A stretch of 43,056 bases of DNA from a virus: positions 1 through 43,056 of the IMG/VR virus record IMGVR_UViG_3300020411_004383; one strand, 5' to 3'. Each line of letters begins with the position of its first letter. Positions within the stretch are counted from its first letter, which is position 1. Shown piece by piece: positions 1-43,056 of this stretch. The position numbers and the translations under genes were made by a program. The notes beneath the pieces are model-generated. The model was not told the DNA's origin. It did not search any database and saw nothing but the letters and a program-made list of their open reading frames with translations.

Positions 1-29
1 CTTCTTAGTTGTCTTTTAGTGATTTTCAT
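1..29 (-). CDS. 5' end of a third tandem tagged small protein (cut by window edge)
   Basis: An ATG at 29-27 opens a frame that reads MKITKRQLR before the window ends. Its first nine residues equal those of the gene at 237-485. The ATG overlaps the stop codon of the gene at 26-235 in an ATGA arrangement, the usual sign of translational coupling in this window. It is therefore very likely the start of another member of the same small-protein family carrying the basic N-terminal helix. Nothing can be said about the rest of the protein. Confidence 0.7.
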
Positions 30-235
30 CTTACAATCATTCCTTTTAAGTTTCTCATGGCATATCCCATCGCCTCTTCAAACTCTGCAAACTCCTGCGC
101 TGACATCCCTTCCCCACCATTGTCGACAAATACTTGGCGAAGGTGGTCGTATAGAAGACTTTCGTCTAATTGGACGTCTGGCGCGTCGACCTGTTCTCTA
201 ATAATTCGCCTTAATTGTGATTTTGATAATTTCAT
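26..235 (-). CDS. Small tagged protein, paralogue of its neighbour, function unknown
   Basis: This 69-aa protein opens with MKLSKSQLRRIIREQ, a basic amphipathic helix ending in R-E-Q. The same type of N-terminus is found in several other proteins of the window. Residues about 27-69 resemble the C-terminal part of the gene at 237-485 (EGMSAQEFAEFEEAM against EAMTPPEFSSFEKAM), so the two are tandem duplicates. Start: ATG one base after the neighbour's stop. I infer a small virion-internal or prohead-core protein by analogy with T4 internal proteins. The family itself is not recognised and no catalytic motif is visible. Confidence 0.75.
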   Translation of the reverse strand: MKLSKSQLRRIIREQVDAPDVQLDESLLYDHLRQVFVDNGGEGMSAQEFAEFEEAMGYAMRNLKGMIVR

Positions 236-236
236 T

Positions 237-485
237 TTAGGCCACCATTTCCCTGCGCATGCGCGCGATGGCGCCGGCCATTGCCTTTTCGAAAGATGAA
301 AACTCCGGGGGTGTCATTGCTTCAATACCTCTTTCATCAAGCAAATATTGCAATTCTTCGAGAAGAAAATCATTGTCGAATAATAGATCACTTTGCGTAT
401 CTTCGTAGTCATCATACTGTTCAGCCAGAACTTTGGCTTTCTCTTCTTTGATGATTCTTCTAAGTTGTCGTTTTGTGATTTTCAT
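237..485 (-). CDS. Small tagged protein with L-x-E-Q site, function unknown
   Basis: This 82-aa protein begins with MKITKRQLRRIIKEEKAK followed by VLAEQ, an L-x-E-Q site at residues 20-23. An acidic stretch YDDYEDTQSD comes next, then a helical C-terminal half that is paralogous to the gene at 26-235. The layout of a basic helix, a cleavage-like site and a small body is that of a T4-type internal protein with a capsid-targeting sequence. That role is an inference. The ATG at 485 has only a weak AAAGAG-type ribosome binding site. Confidence 0.75.
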   Translation of the reverse strand: MKITKRQLRRIIKEEKAKVLAEQYDDYEDTQSDLLFDNDFLLEELQYLLDERGIEAMTPPEFSSFEKAMAGAIARMRREMVA

Positions 486-507
486 GGTTAAAAATTTTCT
501 CTTTATA

Positions 508-2136
508 TCAGCTCTTTGGAACTGGCATAGTTTTAATTAGGTTGTTCCTCTTGTAATGCATCGTATAAAGGGCCTGGAGCACTCTCTTGGCCACTTTTTC
601 CACGGCATCAGAGAAGTCCTTGTCTTTGTCTCCGGCTTTGAAGCGTCGATTTATCTCATCATCGACGAACTTGTTTACTTTGCCCTTGTTGCCGAAGAAA
701 CTGGTGCCCAATGCTTTGTCCAGTTCTGAATCTAGCACACTTTTTGCCTGCTTTTTGGCGATTCTCTTGATCTCGGCTTTGTCGGTCTTGGTGAGCTCTT
801 CTAGTAGAAGTGCTTCACGAATGAGCAAACGAATATCTCTTTCTATGCTCTCATTTGTCGCTGTATTCTTAGGTTTAAGCACCAGTCTTCCCCCTTGAGT
901 TATCGACACTGTCGTTAGGTCAGGAAATACCCAAAAGCTGAATCCAGTAGAAGTAAATCCCTTTTCCTTTTTGACTTTATCAACTGTCCATAGCCCGCGG
1001 ACATAATCATCACCGATAACCTGCGTGTTTTTTGCTAAATCATCCCAAAATTCGTCTGTGCTTAGTTTTTGGAGTTCTCCCATTCCGGAATCTATTGCCT
1101 GCCAGACATCTTTTAGTGCATCAACTACGTTATTGACGAATTGAATTTCTTCGTCAAGTTCCGCTTTGTCAGATTCAGTAGGGACACCTGATCCTGCCTG
1201 CCGAGCTGACATTCTTCGACTAACATCAGCTGCCCAAGTAATCGTATCGAACTTAAACTCGGTATCATCATCAGTATCTGTGGGTGTGCCTTCATCTGAA
1301 GTTACTGTTACGAGATTCGGTACGCCTCCAACAGTGTCGCCTCTCCCTCTTTCTTGGCGCGCCTCTTCTTCAGGAGACATCATCACGACTGTCTTCAAAA
1401 GGTTAGCAATTTCCTCAAGACCAGGCAAGAAAGGACCTCTAATATTTTCAACAGTTCCCGCGGCCAATTCTAGACCCATCATATTCTCGTATCGCTTTTT
1501 ACCTGAGCCGCTGAATGGTGTTTCAAAAAATTCTATCATTGTGCGCAGAGCTCTCCCCAACATGTTCTTTTGGGGATTTCCAATAAATTTTAATGTCTTT
1601 TCATTAATAGCACCCTTTTCATCACTATATTTGCGGACAATACTCTTTCGATAAGCTTCACCCACTTTTTTAAGTGCGTCCAAGGGAGGTGACATAGCAA
1701 CTTCTACAGCCTTTGCCTGGCCTAATCGAGCTATCTTACCACCTTCAGGGGCTTGAGTCTTTGCTTCGTATTTTCCTGGCTGAAGTGCTACACCGTTGAG
1801 TGATGCTGCTGTTCCATCTAGATAGATATCATGATCTTTTCCGCCCCCCACCTGTGACCAATTCCCCGGGGCCACAATCTTTAGAGCAGCAATAATAGCA
1901 TATTCACCGTTGGCATTAGTAGAATCAGGGCCTGCATCTATTACAGCTTGTATTTTTTCTCTATCTTCGCCCTGAGCGTTTGGCAAGACTTCTGCCCAGC
2001 TAATTTTTCCAATGGACGCTGGGCTGCCTAGATCAGATTCTTCTTTGTCTACAGAAATCTGTGTTGCAGATTCATCTTGCTCTAACAGCAAAGCTTCCCG
2101 AATCAGCTTGCGCAGTTTTTGCTCGTTCATCTTCAT
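508..2136 (-). CDS. Tagged two-module protein, possible PD-(D/E)xK-like core, with a second internal tag
   Basis: This 542-aa protein begins MKMNEQKLRKLIREALLLEQ, the tag-plus-LLEQ signature. A second copy, ERDIRLLIREALLLEE, lies at about residues 432-447. It is followed by a roughly 95-aa lysine-rich helical module that looks like a complete small tagged protein fused to the C-terminus. Within the first module, D103/D107 followed by KYEAK (E124, K126) could be a PD-(D/E)xK nuclease motif, but this is weak. The start overlaps the stop of the gene at 2133 by ATGA. The protein is probably virion cargo; its activity is unknown. Confidence 0.8.
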   Translation of the reverse strand: MKMNEQKLRKLIREALLLEQDESATQISVDKEESDLGSPASIGKISWAEVLPNAQGEDREKIQAVIDAGPDSTNANGEYAIIAALKIVAPGNWSQVGGGKDHDIYLDGTAASLNGVALQPGKYEAKTQAPEGGKIARLGQAKAVEVAMSPPLDALKKVGEAYRKSIVRKYSDEKGAINEKTLKFIGNPQKNMLGRALRTMIEFFETPFSGSGKKRYENMMGLELAAGTVENIRGPFLPGLEEIANLLKTVVMMSPEEEARQERGRGDTVGGVPNLVTVTSDEGTPTDTDDDTEFKFDTITWAADVSRRMSARQAGSGVPTESDKAELDEEIQFVNNVVDALKDVWQAIDSGMGELQKLSTDEFWDDLAKNTQVIGDDYVRGLWTVDKVKKEKGFTSTGFSFWVFPDLTTVSITQGGRLVLKPKNTATNESIERDIRLLIREALLLEELTKTDKAEIKRIAKKQAKSVLDSELDKALGTSFFGNKGKVNKFVDDEINRRFKAGDKDKDFSDAVEKVAKRVLQALYTMHYKRNNLIKTMPVPKS

Positions 2137-3425
2137 CCTACTAAAAATGCCCTTACATAACTACGCAGTAGCGACTCATTTTGACCCGTCGGAATGCGCT
2201 TTGCTCGACCGATGATCTGATTTAGCGGCGCGAAGGCTCCGGTAAGCTTGTACAGTGCTTTGCTTCCGGGAGGCTCTTCAAACACAATGCCTTCCAGACT
2301 AGAAGCGATATTAGATGGATCGCCTAGCTTTTCCAGTTGCTGTTCTAGCATGGCGCGACGTGTGTCTGCATCAGCATCTCGAGCTGACATGATGGCCTGC
2401 TGTGCAGCTTCCAACTCCGCCTTGAGGCGGTCCAACTCTTCGTCGTGACCTGCTGTGAGCGCTGATGCGACTCCTCTCAGCACTTCTACTGCCATATCAT
2501 GAATGGCTAGCTCAACCGGTTTCAGTACAGCAGCGATCGCTTTGGACGCATTGGCCTTGGTGCCTAATGCACTGATTCTCTTCTGCACATCTTTTCCCAC
2601 GCCGCGCTTGATATCGTTTAGTGGAGGCAGAGATTTCGGATCTTGACGCTGGCCAAACCCAATAATGCGCTTGATTAGCGCTTCTTGCTTGTGTACTGGA
2701 ATGGGAAGGTTGCCCACAACTCCTGTGCGCAGCTTTTCTTCCACATAATCACCCAGGGTCATTCCGTCAGACACACCTAGGGCACTGATCTTCTCTGAAA
2801 AGACTTCGTTCACGTCTGTGTGACTGATATCCTTCAATTGGATCACTTGTGGTCCTACGACTGACCATGTCGCTTGGTCGTCTGCGGTTTGTGCGGCATC
2901 CACAGCTTGCAACAACTGGTTAAACTCTCCACCCTGCAGCTGTACATCTACCAATTCGCCGGCGGTGTCGAACTCCTGCAAATTGTGCATAACAATGTAG
3001 TCACCGTTGTAATTAATGACGTTCGGATTGCCTGTGTAGATGATTTCAGCATTGACGTATCGCTGCCCACCCTCAGTTTGAGGTGTGAAGATCTGTTTCG
3101 CGGTTTGCGGGCCGATCTGAGATAGCGCACCTTGGATGGCCTCGAACCCGTTCATAAAAGCGCCTTCAGCGGGGTGGCCGGCCCACTTAGCAGTAAACTG
3201 CTCAGGGGACATGCCGCCCTTTACGAGGTTGCCTTTGTTTCGAGCTGTTCGAACCTCTCCAGTATCCGGATCGACTGTCCACTTGAAGAAGATGTTTTGG
3301 CCGTCAACTTTCTCGACAACTGGCATCTCGCCAGTAGATACTCGACCCAGAATGGATTTGAGGTCGCCGAAAGTAAAGTCCAAGTTTTCTTGAAGGTGTG
3401 CTAAATGTCCGGCGACTCCGCCCAT
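2133..3425 (-). CDS. KxDG nucleotidyltransferase-like (ligase-fold) phage protein
   Basis: This 430-aa protein begins MGGVAGHLAHLQENLDFTF, a beginning I recall from a widespread but uncharacterised phage family (probably DUF6267). VEKVDGQN (residues about 35-42) fits motif I (KxDG) of covalent nucleotidyltransferases such as DNA/RNA ligases. RTARNKGN follows it, and near the C-terminus SLEGIVFE with ALYKLTG resembles motifs IV and V. I infer an adenylylating ligase-like or decayed enzyme. The start at 3425 is preferred over an ATG 21 bases upstream because AAAGGAG lies seven bases before it. The gene reads as more GC-rich than its neighbours. It shows no tag helix of its own. Confidence 0.7.
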   Translation of the reverse strand: MGGVAGHLAHLQENLDFTFGDLKSILGRVSTGEMPVVEKVDGQNIFFKWTVDPDTGEVRTARNKGNLVKGGMSPEQFTAKWAGHPAEGAFMNGFEAIQGALSQIGPQTAKQIFTPQTEGGQRYVNAEIIYTGNPNVINYNGDYIVMHNLQEFDTAGELVDVQLQGGEFNQLLQAVDAAQTADDQATWSVVGPQVIQLKDISHTDVNEVFSEKISALGVSDGMTLGDYVEEKLRTGVVGNLPIPVHKQEALIKRIIGFGQRQDPKSLPPLNDIKRGVGKDVQKRISALGTKANASKAIAAVLKPVELAIHDMAVEVLRGVASALTAGHDEELDRLKAELEAAQQAIMSARDADADTRRAMLEQQLEKLGDPSNIASSLEGIVFEEPPGSKALYKLTGAFAPLNQIIGRAKRIPTGQNESLLRSYVRAFLVG

Positions 3426-3485
3426 GTGTGTTCTCCTTTGAGGCAAGTATGTGCATATTATAACACAAAATCACCTACTCATACA

Positions 3486-5159
3486 CTAATCTGTGAGTAA
3501 TCCGGCCAACTTTCGCCAACGCTCCATAATAAGTCCGTCTTCTGAGTTTTCAGTTCTTACTGACTCTTTTTTGGCGGTAGCTAAATCATCAGACTTAGCA
3601 GTCGGGTTTGTCTCTTTAGCAAACAGCTTTTTAGAATACGTGTTGGCACCAAACTCTGATCCACCAGATCGTGCAGAGCCAGGAGGTGCGTAATCTTTAA
3701 GATATGAAAGAAGATTCTGGCCGCTAATTCCAAAGCCCATATCGTTCAGTGCATTTATGAGTTTTTGTTTCTCCTTAGAGTTTATCTTTTCAGGTATAAA
3801 ACCGTCTTCAAACCCCTCATTGTCACCTAATTTTGCCTTTTTAACGGCCTTTTTTTCCATGCCGGCATATTGCTGAGCATCTGCCTGACTTCCGCCCTCT
3901 ACAAATTCATCGCAGCCTTCAATTGAAAAGTATCCCGTTCCATCCCCAAATGGTTGACAAATAGCAGCACCAACGTGGCGACCGTCGGAGGCCGTCTCTT
4001 CATCTGGATTAAAAGCATCTGGTGGCGCGAAAACGTAGATCGAATCAAAACCTGAAGACTGCATCTTTTCAACAGCCGGCCCCGGATCTGTTACGTTAAC
4101 CTTATTACCATCTACATCAACTTCGGGTGCATTGTCGTAAATTCTATCGACTTCTGCTTGAGCCACTCGGCGGCCACCTTGATCAAATGCCTTTCTGTGA
4201 AGATTTGCAATTTTTGTTCGATCGGCTGGCTGGTAGATGTACGCGCCCACGACGCTTACATTCGGGTACTTTTCTTTTAGCTTGCCCATCGCTTCAATTC
4301 TACTTAAATTTGCAGAACTCTCACCAGACTGATCAGCAAGATAGACGTTCGCAGCCGTTTCTGTTGCTTCTCCACTCAAGAATCCTTCAAGATCCTTCTC
4401 TACATCTTCTAAGAATTTTTCTGAAGCGTACCACCTAAACCCTAAGGTCATGTTTGGATTATCGGACACACCAGTAAAATCATTTAATTCGAATCCGTCA
4501 ACTTCTTTTGACCACCCTCTGGCCTGTGCAAACCACGATTGAGTCTCGGGATGATTAGTAAAAGCGTCAGCGGCTTGTGCTGGGTCCCCTTTGGCATCGC
4601 GCATAAGATTGACATATGTGTTCCAACTCAGAAGGTCTGAGAGATTACTTTGCGTGCCATTTTCATTAACGTGAAAATGCTCAGCAGCTTCTGCTTCAAA
4701 CGCACCCTGATCTCCTGTCACATCTCCGGAAGCTTCATCCCACTCTCCGCCGGCGGCTTTGTGTACCATAGCGAACACTTTTGGGGGAAGAGAGCTAGTG
4801 GTTGCATCAGTCATCGCCTTGTCTTCTTCTTGATAGAACTGAGAATATTTTTCCGGATCAGTCTTTTTCATTGACTTTAGGAAATCCTTGAAATTCTTCT
4901 CGCCCTCCTTCGTCTCTTTTCCGGCGAGGTCAGTGGCCATCTTTTTCGCGGCACCTTTTCCAGCGGCTGGAGGGCCGTAAAGCACAAGAATTGTCTTATT
5001 CTCAACCTCTTGCTCTTTTGCATCTTCTATGCTCGCAGGAGCTTCTTGTTCGAACAGCAAGTTTACAAGTCTAGATGTAGACTTGGGTTTTGGACTGTGC
5101 ATTTCACTTAACAGAAGACTTCTTAACTGCCTTCGAGTCATTCTTACCTTTTTAGACAT
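3486..5159 (-). CDS. Tagged P-loop (zeta-toxin/kinase-like) protein, putative virion cargo
   Basis: This 557-aa protein starts with VRMTRRQLRSLLLSE (residues 5-19) and then NLLFEQEA (33-40), a tag followed by an L-x-E-Q site. ILVLYGPPAAGKG (57-69) is a Walker A motif of the kinase/zeta-toxin type. Later GAYIYQPADRTKIANLHRKA recalls the nucleotide-kinase region of such proteins. The last residues MERWRKLAGLLTD carry an R-W-x-x-L-A-G-L end that is also found in the gene at 11695-13950. The start overlaps the previous stop by eight bases (ATGTCTAA). I infer an injected or capsid-internal phosphotransferase; the substrate is unknown. Confidence 0.75.
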   Translation of the reverse strand: MSKKVRMTRRQLRSLLLSEMHSPKPKSTSRLVNLLFEQEAPASIEDAKEQEVENKTILVLYGPPAAGKGAAKKMATDLAGKETKEGEKNFKDFLKSMKKTDPEKYSQFYQEEDKAMTDATTSSLPPKVFAMVHKAAGGEWDEASGDVTGDQGAFEAEAAEHFHVNENGTQSNLSDLLSWNTYVNLMRDAKGDPAQAADAFTNHPETQSWFAQARGWSKEVDGFELNDFTGVSDNPNMTLGFRWYASEKFLEDVEKDLEGFLSGEATETAANVYLADQSGESSANLSRIEAMGKLKEKYPNVSVVGAYIYQPADRTKIANLHRKAFDQGGRRVAQAEVDRIYDNAPEVDVDGNKVNVTDPGPAVEKMQSSGFDSIYVFAPPDAFNPDEETASDGRHVGAAICQPFGDGTGYFSIEGCDEFVEGGSQADAQQYAGMEKKAVKKAKLGDNEGFEDGFIPEKINSKEKQKLINALNDMGFGISGQNLLSYLKDYAPPGSARSGGSEFGANTYSKKLFAKETNPTAKSDDLATAKKESVRTENSEDGLIMERWRKLAGLLTD

Positions 5160-5448
5160 CTATTACCTCAAGATCATTTTCAGGTTGTAGTTTCTTTGAC
5201 TGCTTTAGTTTTCTTCTTAAGACTTTGAGCAAACCATTGTAATGCACTCTAGCATCAGTCCTAGTATTGCAAGCATCTCTATCTGCTGCAGCATCTTCTA
5301 TTCTAAACTCTAGATCTGTGATGCATTCTGGACTGTCCATTGGAACCATTTCCCCGGAAACACATCTATGCATCTCCACTGGGTTTTCTGAATGCATCAC
5401 TTCAGAAATTACTCTTCTAAGACGCCTCTTGAGTATTGCCTTTTTCAT
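5152..5448 (-). CDS. Small tagged protein with conserved cysteines, function unknown
   Basis: This 98-aa protein opens with MKKAILKRRLRRVISEVMHSENP. The basic helix and I-S-E end match the tag class, and the S-E-(V)-M-H-S stretch resembles S-E-M-H-S in the next gene at 3486-5159. The body has three cysteines (HRCVSG, ECITDLEF, RDACNTRT) and a C-terminal basic helix VLRRKLKQSKKLQ, so it is likely a small helical domain. ATGA overlap with the gene upstream indicates coupled translation. No known family is recognised. Confidence 0.7.
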   Translation of the reverse strand: MKKAILKRRLRRVISEVMHSENPVEMHRCVSGEMVPMDSPECITDLEFRIEDAAADRDACNTRTDARVHYNGLLKVLRRKLKQSKKLQPENDLEVIDV

Positions 5449-6200
5449 TCGTATCTCCGATAAGCCTCTAGAAGCTTCTTAATGTTATATTTTTTCTGCG
5501 CTTCGCCTACAACAATAGGCTGCTCTTTTGTACCTGGCCTACCAGATTTTTCTGTCGTTTCTTTGCCTTTTTTTGCAGCTTTTTTCTCTTTTGCTTTTTG
5601 ACCTCTAGCAGGATCATCTTTTACTCGAAGACCAACATCACCAGGGTCTAAAGCCTCAGTGCCTGTTGCAACTCCTGCAAGAATCTGTGACAGCCCTGTC
5701 AAAAATACCAACATTGACTCTCTTTCATCTTTCGTCAAACTTTCAAAATATTGCGAAAAAGATTTTTTAACCTCAGGGTCTTTCAGAGATCTACCACCTC
5801 GTAAAGCGTTCAATTTATCAATTACTGCCCCTACAGTTGGTTTTTCTAGTTGCTGCTGTGTCGGTGTGTCTAGCTTTGGTGAGTCTTTAGTTCCCTTGCC
5901 GCCTGTTCTATCTTCGCGAGGTTCTTTTTCAGCTTTATCTTTATCAATAGTATCAGGCACACCTGAAGGTTGCTTCTCAGGCTCTTCTTCAGATGCCTCC
6001 GCCTCTTCTTCTTCTGCTTCGTTTGTCTCTTCTTTATCGTCAGAGGCGTGTAGCCCTTTTTTCTTAACAATTGAAGCCTGTCTATCTTGTCGACGGCGTT
6101 CGTCATTATCATCAGAGAGCTGTGAATCTAGAGTTTCTCTTATTGCTTTCAGTGTTTCCCGAGCGACCAGATTTTCAAGATTATTGAGATTAATGTTCAC
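5445..6200 (-). CDS. Charged low-complexity protein, prohead-core or scaffold-like
   Basis: This 251-aa protein starts with GTG, supported by AGGAG five bases upstream and a GTGA overlap with the gene before it. The N-terminal helix NLENLVARETLKAIRETLDS precedes a long disordered, highly charged stretch (about residues 34-120, rich in E, K, D and P). A helical segment (about 125-190) and a lysine-rich C-terminus ending YNIKKLLEAYRRYE follow. The composition resembles phage prohead core or scaffold proteins such as T4 gp67/gp68, but no homology is claimed. Confidence 0.7.
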   Translation of the reverse strand: MNINLNNLENLVARETLKAIRETLDSQLSDDNDERRRQDRQASIVKKKGLHASDDKEETNEAEEEEAEASEEEPEKQPSGVPDTIDKDKAEKEPREDRTGGKGTKDSPKLDTPTQQQLEKPTVGAVIDKLNALRGGRSLKDPEVKKSFSQYFESLTKDERESMLVFLTGLSQILAGVATGTEALDPGDVGLRVKDDPARGQKAKEKKAAKKGKETTEKSGRPGTKEQPIVVGEAQKKYNIKKLLEAYRRYE

Positions 6201-6379
6201 TTCTTCTCCTGATTTCTGATAATTCTATTGTGCGGGTGTTCCCTATACCGTCTATTGAGCTCTCTTACTTGCCACTCTTCTTCCTGCCTTTCAAGCATCT
6301 CTCTTCTTTCGTTTTGCAAGCGCTCTCTTTCTTCTAGATCTTGTACAAATTTATCAAATTGAAAACTTTTTTCACTCAT
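6197..6379 (-). CDS. Small arginine/glutamate-rich coiled-coil protein
   Basis: This 60-aa protein is almost entirely charged helix: DLEERERLQNERREMLERQ is a good coiled-coil candidate and NRRYREHPHNR is a basic tail. It overlaps the preceding gene by eight bases (ATGAGTGA) and the following GTG start by four. That tight packing is the best argument that it is expressed. Its position between a putative scaffold and unknown virion-block genes suggests a structural or assembly role. Function unknown. Confidence 0.65.
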   Translation of the reverse strand: MSEKSFQFDKFVQDLEERERLQNERREMLERQEEEWQVRELNRRYREHPHNRIIRNQEKK

Positions 6380-6722
6380 CGTTACTAACTATCCTCTTCG
6401 CCGAAAAGGTTATCATAGGGCTGGTCATGTCTAAGTTACTAAATTGAAAACTTTTATCAGCTCTAAACTTTTCTTTTTCGTATAAAAATATTGTCTCTCG
6501 CTCATGTAATAAATCTACAAGAGACATACCGGGGACTTCTAAGTTAAAAGTCCATAAACTATCTTTGAACTCTGCAGTTCGAAGTGTGCAAATGTATCTT
6601 GTCTCGCCTATCATTAAAATTTGCTCAACAAATTCAGGTGTGCCTAAGTCTAGACTTAAGCCTTCACTCATTATGACACGATTGGCGTCATCTTCTGTTG
6701 TGACTATAGGATCGTTATTCAT
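6372..6722 (-). CDS. Conserved-looking phage protein, probably beta-rich
   Basis: The protein is about 116 aa from the ATG at 6722 (MNNDPIVTTEDD), which overlaps the previous stop by eight bases (ATGAATAA). An in-frame ATG at 6731 is the alternative; a TTG further upstream is less likely. Alternating hydrophobic segments such as ILMIGETRYICTLRT and LWTFNLEVPGMS suggest a small beta-sheet domain. The C-terminus (FSNLDMTSPMITFSAKRI) is also strand-like. It could be a tail, baseplate or virion accessory protein from context. No family is recognised. Confidence 0.65.
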   Translation of the reverse strand: MNNDPIVTTEDDANRVIMSEGLSLDLGTPEFVEQILMIGETRYICTLRTAEFKDSLWTFNLEVPGMSLVDLLHERETIFLYEKEKFRADKSFQFSNLDMTSPMITFSAKRIVSNDE

Positions 6723-7095
6723 TGTATCCATAGTGTAAAACGTCTTCGTATATTTGATCAACAGATGAAGTATATTCTATGTCAAGCTCTGTGATGCAAT
6801 CGATTGAGTGTGTATATACTTCGATATCAATGTGCAGGTGACTAATTGTGATCTTTGCATGATGGTTCATTTCGTCTTCTAACTCTAAGACCTCACCCAA
6901 GAAGTCTATTAGCCGAGAACGAGAAGAAAACTCAAACCTTCTCATAAACCTCTCAGGATCCGTTACTACCTTCCACTTAATAATGTCAGGCTTGATTGGC
7001 ATATTTTGCGACTCAGATAGCAAAAACCTAGGCGTGGAAGACTTAATTGGTTTTTCGTTAAAATAGTCACGCATTATGTGAGACACTTTATCCAT
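6715..7095 (-). CDS. Pterin-4a-carbinolamine dehydratase-like protein
   Basis: This 126-aa protein resembles the PCD/DCoH family, which dehydrates 4a-hydroxytetrahydropterin. It has IKWKVVTDPERFMRRFEF followed by FLGEVLELEDEMNHHAKI, and then VYTHSIDCITELD. The catalytic pattern D-x3-H-H, then T-H, then a late D is present. The Pro after HH is replaced by Ala and the usual aromatic is missing, so activity is uncertain. The start at 7095 shares one base with the previous stop (TGATG); a longer frame would run 81 bases into that gene. PCD-like genes occur in marine phages, where their role is unclear. Confidence 0.75.
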   Translation of the reverse strand: MDKVSHIMRDYFNEKPIKSSTPRFLLSESQNMPIKPDIIKWKVVTDPERFMRRFEFSSRSRLIDFLGEVLELEDEMNHHAKITISHLHIDIEVYTHSIDCITELDIEYTSSVDQIYEDVLHYGYNE

Positions 7096-8264
7096 CACGC
7101 CTCTTGAAAGTCTGCAGTTTGCTCTAGGGACTGCATTAATAAAGATTTTCTCTTTGAGGCATTCATAGACTGCCACTTATCCAAAGATTTTTGTACTAAG
7201 TCGTCGCTAGGATCACTAGCTAATTTAAGCACAGAAATAGCACTTCTAATTTTTTCCTGTACTTCTGGTATTTCATCAGACTTTATTTTTCCTGATTTGG
7301 CTAATTGCGATAATTTTTTACTTATCAAGGCTGGATCTTGCTTTGTAGCACCTGTTACTTGATTAAAAATGGTTTGATGTATTTCTTTTGGCAAGCCTAG
7401 ATCGTCTATTTCTGACTTTACTCTTTTGTTAGCTTCTCTAGCAACCTGCTTATAAGCAGGAAGAATAAACGCGCTCACAAAAAAGAATCTAAAAGAATCC
7501 ATGTCTTTTACTATGTTAGGCGCACTTCTCAAGTCTTCAATATCTTCCAAGTCGAGTAAATCAGATTTCTCCATTGCGTCAATGTACTCCCCGACGGCAA
7601 AATCAGTCAAGGCAGACAAGTCTTCTTTTTTCACCTTGGTGGCAAAATATTCCATTCTGTCTGTGAGTCTATTGATCTCTTGTCTCATTCCTGGGGCACC
7701 TGAATATCCAAACTCATCAGCAAGATCTTCTAAGCTTACAGCGTCAGAAGATGGCTGCACGATTTGTTGTGCCGGTTCTTCTCCAAAGTAATCAACTTCG
7801 GTTCCTCTATAAGTGTCAAACTCTTCTTTATCTCTTTCAGACCCCTTATATGATGATTGCTCAGAGAGAATGCCTCGCAAAGCCGCTCGAATTACCTTTC
7901 TTATCTTTTTAGACTCTTTTTTCAACTCTTTGTCCTCTTCTTTTTCATCTTTTGGCATGCCATCTCTATCAATTGATTTTTCTAAAAGCCCTTGAAGTTG
8001 CTTATAGTACCATTCAATTTCGCCTGATGGTACTTTCTCAGATATCGCAGATGCTGCCTTTTGAAGTTCCTCTAAAGAACTTGGCACAAACTCTTCGTCT
8101 TCTACGGGAGGTCTTTCAGTAGAAAGCTGTGTTGCCATTTGCTGGCTCGGATCGATCGGCACATCACTTCCTACTGTGGGTTCTTCAGTATCTTTGCCTG
8201 TGCTAGGGAGTTGATCATAAATTCCCTTTGAGCTGCTTTGTTCGTTTAATGTTTTGCGCTGCAT
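7095..8264 (-). CDS. Precursor-like protein with two L-x-E-Q-S-S sites and an internal tag helix
   Basis: This 389-aa protein holds two similar sites: T-L-N-E-Q-S-S-S-K-G at residues 5-14 and I-L-S-E-Q-S-S-Y-K-G at 132-141. The second follows a tag-like helix KKIRKVIRAALRG (119-131). Between the sites lies an acidic, likely disordered stretch. Cutting at both would release a prodomain of about 127 residues and leave a helical mature protein of about 254 residues (with FFVSAFILPAYKQVAREANK). The GAGGTG ribosome binding site before the ATG at 8264 fixes the start. Function is unknown; a virion-internal protein is inferred. Confidence 0.75.
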   Translation of the reverse strand: MQRKTLNEQSSSKGIYDQLPSTGKDTEEPTVGSDVPIDPSQQMATQLSTERPPVEDEEFVPSSLEELQKAASAISEKVPSGEIEWYYKQLQGLLEKSIDRDGMPKDEKEEDKELKKESKKIRKVIRAALRGILSEQSSYKGSERDKEEFDTYRGTEVDYFGEEPAQQIVQPSSDAVSLEDLADEFGYSGAPGMRQEINRLTDRMEYFATKVKKEDLSALTDFAVGEYIDAMEKSDLLDLEDIEDLRSAPNIVKDMDSFRFFFVSAFILPAYKQVAREANKRVKSEIDDLGLPKEIHQTIFNQVTGATKQDPALISKKLSQLAKSGKIKSDEIPEVQEKIRSAISVLKLASDPSDDLVQKSLDKWQSMNASKRKSLLMQSLEQTADFQEA

Positions 8265-8283
8265 ATTTTCACCTCGATACTAA

Positions 8284-8796
8284 CTATTTCGCTGCCTGCC
8301 CAATTGCATGAGCAGCGCCTACTGTGATTAATATTCCACCAACAACGCCCATTGCGAACCAAAATTCGCCTGACTCGTACCACGGTGTTGGTCTCCAGTT
8401 TTTTTCTAGAAATCTGATGCGTTCGTCTTTTACTTGCAACAGTGAAGTCGTTCGGGTGTTCTCAATATCTAGGCGTAATTTCAAAGCATCAATTTGACTT
8501 GTTAGCTGCAGTGTATTTATTTTTAACTCTTTAGTGAGTCTTATTTGGCATTCTCTTTCACTAAATTTTATATCAGCAAAAAGACGAGCTGCAGCGTCTT
8601 CAGAAAGAAGAATTCCTGAGAAAGGTGCATGCTGTCCTTTTCTAATTTGGCTTACTTTGCCTAAATTAATTTTGCTCACATCGACTTTAGGGGTTGCAGT
8701 GGGAGGTGTATCTCCAGCAATTGCTGCAGTCGGGGACCAAGCCAGTAGAAATACACATAGTACAGCTATTGTCTTATTCATCTTTTGCATCAACAT
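8284..8796 (-). CDS. Signal-anchored coiled-coil membrane protein, possible inner-membrane spanin
   Basis: This 170-aa protein has an N-terminal hydrophobic segment IAVLCVFLLAWSPTAAIAG that looks like a signal peptide with an AIA-G cleavage site. The conserved-looking block KGQHAPFSGILLSEDAAARL comes next. A coiled coil (about 80-130) and a C-terminal transmembrane segment FAMGVVGGILITVGAAHAIG complete it. AGGAG six bases before the ATG at 8796 fixes the start, which overlaps the preceding gene. The block and context recall Rz-like lysis-accessory proteins of marine phages, but this is tentative because no endolysin is in the window. Confidence 0.7.
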   Translation of the reverse strand: MLMQKMNKTIAVLCVFLLAWSPTAAIAGDTPPTATPKVDVSKINLGKVSQIRKGQHAPFSGILLSEDAAARLFADIKFSERECQIRLTKELKINTLQLTSQIDALKLRLDIENTRTTSLLQVKDERIRFLEKNWRPTPWYESGEFWFAMGVVGGILITVGAAHAIGQAAK

Positions 8797-9163
8797 ATTC
8801 TGCTCCTAAGTGATCAGCTATTTTTTTACCTAAGTCGCTAGAGCTGGCAGACTCGTCGATAAACTCGTCTTTTTCTTCTCTTAGGTCTTCTTCTTCTTTT
8901 TCAGCTTGATCGATTGCATCTTTAACTTTCTTGTCTTTGTCTTTTGCAATTTCTGTCAGGCCTTCGACTAGCTCATCTTTGGCTTTTTTGTTTATTTCTT
9001 TCTCTTTTGCGTGTGCTTTATTTGCTGCTTCTAAAACTTTCTTTTGCTGCCTACTTCTTATAAGTACTGAAAGCAGAGCTATAAGGGCAGCGGCGAGGCC
9101 TACCACCCACTCCCACTTTCCTTTGATCCACAGCCAGACTTTTGCCCAAAACGTCAATGCCAT
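8774..9163 (-). CDS. Single-pass membrane protein with charged coiled coil, lysis-cluster candidate
   Basis: This protein of about 129 aa starts at the ATG at 9163 (MALTFWAKVWLWIKGKWEW), two bases after the neighbour's stop with AGAGGG just upstream. An amphipathic tryptophan-rich helix precedes a transmembrane segment (WVVGLAAALIALLSVLI, about 19-35). A highly charged K/E/D coiled coil then runs to the end. The topology, a short N-terminus and one membrane span with a long soluble coil, fits a spanin or holin partner. No specific family is recognised. It overlaps the next gene by 23 bases. Confidence 0.7.
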   Translation of the reverse strand: MALTFWAKVWLWIKGKWEWVVGLAAALIALLSVLIRSRQQKKVLEAANKAHAKEKEINKKAKDELVEGLTEIAKDKDKKVKDAIDQAEKEEEDLREEKDEFIDESASSSDLGKKIADHLGAEYVDAKDE

Positions 9164-9164
9164 T

Positions 9165-9371
9165 TTACCCTCTGTCTTGCGGCCCATGTTTCCACATAAC
9201 AGCAGCATCTACCAATGCTTGAGTTCCGATGTAAGCTAAAGTCACCGCGACCCAATCGCTACTATTGACAACCCCGTTCAAGCAAAGATACGTTGCTGTT
9301 CCCCACGCTAAAAATTTTCTACTTATAAATCGCTCAACATGTTTGTCGAAAAATGCCTTTACTCTTGCCAC
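9165..9371 (-). CDS. Small membrane protein, holin-like candidate
   Basis: This 68-aa protein has two hydrophobic stretches, KFLAWGTATYLCLNGVVNS and WVAVTLAYIGTQALVDAAVM, separated by a short turn. The start is GTG with AGGAG six bases upstream. A short basic N-terminus and two spans are typical of small holins, and it is next to two further membrane coiled-coil genes. A lysis cassette (holin plus spanin-like partners) is a reasonable inference. Without an endolysin nearby this stays a candidate. Confidence 0.65.
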   Translation of the reverse strand: MARVKAFFDKHVERFISRKFLAWGTATYLCLNGVVNSSDWVAVTLAYIGTQALVDAAVMWKHGPQDRG

Positions 9372-9380
9372 TGTTTTCTC

Positions 9381-9686
9381 CTAGTTCAAATAGCCATCAT
9401 CATCATCTTTTAGTTTTTTGAGAGCTAAAATATCGCTTTCTTTTTTGACAGCTTCAGTTGCTTGCTGTAATATTGTTGTAATTGTTGTCATTTCATACGA
9501 TAAGCCTTGAGTCGCCTGCGTTATGCTAGCAACACAGCTGCTTAAGTCAGTTATGGCTTCGTTTGATTTCGCCAGTGAGGCTTCAAGTACAGCTATTTTT
9601 TCACTCATCTGGAGTATCTTTTTTTGCATCTCGATAATTTTTAGATCTTTACTTGGAAAGAGGATCGATTTCAGAAATTGCATCAT
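9381..9686 (-). CDS. Coiled-coil protein, function unknown
   Basis: The frame from the ATG at 9686 (MMQFLKSILFPS) gives about 101 aa. A GTG at 9740 and an internal ATG at 9629 are alternatives, so the start is uncertain. Residues from about 20 onward (MQKKILQMSEKIAVLEASLAK and following) form a long coiled coil, with a charged tail KKLKDDDDGYLN. It overlaps the gene upstream by 38 bases if 9686 is right. It lies in the membrane/lysis-like cluster. Confidence 0.55.
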   Translation of the reverse strand: MMQFLKSILFPSKDLKIIEMQKKILQMSEKIAVLEASLAKSNEAITDLSSCVASITQATQGLSYEMTTITTILQQATEAVKKESDILALKKLKDDDDGYLN

Positions 9687-9939
9687 AAAGGTTTTCTGCC
9701 TCTCTTTTAGATACTTTAAGTGCAGACTGTCTTTTGTCACTATAGATTGTTTCTATTATAGACATTGCTGTGGGATCGTTTTCCCCTACTAGTGATGCAA
9801 ATCTTTCAAAGACTTCCTGCATAGATAGTGAATAATCAAACAAAGACTTTCTAAACTCAGAGTGTGTTGCGCGTGTTAGATTTATGTGGACAGATTTCCT
9901 GACCTCAAAATCAATAATTCTCTTTGTAAGCTCGTCCAT
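9649..9939 (-). CDS. Ribbon-helix-helix-like protein, putative regulator
   Basis: In this 96-aa protein, KSVHINLTRATHSEFRKSLF followed by SLSMQEVFERFASLVGEN has the strand-helix-helix pattern of MetJ/Arc/CopG DNA-binding domains. The helical C-terminal half has no recognised motif. The start ATG shares its first base with the previous stop (TAATG), and GGGAG lies just upstream. A role in regulating phage or host genes is inferred from fold only. I recall similar proteins in marine phage contigs, function unknown. Confidence 0.6.
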   Translation of the reverse strand: MDELTKRIIDFEVRKSVHINLTRATHSEFRKSLFDYSLSMQEVFERFASLVGENDPTAMSIIETIYSDKRQSALKVSKREAENLYDAISEIDPLSK

Positions 9940-10637
9940 TAAGCAGCGCTCCCGCCGGCGGCGCCTGTTCCGGCGCCAACTGCGATCGGTGTTGTATCTT
10001 TTGCAGAATCCTCAGCTTCAGCTGGACTGTCCACGATATCAACGTCATGCTTTGCACTGAGCGTGTCTACTAAGTCTTGTTCAGCTTTTTCACCGTATCT
10101 TGTTGCGACGAACTCTCTTGCTTTTGAAACAAGCATTTTTTCCATGTCAAGCAACGAAGTATAGTTTTTGACAAGACGAGCAACTTCAGCCGTGAATCTG
10201 TCTAGATCAATCTCAGCCTCGTAGTCATCCTGCTCTAGGAGCATCCCCAAGTGAAGACTTTCTTCAACAGTATCAAGTGCAGTGTCGTCTATTTCCTTAC
10301 TTTTGCGTGCGTCAGTCTCAAAGTCTATAAGCAGTGCTTCGAGATCTTGATCTATAGACTTGGAAAGCTTAACTTCATCCTCGAGATCGACATCAAGCTT
10401 TTCATCTTCTTCTTCAGCTTCTTCACCTTCAGCCTCTTCGCCTTCAGCACCTTCTTCGTCTGCGCCTTCAGCACCTTCTTCGTCTGCGCCTTCGTCGCCG
10501 CCTTCAGCCTCCTCACCTTCAGTATCTTCTTCGGGCTCATCAGCGAAAAGGTCTTCTTCTTGCTCAAACAAAAGGCCTGCAAGAGAATTAGACTCATAAA
10601 ATAGTTTTCCGAGCTTTCTTCTTTTTCTACTAGACAT
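9939..10637 (-). CDS. Acidic repeat protein with two L-x-E-Q sites, prohead-core-like
   Basis: This 232-aa protein begins SSRKRRKLGKLFYESNSLAG and then LLFEQEED (22-29), the basic segment plus cleavage-like site. An extremely acidic repeat tract (about 31-86, units such as DEEGAEG) follows. A second site, MLLEQDDYE, is at 132-140, and the helical domain after it (about 145-190) ends in a glycine/alanine tail. The layout resembles a scaffold or internal protein precursor cut twice by a prohead protease. GGAG seven bases before the ATG supports the start. Function is inferred, not shown. Confidence 0.7.
   Translation of the reverse strand: MSSRKRRKLGKLFYESNSLAGLLFEQEEDLFADEPEEDTEGEEAEGGDEGADEEGAEGADEEGAEGEEAEGEEAEEEDEKLDVDLEDEVKLSKSIDQDLEALLIDFETDARKSKEIDDTALDTVEESLHLGMLLEQDDYEAEIDLDRFTAEVARLVKNYTSLLDMEKMLVSKAREFVATRYGEKAEQDLVDTLSAKHDVDIVDSPAEAEDSAKDTTPIAVGAGTGAAGGSAA
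10398..10532 (-). repeat. Acidic in-frame repeat tract (E/G/A/D units)
   Basis: Imperfect tandem units of roughly 12-21 bases encode runs such as EEAEG, DEEGAEG and ADEEGAEG within the gene at 9939-10637. The units keep the reading frame, as expected from slippage or recombination that is selected at protein level. Confidence 0.75.
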
Positions 10638-10640
10638 TGT

Positions 10641-11333
10641 TTACTCCACTGCAACCTTAGCTGCCTTTTCTGACCTCTTAAATCTGTTTTCGATTCTTTT
10701 CCAGTTTAGCTCCTTCATCATTGCCATCACATAAGCCTTTCTATCTCCGAGATAGTCTCTTGTGTAAGCGCCAGAATCAACTTCCATAACGATGACAGGG
10801 AGCACACCGATAGGCACATTTTTTGCTTCGTTGTCAATAATAAAGTTCATATACCTTTTTAGAAAAAGCGAGTATCCACATATTGCGTATCCGTCTCTAG
10901 AAGACATGCAGCATGCAATAAAATCTTTTTGCCATGCATCGAACGTCCCAAAGTCTCTTTCTAGACGAAGGAACGCTAAGGTGTCCATGGTTATTCTGCT
11001 ATCTAGATCATCAATATTTTCAAAAAACATAGCTCTAAGCCATGCAGCATTCATATTGTGTGTCTCATCTAGCTTAAGACTTCTAAAATCGCTTGATTTA
11101 TTATTTGCATTTTCGCGGTCGGCTCCATCCAATTCAGCACTTACTCTATTCAGAGAAGATACAAATGATTCGAACTCTGCATAGAGTAGCTTCTTAGCTT
11201 TTTCACTCAAAAAATCAGTTCGAAGATCAAACTTTTTAGGCTCAGCGACATAAGCTTCACCCAAGATATCGCCTAGGGAATCATTAATCGCTTCCTTTAA
11301 TTCATCAACAAGATTTTTTTTAGAATTTTTCAT
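10641..11333 (-). CDS. Superoxide-dismutase-like protein with missing metal ligands
   Basis: This 230-aa protein matches the Fe/Mn SOD fold at its C-terminal half. GYSLFLKRYMNF, then VPIGVLPVIVMEV and SGAYTRDYLGDRKAYV, then MKELNWKRIENRF parallel the SOD region DVWEHAYYLDY and its downstream NWxxVxxRF. At the ligand motif the Asp becomes E184 and the His becomes G188, so iron/manganese binding is probably lost. The N-terminal segment DILGEAYVAE has a T4-like L-G-E-A site at 24-27. GAGGTC precedes the ATG. I infer a virion or cargo protein derived from SOD. Confidence 0.7.
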   Translation of the reverse strand: MKNSKKNLVDELKEAINDSLGDILGEAYVAEPKKFDLRTDFLSEKAKKLLYAEFESFVSSLNRVSAELDGADRENANNKSSDFRSLKLDETHNMNAAWLRAMFFENIDDLDSRITMDTLAFLRLERDFGTFDAWQKDFIACCMSSRDGYAICGYSLFLKRYMNFIIDNEAKNVPIGVLPVIVMEVDSGAYTRDYLGDRKAYVMAMMKELNWKRIENRFKRSEKAAKVAVE

Positions 11334-11695
11334 TATTTGACCTCATATTCTTTTTCAAACTCAGATTGTGGCACAGCCAAAAGCTCTTCTTGATGCTTAC
11401 TCATTGCATTAGCTTCATCAGACTCAGGCTCAAAGTAAATTGAGCTTCCTTCAGGATCAACTTCATAAAGCATACTATTTTTATCTTTGCCATCTGACAG
11501 TACATCATCACCTGGAACAGGTGGCTCAAATCTAGGCTCTTCTGGCATTCTTAAAATTACAGTAAGATCTCCCTTAGGATCCTCAACTACATCTTCGACT
11601 GTGTATTCAAACTGTGACTTTTTATGTCTTACTTTCAACCCTTGCTGAACGATCACGTTACCTTGCTCGTCCTTTACATCTGTTTCGCCTAGCAT
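11333..11695 (-). CDS. Small acidic beta-type phage protein, function unknown
   Basis: In this 120-aa protein the first half (GLKVRHKKSQFEYTVEDVVE, then DLTVILRMPEEPRF) looks like a small beta barrel with an SH3- or KOW-like rhythm. The second half is acidic and proline-rich and probably disordered. The start is coupled by TAATG, with GGAGGA upstream. No catalytic motif is seen. It lies inside the virion-cargo-like block and may be a structural accessory protein. Confidence 0.65.
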   Translation of the reverse strand: MLGETDVKDEQGNVIVQQGLKVRHKKSQFEYTVEDVVEDPKGDLTVILRMPEEPRFEPPVPGDDVLSDGKDKNSMLYEVDPEGSSIYFEPESDEANAMSKHQEELLAVPQSEFEKEYEVK

Positions 11696-13950
11696 TAGTC
11701 TTCCTCCAAGCCCGCTAACCGGGTCCAGCGATGAATATCATTGTTACTAGTGACATCTTCAATAGTATCCTCTGACTCTTTTCCTAAAAGAACTTCTGTG
11801 AGTGTGCCCGCTCTGTGGACCAGATTTCTATGTAAAAGTTTTCCTCTATGCCACAGTGCTTCAGAAGAGACTGATGCAGAAGCAGACGCACTAGCAGAAG
11901 CTGAACTGCCGCTCTTTTTCTTTGGGGCTGCCTGTTTCTTTGCAGGTTTCTTGCCGCCTTTCTTTTTGGTGCGAATCCCTTGTTTTTCTTCTTCGCGGCG
12001 AACTCTTTTGCCAAAGTTTTCCCCAGTCTCACCTTCTTTAGGTTTAAGACCTACTGCCTTCCCCCTCTCTTTCATCTTTTTTGAAGGAGGGCCCGATCTA
12101 TCTCTTTTCTTGCTCGGTTCTGCTTCCTCTTCAGCAGGCGCGGCGTCGCCGCCGGTGTCGGCGCCGGCGTCGGCAGTGGCTTCTGCGGTGGCAGTGACAA
12201 CGTTAGTGATATTAACACCCTTTTCCTTTGCACGTGCCAGTGCCCTTTGAACCTCAGATTCATCTTTTGAAGCTAGAATATCTCTCAGCATTTCCATATT
12301 TTGCTTATTGGCTTCTCCTTGTTGTGCAAGAATATCCTTTAAGTCCTGTGCTGTGAGACCTGACTGCTGAATTTGCTCTGCTGCAGCGACTGTTTCTTCT
12401 TCTACCTCCACTTCAGGAAGGTCTGCAATCTGTACGTCATATTGATTCTCTAAGCGCTTGGCCAATTCAGCAGCTTTTGCAGGAAGATCTGCATCTTCAA
12501 CGCCTTGGGCTTTAAGTGCCTTAGCAACATCTTTGTAAAAGATTGCTTCAGTAAACAGTGCTTTTTTAAGTGAAGTTTTATGAACCCAAGATTGCTGCTT
12601 CACTCTTTTCGTGCTAGTTGCCTCAAATAGCCAATCTGACATGTTTCTACTATGAACCCACGCCTCTTTTTTGGTGTCATCCGCAGGTTTTTGCGCTGAG
12701 TCTTCTGGTTTACCTTCTGTGTCCTTGTTTTTCTCTGCTTCTTTTGCAGCTTTTTCAGCTTCTGCAGGATCAAAGAACACGACAGAAGACTTAGGATCAT
12801 CGTTAATAAGAGTTGCCAACCACTCACCTTCAGGGACATCCTCTGGTGTTGTCACCGTTTTCTCAAGATCTGGAATTGGCACCATCTTTTTGTCGGCCGC
12901 GGCGGAAGGTTTTTGATCAAACCCAGGGGCAACTTGTTGAATTACTTGTGGTGTCATTGGGACTGCTCCAGCCCCAGGCACATTGACTGTAGTCTGCTGT
13001 GCGGTGTCTCCTTTTCCTCCGCCCGGAGCGGTGCTAGCTACGACGCTAGTATCACCTTGCCCAAGAGCTTGTACATCTGCACCAATATCATCCATCACGG
13101 CAGTTGTTTGCTCTTTGTCTTTTTCAGCTTCAGCTTGGGCAGCTTTTATCTCTGCTGCTTTTGCAACTAATTTCGATAGAGAGGCGTTCATAATATCGTC
13201 TGCGAAATCCTCTGCCTCAAGATCGCCTTTGCCAAAAAACGACATTAATTTGCCCCAAAATTTATCCGGAGGGGGAGGTGGCTTATAGGAGTTCTCAGCA
13301 GCTTTTCTTAGTAAATCCTCGTCAGGAAACTCAAACTTCTCTAGGCCTTCGTACTCCTGCGCCATTTTTATCACATCGATAAGTGGCTCTTCTTTTACTT
13401 TTGTTACAAACTCTCCTGCTTTTACATCTTCTAAGCCGGGAATTGTCAATTGACCATTCTCATCTGCGTGGTCTTTTTCAAAATTTTTCCAAGTAGTTTC
13501 TTTTGCAAAAGGAAGCTTTTCAAGCTCTGAGCCAAAAAGCAAAACAGCATCATTAAATGAGTCACGAGCTAAGTTTAGCTTTGACGTAATGCTAGTCACT
13601 TTTCCAATTTCTTCGGCTGACTTTTTTGGATCGCCGCCACTAAAAGCCATTTTTACTAAAGAAAATGTCCCGGGGAGCTCTCCTTTAAGTTTTTCTAAAT
13701 ACTGTGCAGTATTGGTAAAGCCCATGTCTGTAGCTATAGCGATTGTGTCATCGATATCTTTTTTAGCCTCTTGGGCTATTTTCTCTAGCTTTTCAAGCTC
13801 AGTCTTTTCTAAAGCTTCTACTACAAGTGGCTTAATTGATGATTCAGACAGGCTTTCATCAATTAGGTCTGCATAGCTCAAATGTGCCATTAGTTTTCTA
13901 GAGATGTTTTCAAAAAACTCAGAATGTTCTTGAATAAATTTGTCGGTCAT
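11695..13950 (-). CDS. Large low-complexity protein with L-F-E-A sites and an RWxxLAGL C-terminus
   Basis: The protein is 751 aa. The N-terminal helical part (1-220) is followed by a polyproline stretch (224-228) and linkers. Two related segments follow, WVHSRNMSDWLFEA (431-444) and WVHKTSLKKALFTEA (455-469). A coiled-coil region, a basic K/R-rich tract and a serine/alanine repeat (683-694) come after, and the protein ends HRWTRLAGLEED. The two L-F-x-(E)-A motifs resemble T4-type processing sites. GAGGA before the ATG fixes the start. I infer an internal virion or scaffold-type precursor. Confidence 0.7.
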   Translation of the reverse strand: MTDKFIQEHSEFFENISRKLMAHLSYADLIDESLSESSIKPLVVEALEKTELEKLEKIAQEAKKDIDDTIAIATDMGFTNTAQYLEKLKGELPGTFSLVKMAFSGGDPKKSAEEIGKVTSITSKLNLARDSFNDAVLLFGSELEKLPFAKETTWKNFEKDHADENGQLTIPGLEDVKAGEFVTKVKEEPLIDVIKMAQEYEGLEKFEFPDEDLLRKAAENSYKPPPPPDKFWGKLMSFFGKGDLEAEDFADDIMNASLSKLVAKAAEIKAAQAEAEKDKEQTTAVMDDIGADVQALGQGDTSVVASTAPGGGKGDTAQQTTVNVPGAGAVPMTPQVIQQVAPGFDQKPSAAADKKMVPIPDLEKTVTTPEDVPEGEWLATLINDDPKSSVVFFDPAEAEKAAKEAEKNKDTEGKPEDSAQKPADDTKKEAWVHSRNMSDWLFEATSTKRVKQQSWVHKTSLKKALFTEAIFYKDVAKALKAQGVEDADLPAKAAELAKRLENQYDVQIADLPEVEVEEETVAAAEQIQQSGLTAQDLKDILAQQGEANKQNMEMLRDILASKDESEVQRALARAKEKGVNITNVVTATAEATADAGADTGGDAAPAEEEAEPSKKRDRSGPPSKKMKERGKAVGLKPKEGETGENFGKRVRREEEKQGIRTKKKGGKKPAKKQAAPKKKSGSSASASASASASVSSEALWHRGKLLHRNLVHRAGTLTEVLLGKESEDTIEDVTSNNDIHRWTRLAGLEED
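11869..11904 (-). repeat. Ser-Ala dipeptide repeat
   Basis: Six in-frame Ser-Ala units at residues 683-694 of the 751-aa protein form a flexible linker between the lysine-rich tract and the C-terminal tail. Confidence 0.6.
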
Positions 13951-13956
13951 ATAAAA

Positions 13957-14015
13957 GTCCTCATCGATTGCACGCTTGCCTATATTCTACTTATTATCGT
14001 GCGAGCCTAAAGGAC
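13957..14015 (-). promoter_or_regulatory. Nested inverted repeats in the leader of the 751-aa gene
   Basis: Outer arms GTCCT (14011-14015 on the complement) and AGGAC (13957-13961) enclose inner arms GCACG (13998-14002) and CGTGC (13970-13974). The spacing is a symmetric eight bases on both sides. The outer arm overlaps the GAGGA ribosome binding site of the gene starting at 13950. It could be an RNA structure that hides the site, but the stems are only five base pairs each, so chance is possible. This gap also divides the nucleotide-metabolism genes from the virion-like block. Confidence 0.3.
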
Positions 14016-14020
14016 AATAA

Positions 14021-14428
14021 TCAGATCTGACGAACTTCAATTCCGGCGTCTCTTAAAATGTCTAGGCCGCTAGTATCTCTATATTCTTCTAAATATACAA
14101 CTTCATCAATACCAGAGTTAACAATAGCCTTTGCACACATTCTGCAAGGAGAAAGTGTCACGTACATCTTCTTTCTCTTCGGATTATTGTAGTCTAGCTT
14201 TAAAAGCGCGTTAATCTCTGCGTGAATCATTCCTGACTCACCGGGTGTCTCAGATTCTACTTCATTAGGGCCACCTGAATAGTTTCCATTATAACCTACA
14301 GCTAGCACTTGTGTGTTATCTTCCGAAACTACAATCGTGCCTACTTGGTATCGAGGATCGTAGGATCTCTGCGAAATAATGCCTGCTGTTTCGATCCATA
14401 CTTCGTCCCAACTAGGACGAACTGCCAT
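14021..14428 (-). CDS. dCMP deaminase
   Basis: This 135-aa protein converts dCMP to dUMP, feeding thymidylate synthesis. The start RPSWDEVWIETAGIISQRS is typical of the family. The zinc site is visible as MIHAEINALL (His plus catalytic Glu) and TLSPCRMCAKAI (P-C-x-x-C). I place the start at the ATG at 14428, where the family begins; an in-frame ATG at 14470 would add 14 residues. It overlaps the end of the DHH gene by 17 bases, and an intergenic structure follows it. The assignment is secure. Confidence 0.9.
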   Translation of the reverse strand: MAVRPSWDEVWIETAGIISQRSYDPRYQVGTIVVSEDNTQVLAVGYNGNYSGGPNEVESETPGESGMIHAEINALLKLDYNNPKRKKMYVTLSPCRMCAKAIVNSGIDEVVYLEEYRDTSGLDILRDAGIEVRQI

Positions 14429-15320
14429 CTGTACTTTCTCTCTTAGATTCTTGTACGTCTTTTGTGTCATTTGTGATACTTTCTCTTTTACTTTCGAATA
14501 TATCTTCAATGTTTGTATCTCCTGGCAGGCTAAACCCAGCTGCTTTTTTGTGTCCTCCTCCGCCGAAATCTTTGGCAATCTCCGACACATCTGTATTTTC
14601 GTGAAATGACCTCAAACTTACTTTAATGTCTTTCTTTTCATGATCGAAGTACCAAATCATTGCAAAATCACAGTCTGGAGATAGACGAGAGCCTATTTCA
14701 GACATCCAGTGGGAAGAGTTGACAACTAGAACATCCTTTCCCTTGTAAGATCTGGCACTGGCTTTGTCGCATACTTTTTTAATAACTGTCTTTGAGTACG
14801 CAAGAATGTAAGAACCTCTTTTGACAGCATCATCAAAGACGGAGTCGTCTTCAAATTTTTCAAACTCTTCAAACTCAAAAGGCACCATGTCAAATGCAGC
14901 AGCAAATTCTTTTGAGTAGGGTAGTTCCCACTTCCAAAGATCTCTATCTTCAATATATCCGATAAACTTAGGGTGGTCTTTTCCAGGGTGGAAAAACTCC
15001 CAAGCTAACATTGCACCAGACTTGGTCATGTCAAAGTGAGTATTTGATATGTCATGCAACTCCACCATTGCCGACTTATGATGATCAATAACAATTAGAT
15101 CCTTGGCTTTCTTTATCATCTCTTTCGTTACATTATTTTTGTAAGAAAAATCTAATATAGCGACAGTCCTCCCTGTTACGTCCGGAGGTGGCTCTCCATG
15201 TGCAGCAGCATGATACTCAGCCTTATTACCTAAAAGCTTCCATGCAGAATACGCAGCACCGAAACCGTCAGTACAATTTTTATGATATATCACGAGATCT
15301 ATAGCGCTAGGTTCAGTCAT
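14412..15320 (-). CDS. DHH/DHHA1-family phosphoesterase
   Basis: This 302-aa protein has DHH-domain motifs: YHKNCTDGFGAAY near the N-terminus, AILDFSYK, and IVIDHHKSA. A C-terminal DHHA1 domain ends with GGGGHKKAAGF. The family hydrolyses phosphodiesters in short oligonucleotides, pAp or cyclic dinucleotides, using manganese. Phage versions may recycle nanoRNAs or destroy signalling nucleotides; the sequence cannot decide between these. The start overlaps the thymidine kinase stop by eight bases (ATGACTGA). Confidence 0.85.
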   Translation of the reverse strand: MTEPSAIDLVIYHKNCTDGFGAAYSAWKLLGNKAEYHAAAHGEPPPDVTGRTVAILDFSYKNNVTKEMIKKAKDLIVIDHHKSAMVELHDISNTHFDMTKSGAMLAWEFFHPGKDHPKFIGYIEDRDLWKWELPYSKEFAAAFDMVPFEFEEFEKFEDDSVFDDAVKRGSYILAYSKTVIKKVCDKASARSYKGKDVLVVNSSHWMSEIGSRLSPDCDFAMIWYFDHEKKDIKVSLRSFHENTDVSEIAKDFGGGGHKKAAGFSLPGDTNIEDIFESKRESITNDTKDVQESKRESTDGSSS

Positions 15321-15879
15321 AAATTAAATCACCCAAACTATTCATGAACGGAGTAGCAGACCACGCTCTCGGCTCATAAATATCTGCTCCACCTACCTCA
15401 ATTTCAGATAGATTATCAACTTTTCTAACTGTGTAATATGCGTTATTTCCTGTCTTTACACAAACTGCAGGGCACACTTCTATGGATGTTGCCCATGGTA
15501 GAATTGAAGCGACTTCCTGAAAAACATTTCCTGATGCAGACATTTGAATTGACGATACAACTATAGTTTTTCCACATCTAAAAAGATGTATTAACGCATC
15601 AGCACACCCATCAATCATGAAAGCTTCGTCTACGCCAATGACATCATGATCTCTGCTCAACTCTATGATTTCCGTGCCGGTGTTGACATTAATCGCAGGA
15701 AATTTAAGACCTGCATGTGTGCATATTTCACCCTCTGAGTATCGGTCATCCATTTTTGGCTTAAAGGCTATAACTTTTCTATTTTGATATGAGCACCGCT
15801 CTAAGACAGATAGCATTCTAGTTGTCTTAGCACCGAACATTGGGCCTGTATAAACTATAAACTCGGGTTCTCTAGTCAT
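15313..15879 (-). CDS. tdk: Thymidine kinase (type II), reduced zinc site
   Basis: This 188-aa protein phosphorylates thymidine for salvage. The P-loop GPMFGAKT is at residues 12-19, DEAFM at 84-88 gives the catalytic region, and EVGGADIYEPRAW near the end is the family's substrate lasso region. The structural zinc is normally held by two CxxC-type pairs. Only C136 and C140 remain here, and the second pair is replaced by RAWSA, so the zinc ribbon is probably lost. GGAGGA lies just before the ATG, directly after the neighbouring stop. Confidence 0.85.
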   Translation of the reverse strand: MTREPEFIVYTGPMFGAKTTRMLSVLERCSYQNRKVIAFKPKMDDRYSEGEICTHAGLKFPAINVNTGTEIIELSRDHDVIGVDEAFMIDGCADALIHLFRCGKTIVVSSIQMSASGNVFQEVASILPWATSIEVCPAVCVKTGNNAYYTVRKVDNLSEIEVGGADIYEPRAWSATPFMNSLGDLIYD

Positions 15880-16791
15880 TTATTCCTCCAGGTCTCTTCT
15901 TATATGAGCGCTGTTAAGTGTTACATTTATCATAATTTTGTCTGCTTTTAGATCAAGCAACTTATACACGTGCTTCGTTAAAAATTCTAAAAATTCTAAA
16001 TCGATTGATCCATTTCTATCCACGTCAGTACTTCTTAATATAGCGTGAAGAGTAAGTACATCACCTCTCGGCATAAAATGTAAGTTAGAAATACACGTAT
16101 CAGAGTGGTAAATAAATCTCCGGCTACCTAGAGTTTGAGGAATATTATACGGATTATTGCCGGCGAGTTCATTATCAATGACAGTCTGCGTTTCCTTTAG
16201 TATTTTTTTATAGTACTCGCCTTCATATTCATGATCCAGTATGCTGTTATCTGGAAGTGCTGAGGGCATCATTAAGCTTGCCCTCAGCGTTAGTTCGTCT
16301 TCAGAAGAAGCATGCAACGTATCACGAATTACCTCACCTACATGAGTGGGCAAACATGATTCAATTGCGTAAGACCACTCCATAGTATAATTGACGATCG
16401 TTTCTACAGACACATTCTCTCTGATACACATTACTGTTGGGCGCTTTTGAATCTTTTTAGCTTCTGTCGAGAATATTTTGTGTAACTCTCTTAGCGACGA
16501 AAGATCTTGAAACTCATCACCTCTTGTATGATAGCGCTCCTCTATTATCTTGATATCAGGAATCAAAATGATCATTCTATTATTTAAATCATTAAGCTCT
16601 TCAGACAGTCTTCGGCGATGTTCTTCTTCATCTCTTCCATAAAGAATTGCATAACAAAGCATCGACAATGTAGATCTATCCTGAATATTCCACTTAAAGC
16701 ATGTCGCCTTGTGAAGAGCATCATACAGTGTGGTTTTTCCTACCAGGTCAGGACCTTCTAAAATTAGCTGTTTTGTTGGAAATGCTATCAT
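15880..16791 (-). CDS. Fusion of a P-loop nucleotide kinase and a thymidylate-synthase-like domain
   Basis: In this 303-aa protein the N-terminus has LILEGPDLVGKTTLYDAL (9-26), a thymidylate/dNMP kinase-like Walker A. Residues about 211-297 look like the C-terminal core of ThyA: D-T-C-I-S-N-L-H-F (231-239) aligns with the catalytic PCH region, AILRSTDVDRNG (250-261) with the RSxD motif, and NSAHI with the HxY end. The ThyA N-terminal phosphate-binding part is absent. It could be a bifunctional dTMP or modified-dUMP enzyme, or the TS part may be a binding domain. Confidence 0.65.
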   Translation of the reverse strand: MIAFPTKQLILEGPDLVGKTTLYDALHKATCFKWNIQDRSTLSMLCYAILYGRDEEEHRRRLSEELNDLNNRMIILIPDIKIIEERYHTRGDEFQDLSSLRELHKIFSTEAKKIQKRPTVMCIRENVSVETIVNYTMEWSYAIESCLPTHVGEVIRDTLHASSEDELTLRASLMMPSALPDNSILDHEYEGEYYKKILKETQTVIDNELAGNNPYNIPQTLGSRRFIYHSDTCISNLHFMPRGDVLTLHAILRSTDVDRNGSIDLEFLEFLTKHVYKLLDLKADKIMINVTLNSAHIRRDLEE

Positions 16792-16800
16792 TTTATCATC

Positions 16801-19800
16801 CTAATCATATGCGCTAATACGCTTCATTTTATAAGTGCTTGTTGAAAATCCCCAGTTTGCATCATGGTGTACATCTGCTAGCCACAATGTATAAGGCTCT
16901 AGAACATCCATTCTACCCCAGACTCTGAGCCATGTGGTTTGATAATCATTGTTAATCACTTTAAGCCGATAAAAGTCTTTTCCGTTCTTTGTTTTCTTTT
17001 TAATGATCTCTGATATGCAAAACCACCCAACATTTCGGGCACCTGGTTCAATTGTATGAATAGAGTCTATTTTCTTTTTCTCGACCTTTGTCATTAGCTC
17101 AGAGGGAAAGACTAAATCAGCATCGACTCCTGCTGTCATTTCGATATAGTTTGCAATTTTTTCTTGTCGACTCCAGTCAGGTAAACCTGCATACTCATTT
17201 TTCAACCTTTTGATTATCGGTACTAGCATTTCACCATTTTTTTCGGCGCGCTTTTTCTGCGTCTTTGTAATACCATACTCACCCTTACGTAAAAGATCAT
17301 AGTTTTTGTTTTCCGTCATCATTGCAAGAAGTTGGCGGTGGTTTTCGATCTTGCCCGTCTTAAGATCTTCGAGTGAGCCAAAAGCTTCAATCTTACAAAG
17401 TGAAGACAAGGCTGTTTTATTAACCTTTGAGTGCTTCCATACACCTTCTTCATTAAAGAACAAGTCATGCAAGCTATTGTAAGGTCGGGTTTGAATAATC
17501 TCCTGCATTGCTGTTTTTCCTACACCTTTGACAGAACTCAAAGGGGGCACAAAGCCGCCGGCGTCTTGGGAATGCTCCCACTGCTCTCCAGAATAGTTGA
17601 TATCAGCTGATACAAAATCATACTTGTAGCTTTTAATCTCAGAAATAGTCTTTGCAAGTCCTTTTGGGCTGTTGTTTTCAGATTGTAAAATTGTTGCTAA
17701 CCATTCATGCTCATAGTGTGTATGAAGCCACGCTGCGTAATAAGAGTCAATGGCGTAAGACACTGCGTGTGACTTATTGAAGCCATATACAGAGAAAGCC
17801 TCAATTGTTTCCCAGAGAGCTTGCGTGACACTCTCATCAATGCCGTGCAAGTCTTTGGCGCCTTTAATGAACTTCTTTCTCGCTGCCTCTCGCTCTCCGC
17901 CCTTTTTCCCCATTGTGTCAAGTGACTTTTTAACAAGAGTTTTTCTAAGCTTATCAGACTCGCCCGGTGTAAATCCAGCTAGCTCAACAGCTAGTGTCAT
18001 GAACTGCTCCTGAAAGACTACAAAGTTAAACGTCGGACCGAGAACTTTTTCAATTACAGGATGCTCATATTTGATCTCTGATGCATTTCTTTTGGCTTTT
18101 ACATATTTCCTATGAACATTCGCTTTAAGTGGTCCTGGCCTATAAATAGCAGTTAATGCAGCCAACTCTTCAATAGAGGTCGGCTTTGCTGCAAGGCAAA
18201 ACTTTCTAGCACCCGGGGCTGTAAATTGAAAAACACCGGTGAAGCGCCCTTTGTGGTAAACATGCTCCCATACTCTTGGATCGTCCTGCTTGTTATAGCG
18301 ACAGTTTAGGTGCTCGTCGAAAAAATCTCTAACGTCCAAGAATGTTGGGTGAGGATTGCCTTGCTTTTTCAAAATTCTTGCGATACAATTTTCCACATCT
18401 TTTAGAAGCGTCAAACCGAGAAAGTCGAACTTTAGGAAGCCGTTATCTTCTAGATTCCTAAAGTTCATGCCTTCTGTCCACGGAGTCTGTAATTCACCTC
18501 GGACACCAATAATAGGCATTGTTGTTTCTAAGTCTTCTGGCGGCGCAATGATGACACCGCCGGCGTGCCGGCCGATGGACCTATTTTCCATAAACAGCGT
18601 CTCCACATGCTTGCCGACCTCAGGGTACTTTTCCATAAATTCTCTGTAGCCCTTAGAGTACTTCATGCAATCTTCATGTTTGAGAACAAATACAGACTTT
18701 TCTTGATTTTCATCCTTAGCATGTGGCATTACTTCATCTTGAAGCGGACCGGTCATTTTGTTTACCTCGCCAAAGTCGATTCCGTAAAACTTTGCGATGT
18801 CTTTTACAAGAGATTTAAGTTTAAGGGTATTGAAATTAGAAACAGGAATAACAGCATCATCACCAAAGAGCTCTCTTGATGCATCAATTAGAGCGTCTCT
18901 GTCGCCTGCGTCGGTGTCGATATCAGGCCATGAAGTACGATGGCGCCCTAGGAATCTAGACCATAGAAGACCGTGTGGTAATGGGTCAATCTGTGTTATA
19001 CCCAAGAGATAGTTTACTAAAGATCCAGCACCTGAGCCGCGGCCCGGGCCAAACAGCGTCTTGTTTTCTGCTAAGTGAAATATTTTATACATTGCCAAGA
19101 AGTAAGCTTCGTACCCTAGGTACTTGATATCAGACATCTCTTCTTTCATGCGTTCAACATATTCAGGCTTGCTAGCCAATCCTTCTCGGATCATCGCAGC
19201 CTTAACAAGATCAGCCAACATTTGAAATGCCGGTTTTTCGGGGGTGCCAAACTTAGGAAGCTTAACTGATGTGTCTATCCACGTGTCTTCACACTTTTGC
19301 CAGGCAATATCATGAGTTCGCTCAATGGCATCTCGCACGATCTCTTCGTTGCCTTGATAGAAATCATACTCTGCATAGCTTTGCTTAAATTCATCCCACA
19401 TTTGGTGCGCATTTTTTGGATAAAGCATGCACTTAAGGTCTTCTTCTTTGGGAAGCATGCTTTGATCGAGCTTAGCACCCATCCAGCCTAGCTTCTTATA
19501 AAGCTCACGAGCTTGCCATTTGTCTGAGCTTGGAAAGTGAGAGTCAGCAGTGGCAATGAGTTGAACCCCTGTTTTATTAGAAAGATCGAGCAGGCATCGA
19601 TTTGTCAAATGCTGGGCTGGCAAATCATTAAACTGCATTTCTAAGAAGAAATTATCAACCCCTACACAGTCAACAAACCGATCTGTCATATTTTCAAGCC
19701 TGGACATGACTGGGTTGTAGTCATCCAAGTTGTTCATTAGCGACGGATGAAGTTCGTCAAACCTAAGACCGCTAAACTGCTTGTAAATTAAGCCCGATGC

Positions 19801-20436
19801 CAATCCTCCTACACATGCTGTAGAAACAACTAGGCCGTCAGCATGCTCTTTAAGCATCTTGAAGTCAATTCGTGGAAATCGATAGAACCCATGCTTGTAC
19901 GATTTCTTTACCAACGTAAAAAGATTACCTAGGCCTACTTGATTTTTTGCAATTACGACAAGATGATAGTATCTCTTCCATTCTGGCTTGTTAGCACTAG
20001 ACCTTTTTGTTTCCTCTTCATCCTCGATGACATGACCACCCTGTTCCACTTCGTCTTCAGCGTCAATTACAATTTTTTGTGTAGCTTTCTTTTCTTGCTC
20101 TTTGGCAGTTTTTGCATCTCTAACTTCTTGTCGATGTGTTTCATACTGATTTCGCCAATCCTCTAGCGAAGGTACAAAATAAAACTCCACACCATAAAGC
20201 TGACGATATTTCCGGCCCGCCTTTTGCATTTTTACTGTATGTGCTCTTGCGTGTGCCAAACCTGAGCCGTTTCCGTGATCAGTTAGTGCCCAAGAATCCA
20301 TACCTTGAGCATCGCTCAAGACAAAATCAATATGTTCCTTAGGATAGCCCAAACCATCAAATGTGCTAAATGAAGAATGCGCGTGCAATCCAGTAAATCT
20401 ACTTGGGGGGCGAATTAAGTCTAGTTTAGAAGTCAA
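16801..20436 (-). CDS. DnaE-type DNA polymerase III alpha subunit
   Basis: This 1211-aa protein is the replicative polymerase of the C family. A PHP domain begins at FTGLHAHSSFS (14-24) with ALTDHGNGSGL. GPGRGSGAGS (463-472) and PDIDTD (504-509) form the palm, and KFDFLGL (669-675) carries the third acidic residue. FNKSHAVSYAIDSYYAAWL is the conserved finger/tail motif and a C-terminal OB-like domain ends the protein. A charged insert lies at about 93-150. The start is TTG with GGAG seven bases upstream. No epsilon exonuclease or clamp gene is visible here. Confidence 0.9.
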   Translation of the reverse strand: MTSKLDLIRPPSRFTGLHAHSSFSTFDGLGYPKEHIDFVLSDAQGMDSWALTDHGNGSGLAHARAHTVKMQKAGRKYRQLYGVEFYFVPSLEDWRNQYETHRQEVRDAKTAKEQEKKATQKIVIDAEDEVEQGGHVIEDEEETKRSSANKPEWKRYYHLVVIAKNQVGLGNLFTLVKKSYKHGFYRFPRIDFKMLKEHADGLVVSTACVGGLASGLIYKQFSGLRFDELHPSLMNNLDDYNPVMSRLENMTDRFVDCVGVDNFFLEMQFNDLPAQHLTNRCLLDLSNKTGVQLIATADSHFPSSDKWQARELYKKLGWMGAKLDQSMLPKEEDLKCMLYPKNAHQMWDEFKQSYAEYDFYQGNEEIVRDAIERTHDIAWQKCEDTWIDTSVKLPKFGTPEKPAFQMLADLVKAAMIREGLASKPEYVERMKEEMSDIKYLGYEAYFLAMYKIFHLAENKTLFGPGRGSGAGSLVNYLLGITQIDPLPHGLLWSRFLGRHRTSWPDIDTDAGDRDALIDASRELFGDDAVIPVSNFNTLKLKSLVKDIAKFYGIDFGEVNKMTGPLQDEVMPHAKDENQEKSVFVLKHEDCMKYSKGYREFMEKYPEVGKHVETLFMENRSIGRHAGGVIIAPPEDLETTMPIIGVRGELQTPWTEGMNFRNLEDNGFLKFDFLGLTLLKDVENCIARILKKQGNPHPTFLDVRDFFDEHLNCRYNKQDDPRVWEHVYHKGRFTGVFQFTAPGARKFCLAAKPTSIEELAALTAIYRPGPLKANVHRKYVKAKRNASEIKYEHPVIEKVLGPTFNFVVFQEQFMTLAVELAGFTPGESDKLRKTLVKKSLDTMGKKGGEREAARKKFIKGAKDLHGIDESVTQALWETIEAFSVYGFNKSHAVSYAIDSYYAAWLHTHYEHEWLATILQSENNSPKGLAKTISEIKSYKYDFVSADINYSGEQWEHSQDAGGFVPPLSSVKGVGKTAMQEIIQTRPYNSLHDLFFNEEGVWKHSKVNKTALSSLCKIEAFGSLEDLKTGKIENHRQLLAMMTENKNYDLLRKGEYGITKTQKKRAEKNGEMLVPIIKRLKNEYAGLPDWSRQEKIANYIEMTAGVDADLVFPSELMTKVEKKKIDSIHTIEPGARNVGWFCISEIIKKKTKNGKDFYRLKVINNDYQTTWLRVWGRMDVLEPYTLWLADVHHDANWGFSTSTYKMKRISAYD

Positions 20437-20453
20437 ATTTATTCTCCGAATAC

Positions 20454-20487
20454 AAAAAAGGCCTGAGTGTATTTTAACACCCAGACC
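20454..20487 (-). terminator. Rho-independent terminator after the epimerase gene
   Basis: Read on the minus strand, GGTCTGGGTGTT, a four-base loop and TACACTCAGGCC pair over about eleven positions with two G-U pairs. Six T residues follow directly. It lies 22 bases after the stop of the gene at 20510 and ends 17 bases before the DnaE start codon. It therefore separates the epimerase transcript from the polymerase gene, which then needs read-through or its own promoter. Confidence 0.85.
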
Positions 20488-20509
20488 CAGCTTTTACACA
20501 TTTTGCATG

Positions 20510-21490
20510 TTAAATGTTGGAGTTGTAAAACTCTGTAAGATCGATTCCTTCTTGTCTTGCCTTGTTTAGGTGGACTAAAGGATCATAGCTGTCATCACTC
20601 TCTAGTATAGACTTGTACACTTTGTCGATCCCTTGTTTTAGAGTTATTTTAGGCGACCAGCCTGTCTCATTTCTAAATTTAGCTGAGGACAACATGTGAT
20701 TCCCTAGATAATCAGTGTCTGCGTGCCATTTTATCATTGTAGAGATATCGGCACCCAAGACTTCATTCATCATTTCGACAATTTTTAGTGTCACGTGAGG
20801 AGTTTCTGCTGAGATGTTATAGTCATTGCCCCACAAGCCTCTAGAGCACCCTAAAACCACAGCTTCACAAAAATCTTGTACATGAAGGTAGTCTTTTATT
20901 TTACCTGGATCTAGAAACATGTCTAAATCAGATTCGTTGTTTAGATGTGCATAAACTGATTTTGCAATCAGAGAGTTCATATCTCCGACACCACCATATG
21001 CAAAAAGAGGTCTTATGACCAGCCAGTCTTTTGCATGACTTGTAACAACATGTTCTCCGGCGAGCTTTTGACTTCCGTAAAAAGTCATAGGCTTTATAGC
21101 AGAGTCTTCCAGGATCTGATCTGACTGATATTTTGCTGTGTCATAAATTACAGTTGTTCCCATATAGCATACAGGTATATTGGCATTCTTGCACGCCATT
21201 GCTATGTTATATGACCCTACAACGTTAGATAGTGTTGCCTCATTAGGATTGAGTGCAACAACATCTGTTCCTACAACAGCAGCATTATGAACAACAAGGT
21301 CTACGTCTAGATTTTTGAGATGCCACTCCCATACCTTGGGAGTGTTTCTGTGTACACAGGTTTCCCCAGTAGACTGAAGCCTTAAAACATTTGAATCTTT
21401 AATGCTTAAGACTTCATGTCCCTGAGAAGAGAATGCTAAAGATAAATTGCGTGCAATAAATCCGGCTTCACCTGTTATTAATACTTTCAT
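20510..21490 (-). CDS. NAD-dependent epimerase/dehydratase (extended SDR)
   Basis: In this 326-aa protein the Rossmann start MKVLITGEAGFIARNL is the extended-SDR GxxGFI dinucleotide motif. The catalytic Tyr/Lys are in YGSQK (Y138, K142), with the Thr-rich segment GTTVIYD at 111-117. Substrates of this group are nucleotide sugars (UDP-glucose 4-epimerase-like). It overlaps the previous stop by TAATG. In a phage it may supply sugar for capsule, receptor or DNA modification; no glycosyltransferase is in the window. Confidence 0.85.
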   Translation of the reverse strand: MKVLITGEAGFIARNLSLAFSSQGHEVLSIKDSNVLRLQSTGETCVHRNTPKVWEWHLKNLDVDLVVHNAAVVGTDVVALNPNEATLSNVVGSYNIAMACKNANIPVCYMGTTVIYDTAKYQSDQILEDSAIKPMTFYGSQKLAGEHVVTSHAKDWLVIRPLFAYGGVGDMNSLIAKSVYAHLNNESDLDMFLDPGKIKDYLHVQDFCEAVVLGCSRGLWGNDYNISAETPHVTLKIVEMMNEVLGADISTMIKWHADTDYLGNHMLSSAKFRNETGWSPKITLKQGIDKVYKSILESDDSYDPLVHLNKARQEGIDLTEFYNSNI

Positions 21491-21981
21491 TATTCAATTT
21501 CACGATCGTATGGTTCAAAGAGAAGCTGTTTCTCTCCCCAGCATCGATCCAAATAATCTTCTAGCTGCTCAATACTAGTACATACCTTCACGCCGCTTCG
21601 AGCTAGCATTAGGTTAAACTTGGCACCTTCAGGCAAACCTGCGCAATAGTAGATAATAGGCTTTTGGTGTGCAAATGCAAACCCTGCTTCCCAAATTGTG
21701 CCGATATCTTTGTCACGTGTATTGACAATGAGAAAGGCAGCCTCTGAAATCTCCCTAAGATTGCCAGCGAAGGTCTGGTCCTGCACATCTTTTGGTGCAT
21801 CTGGTGGGCATACAAAGATCCTTCTAGGACTTGCAAGATCTATCCAATCTCGATCATCACACACCTTTTCTAGTTGTGCTAGTTCTTCTGCTTGAGTTGG
21901 ATTGAACCAGCCTGCAGCAAGGTAAACCTTCTGCTTTTCTTCGTTTTGATTTTGCGAATTTTCTGTTTGAGTATCTGACAT
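21490..21981 (-). CDS. Nucleoside 2-deoxyribosyltransferase-like protein
   Basis: In this 163-aa protein the sequence VYLAAGWFNPTQ at the start, then SEAAFLIVNTRDKDIGTIWEAGFAFAHQKPII, fits the NDT family. G-T-x-W-E-x-G-x-A carries the catalytic Glu. The family exchanges bases on deoxyribosides or hydrolyses deoxynucleotides. A Q/N/E-rich N-terminal extension (about 2-16) is extra. AAGGA lies upstream of the ATG. It sits among thymidylate genes, so a deoxynucleotide-remodelling role is likely. The substrate is unknown. Confidence 0.75.
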   Translation of the reverse strand: MSDTQTENSQNQNEEKQKVYLAAGWFNPTQAEELAQLEKVCDDRDWIDLASPRRIFVCPPDAPKDVQDQTFAGNLREISEAAFLIVNTRDKDIGTIWEAGFAFAHQKPIIYYCAGLPEGAKFNLMLARSGVKVCTSIEQLEDYLDRCWGEKQLLFEPYDREIE

Positions 21982-21990
21982 TGTTATTCC

Positions 21991-22962
21991 TTAAAATTCC
22001 TTGTTGTAGTCGTTTTTCATTGTATCGAATTCGTCCATTAGATCTCTCCACATAGTTGTGAAAACTTTTTCCCCTGTACCGTGTGTACCGTTTAACTCTT
22101 CTCGGCGACAGGCATAGATTGTGTCTTCTTCGTGGTATTCAAAAGTGTCATTCTTAGGTTCTGGCTGATAAAGATTGGTTCCTCGACTAATCCACTTGTC
22201 CCCTTCCTTTACCCGAAAAGTATTGATATAGTGAAAGTCAGGCTTATCAAAATTAAACACCTGCGTCAATTCAGGAATTGCCTTGCATGCTTCAATGGCC
22301 ATTCGAGCAGCAAGAATATTGTCGGCTGCAGGCTGAATCTGAACGTCTTGCCGCTGCTTAACAAATCCAATCAGGTCCTTGAGATTAAGGCGCATGTAAT
22401 AAAAAGATGTCATGCACTTAGGCAAAATCATTCTCGCGTCCATCATTGAAACAACTCTAGAATCAGTCATGTCTGCATAGAGCTTCTTTGATTCATTCAC
22501 TAAATTACACCATCGCTCCAGGAACTCAGGAGAATTTTCAACAGACTCAGGAACAACAGCTGGATCGTCTCTTAGGTCGCGATCACCGGTGCACTGTGCA
22601 GCGAAAGAGCCTGCGCGGTGACGGATAATATGAGTAACCTCCTGGAAAGAAAGTCCTGAAAGCCTAAATGTAAACCCTAGACATTCCATTGGAGTAGGTA
22701 GTGCTCTAAATTGAAGCACATCGAGCAAGTTTTTGCTTTTGATTGCATCAACAGCTTCACTTGGATCAATTTCCTGCGGCGTATCAGCCCAAGTAGCCTT
22801 TACATAATGCCATGCTACATCTCTTGCTTGATTAGTTGTGGGTGCATCTACAAGCTCTACTTTTAGTGCCTTTAAATTATTCATAAAGGACGTGCTTGGG
22901 GGCTTGTCAAACTTTAACTCCATCGGGAGTTCAATAGGGTCCAAGTCATTATTTTGCGGCAT
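21991..22962 (-). CDS. Divergent ThyX-family (FAD-dependent thymidylate synthase-like) protein
   Basis: In this 323-aa protein the segment EVTHIIRHRAGSFAAQ at 108-123 corresponds to the ThyX motif region RHRxxSxNExSxRY. Here R-H-R-A-G-S is followed by F-A-A-Q-C-T-G-D-R-D, so the N-E and S-R-Y parts are changed. DARMILPKCMTSFYYMRLN and FVKQRQDVQIQPAADNIL match the C-terminal ThyX core. A canonical ThyX is also encoded at 28858-29562, so this copy may act on another substrate or be regulatory. GGAGGA precedes the ATG. Confidence 0.75.
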   Translation of the reverse strand: MPQNNDLDPIELPMELKFDKPPSTSFMNNLKALKVELVDAPTTNQARDVAWHYVKATWADTPQEIDPSEAVDAIKSKNLLDVLQFRALPTPMECLGFTFRLSGLSFQEVTHIIRHRAGSFAAQCTGDRDLRDDPAVVPESVENSPEFLERWCNLVNESKKLYADMTDSRVVSMMDARMILPKCMTSFYYMRLNLKDLIGFVKQRQDVQIQPAADNILAARMAIEACKAIPELTQVFNFDKPDFHYINTFRVKEGDKWISRGTNLYQPEPKNDTFEYHEEDTIYACRREELNGTHGTGEKVFTTMWRDLMDEFDTMKNDYNKEF

Positions 22963-22997
22963 TAGTTCCTCCGTGCCTGTGAATGATTAATACTATT

Positions 22998-23234
22998 TTA
23001 GACATGCTTCTTTAGTTGTTCAAGCAAATCATCAGTTACTTTTCGATATCCTAGTTTGTTAAATGCTGTGTCGCCTAAATTTAACCACACAGAAAATAGA
23101 TAGTCATCAAATACTGACAGAATTCCTGCTGTTGTGTCTTCTGTTAGACGTGGAAGATCTCTTTTTTCTCTTTCGAGTTTATCTTCAACAATGTTAGATA
23201 GTAGTCTAAGGTAAAAGTCTCTTGACTGCTTCAT
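22998..23234 (-). CDS. Small helical phage protein, function unknown
   Basis: This 78-aa protein starts at the ATG at 23234 (MKQSRDFYLRLLSN). AAGGA nine bases upstream supports this start over an upstream in-frame start. It overlaps the preceding gene by 29 bases. Helical stretches SNIVEDKLEREKRDL and VTDDLLEQLKKHV are seen, with a middle GILSVFDDYLFSVWLNLGD. There is no recognisable domain. Confidence 0.6.
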   Translation of the reverse strand: MKQSRDFYLRLLSNIVEDKLEREKRDLPRLTEDTTAGILSVFDDYLFSVWLNLGDTAFNKLGYRKVTDDLLEQLKKHV

Positions 23235-24141
23235 CAATACTGTCCTTTTCCCAGTCAAATGTGTGAATGTTTTTCATGTCCCATACTTCGGCATTATACG
23301 ACCTCTTAGGAACGAACACAGGAATATCATGCTGAGCATATTCTGCTGCATGCTTTGGTGAGTCATCTATTGCACAGACCACTTTGCCTTGTTTGAAAAA
23401 AGGCTTATCAGAAAGCCATCTATACTTTTCAGCATTTAGTGTGACAGAATCATATGGCATGTCTATCTGTGACAGCCAAAAATATGTGTCGTATAGACAC
23501 TTTAAGTTTTCCTTAGGGCGTGCTGTCAGAATGTGCACCCAGAAACCTGCTTCGTGCAGCTTAGTAATAGATTCCAGCATTAGGTCATTAGTAGGAAGTG
23601 ATCTAATTCCGCCATTTTTAATGAAGATCATGTAGGCTTCTTCGATCGACATGTCGCCAACTGTGCCCTGGACGTAATAGTTTGGATCTTCTATGTCAAG
23701 AGATACTCCGAACTCTTTTTCGACCCATCCAAAAAAACCTGTTCTAAATCTAGCCAAGACATCGTCGACGTCGACGATGATCACAGGGCTACCGTCCCAT
23801 TTTTGTATACCTCTAGTCTCTCTATCCCATAAGAATGCTTCTCTAGAATCATATGCATCCATAAAATCTTCATCTGAAAAATCCCATAGATTCAAAGTTG
23901 CGAGGCAATATCTCATTACATCAACTGTTTCATACAGTATTTTTTGAGCTTGTGTATCAGATGCGACAGGCCTATGATCTTTATAATGTACAGCATCAGC
24001 AAGGCTAGAAACTTCTGAGTGTAATGCTAGTGCAAATATCTTGTGTCGTTCAATCTTTTCCTTTTCGCTTAACGCGTCTGAGTCAAAGAAAAGATTAGAA
24101 AATTGTTTTTGTGTTTTTAAAATATTTTTTATGTCACTCAT
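23206..24141 (-). CDS. All-alpha NTP pyrophosphatase-like domain fused to a HAD phosphatase
   Basis: In this 311-aa protein the N-terminal part (1-110) has the MazG/dUTPase-2 rhythm: ALALHSEVSSLADAVHY (E43), then YETVDVMRYCLATLNLW (E71, D74). The C-terminal part is a HAD hydrolase with IIVDVDDVLARF (D124, D126), HILTARP and VCAIDDSP, close to the 5'(3')-deoxyribonucleotidase group. The fusion could cut dNTP to dNMP and then to a deoxynucleoside, sanitising or remodelling the pool. AGGGA precedes the ATG. A 122-base divergent gap with palindromic sequence lies upstream. Confidence 0.8.
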   Translation of the reverse strand: MSDIKNILKTQKQFSNLFFDSDALSEKEKIERHKIFALALHSEVSSLADAVHYKDHRPVASDTQAQKILYETVDVMRYCLATLNLWDFSDEDFMDAYDSREAFLWDRETRGIQKWDGSPVIIVDVDDVLARFRTGFFGWVEKEFGVSLDIEDPNYYVQGTVGDMSIEEAYMIFIKNGGIRSLPTNDLMLESITKLHEAGFWVHILTARPKENLKCLYDTYFWLSQIDMPYDSVTLNAEKYRWLSDKPFFKQGKVVCAIDDSPKHAAEYAQHDIPVFVPKRSYNAEVWDMKNIHTFDWEKDSIDEAVKRLLP

Positions 24142-24263
24142 ATCAAATCCCTAGACTTGTATTAAGTGTAGTTCTCGTGTCTTAAATGAACATATATGTT
24201 TTAAATTAAGTTCTCTTGAGACACTGTAGTTGGTATTTGTCTATAGTTATTTAAGAGACCCTA
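24142..24263. promoter_or_regulatory. Divergent intergenic control region with palindromes
   Basis: This is the only divergent gene pair in the window, between the fusion gene at 23206-24141 and the plus-strand gene at 24264. It holds a perfect 10-base palindrome ACATATATGT (24190-24199) in AT-rich flanks that extend the symmetry imperfectly. GTGTCT and AGACAC copies lie on either side. Promoter candidates for either strand are weak: TTGAGA at 24216 and TATAGT at 24242 are 20 bases apart. An operator role is inferred. Confidence 0.4.
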
Positions 24264-24884
24264 ATGTATAGCGCAGAAGAAGACGTCATTAACTCAGCAA
24301 CTCATTTTCTATCAGCTGTGATTTCAGTGCTGGTTACACTTCTTGTTGTGTTCAACACCGGACTTCCTTTTTCAAAAACCTTCCCTATTTTTATTATGGG
24401 CTTTACATCAAGTTGGACATTTTTCTCATCTTATCTTTATCATTCTTCAAAGCAAGAACCAAAGAGAGAAAGAAATCGTATTTTAGATCGCTGTTCAATC
24501 TACACAATGATAACAGGGAACGCAGTAGGAATAGCGCTTCTTAGCTCTCTTTCTACTACTTCTATTATTTGTTGTATCATCCTAATAATAATGGGGTCTC
24601 TTTTTGTTGCAAACCTTTGTCTTAAAAAAAAGGTGTCAGAAGTATTTTCTCTTACGTCCTACCTTTTAATGGGTTGGCTAGCTGTTTTGCCTTCTTCCGG
24701 GCTCTTTTTTCCCAGTAAATTTACGGATATGCCAGAGCTTTTTTGTCTGCTAGCGGGTGGCTTATCTTATAGTCTTGGCGTTATTTTTTATACGCGAGAT
24801 AGAAAATGGGATCACGTAATATGGCATATTTTTACTATGCTTGGTTTTGGTTTTCATTTTTCCGGCGCCTATATTTGCCTTTAA
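24264..24884 (+). CDS. Hemolysin III / PAQR-family membrane protein
   Basis: This 206-aa protein has about seven transmembrane segments. The family's conserved residues are all visible: YSAEEDVINSATH at the N-terminus, SSYLYH (S56 to H60), LDRCSIY (D75), and DHVIWHIF (H184, H188) with a later His. These residues form a zinc site in PAQR receptors and HlyIII/YqfA proteins. It is the only gene on the plus strand here and converges on the dUTPase gene three bases away. A role in altering host membrane or excluding rival phages is speculation; phage-borne HlyIII is unusual. Confidence 0.85.
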   Translation: MYSAEEDVINSATHFLSAVISVLVTLLVVFNTGLPFSKTFPIFIMGFTSSWTFFSSYLYHSSKQEPKRERNRILDRCSIYTMITGNAVGIALLSSLSTTSIICCIILIIMGSLFVANLCLKKKVSEVFSLTSYLLMGWLAVLPSSGLFFPSKFTDMPELFCLLAGGLSYSLGVIFYTRDRKWDHVIWHIFTMLGFGFHFSGAYICL

Positions 24885-24886
24885 GA

Positions 24887-25261
24887 CTAATATCCGTTCT
24901 TTAGACGATTATGAATCTTTTCATCTTTGGCACAGTATGAATCATAGAGCTCTTCTGCGCTTACTCCAACCAAGACTAGCATGCTTAAGAAGTAATTGAA
25001 GGCGTCAACTACTTCTTCAACAAACTCATCCCTATCGAACTCCGGATTCTCAGTATCTCTGTGAGGCTTCCAGTTTTTAAGATGGCCCAAGGCTTCAAAC
25101 ATCTCTTCAACACCCTTGAGAGCTAAGTCTCTTATTAGCTGCTGTGAGCTCTTTTGAGACACGTCTAACGGCCACTCCGGGTAGCTTCCCGGCTTAACAC
25201 TTTCTAGACGAGCCATAAAATCTTTCCTAAGACTAAAGAGGTGGTCTAGTTTATCAGACAT
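24887..25261 (-). CDS. All-alpha (dimeric-type) dUTPase / MazG-like NTP pyrophosphatase
   Basis: In this 124-aa protein the segment RDLALKGVEEMFEALGHLKN (44-63) and VEEVVDAFNYFLSML (81-95) supply the E-E-x-x-E and E-x-x-D metal sites of the superfamily. YCAKDEKIHNRLKNGY matches the Y-x-x-K-x-x-x-N-x-x-R-x-x-x-G-Y end typical of dimeric dUTPases. It would hydrolyse dUTP to dUMP. The ATG at 25261 overlaps the previous stop by eight bases (ATGTCTGA); a longer upstream start is less likely. A trimeric-type dUTPase is also encoded at 36618. Confidence 0.8.
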   Translation of the reverse strand: MSDKLDHLFSLRKDFMARLESVKPGSYPEWPLDVSQKSSQQLIRDLALKGVEEMFEALGHLKNWKPHRDTENPEFDRDEFVEEVVDAFNYFLSMLVLVGVSAEELYDSYCAKDEKIHNRLKNGY

Positions 25262-25472
25262 TTGCTTCCTCGTCGGCTTGGTTTTGCATCCTGTCAATAT
25301 TCTCTTCAAAAATACTAGTATACTCTTCTGTCGGCACTAAAGTATTGTTATCAGCATCGACCTCTAAGCGAAGTGTTCTAATTTGGTCAGTTATGTCTGT
25401 CCCTGTAAGAATCCCTAGTTGAAATAGCTTTACAATTTGAGCGATTGTGGTATCAGAAAGTTTTAGCGACAT
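25254..25472 (-). CDS. Small conserved-type helical phage protein
   Basis: This 72-aa protein begins MSLKLSDTTIAQIVKLFQLG and continues ILTGTDITDQIRTLRL, a helical region I recall from many marine phage genomes as a conserved protein of unknown function. The C-terminal half is acidic. It is tightly coupled to the dUTPase gene by an eight-base overlap and lies ten bases from the Fpg-like gene. No function can be assigned. Confidence 0.65.
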   Translation of the reverse strand: MSLKLSDTTIAQIVKLFQLGILTGTDITDQIRTLRLEVDADNNTLVPTEEYTSIFEENIDRMQNQADEEANV

Positions 25473-25481
25473 TTTTTCTCC

Positions 25482-26288
25482 TTATTTTTGTTTATCGGGA
25501 GACCAGTGTGTAGTTCTCCCATCGGGTGTAGGTGTCTTAATCACTTTGTTACCCTCTGCATCTATTTTACGATTATAACACAGAAACCTACTTGAGTAAT
25601 CCCCTGATTCTCCTGAAAAGTTTTTGTGTGTTAAAAAAGTTGCTCCGCCATGCTCATATGAAGTTAGCATTACTCCTTTAACTGCACGAAATAGAAGTTC
25701 TAAGTCATGATCGACGATATCAGAAACGCTTCTTAGTGGGCTTATGCCTGCTAACCATAATGCCTCTGATTTTATATAGTTGCCGATTCCAGCCAGGACT
25801 GCTTGATTCATTAATGCCTTTGTAATATTCCAGTTTTCTTTTTTGCGAAGCCTCTCTACAAAAACTTCTGAAGTTGTGTCTGTAGAAAACATATCCGGGC
25901 CCATTTTGGTAAGTTTTGACTTGAGCATACTTGGCCCGTATACAAATTTAAGTGTTCCAAAATTTCTTTGATCATTAAAGTAAAGAGGCTCAGCATCCGT
26001 AAACTGTATTTTTACTCTACTGTGCTTTGTCTCCCCACTACTCCACTGGCCGGTCATGCCTAGTGTTGACCAAAGATTTACACTAGAATCTGTAATCACA
26101 TATAGAAATTTTCCGTGCACGCCTACGCCTACAACTTTTGTAGGCAAAGATTTAGATATGTCTTCAAACCCTGAAATTGGCTTTTTGGTGTATCTTCCTG
26201 ACAAAACTGTAACGCTCTTAATTGTTTTGCCTGAGATCTTTTTTGACATGTCAAATCCCATCTTTTTTACTTCAGGCCCTTCAGGCAT
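25482..26288 (-). CDS. Fpg/Nei-type DNA glycosylase without zinc finger cysteines
   Basis: This 268-aa protein starts exactly MPEGPEVKK. In this family Pro2 is the nucleophile and Glu3 is catalytic, so the ATG at 26288 is correct and upstream starts are not. LGMTGQW, FNDQRNFGTLKF and NQAVLAGIGNYIKSEALW follow the Fpg order. The C-terminus CYNRKIDAEGNKVI, then DGRTTHWSPDKQK, keeps the finger's strands but has lost the zinc cysteines. This is a zincless finger as in NEIL1 and some viral Nei proteins. It excises oxidised bases. It overlaps the MBD4-like gene by eight bases. Confidence 0.88.
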   Translation of the reverse strand: MPEGPEVKKMGFDMSKKISGKTIKSVTVLSGRYTKKPISGFEDISKSLPTKVVGVGVHGKFLYVITDSSVNLWSTLGMTGQWSSGETKHSRVKIQFTDAEPLYFNDQRNFGTLKFVYGPSMLKSKLTKMGPDMFSTDTTSEVFVERLRKKENWNITKALMNQAVLAGIGNYIKSEALWLAGISPLRSVSDIVDHDLELLFRAVKGVMLTSYEHGGATFLTHKNFSGESGDYSSRFLCYNRKIDAEGNKVIKTPTPDGRTTHWSPDKQK

Positions 26289-26703
26289 ATTCACTCCTAG
26301 CCCATTCGACGTAGTCATTCAATGCATTGTCATCTGGCGTTACATTATTCCAGTCAAATTTACAAAAGACTTTGTAGCAATCGTCAGCATACTTTCCACA
26401 TGCATATAGATCTGACGGAAGATTCCACTCGTTGTTTAGAAATTCTTTTGAAAATCTAACAAGCGATTTGCTCCTTCTATTATAAAGCCCTAAGGGTTTG
26501 AGAATTTCTGCTAGCTCGACAGGATCAGCTAATGCCATATTTTTAGGCTGTGGATACTTTTTAAAAAGGGTTTTATACACCTTGTCGACCTGTCTGCGTG
26601 TTGTCTGATTATGCAGTATGCAGACAACTAGAATTTTCCAAACATCTGGCCACATATCTTCTTGCAGCATTCCAATTGGTGACTTTGAAAGTTTCCAAAC
26701 CAT
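26281..26703 (-). CDS. MBD4-like helix-hairpin-helix DNA glycosylase
   Basis: This 140-aa protein has LHNQTTRRQVDKVYKTL, then LAEILKPLGLYNRRSKSLVR, then ACGKYADDCYKVFC, then VTPDDNALNDYVEW. These follow the HhH-GPD domain of eukaryotic MBD4 closely, including the catalytic Asp (D125 in P-D-D-x-x-L-N-x-Y). There is no iron-sulfur cluster cysteine set. MBD4 removes T, U or 5-hydroxymethyl-U opposite G. No clear ribosome binding site is seen, but TATAAT lies 22 bases upstream. It is coupled to the Fpg-like gene. Confidence 0.82.
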   Translation of the reverse strand: MVWKLSKSPIGMLQEDMWPDVWKILVVCILHNQTTRRQVDKVYKTLFKKYPQPKNMALADPVELAEILKPLGLYNRRSKSLVRFSKEFLNNEWNLPSDLYACGKYADDCYKVFCKFDWNNVTPDDNALNDYVEWARSEYA

Positions 26704-26724
26704 GCTGGAATTTTATTACAAGTG

Positions 26725-26730
26725 ATTATA
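26725..26730 (-). promoter_or_regulatory. TATAAT -10-like element before the glycosylase pair
   Basis: On the minus strand TATAAT lies 22 bases before the ATG at 26703, in a 39-base gap after the VWA lipoprotein stop. No good -35 hexamer stands at 16-18 bases. It could be an extended or activator-dependent (middle-type) promoter for the two glycosylase genes. Confidence 0.3.
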
Positions 26731-26742
26731 AAGTACAAATCT

Positions 26743-28011
26743 TTAAAGACACGCAGACTCTTCTATGATACTACTAAGATTGCTAAAAAGATTTCCGTCA
26801 TAAAGCATATACCACTTGCCTTCAGTAATTTCAGAAAATAGATCCCAGCCGTACAGGCCGCTCTTGCTGTCTTCATCTGTAAACGTGTAAACCTTAAGAT
26901 TCGGTATTGACAAGATCATTGTCTCTAGCTTTTTTTTAGTAATGGTGTCTTTTGTATTATAGCTCTTGCCTATTTTTGACTTAGGAAATAGAAAACTCTG
27001 GCCAATCTCATTGGTAAAAATGATTATTACTTTTTTGCTGTGTGTACGCCAATTAATTTTAAAATCTTCTAGTGGCGGAACAGACTCAGCAAATACATCA
27101 CCTATCCACGTAGGCCACAGGAGCGTATCATCTTTGTAGGGTAGAAATGTTGAAATATTTCTGATCGCTAGGTAGAGTCCGTCATAAAGCATTTCATATT
27201 GACTGTTCAGATCGAAGCCTGCAACTATTTGAATATCTGAGCTGAAATCTTTTATGTCCTGAAGATTGCTTATTATTGCTAAGTAGTTTTGATTGCCTGG
27301 TGTTTCACCTGCATTCAAAGGTCCTACTATCATTCCCCACTTTGTATTAGACTCCGCATACTGCAAAGTAAATGTATTGATCCCGTTTATGACTTCCCCT
27401 ATTTCATTTTTCATTGAAGCAGACATGTCTACTAAAAAGAGAACATCAACTTCTTGATCTTCACAATTGTCGATAGGATTATTGATATCTTCTATACTGC
27501 CATTGTCATTTTCATCTTGGGCATCATCGCTCGAAGAAGAATTCTTTTCTTCTGAAGTATCACAATCATTTTCCGGACAGGCCCCTACACAGGGGCCTGG
27601 CTTCAAAAACCCTTTATCACAATAGATAGACTTTGTTCCTGAGTAGCCTGAAGTTGTTGTGCATGGTTCTTCTTCAACTATCGGAATTGCTGGATTACAC
27701 TCTAAAAACTCTTTGCACTCACTTATGCTTATAACAACTGGAGGTGTTTTGCAGATGTCTTTAACAATTTCTACACGCATTAGCGGACCAGATATTCCCG
27801 GGCAAAAGTAGTACTCTGTACGAATACAATTATATTCATACGTGTCACTAAACGTCTCATCTGTATCGACATCCACTGAAACTATGGGCAACTCTTCGTT
27901 TACTATTGTTACGTAAGAGCATGCTGTAGGATCTTCCATGTATAGCTCAGAACATGAGCCTATACATAAAAAAACTAGGCAAGCAAACAAGATCTGCTTG
28001 AAACGATTCAT
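26743..28011 (-). CDS. Secreted lipoprotein with von Willebrand factor A domain
   Basis: The protein is 422 aa from the ATG at 28011. MNRFKQILFACLVFLCIGSC is a lipoprotein signal with lipobox I-G-S-C (C20). A cysteine-rich region (about 20-150) is followed by an S/D/N-rich linker and a VWA domain from about residue 185, with a complete start of the MIDAS motif DMSASM (D195, S197, S199). It should be anchored in the cell envelope, where VWA domains bind proteins with a metal ion. Lipoproteins of this kind are unusual in phages; superinfection exclusion or surface remodelling is speculative. Confidence 0.8.
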   Translation of the reverse strand: MNRFKQILFACLVFLCIGSCSELYMEDPTACSYVTIVNEELPIVSVDVDTDETFSDTYEYNCIRTEYYFCPGISGPLMRVEIVKDICKTPPVVISISECKEFLECNPAIPIVEEEPCTTTSGYSGTKSIYCDKGFLKPGPCVGACPENDCDTSEEKNSSSSDDAQDENDNGSIEDINNPIDNCEDQEVDVLFLVDMSASMKNEIGEVINGINTFTLQYAESNTKWGMIVGPLNAGETPGNQNYLAIISNLQDIKDFSSDIQIVAGFDLNSQYEMLYDGLYLAIRNISTFLPYKDDTLLWPTWIGDVFAESVPPLEDFKINWRTHSKKVIIIFTNEIGQSFLFPKSKIGKSYNTKDTITKKKLETMILSIPNLKVYTFTDEDSKSGLYGWDLFSEITEGKWYMLYDGNLFSNLSSIIEESACL

Positions 28012-28027
28012 AAGATTTGTATAAGAA

Positions 28028-28045
28028 GCCTCACATGATTGAGGC
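28028..28045 (-). promoter_or_regulatory. Hairpin in the lipoprotein leader
   Basis: GCCTCA, six loop bases and TGAGGC form a perfect six-base-pair stem 16 bases before the ATG at 28011. The 3' arm contains the only purine-rich GAGG near the start. It may either hide the ribosome binding site or act as a weak terminator for the gene at 28095; the following sequence (TTCTTATAC) is a poor T-tract. Confidence 0.4.
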
Positions 28046-28094
28046 GAGATGCACAATAGTAAAAAACAACACTAAGTCGTATACACGAATCTGT

Positions 28095-28865
28095 TTATCG
28101 CTTTTCTACTTTGACTATCTCTACAGGCGTGGCTATAAACTCATTCCACAGAGAAGTCTTTGTCGGATGATCACATTCACTTAAGTCATAGCATATGTTG
28201 TTAGTGTTTCTACCCGGATATTCCAGTCTATACATGTTGCATGCTCTTCTTCCGGAATCGAGTGCCATAGATTTAATGTCACTTCTAAATCCTGCTCTTA
28301 CATTGCCTACTAGTGTCACAAGAACATTTGATTCTTTTCTAAAAAAGGGCCTTTCCATTACAGTAAATGTAGAAATATCAAACTCAGACCCATTTTGAAT
28401 TGCAGTATAAAGGCGCTCGACGCCTGCCTCTGTCGTGTAGTGATTTAGAACCTTGGGGTTGTAAAGTGATCCATAGAACTGAACTGTGTATTCATCATCA
28501 AGCATGACGTAGGGCTCCATGTCTCCTCGTGAATAGAAATACGCGAACTTTAGCTTATGAATGTCAGGGAAATAATGACCAAACTCTTTTTCAAATCCCC
28601 AGAATCTATGATTGACAAAGTCTTCAATAAAATCTAGTATATTTTTTTGAGTTAGCAAATCCCATCGATCAACTTCGTCATTTAATTGATAACTAAAGTA
28701 CTTGTCCAATATGTCTATTAGACGCTGATCTAGAGAGAGTCCACCTCGTGTGTCGATTCCTTCCTTTTGTAGTTCAAGAAGCTGTGCTACTGCAATCTCC
28801 CACTCAGTCAGTGTGTAAAAACTACTGGCTGGCTTCATATAGCCTCTAACTTTTATTTTAGTCAT
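28095..28865 (-). CDS. Conserved phage-type protein, function unknown
   Basis: In this 256-aa protein the C-terminal half (FDISTFTVMERPFFRKES, then TLVGNVRAGFRSDIKSM, then NMYRLEYPGRNTNN) is strongly patterned. I recall it from other marine phage genomes without a known role. ACNMYRLEYPG and two further Cys (ICYDLSECDH) might form a metal or disulfide site, but this is not established. The start overlaps the ThyX stop by eight bases (ATGACTAA). Confidence 0.7.
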   Translation of the reverse strand: MTKIKVRGYMKPASSFYTLTEWEIAVAQLLELQKEGIDTRGGLSLDQRLIDILDKYFSYQLNDEVDRWDLLTQKNILDFIEDFVNHRFWGFEKEFGHYFPDIHKLKFAYFYSRGDMEPYVMLDDEYTVQFYGSLYNPKVLNHYTTEAGVERLYTAIQNGSEFDISTFTVMERPFFRKESNVLVTLVGNVRAGFRSDIKSMALDSGRRACNMYRLEYPGRNTNNICYDLSECDHPTKTSLWNEFIATPVEIVKVEKR

Positions 28866-29562
28866 TATTCCCTCTAAAAGAGAGAACTGCCTCCGGCCAA
28901 AGATCTTCTGCTATGTCTAGGCAGGCTTTCGCAACTTGCTGAATTTCCCATTGCGCGCCTTCGTGTGTCCTTAGACTTACAAACTTCATTAGATTATTTA
29001 AGTTGACAGTCCCATAATATTGTGTGTACATGTTTTGAGGCAGCACACTTCTCGCTTGTTCTCGACAGACACCTGCTTCTAGCAATCTCTCAAAGAGTCT
29101 CATGCTAATTCTTCCGTGTTCTTTTATGGCATCTGATGCGTTCATTGTAGCATATTGACCTCGTGGGTATGCTACCAGAGGATCAATTAAGTCTTTTTCA
29201 TTTGACGCTTGTCTATTTGACTCATGCTGTGTTCTTAGTAGAGACGGCTCATAAAACTGAATATCTACATCTGTGTATCTTCGACTTATTTCATTGTAAG
29301 ACCAAGTACGATGACGATGGTGTTGAGAGCGAATGAACAGAGGTACCACAAACCGAAAAGTAACAACGTTGTGCTCAAATGTCGATGTGTGTCGATGGTC
29401 GACAAGGTACTTAATAAGCTTTTTGTCTTTTTCATCTAGATTATTCTTGTGTTTTCCAAAAGATACCCTGGCAGCGTTTGCAACTGTAAGGTCTGTTCCC
29501 ATATGCTGAATATACTCAACTGAGCCTATTCCGTCCTCGAATAGCTCGATTCTTTTACTCAT
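28858..29562 (-). CDS. thyX: FAD-dependent thymidylate synthase ThyX (canonical)
   Basis: This 234-aa protein methylates dUMP to dTMP with methylene-tetrahydrofolate and FAD. The signature RHRTWSYNEISRRY at 83-96 is complete. The early ARVSFGKHK segment and the C-terminal QARSVLPQNMYTQYYGTVNLNNLMKF region also fit. The start ATG shares a base with the previous stop (TAATG). This is the normal enzyme; the copy at 21991-22962 is the divergent one. Confidence 0.93.
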   Translation of the reverse strand: MSKRIELFEDGIGSVEYIQHMGTDLTVANAARVSFGKHKNNLDEKDKKLIKYLVDHRHTSTFEHNVVTFRFVVPLFIRSQHHRHRTWSYNEISRRYTDVDIQFYEPSLLRTQHESNRQASNEKDLIDPLVAYPRGQYATMNASDAIKEHGRISMRLFERLLEAGVCREQARSVLPQNMYTQYYGTVNLNNLMKFVSLRTHEGAQWEIQQVAKACLDIAEDLWPEAVLSFRGNND

Positions 29563-30806
29563 TAAGTTTCTGACCTAGGCATTTTCTTATTATACTTGAT
29601 TTGATACAAAAGTTCTTCAAGATCTGCATATTGATCGTATAACTTGTCAAGCAAGCTATCCAGAATTTTTCTTTCTTCTTCAGCTTGCTCATCAGAGGCA
29701 CCTGCTGTATAAAACACAGGATCATTTTTTACTTTTTTGCGAAGGTCTACATAAGAAGTTGCCTTATTGATTAAAGCCTGCTGTGCTTTTCTTGCAAGGT
29801 CATAGTCAGACGAATCATCAACTTCTCTTTGGCTAGTTCTAGGTAGGTTTTTTGAATCACTTTCTGAGCCGTCTTCATCTGGATTTAGATAGTCTACTAG
29901 ATTAAACTCCTTTAGATTCTTGCGCAATTCTTCTCTAATAATCTTTCTAACTCTATGCTCGTCCAGTTTCATTAGTGCCTCTCTTACAAACATTAAAAAA
30001 GGAGGCTTTTCAGGTTCAGTAGGCTGCCTCACTAGTAAGTTAATCTTAGGTTCATAGTCATCAGGGAGATCATCAAAAAGACGAAGGCTTTCAACTTTAT
30101 CTTCATAAGGCAAAATATGAAACTCTAGATTATCACAGTCCAAGCCGATTTGGCAGTTTGTTATTTCCCAATCAGCATCTCGCCTTACATTCAAATGACT
30201 ATGTGGAGAAAAGTATTGATATCTTAGTGCAGTTAATGCGTCTGTAAGATCTTCCACACCATGCAGTGCTGCTTCTCCTTGTGCTCTTCTAACTATTGAT
30301 GACACATAGTCTTCACCGTGCTCCGGCGTTAGACCGCCATCTAGCATTGTATTGTGATTTGAAACAACATGCCACTTGTCTTTTGGGAGTCTTTGAATTT
30401 TTGCATCTTGATCTGCTCCTCGGTTTTCTATTTTAAAGATTCCTTCAGGAGCAGAAACTAGTGTGATCCCTACGACTCCGCCTTCATCGTATGATGCTAA
30501 CGTTTTTAGAGCTTCCATTGTGGTGTTAGATTTAAGCGCCTTCTTTATTATTTTTTGATTATTTGATCCGTAGGACAAAAAGTCCGGATCATACTGAGTC
30601 GTGGTATAGATTATTGCAAGCCCTTTTGAGTTCATCCCCTCAGCATGTCTTGATCTCTCGTCTGCATAGTATAGCAGTTCTACACCGTCATCAGTAAGCT
30701 CTCTGTGTATTTCTAATTCAGGCTTATAGCTCTTATCTCTATTTTTAACGATAAGTCTTCTGTCGCCTATTTGGGCAATGCCTGCTGTGCACTCGGTAAT
30801 CATCAT
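29562..30806 (-). CDS. Ntn-hydrolase-like protein with internal tag helix and C-terminal extension
   Basis: In this 414-aa protein MMITECTAGIAQIGDRRLIVKNRDKSY resembles in outline the N-terminal nucleophile region of AAT/choloylglycine-type Ntn hydrolases: C6 would be the nucleophile, and K-N-R-D the conserved loop. SNHNTMLDGGLTP and EDYVSSIVRR also match the fold. At about 283-300 a tag-like helix HRVRKIIREELRKNLKEF appears, followed by an acidic linker and a helical C-terminus. This suggests a fusion of an amidase-like domain with a cargo module. The start may be 30806 or 30803. Confidence 0.6.
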   Translation of the reverse strand: MMITECTAGIAQIGDRRLIVKNRDKSYKPELEIHRELTDDGVELLYYADERSRHAEGMNSKGLAIIYTTTQYDPDFLSYGSNNQKIIKKALKSNTTMEALKTLASYDEGGVVGITLVSAPEGIFKIENRGADQDAKIQRLPKDKWHVVSNHNTMLDGGLTPEHGEDYVSSIVRRAQGEAALHGVEDLTDALTALRYQYFSPHSHLNVRRDADWEITNCQIGLDCDNLEFHILPYEDKVESLRLFDDLPDDYEPKINLLVRQPTEPEKPPFLMFVREALMKLDEHRVRKIIREELRKNLKEFNLVDYLNPDEDGSESDSKNLPRTSQREVDDSSDYDLARKAQQALINKATSYVDLRKKVKNDPVFYTAGASDEQAEEERKILDSLLDKLYDQYADLEELLYQIKYNKKMPRSET

Positions 30807-30808
30807 CT

Positions 30809-31597
30809 CTAAGTATTTTTCCTGGGTGCAAAATATTGAAATTGTAAGTCAGAAACATCAATTAAAGTTTTAGCTTTTGTCTCTTCGTGGCACAGCCGTA
30901 CATATTCATCTCGATCGTTAGACCACATTCTTCCGTTCCACCACTGAAATCCCGGGTAGTCTGCTTTTTTAACTGAATTGCTCTCATATGACGTACCTAG
31001 GTACATGAATTCTACTCCTAGCTCTTTCATTAACTCTAGCTGAACATATTTGTTTATTGTACCAATTCCTAGTGTCGGGTTTACATAGTCCCAGCAAAAT
31101 TGAAGTGCTACTGCGGATCTTCCGACAACGTCTTGTATAGAGAATGCAATAGGCTCTTTATCCTCGTAAAATACAATAATGTACCTTTCATCCCCGTAAT
31201 ACGGCTTTTTAAATGGGTGCATATCGCCATACATGTCAACATAGCCTCTGTGCTTTAGATACTTTTGGTATATTTGCATTAAAACATCGATATCATACGA
31301 CTTAAATACGTCAACACTCAAACTTGGAAACTTTTTTAGCCTTTTTCGGTGTCTTGATTTAAGCTTGAATTCATCCACTTTTAATCTAGATGTTCTACTT
31401 TGATACCACACCATTTCTTTTCTTGCAAGACACTCTAAAAACCACTCATTCTCATTATGGTACCAATTAGTTGTGATGGACCAGCCATTCTCTAGTGCAG
31501 CTTCATACTCATATGTTTCAAATATTGCACACGCGGGAGAGTAGATAATTTCACACGATTCAGTTTTGCCGGCTATGTGATCAAAAAAGAGCTTCAT
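30809..31597 (-). CDS. Aminoacyl-tRNA-protein transferase-like (ATE/Bpt, GNAT-fold) protein
   Basis: In this 262-aa protein SRTSRLKVDEFKLKSRHRKR (67-86) parallels the substrate region of arginyl/leucyl-tRNA-protein transferases. YVNPTLGIGTINKYVQLELM, then FMYLGTSYESNSVKKADY, then WWNGRMW match the C-terminal GNAT-like lobe that ends in the x-Y-K-x-x-x-P-x-E-x-x-x-G-x-x-W pattern. The family adds Leu or Arg to N-termini, creating N-degrons. A general acyltransferase of the FemABX type is an alternative. It overlaps the next gene upstream by four bases. Confidence 0.6.
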   Translation of the reverse strand: MKLFFDHIAGKTESCEIIYSPACAIFETYEYEAALENGWSITTNWYHNENEWFLECLARKEMVWYQSRTSRLKVDEFKLKSRHRKRLKKFPSLSVDVFKSYDIDVLMQIYQKYLKHRGYVDMYGDMHPFKKPYYGDERYIIVFYEDKEPIAFSIQDVVGRSAVALQFCWDYVNPTLGIGTINKYVQLELMKELGVEFMYLGTSYESNSVKKADYPGFQWWNGRMWSNDRDEYVRLCHEETKAKTLIDVSDLQFQYFAPRKNT

Positions 31598-32199
31598 TTA
31601 AGGCCTGTTAGCTCCCATGGCATGCCGCCAACTTCTATTTTGTAGTTTTTTGTTGTAACTTTTAACTCTGCCGGCGGTTCATAATCTTCTGGGAGTGGGT
31701 CTTTCCACACAATCCTATTGTTAGGTTGTCCGGCAACCTGCCCATTGTCTAATAAAATTATTGCTGCACTTTTATAAATTGTAGGTGTTTCAGCAGAAGA
31801 CGAAAATGCCCAATCAATTGTGGTATGATACTTGCCTGCGACATATTTTTTGCAAGAAGGAATCCATACATTGCATCTGCGCTCAGCTAGAAAATCATAT
31901 GTTATTGCAGAAACATAGTAAGACATGCAGTCATAAACTTGTAAATCTTTCATGACATATTGCTCTCCAACAGGTGACTTCCACAAAAGACCATGAATAG
32001 GTACTCTTCCATATACCGCACCTGACTCTAATTCAACATGAAAACTCAGGACTCTTCCATCTATAGATGCTATCGCAAATGCAACCCCAGGATATAGCTT
32101 ACCTTGGATCTTGTCATCTGTTATAAATTCGCTCTTGACCCACACTTCTAGTGGGTGTATGTTTTCATTTAGAAAATTATTGCGAGGTGTTTTGAACAT
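31594..32199 (-). CDS. Phage protein of unknown function
   Basis: The protein is about 201 aa from the ATG at 32199, chosen because GAGG lies nine bases upstream; ATGs at 32205 and 32217 are alternatives. The sequence is beta-rich (LYPGVAFAIASIDGRVLSF, then IHGLLWKSPVG) with three internal Cys including RRCNVWIPSCKKY. It overlaps the spermidine synthase gene by 23 bases. No known family is recognised; it might be a small beta-sandwich or a receptor-binding accessory. Confidence 0.6.
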   Translation of the reverse strand: MFKTPRNNFLNENIHPLEVWVKSEFITDDKIQGKLYPGVAFAIASIDGRVLSFHVELESGAVYGRVPIHGLLWKSPVGEQYVMKDLQVYDCMSYYVSAITYDFLAERRCNVWIPSCKKYVAGKYHTTIDWAFSSSAETPTIYKSAAIILLDNGQVAGQPNNRIVWKDPLPEDYEPPAELKVTTKNYKIEVGGMPWELTGLK

Positions 32200-33010
32200 G
32201 ATCATTTCCTCTTCCATACAGACTGAATCCTGCTTTGAGACGATCCTGATTTAGCCATCTAAGCTCTAGATCGTCAGGAAAAGATGCAAATTTTGTAACC
32301 CCTAGCCCATTAGAAGCAGCAACAAAGCTTATTGCACTTCCGTAACTAAGACAAGGAACACCAAATGTCTGAATGTTTTGAAAATGTCTAGAAAGCGTGA
32401 TTCTCCATGCGTCACCTTGCTCTGGGCATATATCAGGATTGTCAGCCTGAACAATCAAGATACCTGATGGTCTCATTCTTTTTCTTATTTCACCTAAAAT
32501 TTCATCTGTAATTATTCCAGCGGATGGAGTGTCGTGCTGTGGATCTGTTATGTCTAGAAAAACTGCATCGTATTTATCATCACACTGCTTTATCCACGTA
32601 CACACATCTTCAAGATAGATTTTGCACCTCTCGCTATCAAAAGCATGATTATTCATCGAGCTCAAATAACGACAACTGGCCTCTATGACTTTTGCATCAA
32701 TTTCAACCAGAGAAACTTCCATGTCACTGTGCTTAAGCAGCTCTCTTACTAGACAGCCATCGCCGCCGCCGACAACTAGAGACTTCTTTGCAATACAAAG
32801 TGATGCAACAGCAGGGTGCACCATCATTTCATGGTATTTTGCATCATCGAGCTCTGACAGTTGAATAATATTGTCTAGGACCAAAGTTTTTCCTAGACCG
32901 TGCAAATCAACTATTTCTAGCTGTTGAATGCCTGTGTGTTCAGCGTGAATATTGTGCTTTACAGGAAAAGTATGTTTGTGGCCTTTTTCTGATAGATCAA
33001 ATGTTCTCAT
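32177..33010 (-). CDS. speE: Spermidine synthase (SpeE-like aminopropyltransferase)
   Basis: This 277-aa protein transfers an aminopropyl group from decarboxylated S-adenosylmethionine to putrescine. GLGKTLVLDNIIQLSELDDA and YHEMMVHPA give the substrate region. SLVVGGGDGCLVRELLKHS (GGGDG at 81-85) is the methyltransferase-fold binding site, and FLDITDP holds the catalytic Asp. AAGGAGG six bases before the ATG is a strong site. The decarboxylase partner gene is directly upstream. No putrescine-making gene is seen, so it would use host putrescine. Confidence 0.9.
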   Translation of the reverse strand: MRTFDLSEKGHKHTFPVKHNIHAEHTGIQQLEIVDLHGLGKTLVLDNIIQLSELDDAKYHEMMVHPAVASLCIAKKSLVVGGGDGCLVRELLKHSDMEVSLVEIDAKVIEASCRYLSSMNNHAFDSERCKIYLEDVCTWIKQCDDKYDAVFLDITDPQHDTPSAGIITDEILGEIRKRMRPSGILIVQADNPDICPEQGDAWRITLSRHFQNIQTFGVPCLSYGSAISFVAASNGLGVTKFASFPDDLELRWLNQDRLKAGFSLYGRGNDHVQNTSQ

Positions 33011-33054
33011 GCAGCCTCCTTTTCTATAAATAGGATGTTAGCTGCAACTTCATT

Positions 33055-33522
33055 CTATGGTAATTTTCTTTCTACCACATTAATACTAGACTTATCTATG
33101 TCAAAATATTTTTCTAAGCACATCACTACTTTGTGATGATCAAACTTATTACAAGAGTAACAATCAAATGAGAAAAAGTTTGCTTCAGGGAAAGTATGTA
33201 TAGATATGTGTGACTCGGCAATCACAACAAAAGAAGAGTATCCATAAGTCTGGTTTTTTCTATTGCTAAGGTCTTCGCAGATTCTTTTAGCAGTCTGGCT
33301 GCCACCCAAACCTTCTTTCTTAAGGTCTTCGTATATTTTATCAATTTCAGAAAAAGTATGTGGAAACTTTACAGTCACGGGTGGCAAAATCATTGTCATC
33401 CCTATGCTATTTACGATCTCTTCTAGGCAGTCAACTATAAGGTTGGAATCATTTAGTGTGTCTGTTTTTTTGCATACAGCATCTATTAGTAAATGCTGAC
33501 CGTCATAATGAAAATCTTTCAT
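33055..33522 (-). CDS. speD: S-adenosylmethionine decarboxylase (SpeD, prokaryotic type)
   Basis: In this 155-aa protein AESHISIHTFPE (102-113) contains the autocleavage Glu-Ser pair (S104 becomes the pyruvoyl group) and H109. SFDCYSCNKFD holds the catalytic Cys124. It makes decarboxylated AdoMet for the adjacent spermidine synthase. I start at the ATG at 33522; a TTG at 33528 is possible. It directly follows the ClpP-like gene, and the two polyamine genes are separated by a 44-base gap. Confidence 0.9.
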   Translation of the reverse strand: MKDFHYDGQHLLIDAVCKKTDTLNDSNLIVDCLEEIVNSIGMTMILPPVTVKFPHTFSEIDKIYEDLKKEGLGGSQTAKRICEDLSNRKNQTYGYSSFVVIAESHISIHTFPEANFFSFDCYSCNKFDHHKVVMCLEKYFDIDKSSINVVERKLP

Positions 33523-33528
33523 TAACAA

Positions 33529-34131
33529 TTACTCTACATCGATGCTTACATCAACATTTATTCTCATAGACGGCAGCCTCAAGTGGTTAACAATGCCGTG
33601 CTTTTTGGCTTCTTGTGCATCCATAAACCAATCAGCATGCTTCTTGTTAAAGACTTTTTTCTTAAAATAGTCGTCTTTCTTTCCACAATTACGAGCCATC
33701 ATTGTAAAGATCTTTTCATCCAAGCGCTCTGCTTCTTTAACATCTGCTTTGAGCTCTTCAATCTTTCCATACATTCCGCTGGAGACATCATGGATCATGA
33801 CAGTCGCATTAGGGTCAGCAAATCGCATTCCCTCTTCACCAAATGTTAGCAAAACTGCGCCGCATGACATTGCCTTGCCTTCAACAATTGTAGCTACAGG
33901 TATCTCAGCATCTTTGATGGCAGCAATCATTGACATTAAAGAATAAACCTGACCTCCGTAAGAATCAATAACAACAGGTATTACATTTTGACCTGTGTTG
34001 TGTGCTTGAGCCATCTGCTGAGAAAACTTTTTTGCTTCTTCTTCGTTGAATTTGTTTACTCTTATTATTACAGGTTGCTTTCTTAACTCTATCTCTTTAA
34101 TTAAACCAGATACAGATGTTGTAAACTTCAA
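33529..34131 (-). CDS. ClpP-like serine protease
   Basis: In this 200-aa protein VIDSYGGQVYSLMSM is the ClpP handle and oxyanion region, VEGKAMSCGAVLLTF carries the nucleophile Ser89, and ATVMIHDVSSG carries His114. The ADWFMDAQEAKKHGIV region supplies the third residue. The start is TTG with GGAG about seven bases upstream. Phage ClpP-like enzymes can be prohead-type proteases or head-maturation proteins. It could be the processing enzyme for the L-x-E-Q sites, though its position among replication genes and ClpP-like motifs do not prove this. Confidence 0.85.
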   Translation of the reverse strand: MKFTTSVSGLIKEIELRKQPVIIRVNKFNEEEAKKFSQQMAQAHNTGQNVIPVVIDSYGGQVYSLMSMIAAIKDAEIPVATIVEGKAMSCGAVLLTFGEEGMRFADPNATVMIHDVSSGMYGKIEELKADVKEAERLDEKIFTMMARNCGKKDDYFKKKVFNKKHADWFMDAQEAKKHGIVNHLRLPSMRINVDVSIDVE

Positions 34132-34143
34132 AACGTCTCCCTT

Positions 34144-36603
34144 TTACCCACATTTTCCATGACCGCAAGAAGTACATGTTACACACCCCTCTTGGTATAT
34201 TAGTGTATCTTCTGCGCCGCAATTTTCACAAACTGTTGCGCCTGGCACAGTCCCATCTTTAATATAGCTTTTGAGCACTCTAGCGATTACTTTCGAAAAA
34301 GAAAACATGTCCATTTCAGTATCTTTTTGTAGCTGTTCAACAACATACTGAATGGGTGCACCATGGCGCAGTGCTAATGATATTGTTCGGGTAAATCCTG
34401 CATGATTAGGATTGTCAAAAACATCGACAATATCCTTAATCAAGATCTCATCACCGTTCTTGCCTATTCTCAAATCATATCTTGAATTTCTAGTTTTGTA
34501 ATGATGCTTGATGATCGTCCCTTTTTTGTACTTTCTGGGAATCTCTATGTACTTCTGAAGACCTCCCATGACCTCATAAGGTCTACCATCCATAAGACCT
34601 ACTAAGATTGTCCACGCTTCACCTTTGATTGTCGCATGATGAATCGAGCAAGTAAGTTCTTCAGGTCTGGACGGTGCTGAATGTGTTTTAAACGTGACAT
34701 TTTCGTCTGTCTTAGTTACTAGAACTCCTGTTCTACAGCCATCCCTATAGACTGTCACACCCTTCAAGCCTTTTTTCCAGCCTCGCCAGTATACTTTCTT
34801 CACATCTTCTATTGAAACATCGCTTGGCAGATTAATTGTCTTGCTAATTGCATGACAAACCCATTTTTGAGCTGCTGCCTGAAGGTCTACTGCTGATTCC
34901 CAATTAATTTCATTGGCAGTTGATTGATCATATGGGCTTTCACTTATTTCTTCTTTTCCTGTAGCATCCATCCATTTCTTAAATCCATGATGATATACAT
35001 CAAACTCTTGCCACTTGTCGCCTAGATCATCTACAAAATCAACTTTTGCATCGCTGTCGTTTGGATTAATCTTTTTTCTTCTGGTGTATTTGAGCATAAA
35101 TGCCGGCTCAATTCCCGATGTTGTCTGTGTAAGAGTTGAGACGCTTCCACATGGTGCTGTAGTTGTTAGAGCGATATTTCTTCTTCCATGCTTTCTATGT
35201 AAAATTCTAAGCTCGGGTGAGGCTTCAAAAAGCCTTTCCATGAAAGGATTATCCATTTCTTTTTTATAGTTGTACACAGGAAAAGCACCTCTCTCAGAAG
35301 CCAACCTACAAGAAGATTCATAGGCAGCGATAGCCATCTCCTTGTAAATTTTCTCTGTCTCTTCAATGCTTTCTGGTGTACCATATTTTAGCCCTATCAT
35401 AGCTAACGTATCGCCTAGACCTGTGATGCCTAGACCTGTTCTGCGTCCATCAAGTGCAGCCTTTTTAATCTTCTCCCACAAGCTAATTTCAACTCTTTTT
35501 GTATCAGCAGATTCAGGATCTTTTCTAATCTTGTCAACAATTCTATCGACGCACTCCAACTCTAGGTCGATCAAATCATCCATTAATCTTTGCGACTTTT
35601 GAGCGCACTTATTAAAAGCCTTGTAGTCAAACTCAGCTTGGCTTGTATATGGGTTCTTAACAAAACCAGCTAGATTAAGAAGAAGAAGCCTACAACTATC
35701 ATAAGCAGAAAGTGTAATTTCACTGCACGGATTTGTGCTTATTGTGTGAAACCCGTCATCTTTGTAGATTTGCGCGGGTGTATATTTCAGGACATTGTCC
35801 CAAAATAGTAAACCTGGTTCTGCAGAAGCATGTGCAGACTCAATCACGCTGTCCCAAATCTCTTTTGCAGACATGTGCCTAGAAACAACTCTCTTTTCAG
35901 CAGGATCTACAGGAAACCTTAGTTCATATTCACTGTCAGCCTCTACTGCATTCATAAACTCGTCAGTTAGTCGAATAGAAATGTTTGCACCTGTTACTTT
36001 TGTAAGATCTCGTTTAATATCAATAAAAGTTTGAATGTCTGGGTGGTGAACAGATATTGTCAACATCAAGGCACCTCGGCGGCCGCCTTGAGCAACTTCA
36101 CGGCAAGAATTTGAAAACCTTTCCATAAAAACACCGATACCATCAGTTGTCTTTGCAGCGTTTGAAGTTCTTAGGCCATGAGGGCGTATTGTAGAAATGT
36201 CAAACCCTACTCCGCCGCGGCGTTTCATAATTTGAACCTGTTCCTGATCCGCTTTTAAAATGCCACCATAAGAATCTTCAGGTGAGTCTACAACAAAGCA
36301 ATTTGAAAGAGATTGTATTTGATGATCGTTCCCTACACCAGCCATGGGGGAGCCTTGAGGCACTACATACTTGAAACCTTTAAAGAGATTGTAAATTTCC
36401 TGCTCTGACATAGGGTTTTCATATTTTTGCTCTATTCTAGAAAACTCCTTTGCTAGCCTTTTATGCATTTGATCTGGGTTGGTCTCTAAATAGTTACCCT
36501 CCTCATCCTGCAAAGCGTATTTGGTAACAAAAACCGATGCTGCTAGCTCATCTCCCTCAAAATATTTGAGACTTTCTTGAAATGCATCCTCAAATGTCGA
36601 CAT
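34144..36603 (-). CDS. Adenosylcobalamin-dependent (class II) ribonucleotide reductase
   Basis: This 819-aa protein reduces ribonucleotides to deoxyribonucleotides. QSLSNCFVV at the start of the barrel, MKRRGGVGFDIS, ISTNPCSEITLSAYDSC and the radical-cysteine region NPCSE are visible, with TTTAPCGSVSTLTQTTSGIE further on. The C-terminus is a zinc-ribbon-like C-E-N-C-G then CTSCGHGKCG, typical of NrdJ. No small radical subunit gene is nearby, in keeping with B12 dependence. GGAG precedes the ATG at 36603; a TTG six bases upstream is less likely. Confidence 0.88.
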   Translation of the reverse strand: MSTFEDAFQESLKYFEGDELAASVFVTKYALQDEEGNYLETNPDQMHKRLAKEFSRIEQKYENPMSEQEIYNLFKGFKYVVPQGSPMAGVGNDHQIQSLSNCFVVDSPEDSYGGILKADQEQVQIMKRRGGVGFDISTIRPHGLRTSNAAKTTDGIGVFMERFSNSCREVAQGGRRGALMLTISVHHPDIQTFIDIKRDLTKVTGANISIRLTDEFMNAVEADSEYELRFPVDPAEKRVVSRHMSAKEIWDSVIESAHASAEPGLLFWDNVLKYTPAQIYKDDGFHTISTNPCSEITLSAYDSCRLLLLNLAGFVKNPYTSQAEFDYKAFNKCAQKSQRLMDDLIDLELECVDRIVDKIRKDPESADTKRVEISLWEKIKKAALDGRRTGLGITGLGDTLAMIGLKYGTPESIEETEKIYKEMAIAAYESSCRLASERGAFPVYNYKKEMDNPFMERLFEASPELRILHRKHGRRNIALTTTAPCGSVSTLTQTTSGIEPAFMLKYTRRKKINPNDSDAKVDFVDDLGDKWQEFDVYHHGFKKWMDATGKEEISESPYDQSTANEINWESAVDLQAAAQKWVCHAISKTINLPSDVSIEDVKKVYWRGWKKGLKGVTVYRDGCRTGVLVTKTDENVTFKTHSAPSRPEELTCSIHHATIKGEAWTILVGLMDGRPYEVMGGLQKYIEIPRKYKKGTIIKHHYKTRNSRYDLRIGKNGDEILIKDIVDVFDNPNHAGFTRTISLALRHGAPIQYVVEQLQKDTEMDMFSFSKVIARVLKSYIKDGTVPGATVCENCGAEDTLIYQEGCVTCTSCGHGKCG

Positions 36604-36617
36604 CCTCAATACTCCGT

Positions 36618-37148
36618 TTATTTCTTTTCTTTGCTGTCAGATTCTATAGAGGCAGTATTAGAGCTTCCCAGACTACCTGTCTGTCTTTTTGCGTCTTTAG
36701 ATTCTTCTAGATATTCTAAATTACTAATCACACTAAAGTCTGTATAACATGGCAAAACAATTAATTGTACGGGCAACTTAGCACCTGCAGGAATTGTTGT
36801 ATCTCGCTCTCCTACGTTTACTAAGTTTACAAATATTTCTCCTGTGTAGCCTGGATCGATTACACCGGCCCTTGCTGTTAATCCTAACTTTGTTATTGAC
36901 CCTCTCTCTTTTACGAGAGCAACTGTATTTCTAGGTAGAGCAATTTTTACTCCTGTTGGAATTAAAGCTACTTCTTCTCCATATGCGACCCATTTATTTC
37001 TTCCGTAAAGAACTATTTCTGGGCCCATGTTATACAAATCTAACCCTACACTTTCGCCATCATAAGCAGGGCCATAGTTTTCTGTAGAAATTCCAAGTTG
37101 ATGCAGCACACTTGACGCTATCTCTGTAAGACTTATCTTAATCTTCAT
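36618..37148 (-). CDS. dut: Trimeric-type dUTPase
   Basis: This 176-aa protein hydrolyses dUTP to dUMP. Motif order: SVGLDLYNMG (I), KERGSITKLGL (II), ARAGVIDPGYTGEIFVNLVN (III), then the C-terminal RQTGSLGSSN, a motif V-like end. It is longer than common dUTPases because of a basic and acidic tail. The ATG at 37148 overlaps the helicase stop by eleven bases. A second, unrelated dUTPase family member is encoded at 24887-25261, so the phage spends two gene families on dUTP. Confidence 0.88.
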   Translation of the reverse strand: MKIKISLTEIASSVLHQLGISTENYGPAYDGESVGLDLYNMGPEIVLYGRNKWVAYGEEVALIPTGVKIALPRNTVALVKERGSITKLGLTARAGVIDPGYTGEIFVNLVNVGERDTTIPAGAKLPVQLIVLPCYTDFSVISNLEYLEESKDAKRQTGSLGSSNTASIESDSKEKK

Positions 37149-38526
37149 TGTCACCGTTTACCTCTTTCCATTTTTTTCTTAGCAGAGTCTTCATTTCAGA
37201 ATCAGACTGCTTCACCGCTTCATTAAGTGTGAGTGTTTTTTCATCTAATATTTCAAATGTACTTCTTGCTGTGTCTATGTGTATTGGAAAAACCAACCCA
37301 TCTCGTCCAGCTCTATTTTTTGCAACAAATAGGCGGCCGGCGCCTGTAGACTTTTCCATCGCTTTTCTAGAGAGGGATATTACGACATCAGCAACCATTG
37401 CCTTACCATACGCTTCTGACATATTTTCAAGCCCTACGATATCTGACTTGGCTGAGTCGCGGTTTGCTTGAGAAGCTGTCCATATCGGAATGTTTAGGTC
37501 CATCGCCAGATTTCTTAGTTCTTCATAAATCAACTTAAGTTCGTGCCTTAGGGAGTCATATGCTCTTGTTGATCTCATAATATCAGCATAGTCAATAATG
37601 ATTACAGATGGCTTGAAACCTTTTAGCATTAATTTTTCAACATGATTTCTAATTGTGATCGAAGAAGCACTTCCTGTAGGGTATTCTTTGATTATTAGCC
37701 TTCCCAAGTCCATGTCTTTGTACTTTTCCATCACAGCGTCTTTCTGTTCTTGCACGTCGTTAGATGGAATATTACATAGGTTTGAGTCATAACGAAGGCC
37801 TACAGCATGCTCTGTCAGCTCAAAAGTATAATGTAGGACATTTTTTCCGGCGCGCATTGCATTGGCACCCATCGCCACCAACCAGTGTGACTTACCTACA
37901 CCGGTATTAGCAGTCACAACCCCGATCTCTCCGCGGCCTAGACCTCCTCTAAGAATATCAGGGGCGTCAATCCTAGGCAATCCAGTAGGACAGACTTGTC
38001 GACTAATTTTTACAAATCTAGCTTCTGCATCTTCAAAGAAATCGTGCCCTACACTTGACGGCAAACCAACAGAGACTGCTGTCTTCATTAGTGTTACAAC
38101 ACTTTCGAACTTATCTGTTGAAATTAATTCAACAGCTTGCTCTAGCGCATCTTTAAAGGCTTGCCTTCTGCAAAAATCTAAAGACTTATCTTTAACATAG
38201 GCAAGATCACCTAGGTCTGTGCTAGTTTTTATCCGATGTAAAAATTGAACAATTTGATCTCTAAGAATTGCATCATCTTTTTGAGATAAGTCATCTCTTA
38301 TGATTGTTACTAGCAAGCCTAGTGTAGGAAAACATTTGTACTTTTTATAGTAAGCAAAAAATTTATCAGCCAAGTACTCTAAATAGCTTACATCAAAAAA
38401 CGAAGGATCCATAACCTCCACCATTTGTGCAGACCATTCTTTGTCTGTCATTAGACTTTGAAATATTTTTTCTTGGAAAGATTTTCCATACTGGCCAAAA
38501 TTAGAAGCTGTTGTGCTGTCTGTCAT
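37138..38526 (-). CDS. DnaB/gp41-type replicative helicase
   Basis: In this 462-aa protein a helical N-terminal domain leads to the RecA-like helicase core with Walker A ANTGVGKS (206-213), Walker B VIIIDYADIM and TASQANRDSA. LFVAKNRAGRDG is the late finger-like motif. It unwinds the fork and should work with the DnaE polymerase. A primase gene is not visible. The start overlaps the exonuclease stop by ATGA. Confidence 0.9.
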   Translation of the reverse strand: MTDSTTASNFGQYGKSFQEKIFQSLMTDKEWSAQMVEVMDPSFFDVSYLEYLADKFFAYYKKYKCFPTLGLLVTIIRDDLSQKDDAILRDQIVQFLHRIKTSTDLGDLAYVKDKSLDFCRRQAFKDALEQAVELISTDKFESVVTLMKTAVSVGLPSSVGHDFFEDAEARFVKISRQVCPTGLPRIDAPDILRGGLGRGEIGVVTANTGVGKSHWLVAMGANAMRAGKNVLHYTFELTEHAVGLRYDSNLCNIPSNDVQEQKDAVMEKYKDMDLGRLIIKEYPTGSASSITIRNHVEKLMLKGFKPSVIIIDYADIMRSTRAYDSLRHELKLIYEELRNLAMDLNIPIWTASQANRDSAKSDIVGLENMSEAYGKAMVADVVISLSRKAMEKSTGAGRLFVAKNRAGRDGLVFPIHIDTARSTFEILDEKTLTLNEAVKQSDSEMKTLLRKKWKEVNGDNED

Positions 38527-39485
38527 CTAGTAATCCTAGTGTGTGCCTGAATTGATGCAAAAAAAGAGTCAACATTAAAATTTTGAATGCCTTCTCGAAC
38601 TAGCATTCTTATAAGGGATATTTTATCACTAGAGGGCCCTGAATTTTCAATAGAAAAATTAATTTTTTCAATTTGATCAGAAGAGAGGCCTATCATGTCT
38701 AAATACATTAGTTTCCAGTTTCTTTTTGCGATATCCGCATTTTCAATCATGCTAGCATACATCTTGAGTGATTTTTCTTCCTGTGCATAATTTGCAGATG
38801 TCACCAGATCATCAACTGATATAAATTTGTTATCTGACATCTCTGGGAATCGTTTGGCCAAAGATGTAAATCCTACCCGAGGCACTCCGTCAATGCCGTC
38901 AGATGGGTCGCCTATGAAAGACCTGGCTGTGCAAAAATTAACCGCAGATATTCCAAATTTTTTTAAAAGTGTTTTCGGTGTTATGTATTTTTTTTGTCCT
39001 GGTGACCACTGTATGACATTCTTGGAAAGAAGCTGATAAAAATCTTTGTCGGACGATACTATCACACACTTATCATTCTTGAATTTATGCCTTACTAGGT
39101 ATCCGATTACATCATCTGCTTCACAATCAGGTACGTATATCTGCGTCGTTGCTGTGTATCTGAGCGCCTCTATGATTAGAGAGATTTGACTGTCCCTGTT
39201 TTGTGTCGTATCCGGAATATCATCTTCGTAGTATCTGTTGAGTTTTTGAGGTCTTCTATTTTGCTTATACTCTTTGAATATTGCTCTTCTTCTAGGCGAA
39301 CCACCTGACTCCCACACAACGACTATCTTTTTAGGGTGTGTTCTATCGCTTAAGTGCGAAAGTGCCTTTAGAAAACCTATGACACCTCCGATATGCAACC
39401 CAGAATCACTCATGCTAGGATTGACAACGAAGTGTCTCATAAACAAGTTTAATCCGTCCACTAATAAGATAGGACGTTCACTCAT
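38523..39485 (-). CDS. 5'-3' exonuclease / flap endonuclease
   Basis: In this 320-aa protein LVDGLNLFMRHF at the start, VPDCEADDVIGYLVRH, VIVSSDKDFYQLL and FIGDPSDGIDGVPRVGFTS are the metal and helix-hairpin motifs of the T5 D15/T4 RNase H/FEN family. It would remove RNA primers and flaps. GGAGGA lies seven bases before the ATG. It directly follows the recombinase gene with one base between. Confidence 0.9.
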   Translation of the reverse strand: MSERPILLVDGLNLFMRHFVVNPSMSDSGLHIGGVIGFLKALSHLSDRTHPKKIVVVWESGGSPRRRAIFKEYKQNRRPQKLNRYYEDDIPDTTQNRDSQISLIIEALRYTATTQIYVPDCEADDVIGYLVRHKFKNDKCVIVSSDKDFYQLLSKNVIQWSPGQKKYITPKTLLKKFGISAVNFCTARSFIGDPSDGIDGVPRVGFTSLAKRFPEMSDNKFISVDDLVTSANYAQEEKSLKMYASMIENADIAKRNWKLMYLDMIGLSSDQIEKINFSIENSGPSSDKISLIRMLVREGIQNFNVDSFFASIQAHTRITR

Positions 39486-39486
39486 T

Positions 39487-40668
39487 TTATTCCTCCGGGA
39501 GTATTAAATCTTCTTCTAGGTCTAAAGCTACAGCTCTGACTTCCTCATACGACTCAGGGTCGATATTAATCTCATTAGGGTTTGACATTTTTTTAACCAT
39601 TGCACGTTCTAAGAGCGCATCTGTGTAGGCTGAGTATTCTGGGTCTTTTAAAATTTGATCAAACTCAGTCTTGTAGAACTTTTTTTCTACAAGAACTTCA
39701 CCGGTTTTTGCATCAGTAACCATCAAAGATTTCCAAGTGCCAGATCCTGCTATGCACACTTCTTTACCATCTATTAGTTCTTTTCCATGCTTTCTAAGAA
39801 CATCAAATATTTGCTCGTGCTCTTTAATCCCTATTCCAAAATGGATTTCAAACTTACAATCTCTAAAAGGTGCAGAGACTTTGTTTTTAATAGTTTTTGC
39901 AGAAACGTGAATACCGATTACATTTTTATTCTTGTCTTGAATTTGTTGGCCGGCGCCAAGCTTGATCCTGACTGATGAATGAAAAGGGATTGCCTTTCCA
40001 CCCGGAGTTGTTGTTGGATCACCATACATTACACCTACCTTTGTCCTTATTTGATTTAGACAGATAAAAAGGACATTTTGATTTGCAATCACTCCTGTAA
40101 TTTTTCGCATGCCTTTTGAGATTGCTCTAGCTTGCAAGCCTATTGATTCTTTGTCATAGTCACCTACAAGCTCTGCTTTAGGTGAAGATGCTGCTACAGA
40201 ATCCCACACAATAGTAATCGGCACGTTCTTATCCATTGCCTTTGCCTTCATAATAGTAGACTCTGCAATAGAAAGCACCTCTTCAGTACAATGAGTGTCG
40301 ACATATACAAACCTTTTAGTAATGTCGACGCCTAGAAGTGCTAAATTTTCAACTGAAGTTGCATTCTCAGTATCAATATAAACAACAATTCCGCCCATCT
40401 GCTGGGTGGATCTTGCAATTTGAATTGCTATATGTGATTTTCCAATAGAGGGTGGCCCGAATATTTCAACTATCCTTCCCTCAGGTAAACCGCCGTCATT
40501 TCTATTGGCAATAATGTAGTCTAAGAGTCTGGAACCGGTACTAATCCATCTGTTCACATGTGTAGGTGAAGTATCATGGGCCAAATTATACGCAATTTTT
40601 GATCCATGCTCTTTATTTAGCGCAGATATTAGATCATCTGTAAAGTCATTTGTGTTTTTCTTTGTCAT
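39487..40668 (-). CDS. RecA-family recombinase
   Basis: The protein is 393 aa from the ATG at 40668, supported by AGGAG five bases upstream; a longer in-frame upstream start is not needed. Walker A GPPSIGKSH (71-79) and VVYIDTENATS, then VWDSVAASSPKAELVGDYD, and LNQIRTKVG and DPTTTPGGKAIPF (L2 region) are all RecA/UvsX type. It catalyses strand exchange. A terminator separates it from the upstream ssDNA-binding gene, so it is likely served by a different transcript. Confidence 0.9.
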   Translation of the reverse strand: MTKKNTNDFTDDLISALNKEHGSKIAYNLAHDTSPTHVNRWISTGSRLLDYIIANRNDGGLPEGRIVEIFGPPSIGKSHIAIQIARSTQQMGGIVVYIDTENATSVENLALLGVDITKRFVYVDTHCTEEVLSIAESTIMKAKAMDKNVPITIVWDSVAASSPKAELVGDYDKESIGLQARAISKGMRKITGVIANQNVLFICLNQIRTKVGVMYGDPTTTPGGKAIPFHSSVRIKLGAGQQIQDKNKNVIGIHVSAKTIKNKVSAPFRDCKFEIHFGIGIKEHEQIFDVLRKHGKELIDGKEVCIAGSGTWKSLMVTDAKTGEVLVEKKFYKTEFDQILKDPEYSAYTDALLERAMVKKMSNPNEINIDPESYEEVRAVALDLEEDLILPEE

Positions 40669-40722
40669 GATAACTCCTATAGTGACAAGTATAGATCCAC
40701 AGCTGTCAGTGTTCAAATACAA

Positions 40723-40747
40723 GTCAGGGGCGAAGAACGCCCCTGAC
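40723..40747 (-). terminator. Hairpin terminator after the ssDNA-binding gene
   Basis: A perfect ten-base inverted repeat GTCAGGGGCG / CGCCCCTGAC with a five-base loop starts 20 bases after the stop of the gene at 40767. It is GC-rich and, read on the minus strand, is followed by TTGTATTTG, a weak T-tract. It should end or attenuate the ssDNA-binding transcript before the recombinase. Confidence 0.7.
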
Positions 40748-40766
40748 ATTTTAAATGTAGCTTTCT

Positions 40767-41549
40767 CTACAGATCTTCAAGATCTGCAAAGGCATCATCC
40801 AAACTCTTGTACTTCTTTGTCTCGTTTTCTTGACTTGAAGTACTAGTGTTAGTGCTCGAAGAGTGATGTTCCAAACCATCAGAATCTTGCTCTGTGTCAC
40901 CGTTGAGCCAGTCGTTGACAATCTTTTCCAGCTCTTCATAAGTCTTGCATGTATACATCTCGTCCAGGTCAGGAATATTGTCAAGCCACTCCTTTGCCGT
41001 GGCTGCATTATCAGAGAGGGTCGATTGCTTGCCTCGTGGCCGAACTTCTGTAGATGCCCACATTCTTCCGGGAGCCTTTGTGCAGACGACTTTTACGTCT
41101 CGTCCGTCTGTTGGATCGGTAATATCTCCATAATCCTCATCAAGCATAATGTTGAGAAGTGATTGATAGACTGTCTTTCCAAATGACCAAAGCCTTACAC
41201 CCTTGTCTTCTTCGCCTCGAACAACAACAGGAGCATAGCTTCTCATCTTCGGATAAAGCTTCTTTGCTAGTTCATATGACTCTTTAGAGCCGTCGTCACG
41301 GAGCTTGTTAATAAGCTCCTGAATTGGGTCTGGTTGGCCGAACTGGTATGGTGCCAGAAGACCTGGGTTATTTCCGATATTGTAATAGAACCAGCGCTCT
41401 TTAAAAGGCTGCCCATCATTGTCAGGAAAAGAAAGAAGGCGGACTGTGGTCTCTTCACCTTCCTGGGGACGCCACATAGTATTGCGGCGGCTGTTAGTAC
41501 CAGATAGCTGGTTTAGCTTTTTGCGAATTGCATCTAGATCAATTGCCAT
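40767..41549 (-). CDS. gp32-type single-stranded DNA-binding protein
   Basis: In this 260-aa protein the KERWFYYNIGNNPGLLAPYQF region and SYAPVVVRGEEDKGVRLWSFGKT are the gp32 core. The Ser/Thr-rich linker and acidic tail KSLDDAFADLEDL match the T4 gp32 end used for partner binding. The zinc-binding Cys/His set of T4 gp32 is not seen. AAGGAG lies seven bases before the ATG. Its leader has gp32-operator-like features and it is followed by a strong hairpin terminator. Confidence 0.9.
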   Translation of the reverse strand: MAIDLDAIRKKLNQLSGTNSRRNTMWRPQEGEETTVRLLSFPDNDGQPFKERWFYYNIGNNPGLLAPYQFGQPDPIQELINKLRDDGSKESYELAKKLYPKMRSYAPVVVRGEEDKGVRLWSFGKTVYQSLLNIMLDEDYGDITDPTDGRDVKVVCTKAPGRMWASTEVRPRGKQSTLSDNAATAKEWLDNIPDLDEMYTCKTYEELEKIVNDWLNGDTEQDSDGLEHHSSSTNTSTSSQENETKKYKSLDDAFADLEDL

Positions 41550-41618
41550 TTTTTAACTCCTTAATGTTTTAATGGTCAAAGTGTGTTTCTCACCTACGTG
41601 ATGAGCTTTTAAAGTTTA
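41550..41618 (-). promoter_or_regulatory. Possible gp32-type autoregulatory leader
   Basis: Reading towards the start codon, the leader shows TTTAAAAG. A hairpin CTCATC-ACGTA-GGTGAG (41589-41605, one G-U pair) follows, and then an unstructured region with ATTAAAAC and GTTAAAAA around the AAGGAG site. T4 gene 32 mRNA is self-repressed by gp32 through an upstream folded element and UUAAA repeats. The parallel is by layout; the pseudoknot itself is not shown. Confidence 0.45.
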
Positions 41619-41658
41619 GTTTCTTAAAATAAAATGTTCAATTAAATGTATGCTTGAT

Positions 41659-41910
41659 TTACTTGCTTTTTTGCCAACCCTTTCGAAGCTTCTTTTTCTT
41701 CTTGGGCTTTTTTGTTGAAGGGTAAGTAGGTCCAGTTCCTAGAGGTGTTGTAACTCCAGCGATTGAACTAACAGCACTTACCTCGTTTTCTTGATTTTCC
41801 TCGGAAGGATCGTCTGGCTCAGTCAGAAGCTCTTCAGTAGGTTCATCTTTCTTTTCCAAAAGACTCATCTCTTTAATAACTTCTCTTACTAGGCTTCGTA
41901 AATCTCGCAT
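41659..41910 (-). CDS. Small tagged, lysine-tailed protein
   Basis: This 83-aa protein starts at the ATG at 41910, five bases after the previous stop. MRDLRSLVREVIKEMSLLEK is a tag-like helix with L-L-E. An acidic middle (TEELLTEPDDPSEENQENE), a SSIAGVTTPLGTGPTYPS linker and a highly basic end (KKPKKKKKLRKGWQKSK) follow. The basic tail could bind nucleic acid inside a capsid. Close relatives are recalled from marine phages but have no known function. Confidence 0.7.
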   Translation of the reverse strand: MRDLRSLVREVIKEMSLLEKKDEPTEELLTEPDDPSEENQENEVSAVSSIAGVTTPLGTGPTYPSTKKPKKKKKLRKGWQKSK

Positions 41911-41914
41911 AAAT

Positions 41915-42487
41915 CTAAGTATTATTTCCGTGCAGTACAGACAACCTTGCACTTAATAAACCTGCAGCTATAGAATTGAGAGAATTTCCGTAAAACTGGT
42001 TTTCTGGCAAGTGCATTCCTTGTGAAATATTGATTGCAACCCACTCTTCTCTAGACAACTCTATTCCAAAATGTGATAGCAACCAAAGTGTACGATGTGA
42101 AATATTCATCTTTGGGCAGCCATCATTATACTTGTAAACTTGCCCAAGCTTATCTCTATGCCACTCTGATTCTTGTACGACATATAGGTCTTCATTTGCG
42201 TCCAGGCCGCCGATTCTACCTAATTCGTGCAAAAGAGCTACTTTTACTAGAGACTTAGTATTACCGTAAGTTTTAGAAAGAGACTTAGCAATAGAAGCAA
42301 CTTCTAGGCTGAATGCCAAAAGCTCTCCCGGGGAGCCACCATCCTCTTCAGTTAATCCTCGTGGACACATTAACAATCGCTCGCCTAAAGTTTCGCATAA
42401 GTCCTTTGCAGGCTCCGATCCAATGACCTTCTTGAGGACATCTTGATATTTTTCAAACTGAGACAATAATTGGGCTGTATCTTTCAT
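41915..42487 (-). CDS. HD-domain-like hydrolase with H-E in place of H-D
   Basis: In this 190-aa protein LVKVALLHELGRIGGLDAN (80-98) corresponds to the HD-superfamily metal motif, but the paired Asp is Glu88. ESEWHRDKLGQVYKYN and SHRTLWLLSHFGIELSREEW give the later His positions, and SQGMHLPEN the last. It may be a phosphohydrolase on nucleotides or a decayed one. There is no ribosome binding site, and the ATG lies only seven bases after a TATAAT, so the mRNA may be leaderless. Confidence 0.6.
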   Translation of the reverse strand: MKDTAQLLSQFEKYQDVLKKVIGSEPAKDLCETLGERLLMCPRGLTEEDGGSPGELLAFSLEVASIAKSLSKTYGNTKSLVKVALLHELGRIGGLDANEDLYVVQESEWHRDKLGQVYKYNDGCPKMNISHRTLWLLSHFGIELSREEWVAINISQGMHLPENQFYGNSLNSIAAGLLSARLSVLHGNNT

Positions 42488-42493
42488 GATTAT

Positions 42494-42522
42494 ATTATAG
42501 TTGTGCCTTCTAAAAAGTTCAA
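42494..42522 (-). promoter_or_regulatory. Sigma70-like promoter in front of the HD-like gene
   Basis: On the minus strand TTGAAC (42522-42517) is followed by 17 bases and a perfect TATAAT (42499-42494). The predicted start of transcription falls at or next to the ATG at 42487. This is the clearest promoter in the window and would serve the HD-like, tagged and ssDNA-binding genes. Confidence 0.6.
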
Positions 42523-43056
42523 CTATATCGCATAAATCACAATTGGGGCATTTCTTCCTTGATTAAGCTCTATGCCTACTGTGAGTGACAACTTGCCGGC
42601 ATTTTGGGCTCCAGCGAGTGTATGTGACAAAAACTTTATTCCGTTACGTATATTGACTCCGGAAGGTACGACACCTATTACATCAATCATATTGCCATCC
42701 GGAGTTTGTTCTTGCATCGCTGAGGCACCTGAATATGCTTCACCCATGACTGGGTTTGTGTGAATTGCAGCGTTGATTACACCCAACACACCGTCTAAGT
42801 CAGTACCCCCTTGCTTTACGCCTAAATCTTTCATTAAGCTTTCTGGATCGTTTTCTGCTCTTGATTTAGCCTCGCCAACAAACGCTTTGAATCTGCCGCG
42901 CCCTACAGCACCTGTTGCTATTCCTATCGTCCCAGGAGCAGCCTTTTTAGTTTTCTTAGGCTTAGCTTCAGGTTTAGGCTTAGCTTCAGGCTTAGGCTTA
43001 GCTTCAGGCTTAGCTTCAGGTTTAGCCTTAGGCTTCTTGTTTGTTGGGTTTTCTTC
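42523..43056 (-). CDS. Partial gene with KPEAKP repeats, phage conserved-type domain
   Basis: The frame runs open to the window edge (at least 177 aa; the start is missing). The visible N-terminal part is a lysine-proline-alanine-glutamate repeat, then a basic segment GAVGRGRFKAFVGEAKSRAE. The body has SLMKDLGVKQGGTDLDGV, IHTNPVMGEAYSGASAM, NIRNGIKFLSHTL and a final APIVIYAI. I recall this body from marine phage genomes without function. The repeat suggests a flexible spacer, as in virion proteins. A promoter lies just past its stop. Confidence 0.7.
   Translation of the reverse strand, partial: EENPTNKKPKAKPEAKPEAKPKPEAKPKPEAKPKKTKKAAPGTIGIATGAVGRGRFKAFVGEAKSRAENDPESLMKDLGVKQGGTDLDGVLGVINAAIHTNPVMGEAYSGASAMQEQTPDGNMIDVIGVVPSGVNIRNGIKFLSHTLAGAQNAGKLSLTVGIELNQGRNAPIVIYAI
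42958..43032 (-). repeat. KPEA / KPKPEA in-frame repeats
   Basis: Units of 12 and 18 bases encode PEAK and PKPEAK at least four times in the partial gene at the right edge. The near-identical copies on the DNA level suggest recent slippage or recombination. Confidence 0.75.

Follow-up and report, generated by a model that had tools for sequence, protein, structure and literature searches.

We identified a short, basic, amphipathic N-terminal helix (the tag) on many proteins of a marine phage and its relatives that is probably part of a greatly expanded capsid-targeting and processing system of the T4 type. The window, meaning the whole stretch of DNA analyzed, is a 43-kb IMG/VR fragment (43,056 nt), and its relatives reach up to 284 kb. 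Along with the tag we observed a site that follows it, linkage to head genes, modularity and, in the relatives, a prohead protease. A T4-like capsid-targeting and prohead-protease code carried by many unrelated candidate cargo proteins is strongly supported by these sequence comparisons.

The tag was scored with a 14-column profile at a threshold of at least 12 bits, and chance levels were taken from shuffles. It is present at the N-terminus of 149 of the 2160 ORFs in the window and 13 relatives compared with 1.4 expected from shuffles that are uncorrected for the shared descent of the tags. The highest number in any record is 42 (G001). Type A tags have the form M-K-I-T-K-R-Q-L-R-R-I-I-K-E and type B tags the form M-N-L-L-R-E-Y-I-R-x-L-L-x-E. 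The proteins of the window that carry tags or sites are as follows, a slash marking the putative cut.

1–29, minus strand: gene start truncated at the window edge, with MKITKRQLR as tag (direct translation).
26–235, minus strand: 69-aa tagged ORF, MKLSKSQLRRIIRE/Q (profile 38.2 bits); body related to that of 237–485.
237–485, minus strand: 82-aa tagged ORF, tag segment MKITKRQLRRIIKE, continuing to the site MKITKRQLRRIIKEEKAKVLAE/Q (profile 44.7 bits).
508–2136, minus strand: 542-aa two-tag protein, N-terminal MKMNEQKLRKLIREALLLE/Q, a variable body, internal LLIREALLLE/ELTKTDK, then a conserved C-terminal domain (profile 24.5 bits).
2133–3446, minus strand: untagged N-terminus, ligase-like motifs EKVDG, EGIVFE and YKLTGAF, and a C-terminal tag-like helix NESLLRSYVRAFLVG (alignment, C-terminal profile matches).
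3486–5159, minus strand: 557-aa cargo candidate with a P-loop motif, N-terminal tag RMTRRQLRSLLLSE, LLFE/Q at residue 37 and C-terminal tag MERWRKLAGLLTD (profile 21.4 bits).
5152–5448, minus strand: 98-aa tagged ORF, MKKAILKRRLRRVISE (profile 14.2 bits); homologues in 5 relatives.
7095–8264, minus strand: 389-aa protein with TLNE/Q at residue 8; a basic helix inside it, RKVIRAALRGILSE/Q, scores weakly on the profile (9.3).
9939–10637, minus strand: acidic core-like protein with a basic N-terminus, LLFE/QEE, an acidic region, LLE/QDD and a conserved domain (22-sequence alignment).
10641–11333, minus strand: 230-aa conserved protein, N-terminal helix ending ILGE/AYV (orthologue comparison).
11695–13950, minus strand: 751-aa protein with LVVE/A at residue 45; the tag HRWTRLAGLEED is C-terminal (C-terminal tag search, site comparison).
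29562–30806, minus strand: C45-type acyltransferase/hydrolase domain, then an internal tag HRVRKIIREELRKNLKE (profile 13.2 bits).
41659–41910, minus strand: 83-aa tagged ORF, MRDLRSLVREVIKEMSLLE/K, true start probably 41910 (profile 19.5 bits).

The basic N-terminal segment that a sequence-only reading had noticed on many window proteins is far above chance. The form proposed for it, MK-x-(T/S)-K-x-QLRR, is literal in the genes at 1–29, 26 and 237 and looser, although above threshold, in those at 508, 3486, 5152 and 41659 (orthologues of the last carry LRKYIR or LRKLIR). The protein at 9939 itself does not match, though its orthologues do (MKLTKKYLKKLINEEFRLLVEQ in G003). An N-terminal position holds for many tags, but tags and cut sites also occur internally and at the C-terminus. 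In the 3486 family no part is better conserved than the C-terminal tag, and the C-terminal helix of the 2133 product is similar in its orthologues. Tags in these positions go beyond the needs of a simple propeptide model and count against the capsid-targeting interpretation. The AlphaFold model of the 3486 product has a pLDDT of 38.8; that of the 2133 product is poor (61.5), with weak fold matches to T4 RNA ligase 2 only.

Most of the tagged window proteins have no match in Pfam or PHROGs, and the two that were searched against isolate phages (3486 and 508) gave none. The 23-aa tag, too short a query for tblastn, matched nothing among phages. A search of the open-licence literature found the motif nowhere in print and yielded no account of such tags from uncultured phages.

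The tag is followed by a putative protease site. [LI]xE is found 8 to 20 residues past the tag in 86 of 146 cases compared with 34 expected from shuffles in which the shared descent of the tags is uncorrected, and LxEQ is found 8 to 30 residues past it in 18 compared with 1.7. The x-D, x-Q and x-K variants are not enriched past the tag, nor is [LI]xE further downstream. Approximately 41% of tagged ORFs have no second [LI]xE at +8 to +20, which counts against the capsid-targeting interpretation, although most tags contain I-K-E, I-R-E or V-K-E within themselves. A site of the [LI]xE type is kept in orthologues, and in those of the 10641 protein IEE, LSE, VNE or IKE precedes (A/S)YV. The L-x-E-Q reported earlier for window proteins was recovered in those at 237 (LAEQ), 508 (LLEQ), 3486 (LFEQ), 9939 (LFEQ and LLEQ) and 7095 (LSEQ). 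Glutamine after the cut, which had been taken as part of the code, is indeed enriched but optional, since S, G, A, E or another residue can take its place; in the capsid proteins A, Q, R, N or T follows the cut.

Since the window is no more than a fragment, the prohead-type protease on which the sequence-only reading depended was sought in relatives, where a T4-type head cluster including gp21 (Peptidase_S77) is present. Of 16 relatives, 10 have the protease, as do 12 of 14 large records with tags and, as positive control, T4. Peptidase_S78, the HK97-type prohead protease, was found in none of the 16 relatives while its controls were positive, and an HK97-type system was ruled out. The portal, protease, scaffold and capsid genes of G001 lie together in one block, as for T4-like head morphogenesis (gp20-21-22-23), and orthologues of the last three are found in ten records. 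The capsid protein shows homology to gp23, and its propeptides end in LENQAxQxL(R/K)E, the same L-x-E as the tag site.

Between gp21 and the gp22-like scaffold are genes for two core-type proteins, c153 and c97, both of which are tagged. The N-terminus of c153 in G001 is MAKITKRMLKGIVKECLVEILSE/G and is similar in relatives, with ten records in all. We further examined LR756508, an independent 484-kb phage outside the profile-building set. There, 30 of 718 ORFs are tagged compared with 0.7 expected, 20 of the 30 have [LI]xE compared with 7.5 expected, and 24 of the 30 tags lie inside 82 kb that surround the genes for gp21, scaffold and capsid (p about 6e-14). In G001 the majority of tags are far from gp21, which speaks against the capsid-targeting interpretation.

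A second putative tag, RWxxLAG, which is new here and absent from the earlier note, is found at the C-terminus of all ten gp22-like scaffolds and of some proteins in the 3486 and 11695 families (27 compared with 0.3 expected). The scaffold of the isolate Flavobacterium phage immuto also carries it, as RWQKLAGIIK. Immuto has a tagged protein, gp080, and an S77 protease as well; it and Microcystis phage Mel-JY01 are the nearest isolates that bear tags.

The tag could alternatively be a helix that docks onto a different assembly, such as a replication factory, a membrane or a baseplate, with L-x-E a mere consequence of helix composition. Such basic amphipathic helices have many binding partners, and internal or C-terminal tags would fit such a role. 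However, LxE is enriched whereas LxD, LxQ and LxK are not, core-type proteins encoded near gp21 have the tag, and in LR756508 the tags cluster with genes for the head. Moreover, no tag was found on any of 159 homologues of the DNA-metabolism genes of the window (14–41 kb). We consider this alternative unlikely. It is also improbable that the code is structural only, marking scaffold or core parts that are degraded in maturation rather than delivered. Two tagged families are core-type, and the 9939 family resembles T4 gp67 (PIP), itself cut up: both have a tag-like helix (...LIKEEKIAIARNFLIE/GEEPEDED in gp67), LxE and an acidic tail. The likeness seen is one of layout rather than of sequence; 9939 is longer, has one more site and ends in a conserved domain. 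A core would not be expected to comprise dozens of variable tagged ORFs in each genome, enzymes included.

The bodies behind the tags are mostly unrelated, as had been supposed from the window: 144 bodies fall into 91 clusters, of which 72 are single, and the 42 tagged bodies of G001 fall into 40. It is therefore highly unlikely that the tagged ORFs all belong to a single expanded family whose conserved remnant is the tag, even though small tagged ORFs form tandem clusters in G001 and G003 and a few bodies, such as those of 26 and 237, are related. The tagged proteins include a CCA/poly(A) polymerase and a Zeta-toxin-like kinase, among others. In addition, the C-terminal domain of the 508 product, which in the window follows an internal tag as part of a fusion, occurs alone in other phages behind its own tag, of either A or B type, and [LIVM]-x-E directly precedes it in 23 of 23 distinct sequences. 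That the same domain follows different tag types in different phages shows that the tag is portable, which is new here. A nucleic-acid element at gene starts, such as a translation enhancer or a recombination site promoting module swapping, is rejected as a negligible prospect, because tag codons vary synonymously (Leu1 uses all six), placing the signal at the protein level, and tags also lie within and at the ends of ORFs.

In the capsid-targeting interpretation, the tag helix would dock proteins onto a growing prohead core made of core proteins with the same tag and the acidic gp22-like scaffold ending in RWxxLAG. Once the shell closes, the gp21-type protease would cut after [L/I/V]-x-E, freeing cargo inside the head while the peptides are cleared, and the cargo would leave with the DNA at ejection. 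We infer every step, from docking through cleavage and packaging to ejection, and likewise the roles of the cargo; by analogy with the T4 internal proteins and Alt, the cargo probably serves in host take-over or anti-defence. The T4-analogous code put forward in the sequence-only reading is sustained by the tag, the L-x-E site, the protease in relatives, the tagged core-type proteins near gp21 and the L-x-E of the capsid. It needed amending in that Q is not required and tags are not solely N-terminal, and it overlooked RWxxLAG.

In T4, a ten-residue N-terminal leader loads proteins into the head, and the three IPs are injected anti-restriction proteins (PMC12373910). The leader is carried by IPI, IPII, IPIII and Alt, gp21 cuts after L/I-x-E, and the cargo loci are variable (PMC9026906, PMC12373910). 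A short leader on unrelated proteins, L/I-x-E, a gp21-type protease and variable cargo loci are shared with the system described here, and the capsid site parallels that of gp23. However, the tag sequence differs, there are tens of tagged proteins compared with about four in T4, tags are of two types and also internal and C-terminal, and LxE is often 4–8 residues past the helix core. In T4 IPIII, a change of E to D spares targeting and blocks cutting. Descent of the tag from the T4 leader MKTYQEFIAE is unsupported, since the leader scores only 1.8 bits against the tag profile; against the type B profile it ranks 10 of 158, which is not significant. In phiKZ and SPN3US, too, x-x-E motifs in several head proteins are where the prohead protease cuts, and the diverged paralogues gp53 and gp54 have identical N-termini (PMC5694885). 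There, however, the motif is S-x-E or A-x-E, propeptides are mostly long (over 100 residues), eight processed proteins were found in SPN3US, and there is no common short tag.

It is possible, if somewhat doubtful, that the system is open and two-ended, with interchangeable N-terminal, internal and C-terminal tags loading dozens of effectors per head and with 508-family cargo a polyprotein cut at internal tag-LxE modules. If so, no larger set of head-packaged effectors would be known to us, and injected proteins would be predictable from sequence in uncultured phages. In either case, the logic of the T4 leader appears here on a roughly tenfold scale, among marine and huge phages that have few isolates or none. 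With a profile of the tag and L-x-E, candidates for injection can be listed directly for phages beyond cultivation, and the tags might serve for loading large heads with foreign proteins.

We scored the tag, a basic N-terminal helix of two types (A and B), with a 14-column profile (threshold at least 12 bits, shuffled sequences as control). The counts cover the window, a complete IMG/VR record of 43,056 bases, and the 13 related records read (2160 ORFs in all), of which G001 (284 kb), G003 (267 kb) and G002 (236 kb) have the greatest length. Nearest to the window among them is G011 (75 kb), syntenic with it across the tagged-gene region, and the RecA/UvsX-like window gene (39487-40749) has 243 matching stretches in IMG/VR. 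The sequence-only reading had assigned a shared tag to the genes below, named by start coordinate, and it was recovered in literal or looser form in all but 9939.

1-29, gene cut by the window edge: literal MKxTKxQLRR tag at the gene start (MKITKRQLR in translation)
26 and 237, minus strand: literal MKxTKxQLRR tag at the gene start
508, 3486, 5152 and 41659, minus strand: looser tag, above the profile threshold
9939, minus strand: below the threshold, with orthologues above it

The N-terminal tag is present on 149 of the 2160 ORFs, compared with 1.4 in shuffles (among others, 42 in G001, 32 in G003, 16 in G002, 11 in G008, 10 in G006 and 6 in the window). The claim that it sits on unrelated bodies largely holds, as 144 tagged bodies fall into 91 clusters and the 42 of G001 into 40. 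Since the codons vary synonymously across tagged ORFs, it is at the protein level that the tag is conserved. The mean net charge is +3.2 in the tag core and -2.4 in the 30 residues that follow. The exact degenerate type A pattern occurs in 85 IMG/VR contig stretches, several in records of 180-293 kb. Tags are absent from the window genes at 14-41 kb, mostly for DNA metabolism (0/28 vs 5/20 on the left side), and from their homologues in relatives (0/159). Both ends of the 284-kb G001 contig (108-586 and 281018-284375) are filled with tagged ORFs, which suggests a circular or permuted genome opened within a tag cluster.

The putative cut site, [LI]xE, lies at +8 to +20 in 86 of 146 tagged proteins (34 in shuffles), with no excess at +25 to +47 after the tag and no enrichment over shuffles for LxD, LxQ or LxK. 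The site was proposed as L-x-E-Q with Q after the cut, and LxEQ is indeed enriched at +8 to +30 (18 tagged proteins vs 1.7 shuffled). However, although Q is the most frequent residue after [LI]xE, the same position is also taken by S, G, A, D, E and further residues, so Q is optional. Orthologue alignments retain LxE while adjacent residues drift. In most of the 22 aligned 9939 family sequences a hydrophobic-x-E closes the basic segment, and in most L-x-E or a near variant precedes the conserved IDxDxFAxxxARL domain. The 3486 family site is LLFEQ or ILFES, in six of seven 11695 family members a hydrophobic residue precedes an E by two or three positions, and in the 10641 family [LIV]xE directly precedes (A/S)YV.

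A C-terminal tag, RW..(L/M/I)AG, has 27 occurrences where 0.3 would be expected, and in 24 cases it lies 2-7 residues from the C-terminus. It closes 10 of 10 gp22-like scaffolds as well as proteins of the 3486 and 11695 families, and in the 3486 family no other stretch of the protein is as well conserved. Because the motif is common to the scaffolds, it gives these two window proteins a putative link to the prohead core that is independent of the first tag. In the isolate Flavobacterium phage immuto the scaffold ends in SRWQKLAGIIK, and in Microcystis phage Mel-JY01 it ends in the variant ERMKKLAGIVK. The immuto protein (NC_055915, 125626-126867), a gp22-like scaffold by position and by this ending, is annotated as a 'DNA polymerase phi-like protein', likely in error. 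Weaker versions of the first tag are also found at the C-terminus, in the ligase-like 2133 family and others.

All five 508 orthologues open with a tag (LRKLIRE, LLRKWVQVLLME, LLREWVRRLLVE, LLRNTIRRLLEE, LLKSWIRNVILSE). Their middles differ, and they have in common a C-terminal domain with a second tag-LxE in front (in the window RLLIREALLLE, then ELTKTDK). The domain is present at 33 IMG/VR loci, in most as a standalone protein of 81-97 residues with a tag-like helix as its N-terminus (for example MKITKARLRTIIME before ELTKTD in locus L339 and MLGNKKLLRRYIESLLTE before ELTKTD in locus L348), and all 23 distinct sequences have [LIVM]xE exactly at the tag/domain junction. In L348 body and domain are adjacent genes with a type B tag on each, so the window gene resembles two tagged proteins fused together. 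The domain bears different tags in different loci, so types A and B appear exchangeable on it. As a small tagged protein, this LTKTDKxEI...IDRIKV domain (L322-L350) is spread over many contigs of marine phages, whereas isolate phages gave no match.

The sequence-only reading had advised looking outside the window for a gp21/U9-type protease gene beside the capsid gene, and a Peptidase_S77 protease was found in 10 of 16 relatives, in the same block as the gp23-like capsid gene. This T4-type block comprises terminase, portal, S77 protease, small proteins, gp22-like scaffold and gp23-like capsid protein. Among large records with tags, 12 of 14 have the protease, as do 4 of 12 others, most of them smaller; no S78 protease was found in the 16 relatives. 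Near the S77 protease, the core-type protein c153 carries MAKITKRMLKGIVKECLVEILSE before G in G001, and its orthologues begin in a similar way, which makes ten records altogether; c97, also core-type, is tagged too. The relatives' capsid proteins conserve LENQAxQxL(R/K)E ahead of a variable stretch; T4 gp23 likewise keeps ENQ, with processing downstream.

The 484-kb phage LR756508, left out of profile building, is an independent replication. Thirty of its 718 ORFs are tagged (0.7 expected), 20 of them with [LI]xE (vs 7.5), and 24 lie at 140-222 kb, around the protease (156.5 kb), scaffold (170 kb) and capsid gene (172 kb). The protease (156480-158204) is a 574-aa ORF interrupted by a long in-frame insert that could be an intein. 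Homing-endonuclease-like-looking ORFs at 158244 and 173722 end in FDRIWDCGxxKYVW or close to it.

The clear identifications among the putative cargo of relatives are a tagged CCA/poly(A) polymerase in G011 and a tagged Zeta-toxin-like kinase in G008. Other tagged matches in the scanned set are one each of DUF192, SET, HD and acyltransferase. Further window genes were as follows.

2133-3446, minus strand: nucleotidyltransferase/ligase-like motifs (EKVDG, EGIVFE, YKLTGAF) kept in orthologues; no family match, and a weak predicted fold match to T4 RNA ligase 2
24264-24884, plus strand, alone amid minus-strand genes: multi-helix membrane protein, haemolysin III/PAQR-type by eye, with a homologue in G006
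26743-28056: lipoprotein-like, carrying the von Willebrand A-type motif DVLFLVDMSASM; four relatives have a homologue, the G001 copy adjoining type B tagged genes
29562-30806: phage-borne C45-type autoproteolytic acyltransferase/hydrolase domain, then an internal tag
30809-33528: four-gene block with spermidine-synthase-like and AdoMet-decarboxylase-like genes (by sequence) and no homologue among the 13 relatives read; candidate readings are a recent insertion or lineage-specific polyamine genes

In T4, the internal proteins have N-terminal leaders of 10-19 residues that bind to the core, and gp21 cleaves these leaders off after L/I-x-E; Alt undergoes processing at each of its ends (PMC9026906). 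Internal proteins 1-3, which are injected anti-restriction proteins, share only the leader (PMC12373910). The present system seems to work alike, with the same protease family in relatives' genomes. However, the tag is not recognisably a T4 leader, and the system goes beyond that of T4 in that it is larger in scale, has two types of tag, places tags internally and C-terminally as well, and shows tag-domain shuffling. We found no description of such a tag system in the open literature. The tag anatomy fits T4-type steps, in which tagged proteins would dock on the core via the helix (and via RWxxLAG), the shell would close round them, and cutting after LxE would set the cargo free within the head, from which it would be ejected. 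On balance, we think it probable that this cargo is delivered to the host.

Follow-up and report, generated by a model that had tools for sequence, protein, structure and literature searches.

The locus lies in a 43-kb virus record (IMG/VR IMGVR_UViG_3300020411_004383) from a marine phage, and the window is this whole stretch of 43,056 nt. At 15880-16791 an intact ORF of 303 aa codes for a dNMP-kinase-like region fused to a compact thymidylate synthase (TS)-superfamily domain. The earlier note had the exact limits of this ORF but the wrong strand; the gene is on the minus strand, and the plus strand of the interval has many stops. The ORF begins 9 bases past the gene for a DnaE-type DNA polymerase, while genes for a thymidine kinase, a DHH phosphoesterase and a dCMP deaminase follow downstream in that order. 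Two ThyX genes are encoded in the window, one ordinary and one divergent.

14021-14590, minus strand: dCMP deaminase (phrog_174, E 2.6e-48)
15313-15879, minus strand: thymidine kinase, directly downstream of the fusion (PF00265, E 2.5e-29)
15880-16791, minus strand: fusion gene, dNMP-kinase-like plus compact TS-superfamily domain
16801-20436, minus strand: DnaE-type DNA polymerase III alpha, directly upstream of the fusion (phrog_405, E 6e-230)
20510-21490, minus strand: NAD-dependent (nucleotide-sugar) epimerase family protein (PF01370, E 1.8e-25; phrog_540)
21490-21981, minus strand: nucleoside 2-deoxyribosyltransferase (PF05014, E 4e-13)
21991-22962, minus strand: divergent ThyX paralogue, 323 aa, the proposed partner (identity to the ThyX of Geobacillus phage GR1; co-occurrence)
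28858-29562, minus strand: ordinary ThyX for dTMP synthesis, 234 aa (phrog_85, E 4.9e-67; motif RHRTWSYNEISRRY)

The same cluster includes a gene for an Fpg/Nei-type DNA glycosylase (25482-26318); Fpg/Nei-type enzymes are able to remove oxidised pyrimidines. At 23206-24141 a dUTPase-type domain seems to be joined to an NT5C/HAD-type phosphatase (weak Pfam matches, below cut-off), and AAT-like acyltransferase, ATE_C-like, ferredoxin-family and spermidine-synthase-like genes are grouped at 29562-33010. No base glycosyltransferase was recognised among the annotated genes of the window.

Searches of sequenced phages and viral contigs with the whole protein found no relatives. Homologues were recovered with the neighbouring polymerase as the query, which led to 79 loci. 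A homologue of the fusion is encoded in 69 of them, and the 10 others include contigs ending just past the polymerase. The conserved phage family comprises 75 unique sequences. An alignment of 53 proteins (A1), 32-47% identical to the window protein, has 26 invariant columns, including E12, G13, D15, G18, K19, D38, R39, R90, G91 and D92 in the N-terminal half and R224, R225, C233, R253, S254, D264 and H296 in the C-terminal half. With A1 as input, AlphaFold2 modelled the full 303-aa fusion at a pLDDT of 95.3 and a pTM of 0.90; this full-length structure was also the Foldseek query.

16360-16791, minus strand: P-loop nucleotide-kinase domain, residues 1-144 (Walker A, NIQDRS, RGDxxQD)
16732-16755, minus strand: Walker A, residues 13-20 (GPDLVGKT), conserved in the family
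15883-16359, minus strand: compact TS-superfamily domain, residues 145-303 (hhalign, Foldseek)

Profile matches and the predicted fold both bear out the proposal that a P-loop kinase is fused to a TS-superfamily domain. The kinase part has the Walker A, DRS-type motif and kinase fold of dNMP/thymidylate kinases. Its Walker A (EGPDLVGKT), already reported from the sequence, is real and conserved, with G13, D15, G18 and K19 found in 73 of the 75 sequences. The domain resembles YorR (profile match to 2axp, E 8.9e-9) and dTMP/deoxynucleoside kinases, and VIA-align superposed it on 3kb2 with a Z of 14.7 (rmsd 2.8, 139 aligned). The Pfam family Thymidylate_kin matched at E 8e-4 with a score of 19.6, below the curated cut-off of 27. 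As an identity for the whole protein, phrog_761 "thymidylate kinase" was rejected, covering the kinase portion only.

The C-terminal segment had been put at roughly 90 aa; the secondary structure of the AlphaFold model sets its limits at 145-303, about 159 aa. From about residue 145 it runs helix, strand, helices, three strands, long helix, strand, and it is smaller than ThyA. The best PDB matches from Foldseek are 9iqu and 9iqc, titled "phage HY126 dCMP hydroxylase-AfhB" with dCMP and "Monooxygenase dependent on riboflavin with dCMP and FAD". They are followed by many thymidylate synthases, T4 dCMP hydroxymethylase (1b5d) and MilA, and a TS N229D structure with dCMP (1njc) is also among the matches. 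These top matches are TS-fold enzymes at E 1e-6 to 1e-4, so structure prediction, the check suggested in the earlier note, returned the TS fold for the full-length model. TM-scores are moderate (0.49 for 9iqu by target length), in line with what a shortened domain should give.

Profile comparisons used an alignment of the C-terminal domain (A2). The T4 gp42 family is the best sequence-profile relative (hhalign probability 95, E 3.9e-8), ahead of ThyA (probability 75, E 2.6e-5); the comparison with the ThyX-like family gave 0.1. The gp42-family score was 54.8, against a maximum of 19.7 among 100 column-shuffled controls. The domain profile picked out gp42 alone from the whole T4 genome (E 2.2e-5); from Sphingomonas phage PAU it recovered nothing but the thymidylate synthase (E 8e-8). 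The alignment with gp42 starts at gp42 residue 118. The N-terminal third of the domain has no sequence alignment to ThyA, so no equivalent of the catalytic Glu58 and no cofactor site could be placed, and nothing in the domain can be recognised as the folate part of ThyA, to which W80, D169, the middle segment and the C-terminal end belong. A Pfam search with PF00303 detects the fusion of no carrier. Weak EF-hand/calmodulin matches to the C-terminal domain were set aside as chance. On its profile matches and predicted fold, together with the catalytic Cys, phosphate Arg set and His, the C-terminal domain belongs to the TS superfamily.

16117-16125, minus strand: S223-R224-R225, aligned by hhalign with the ThyA phosphate arginines R126/R127 (gp42 R123/R124)
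16093-16095, minus strand: C233, equivalent of catalytic Cys146 of ThyA and Cys148 of T4 gp42 (73 of 73 aligned sequences)
16030-16035, minus strand: R253-S254, ThyA R166-S167 and gp42 R168-S169 (71 of 71)
16000-16002, minus strand: D264, at the position of ThyA Asn177 and gp42 Asp179, which sets pyrimidine-base specificity (Asp in 71 of 71 aligned)
15904-15912, minus strand: S294-A295-H296, region of ThyA H207 and gp42 H216 (His in 71 of 71)

Across the 75 unique sequences, C233, R253, S254, D264 and H296 are, gaps aside, the sole residues at their columns, and R224 is found in 74. The Cys, the Arg/Arg-Ser residues, the His and Asp264 are thus invariant or nearly so and make up the catalytic set minus the folate residues. 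The earlier reading that the ThyA Cys and an R-S-x-D region were kept holds for C233, R253 and S254; position 256, the D of R-S-x-D (ThyA D169), is N, D or E and not conserved. The tripeptide S294-A295-H296 aligns with SLHV of gp42 and SAHV of 9iqc. D264 is 11 residues past the R of R-S, the same offset as in ThyA and gp42. T4 gp42 and 9iqc share an Asp at the Asn177 position, whereas ThyA has Asn, and the window domain therefore carries the residue typical of gp42-type dCMP hydroxymethylases. Within the TS superfamily, Asp for Asn at this site accompanies cytosine nucleotides, as in T4 gp42 and in the TS N229D structure with dCMP (1njc). Because this Asp marks the dCMP-acting members, the substrate of the domain is probably dCMP and not dUMP, judging from sequence.

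ThyA (PF00303) shares the nucleotide-binding and Cys motifs. The window domain differs from it in having Asp for Asn177, in not keeping D169 and in lacking the middle part and the C-terminal ~55 residues; the W80 region falls outside the alignment. T4 gp42 (1b49/1b5d) has the SRR, Cys, R-S, Asp179-type and S-x-H residues in common with the domain, but it is a full-length protein of 246 aa with a folate site and with neither a fused kinase nor a ThyX partner, and its W82 and E60 have no clear counterpart in the window. E190 and E208 are candidates for the position of E60. The best structural match is AfhB of phage HY126, an FAD-dependent dCMP hydroxylase (9iqu/9iqc). It is a TS-fold dCMP enzyme with the same Asp and the SAHV motif, though its likeness to the domain is one of fold only and FAD binding is a feature of AfhB. 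Both AfhB and the Mosigvirus 5-hydroxy-dCMP synthase differ from the domain in being chains of 234-238 aa, at ~14-15% identity. The Mosigvirus enzyme, of the TS superfamily, makes 5-hydroxy-dCMP for phage DNA (PMC13390438) and is therefore a precedent for TS-fold dCMP modification without thymidylate synthesis; the key work on 5-hydroxycytosine biosynthesis is Lee et al. 2025, as cited in PMC13390438.

The divergent ThyX of the window has the motif RHRAGSFAAQCTGDR, in which the RHR of the FAD site is kept while NE and R are changed. It matches the ThyX family (PF02511), yet it departs from the motif RHRxxSxNExSxR(Y), having A, C and G at the positions of the dUMP residues E86, S88 and R90 of T. 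maritima ThyX. In Geobacillus phage GR1, a stand-alone TS-like domain of 151 aa is encoded directly 3' of a ThyX gene. The GR1 ThyX and the divergent ThyX of the window are 45% identical end to end; the two TS-like domains are only about 20% identical. The nucleophilic-type Cys is invariant in the stand-alone forms too, and in GR1 a Q replaces the second phosphate Arg. A separate kinase of the same family is encoded about 1.2 kb upstream of the GR1 ThyX, so that GR1 encodes the kinase, the divergent ThyX and the TS-like domain separately, in three genes that all lie within about 3 kb; in the marine phages a single gene codes for both kinase and domain. GR1 and its relatives are a natural split of the fusion. 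The GR1 stand-alone form is included in phrog_35203 (E 6e-63), a family of no assigned function; the window's kinase fusion has no match to it.

A search with the GR1 ThyX found seven further records, all seven with a TS-like ORF directly after ThyX. Among 30 polymerase-led records searched, a strong divergent ThyX is present in 27 of the 29 that carry the fusion; in the other two carriers (G010 and G026) the contigs may end before it. The fusion is absent from the 30th record (L049), which instead encodes another kind of ThyX paralogue and a separate kinase. In this record (5975-7438) and in L051 (2113-3583), also without the fusion, that ThyX, with an RGRVGWAY motif, immediately precedes a P-loop kinase that stands alone; this arrangement may be another version of the module. 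In the reverse direction, the majority of ThyX-led records carry the TS-like domain. We do not read a missing fusion as loss because several ThyX genes without the domain are close to a contig end. The linkage may partly reflect a shared location in the nucleotide gene cluster. A second, ordinary ThyX is encoded in 15 of 23 marine carriers and ThyA in two thermophile-phage records, so many carriers already have a normal route to dTMP.

Gene groups of similar appearance, without the TS-like domain, are found in Xanthomonas phage Carpasina (L167, 8037-10590) and Luteibacter phage Pluto (L168, 8001-10863), where a ThyX paralogue is followed by an annotated polynucleotide kinase and a short-chain dehydrogenase beside a DNA polymerase. 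One contig filed as a Euryarchaeota MAG (L169) has the polymerase, divergent ThyX and fusion beside a TonB-receptor-like ORF, and is probably viral or mixed.

Taking the predicted fold, conserved residues, kinase fusion, split-gene form and divergent-ThyX association as observed, we propose that the fusion is a bifunctional deoxynucleotide enzyme in a module that makes C5-modified dCMP and carries it on to the diphosphate, and give this chemistry about an even chance. The C-terminal domain would bind a deoxypyrimidine monophosphate, most likely dCMP given Asp264. Cys233 would attack C6 of the base and render C5 reactive, as in ThyA and dCMP hydroxymethylase, and the C5 group, a one-carbon unit or oxygen, would be supplied with flavin help. 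We infer flavin because no folate-binding parts like those of ThyA can be recognised; the help could come from the divergent ThyX that is inherited along with the domain, or the domain could itself bind FAD as AfhB does. The fused kinase would phosphorylate the altered dCMP to the diphosphate, and the polymerase of the adjacent gene would use the modified nucleotide in replication, with incorporation into DNA. More tentatively, the truncated TS domain might combine with the divergent ThyX into a single composite enzyme that depends on flavin and modifies dCMP at C5, the TS domain holding and activating dCMP through its Cys and the ThyX-like flavoprotein delivering the carbon or oxygen.

It is rather unlikely that the TS-like domain is chemically inactive and serves an ordinary phage dNMP kinase by binding a deoxynucleotide, dCMP or some other, so as to regulate the kinase or supply it with substrate. 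Physical fusion to the kinase is consistent with such a role, as is the lack of ThyA's folate half and C-terminal closure in a domain that keeps exactly the nucleotide-binding residues. Mere binding, however, would not need the invariant Cys, and the GR1 domain, apart from its kinase, still adjoins the divergent ThyX. We consider it similarly improbable that the domain and the divergent ThyX make a modified dUMP or dTMP, such as 5-hydroxymethyl-dUMP, in place of a modified dCMP. Thymidine-related genes abound in the cluster (thymidine kinase, dCMP deaminase, ThyX) and the ThyX superfamily acts on dUMP, but the family has an invariant Asp264 at the site of the Asn of dUMP enzymes, and profile similarity to the dCMP enzymes exceeds that to ThyA. 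The DNA-modification route envisaged earlier is partly supported, as to superfamily, nucleotide-metabolism context and probable action on modified deoxypyrimidines; its base specificity is corrected, Asp264 pointing to dCMP. Very improbable is the suggestion that, like the 5-hmdU DNA kinases, the fused kinase targets a hydroxyl of the modified base and not the 5'-monophosphate: P-loop kinases do so in known thymidine hypermodification routes, but the closest solved relatives here are YorR and dNMP/dN kinases and Pfam gave no match to a DNA-base kinase family.

In the literature we found no description of the ThyX-like/TS-like pair or of phage GR1. The TS-like domain accompanied by a divergent ThyX paralogue is new here; the earlier note overlooked this partner, the cytosine signature and the split-gene form of GR1. 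The near-constant company of the fusion gene with this unusual ThyX-like flavin enzyme suggests an uncharacterised phage route to modified DNA letters. Two unrelated thymidylate-synthase superfamilies, ThyA-type and ThyX-type, are joined in one conserved phage module separate from dTMP synthesis. The composite enzyme, if true, would be a third route beside folate-dependent gp42-type and self-contained AfhB-type flavin chemistry, with the kinase fused on for channelling. The module offers a candidate function for PHROG family 35203, and it predicts a modified cytosine, or another modified pyrimidine, in Geobacillus phage GR1, which is a named isolate, and in widespread phages from the environment.
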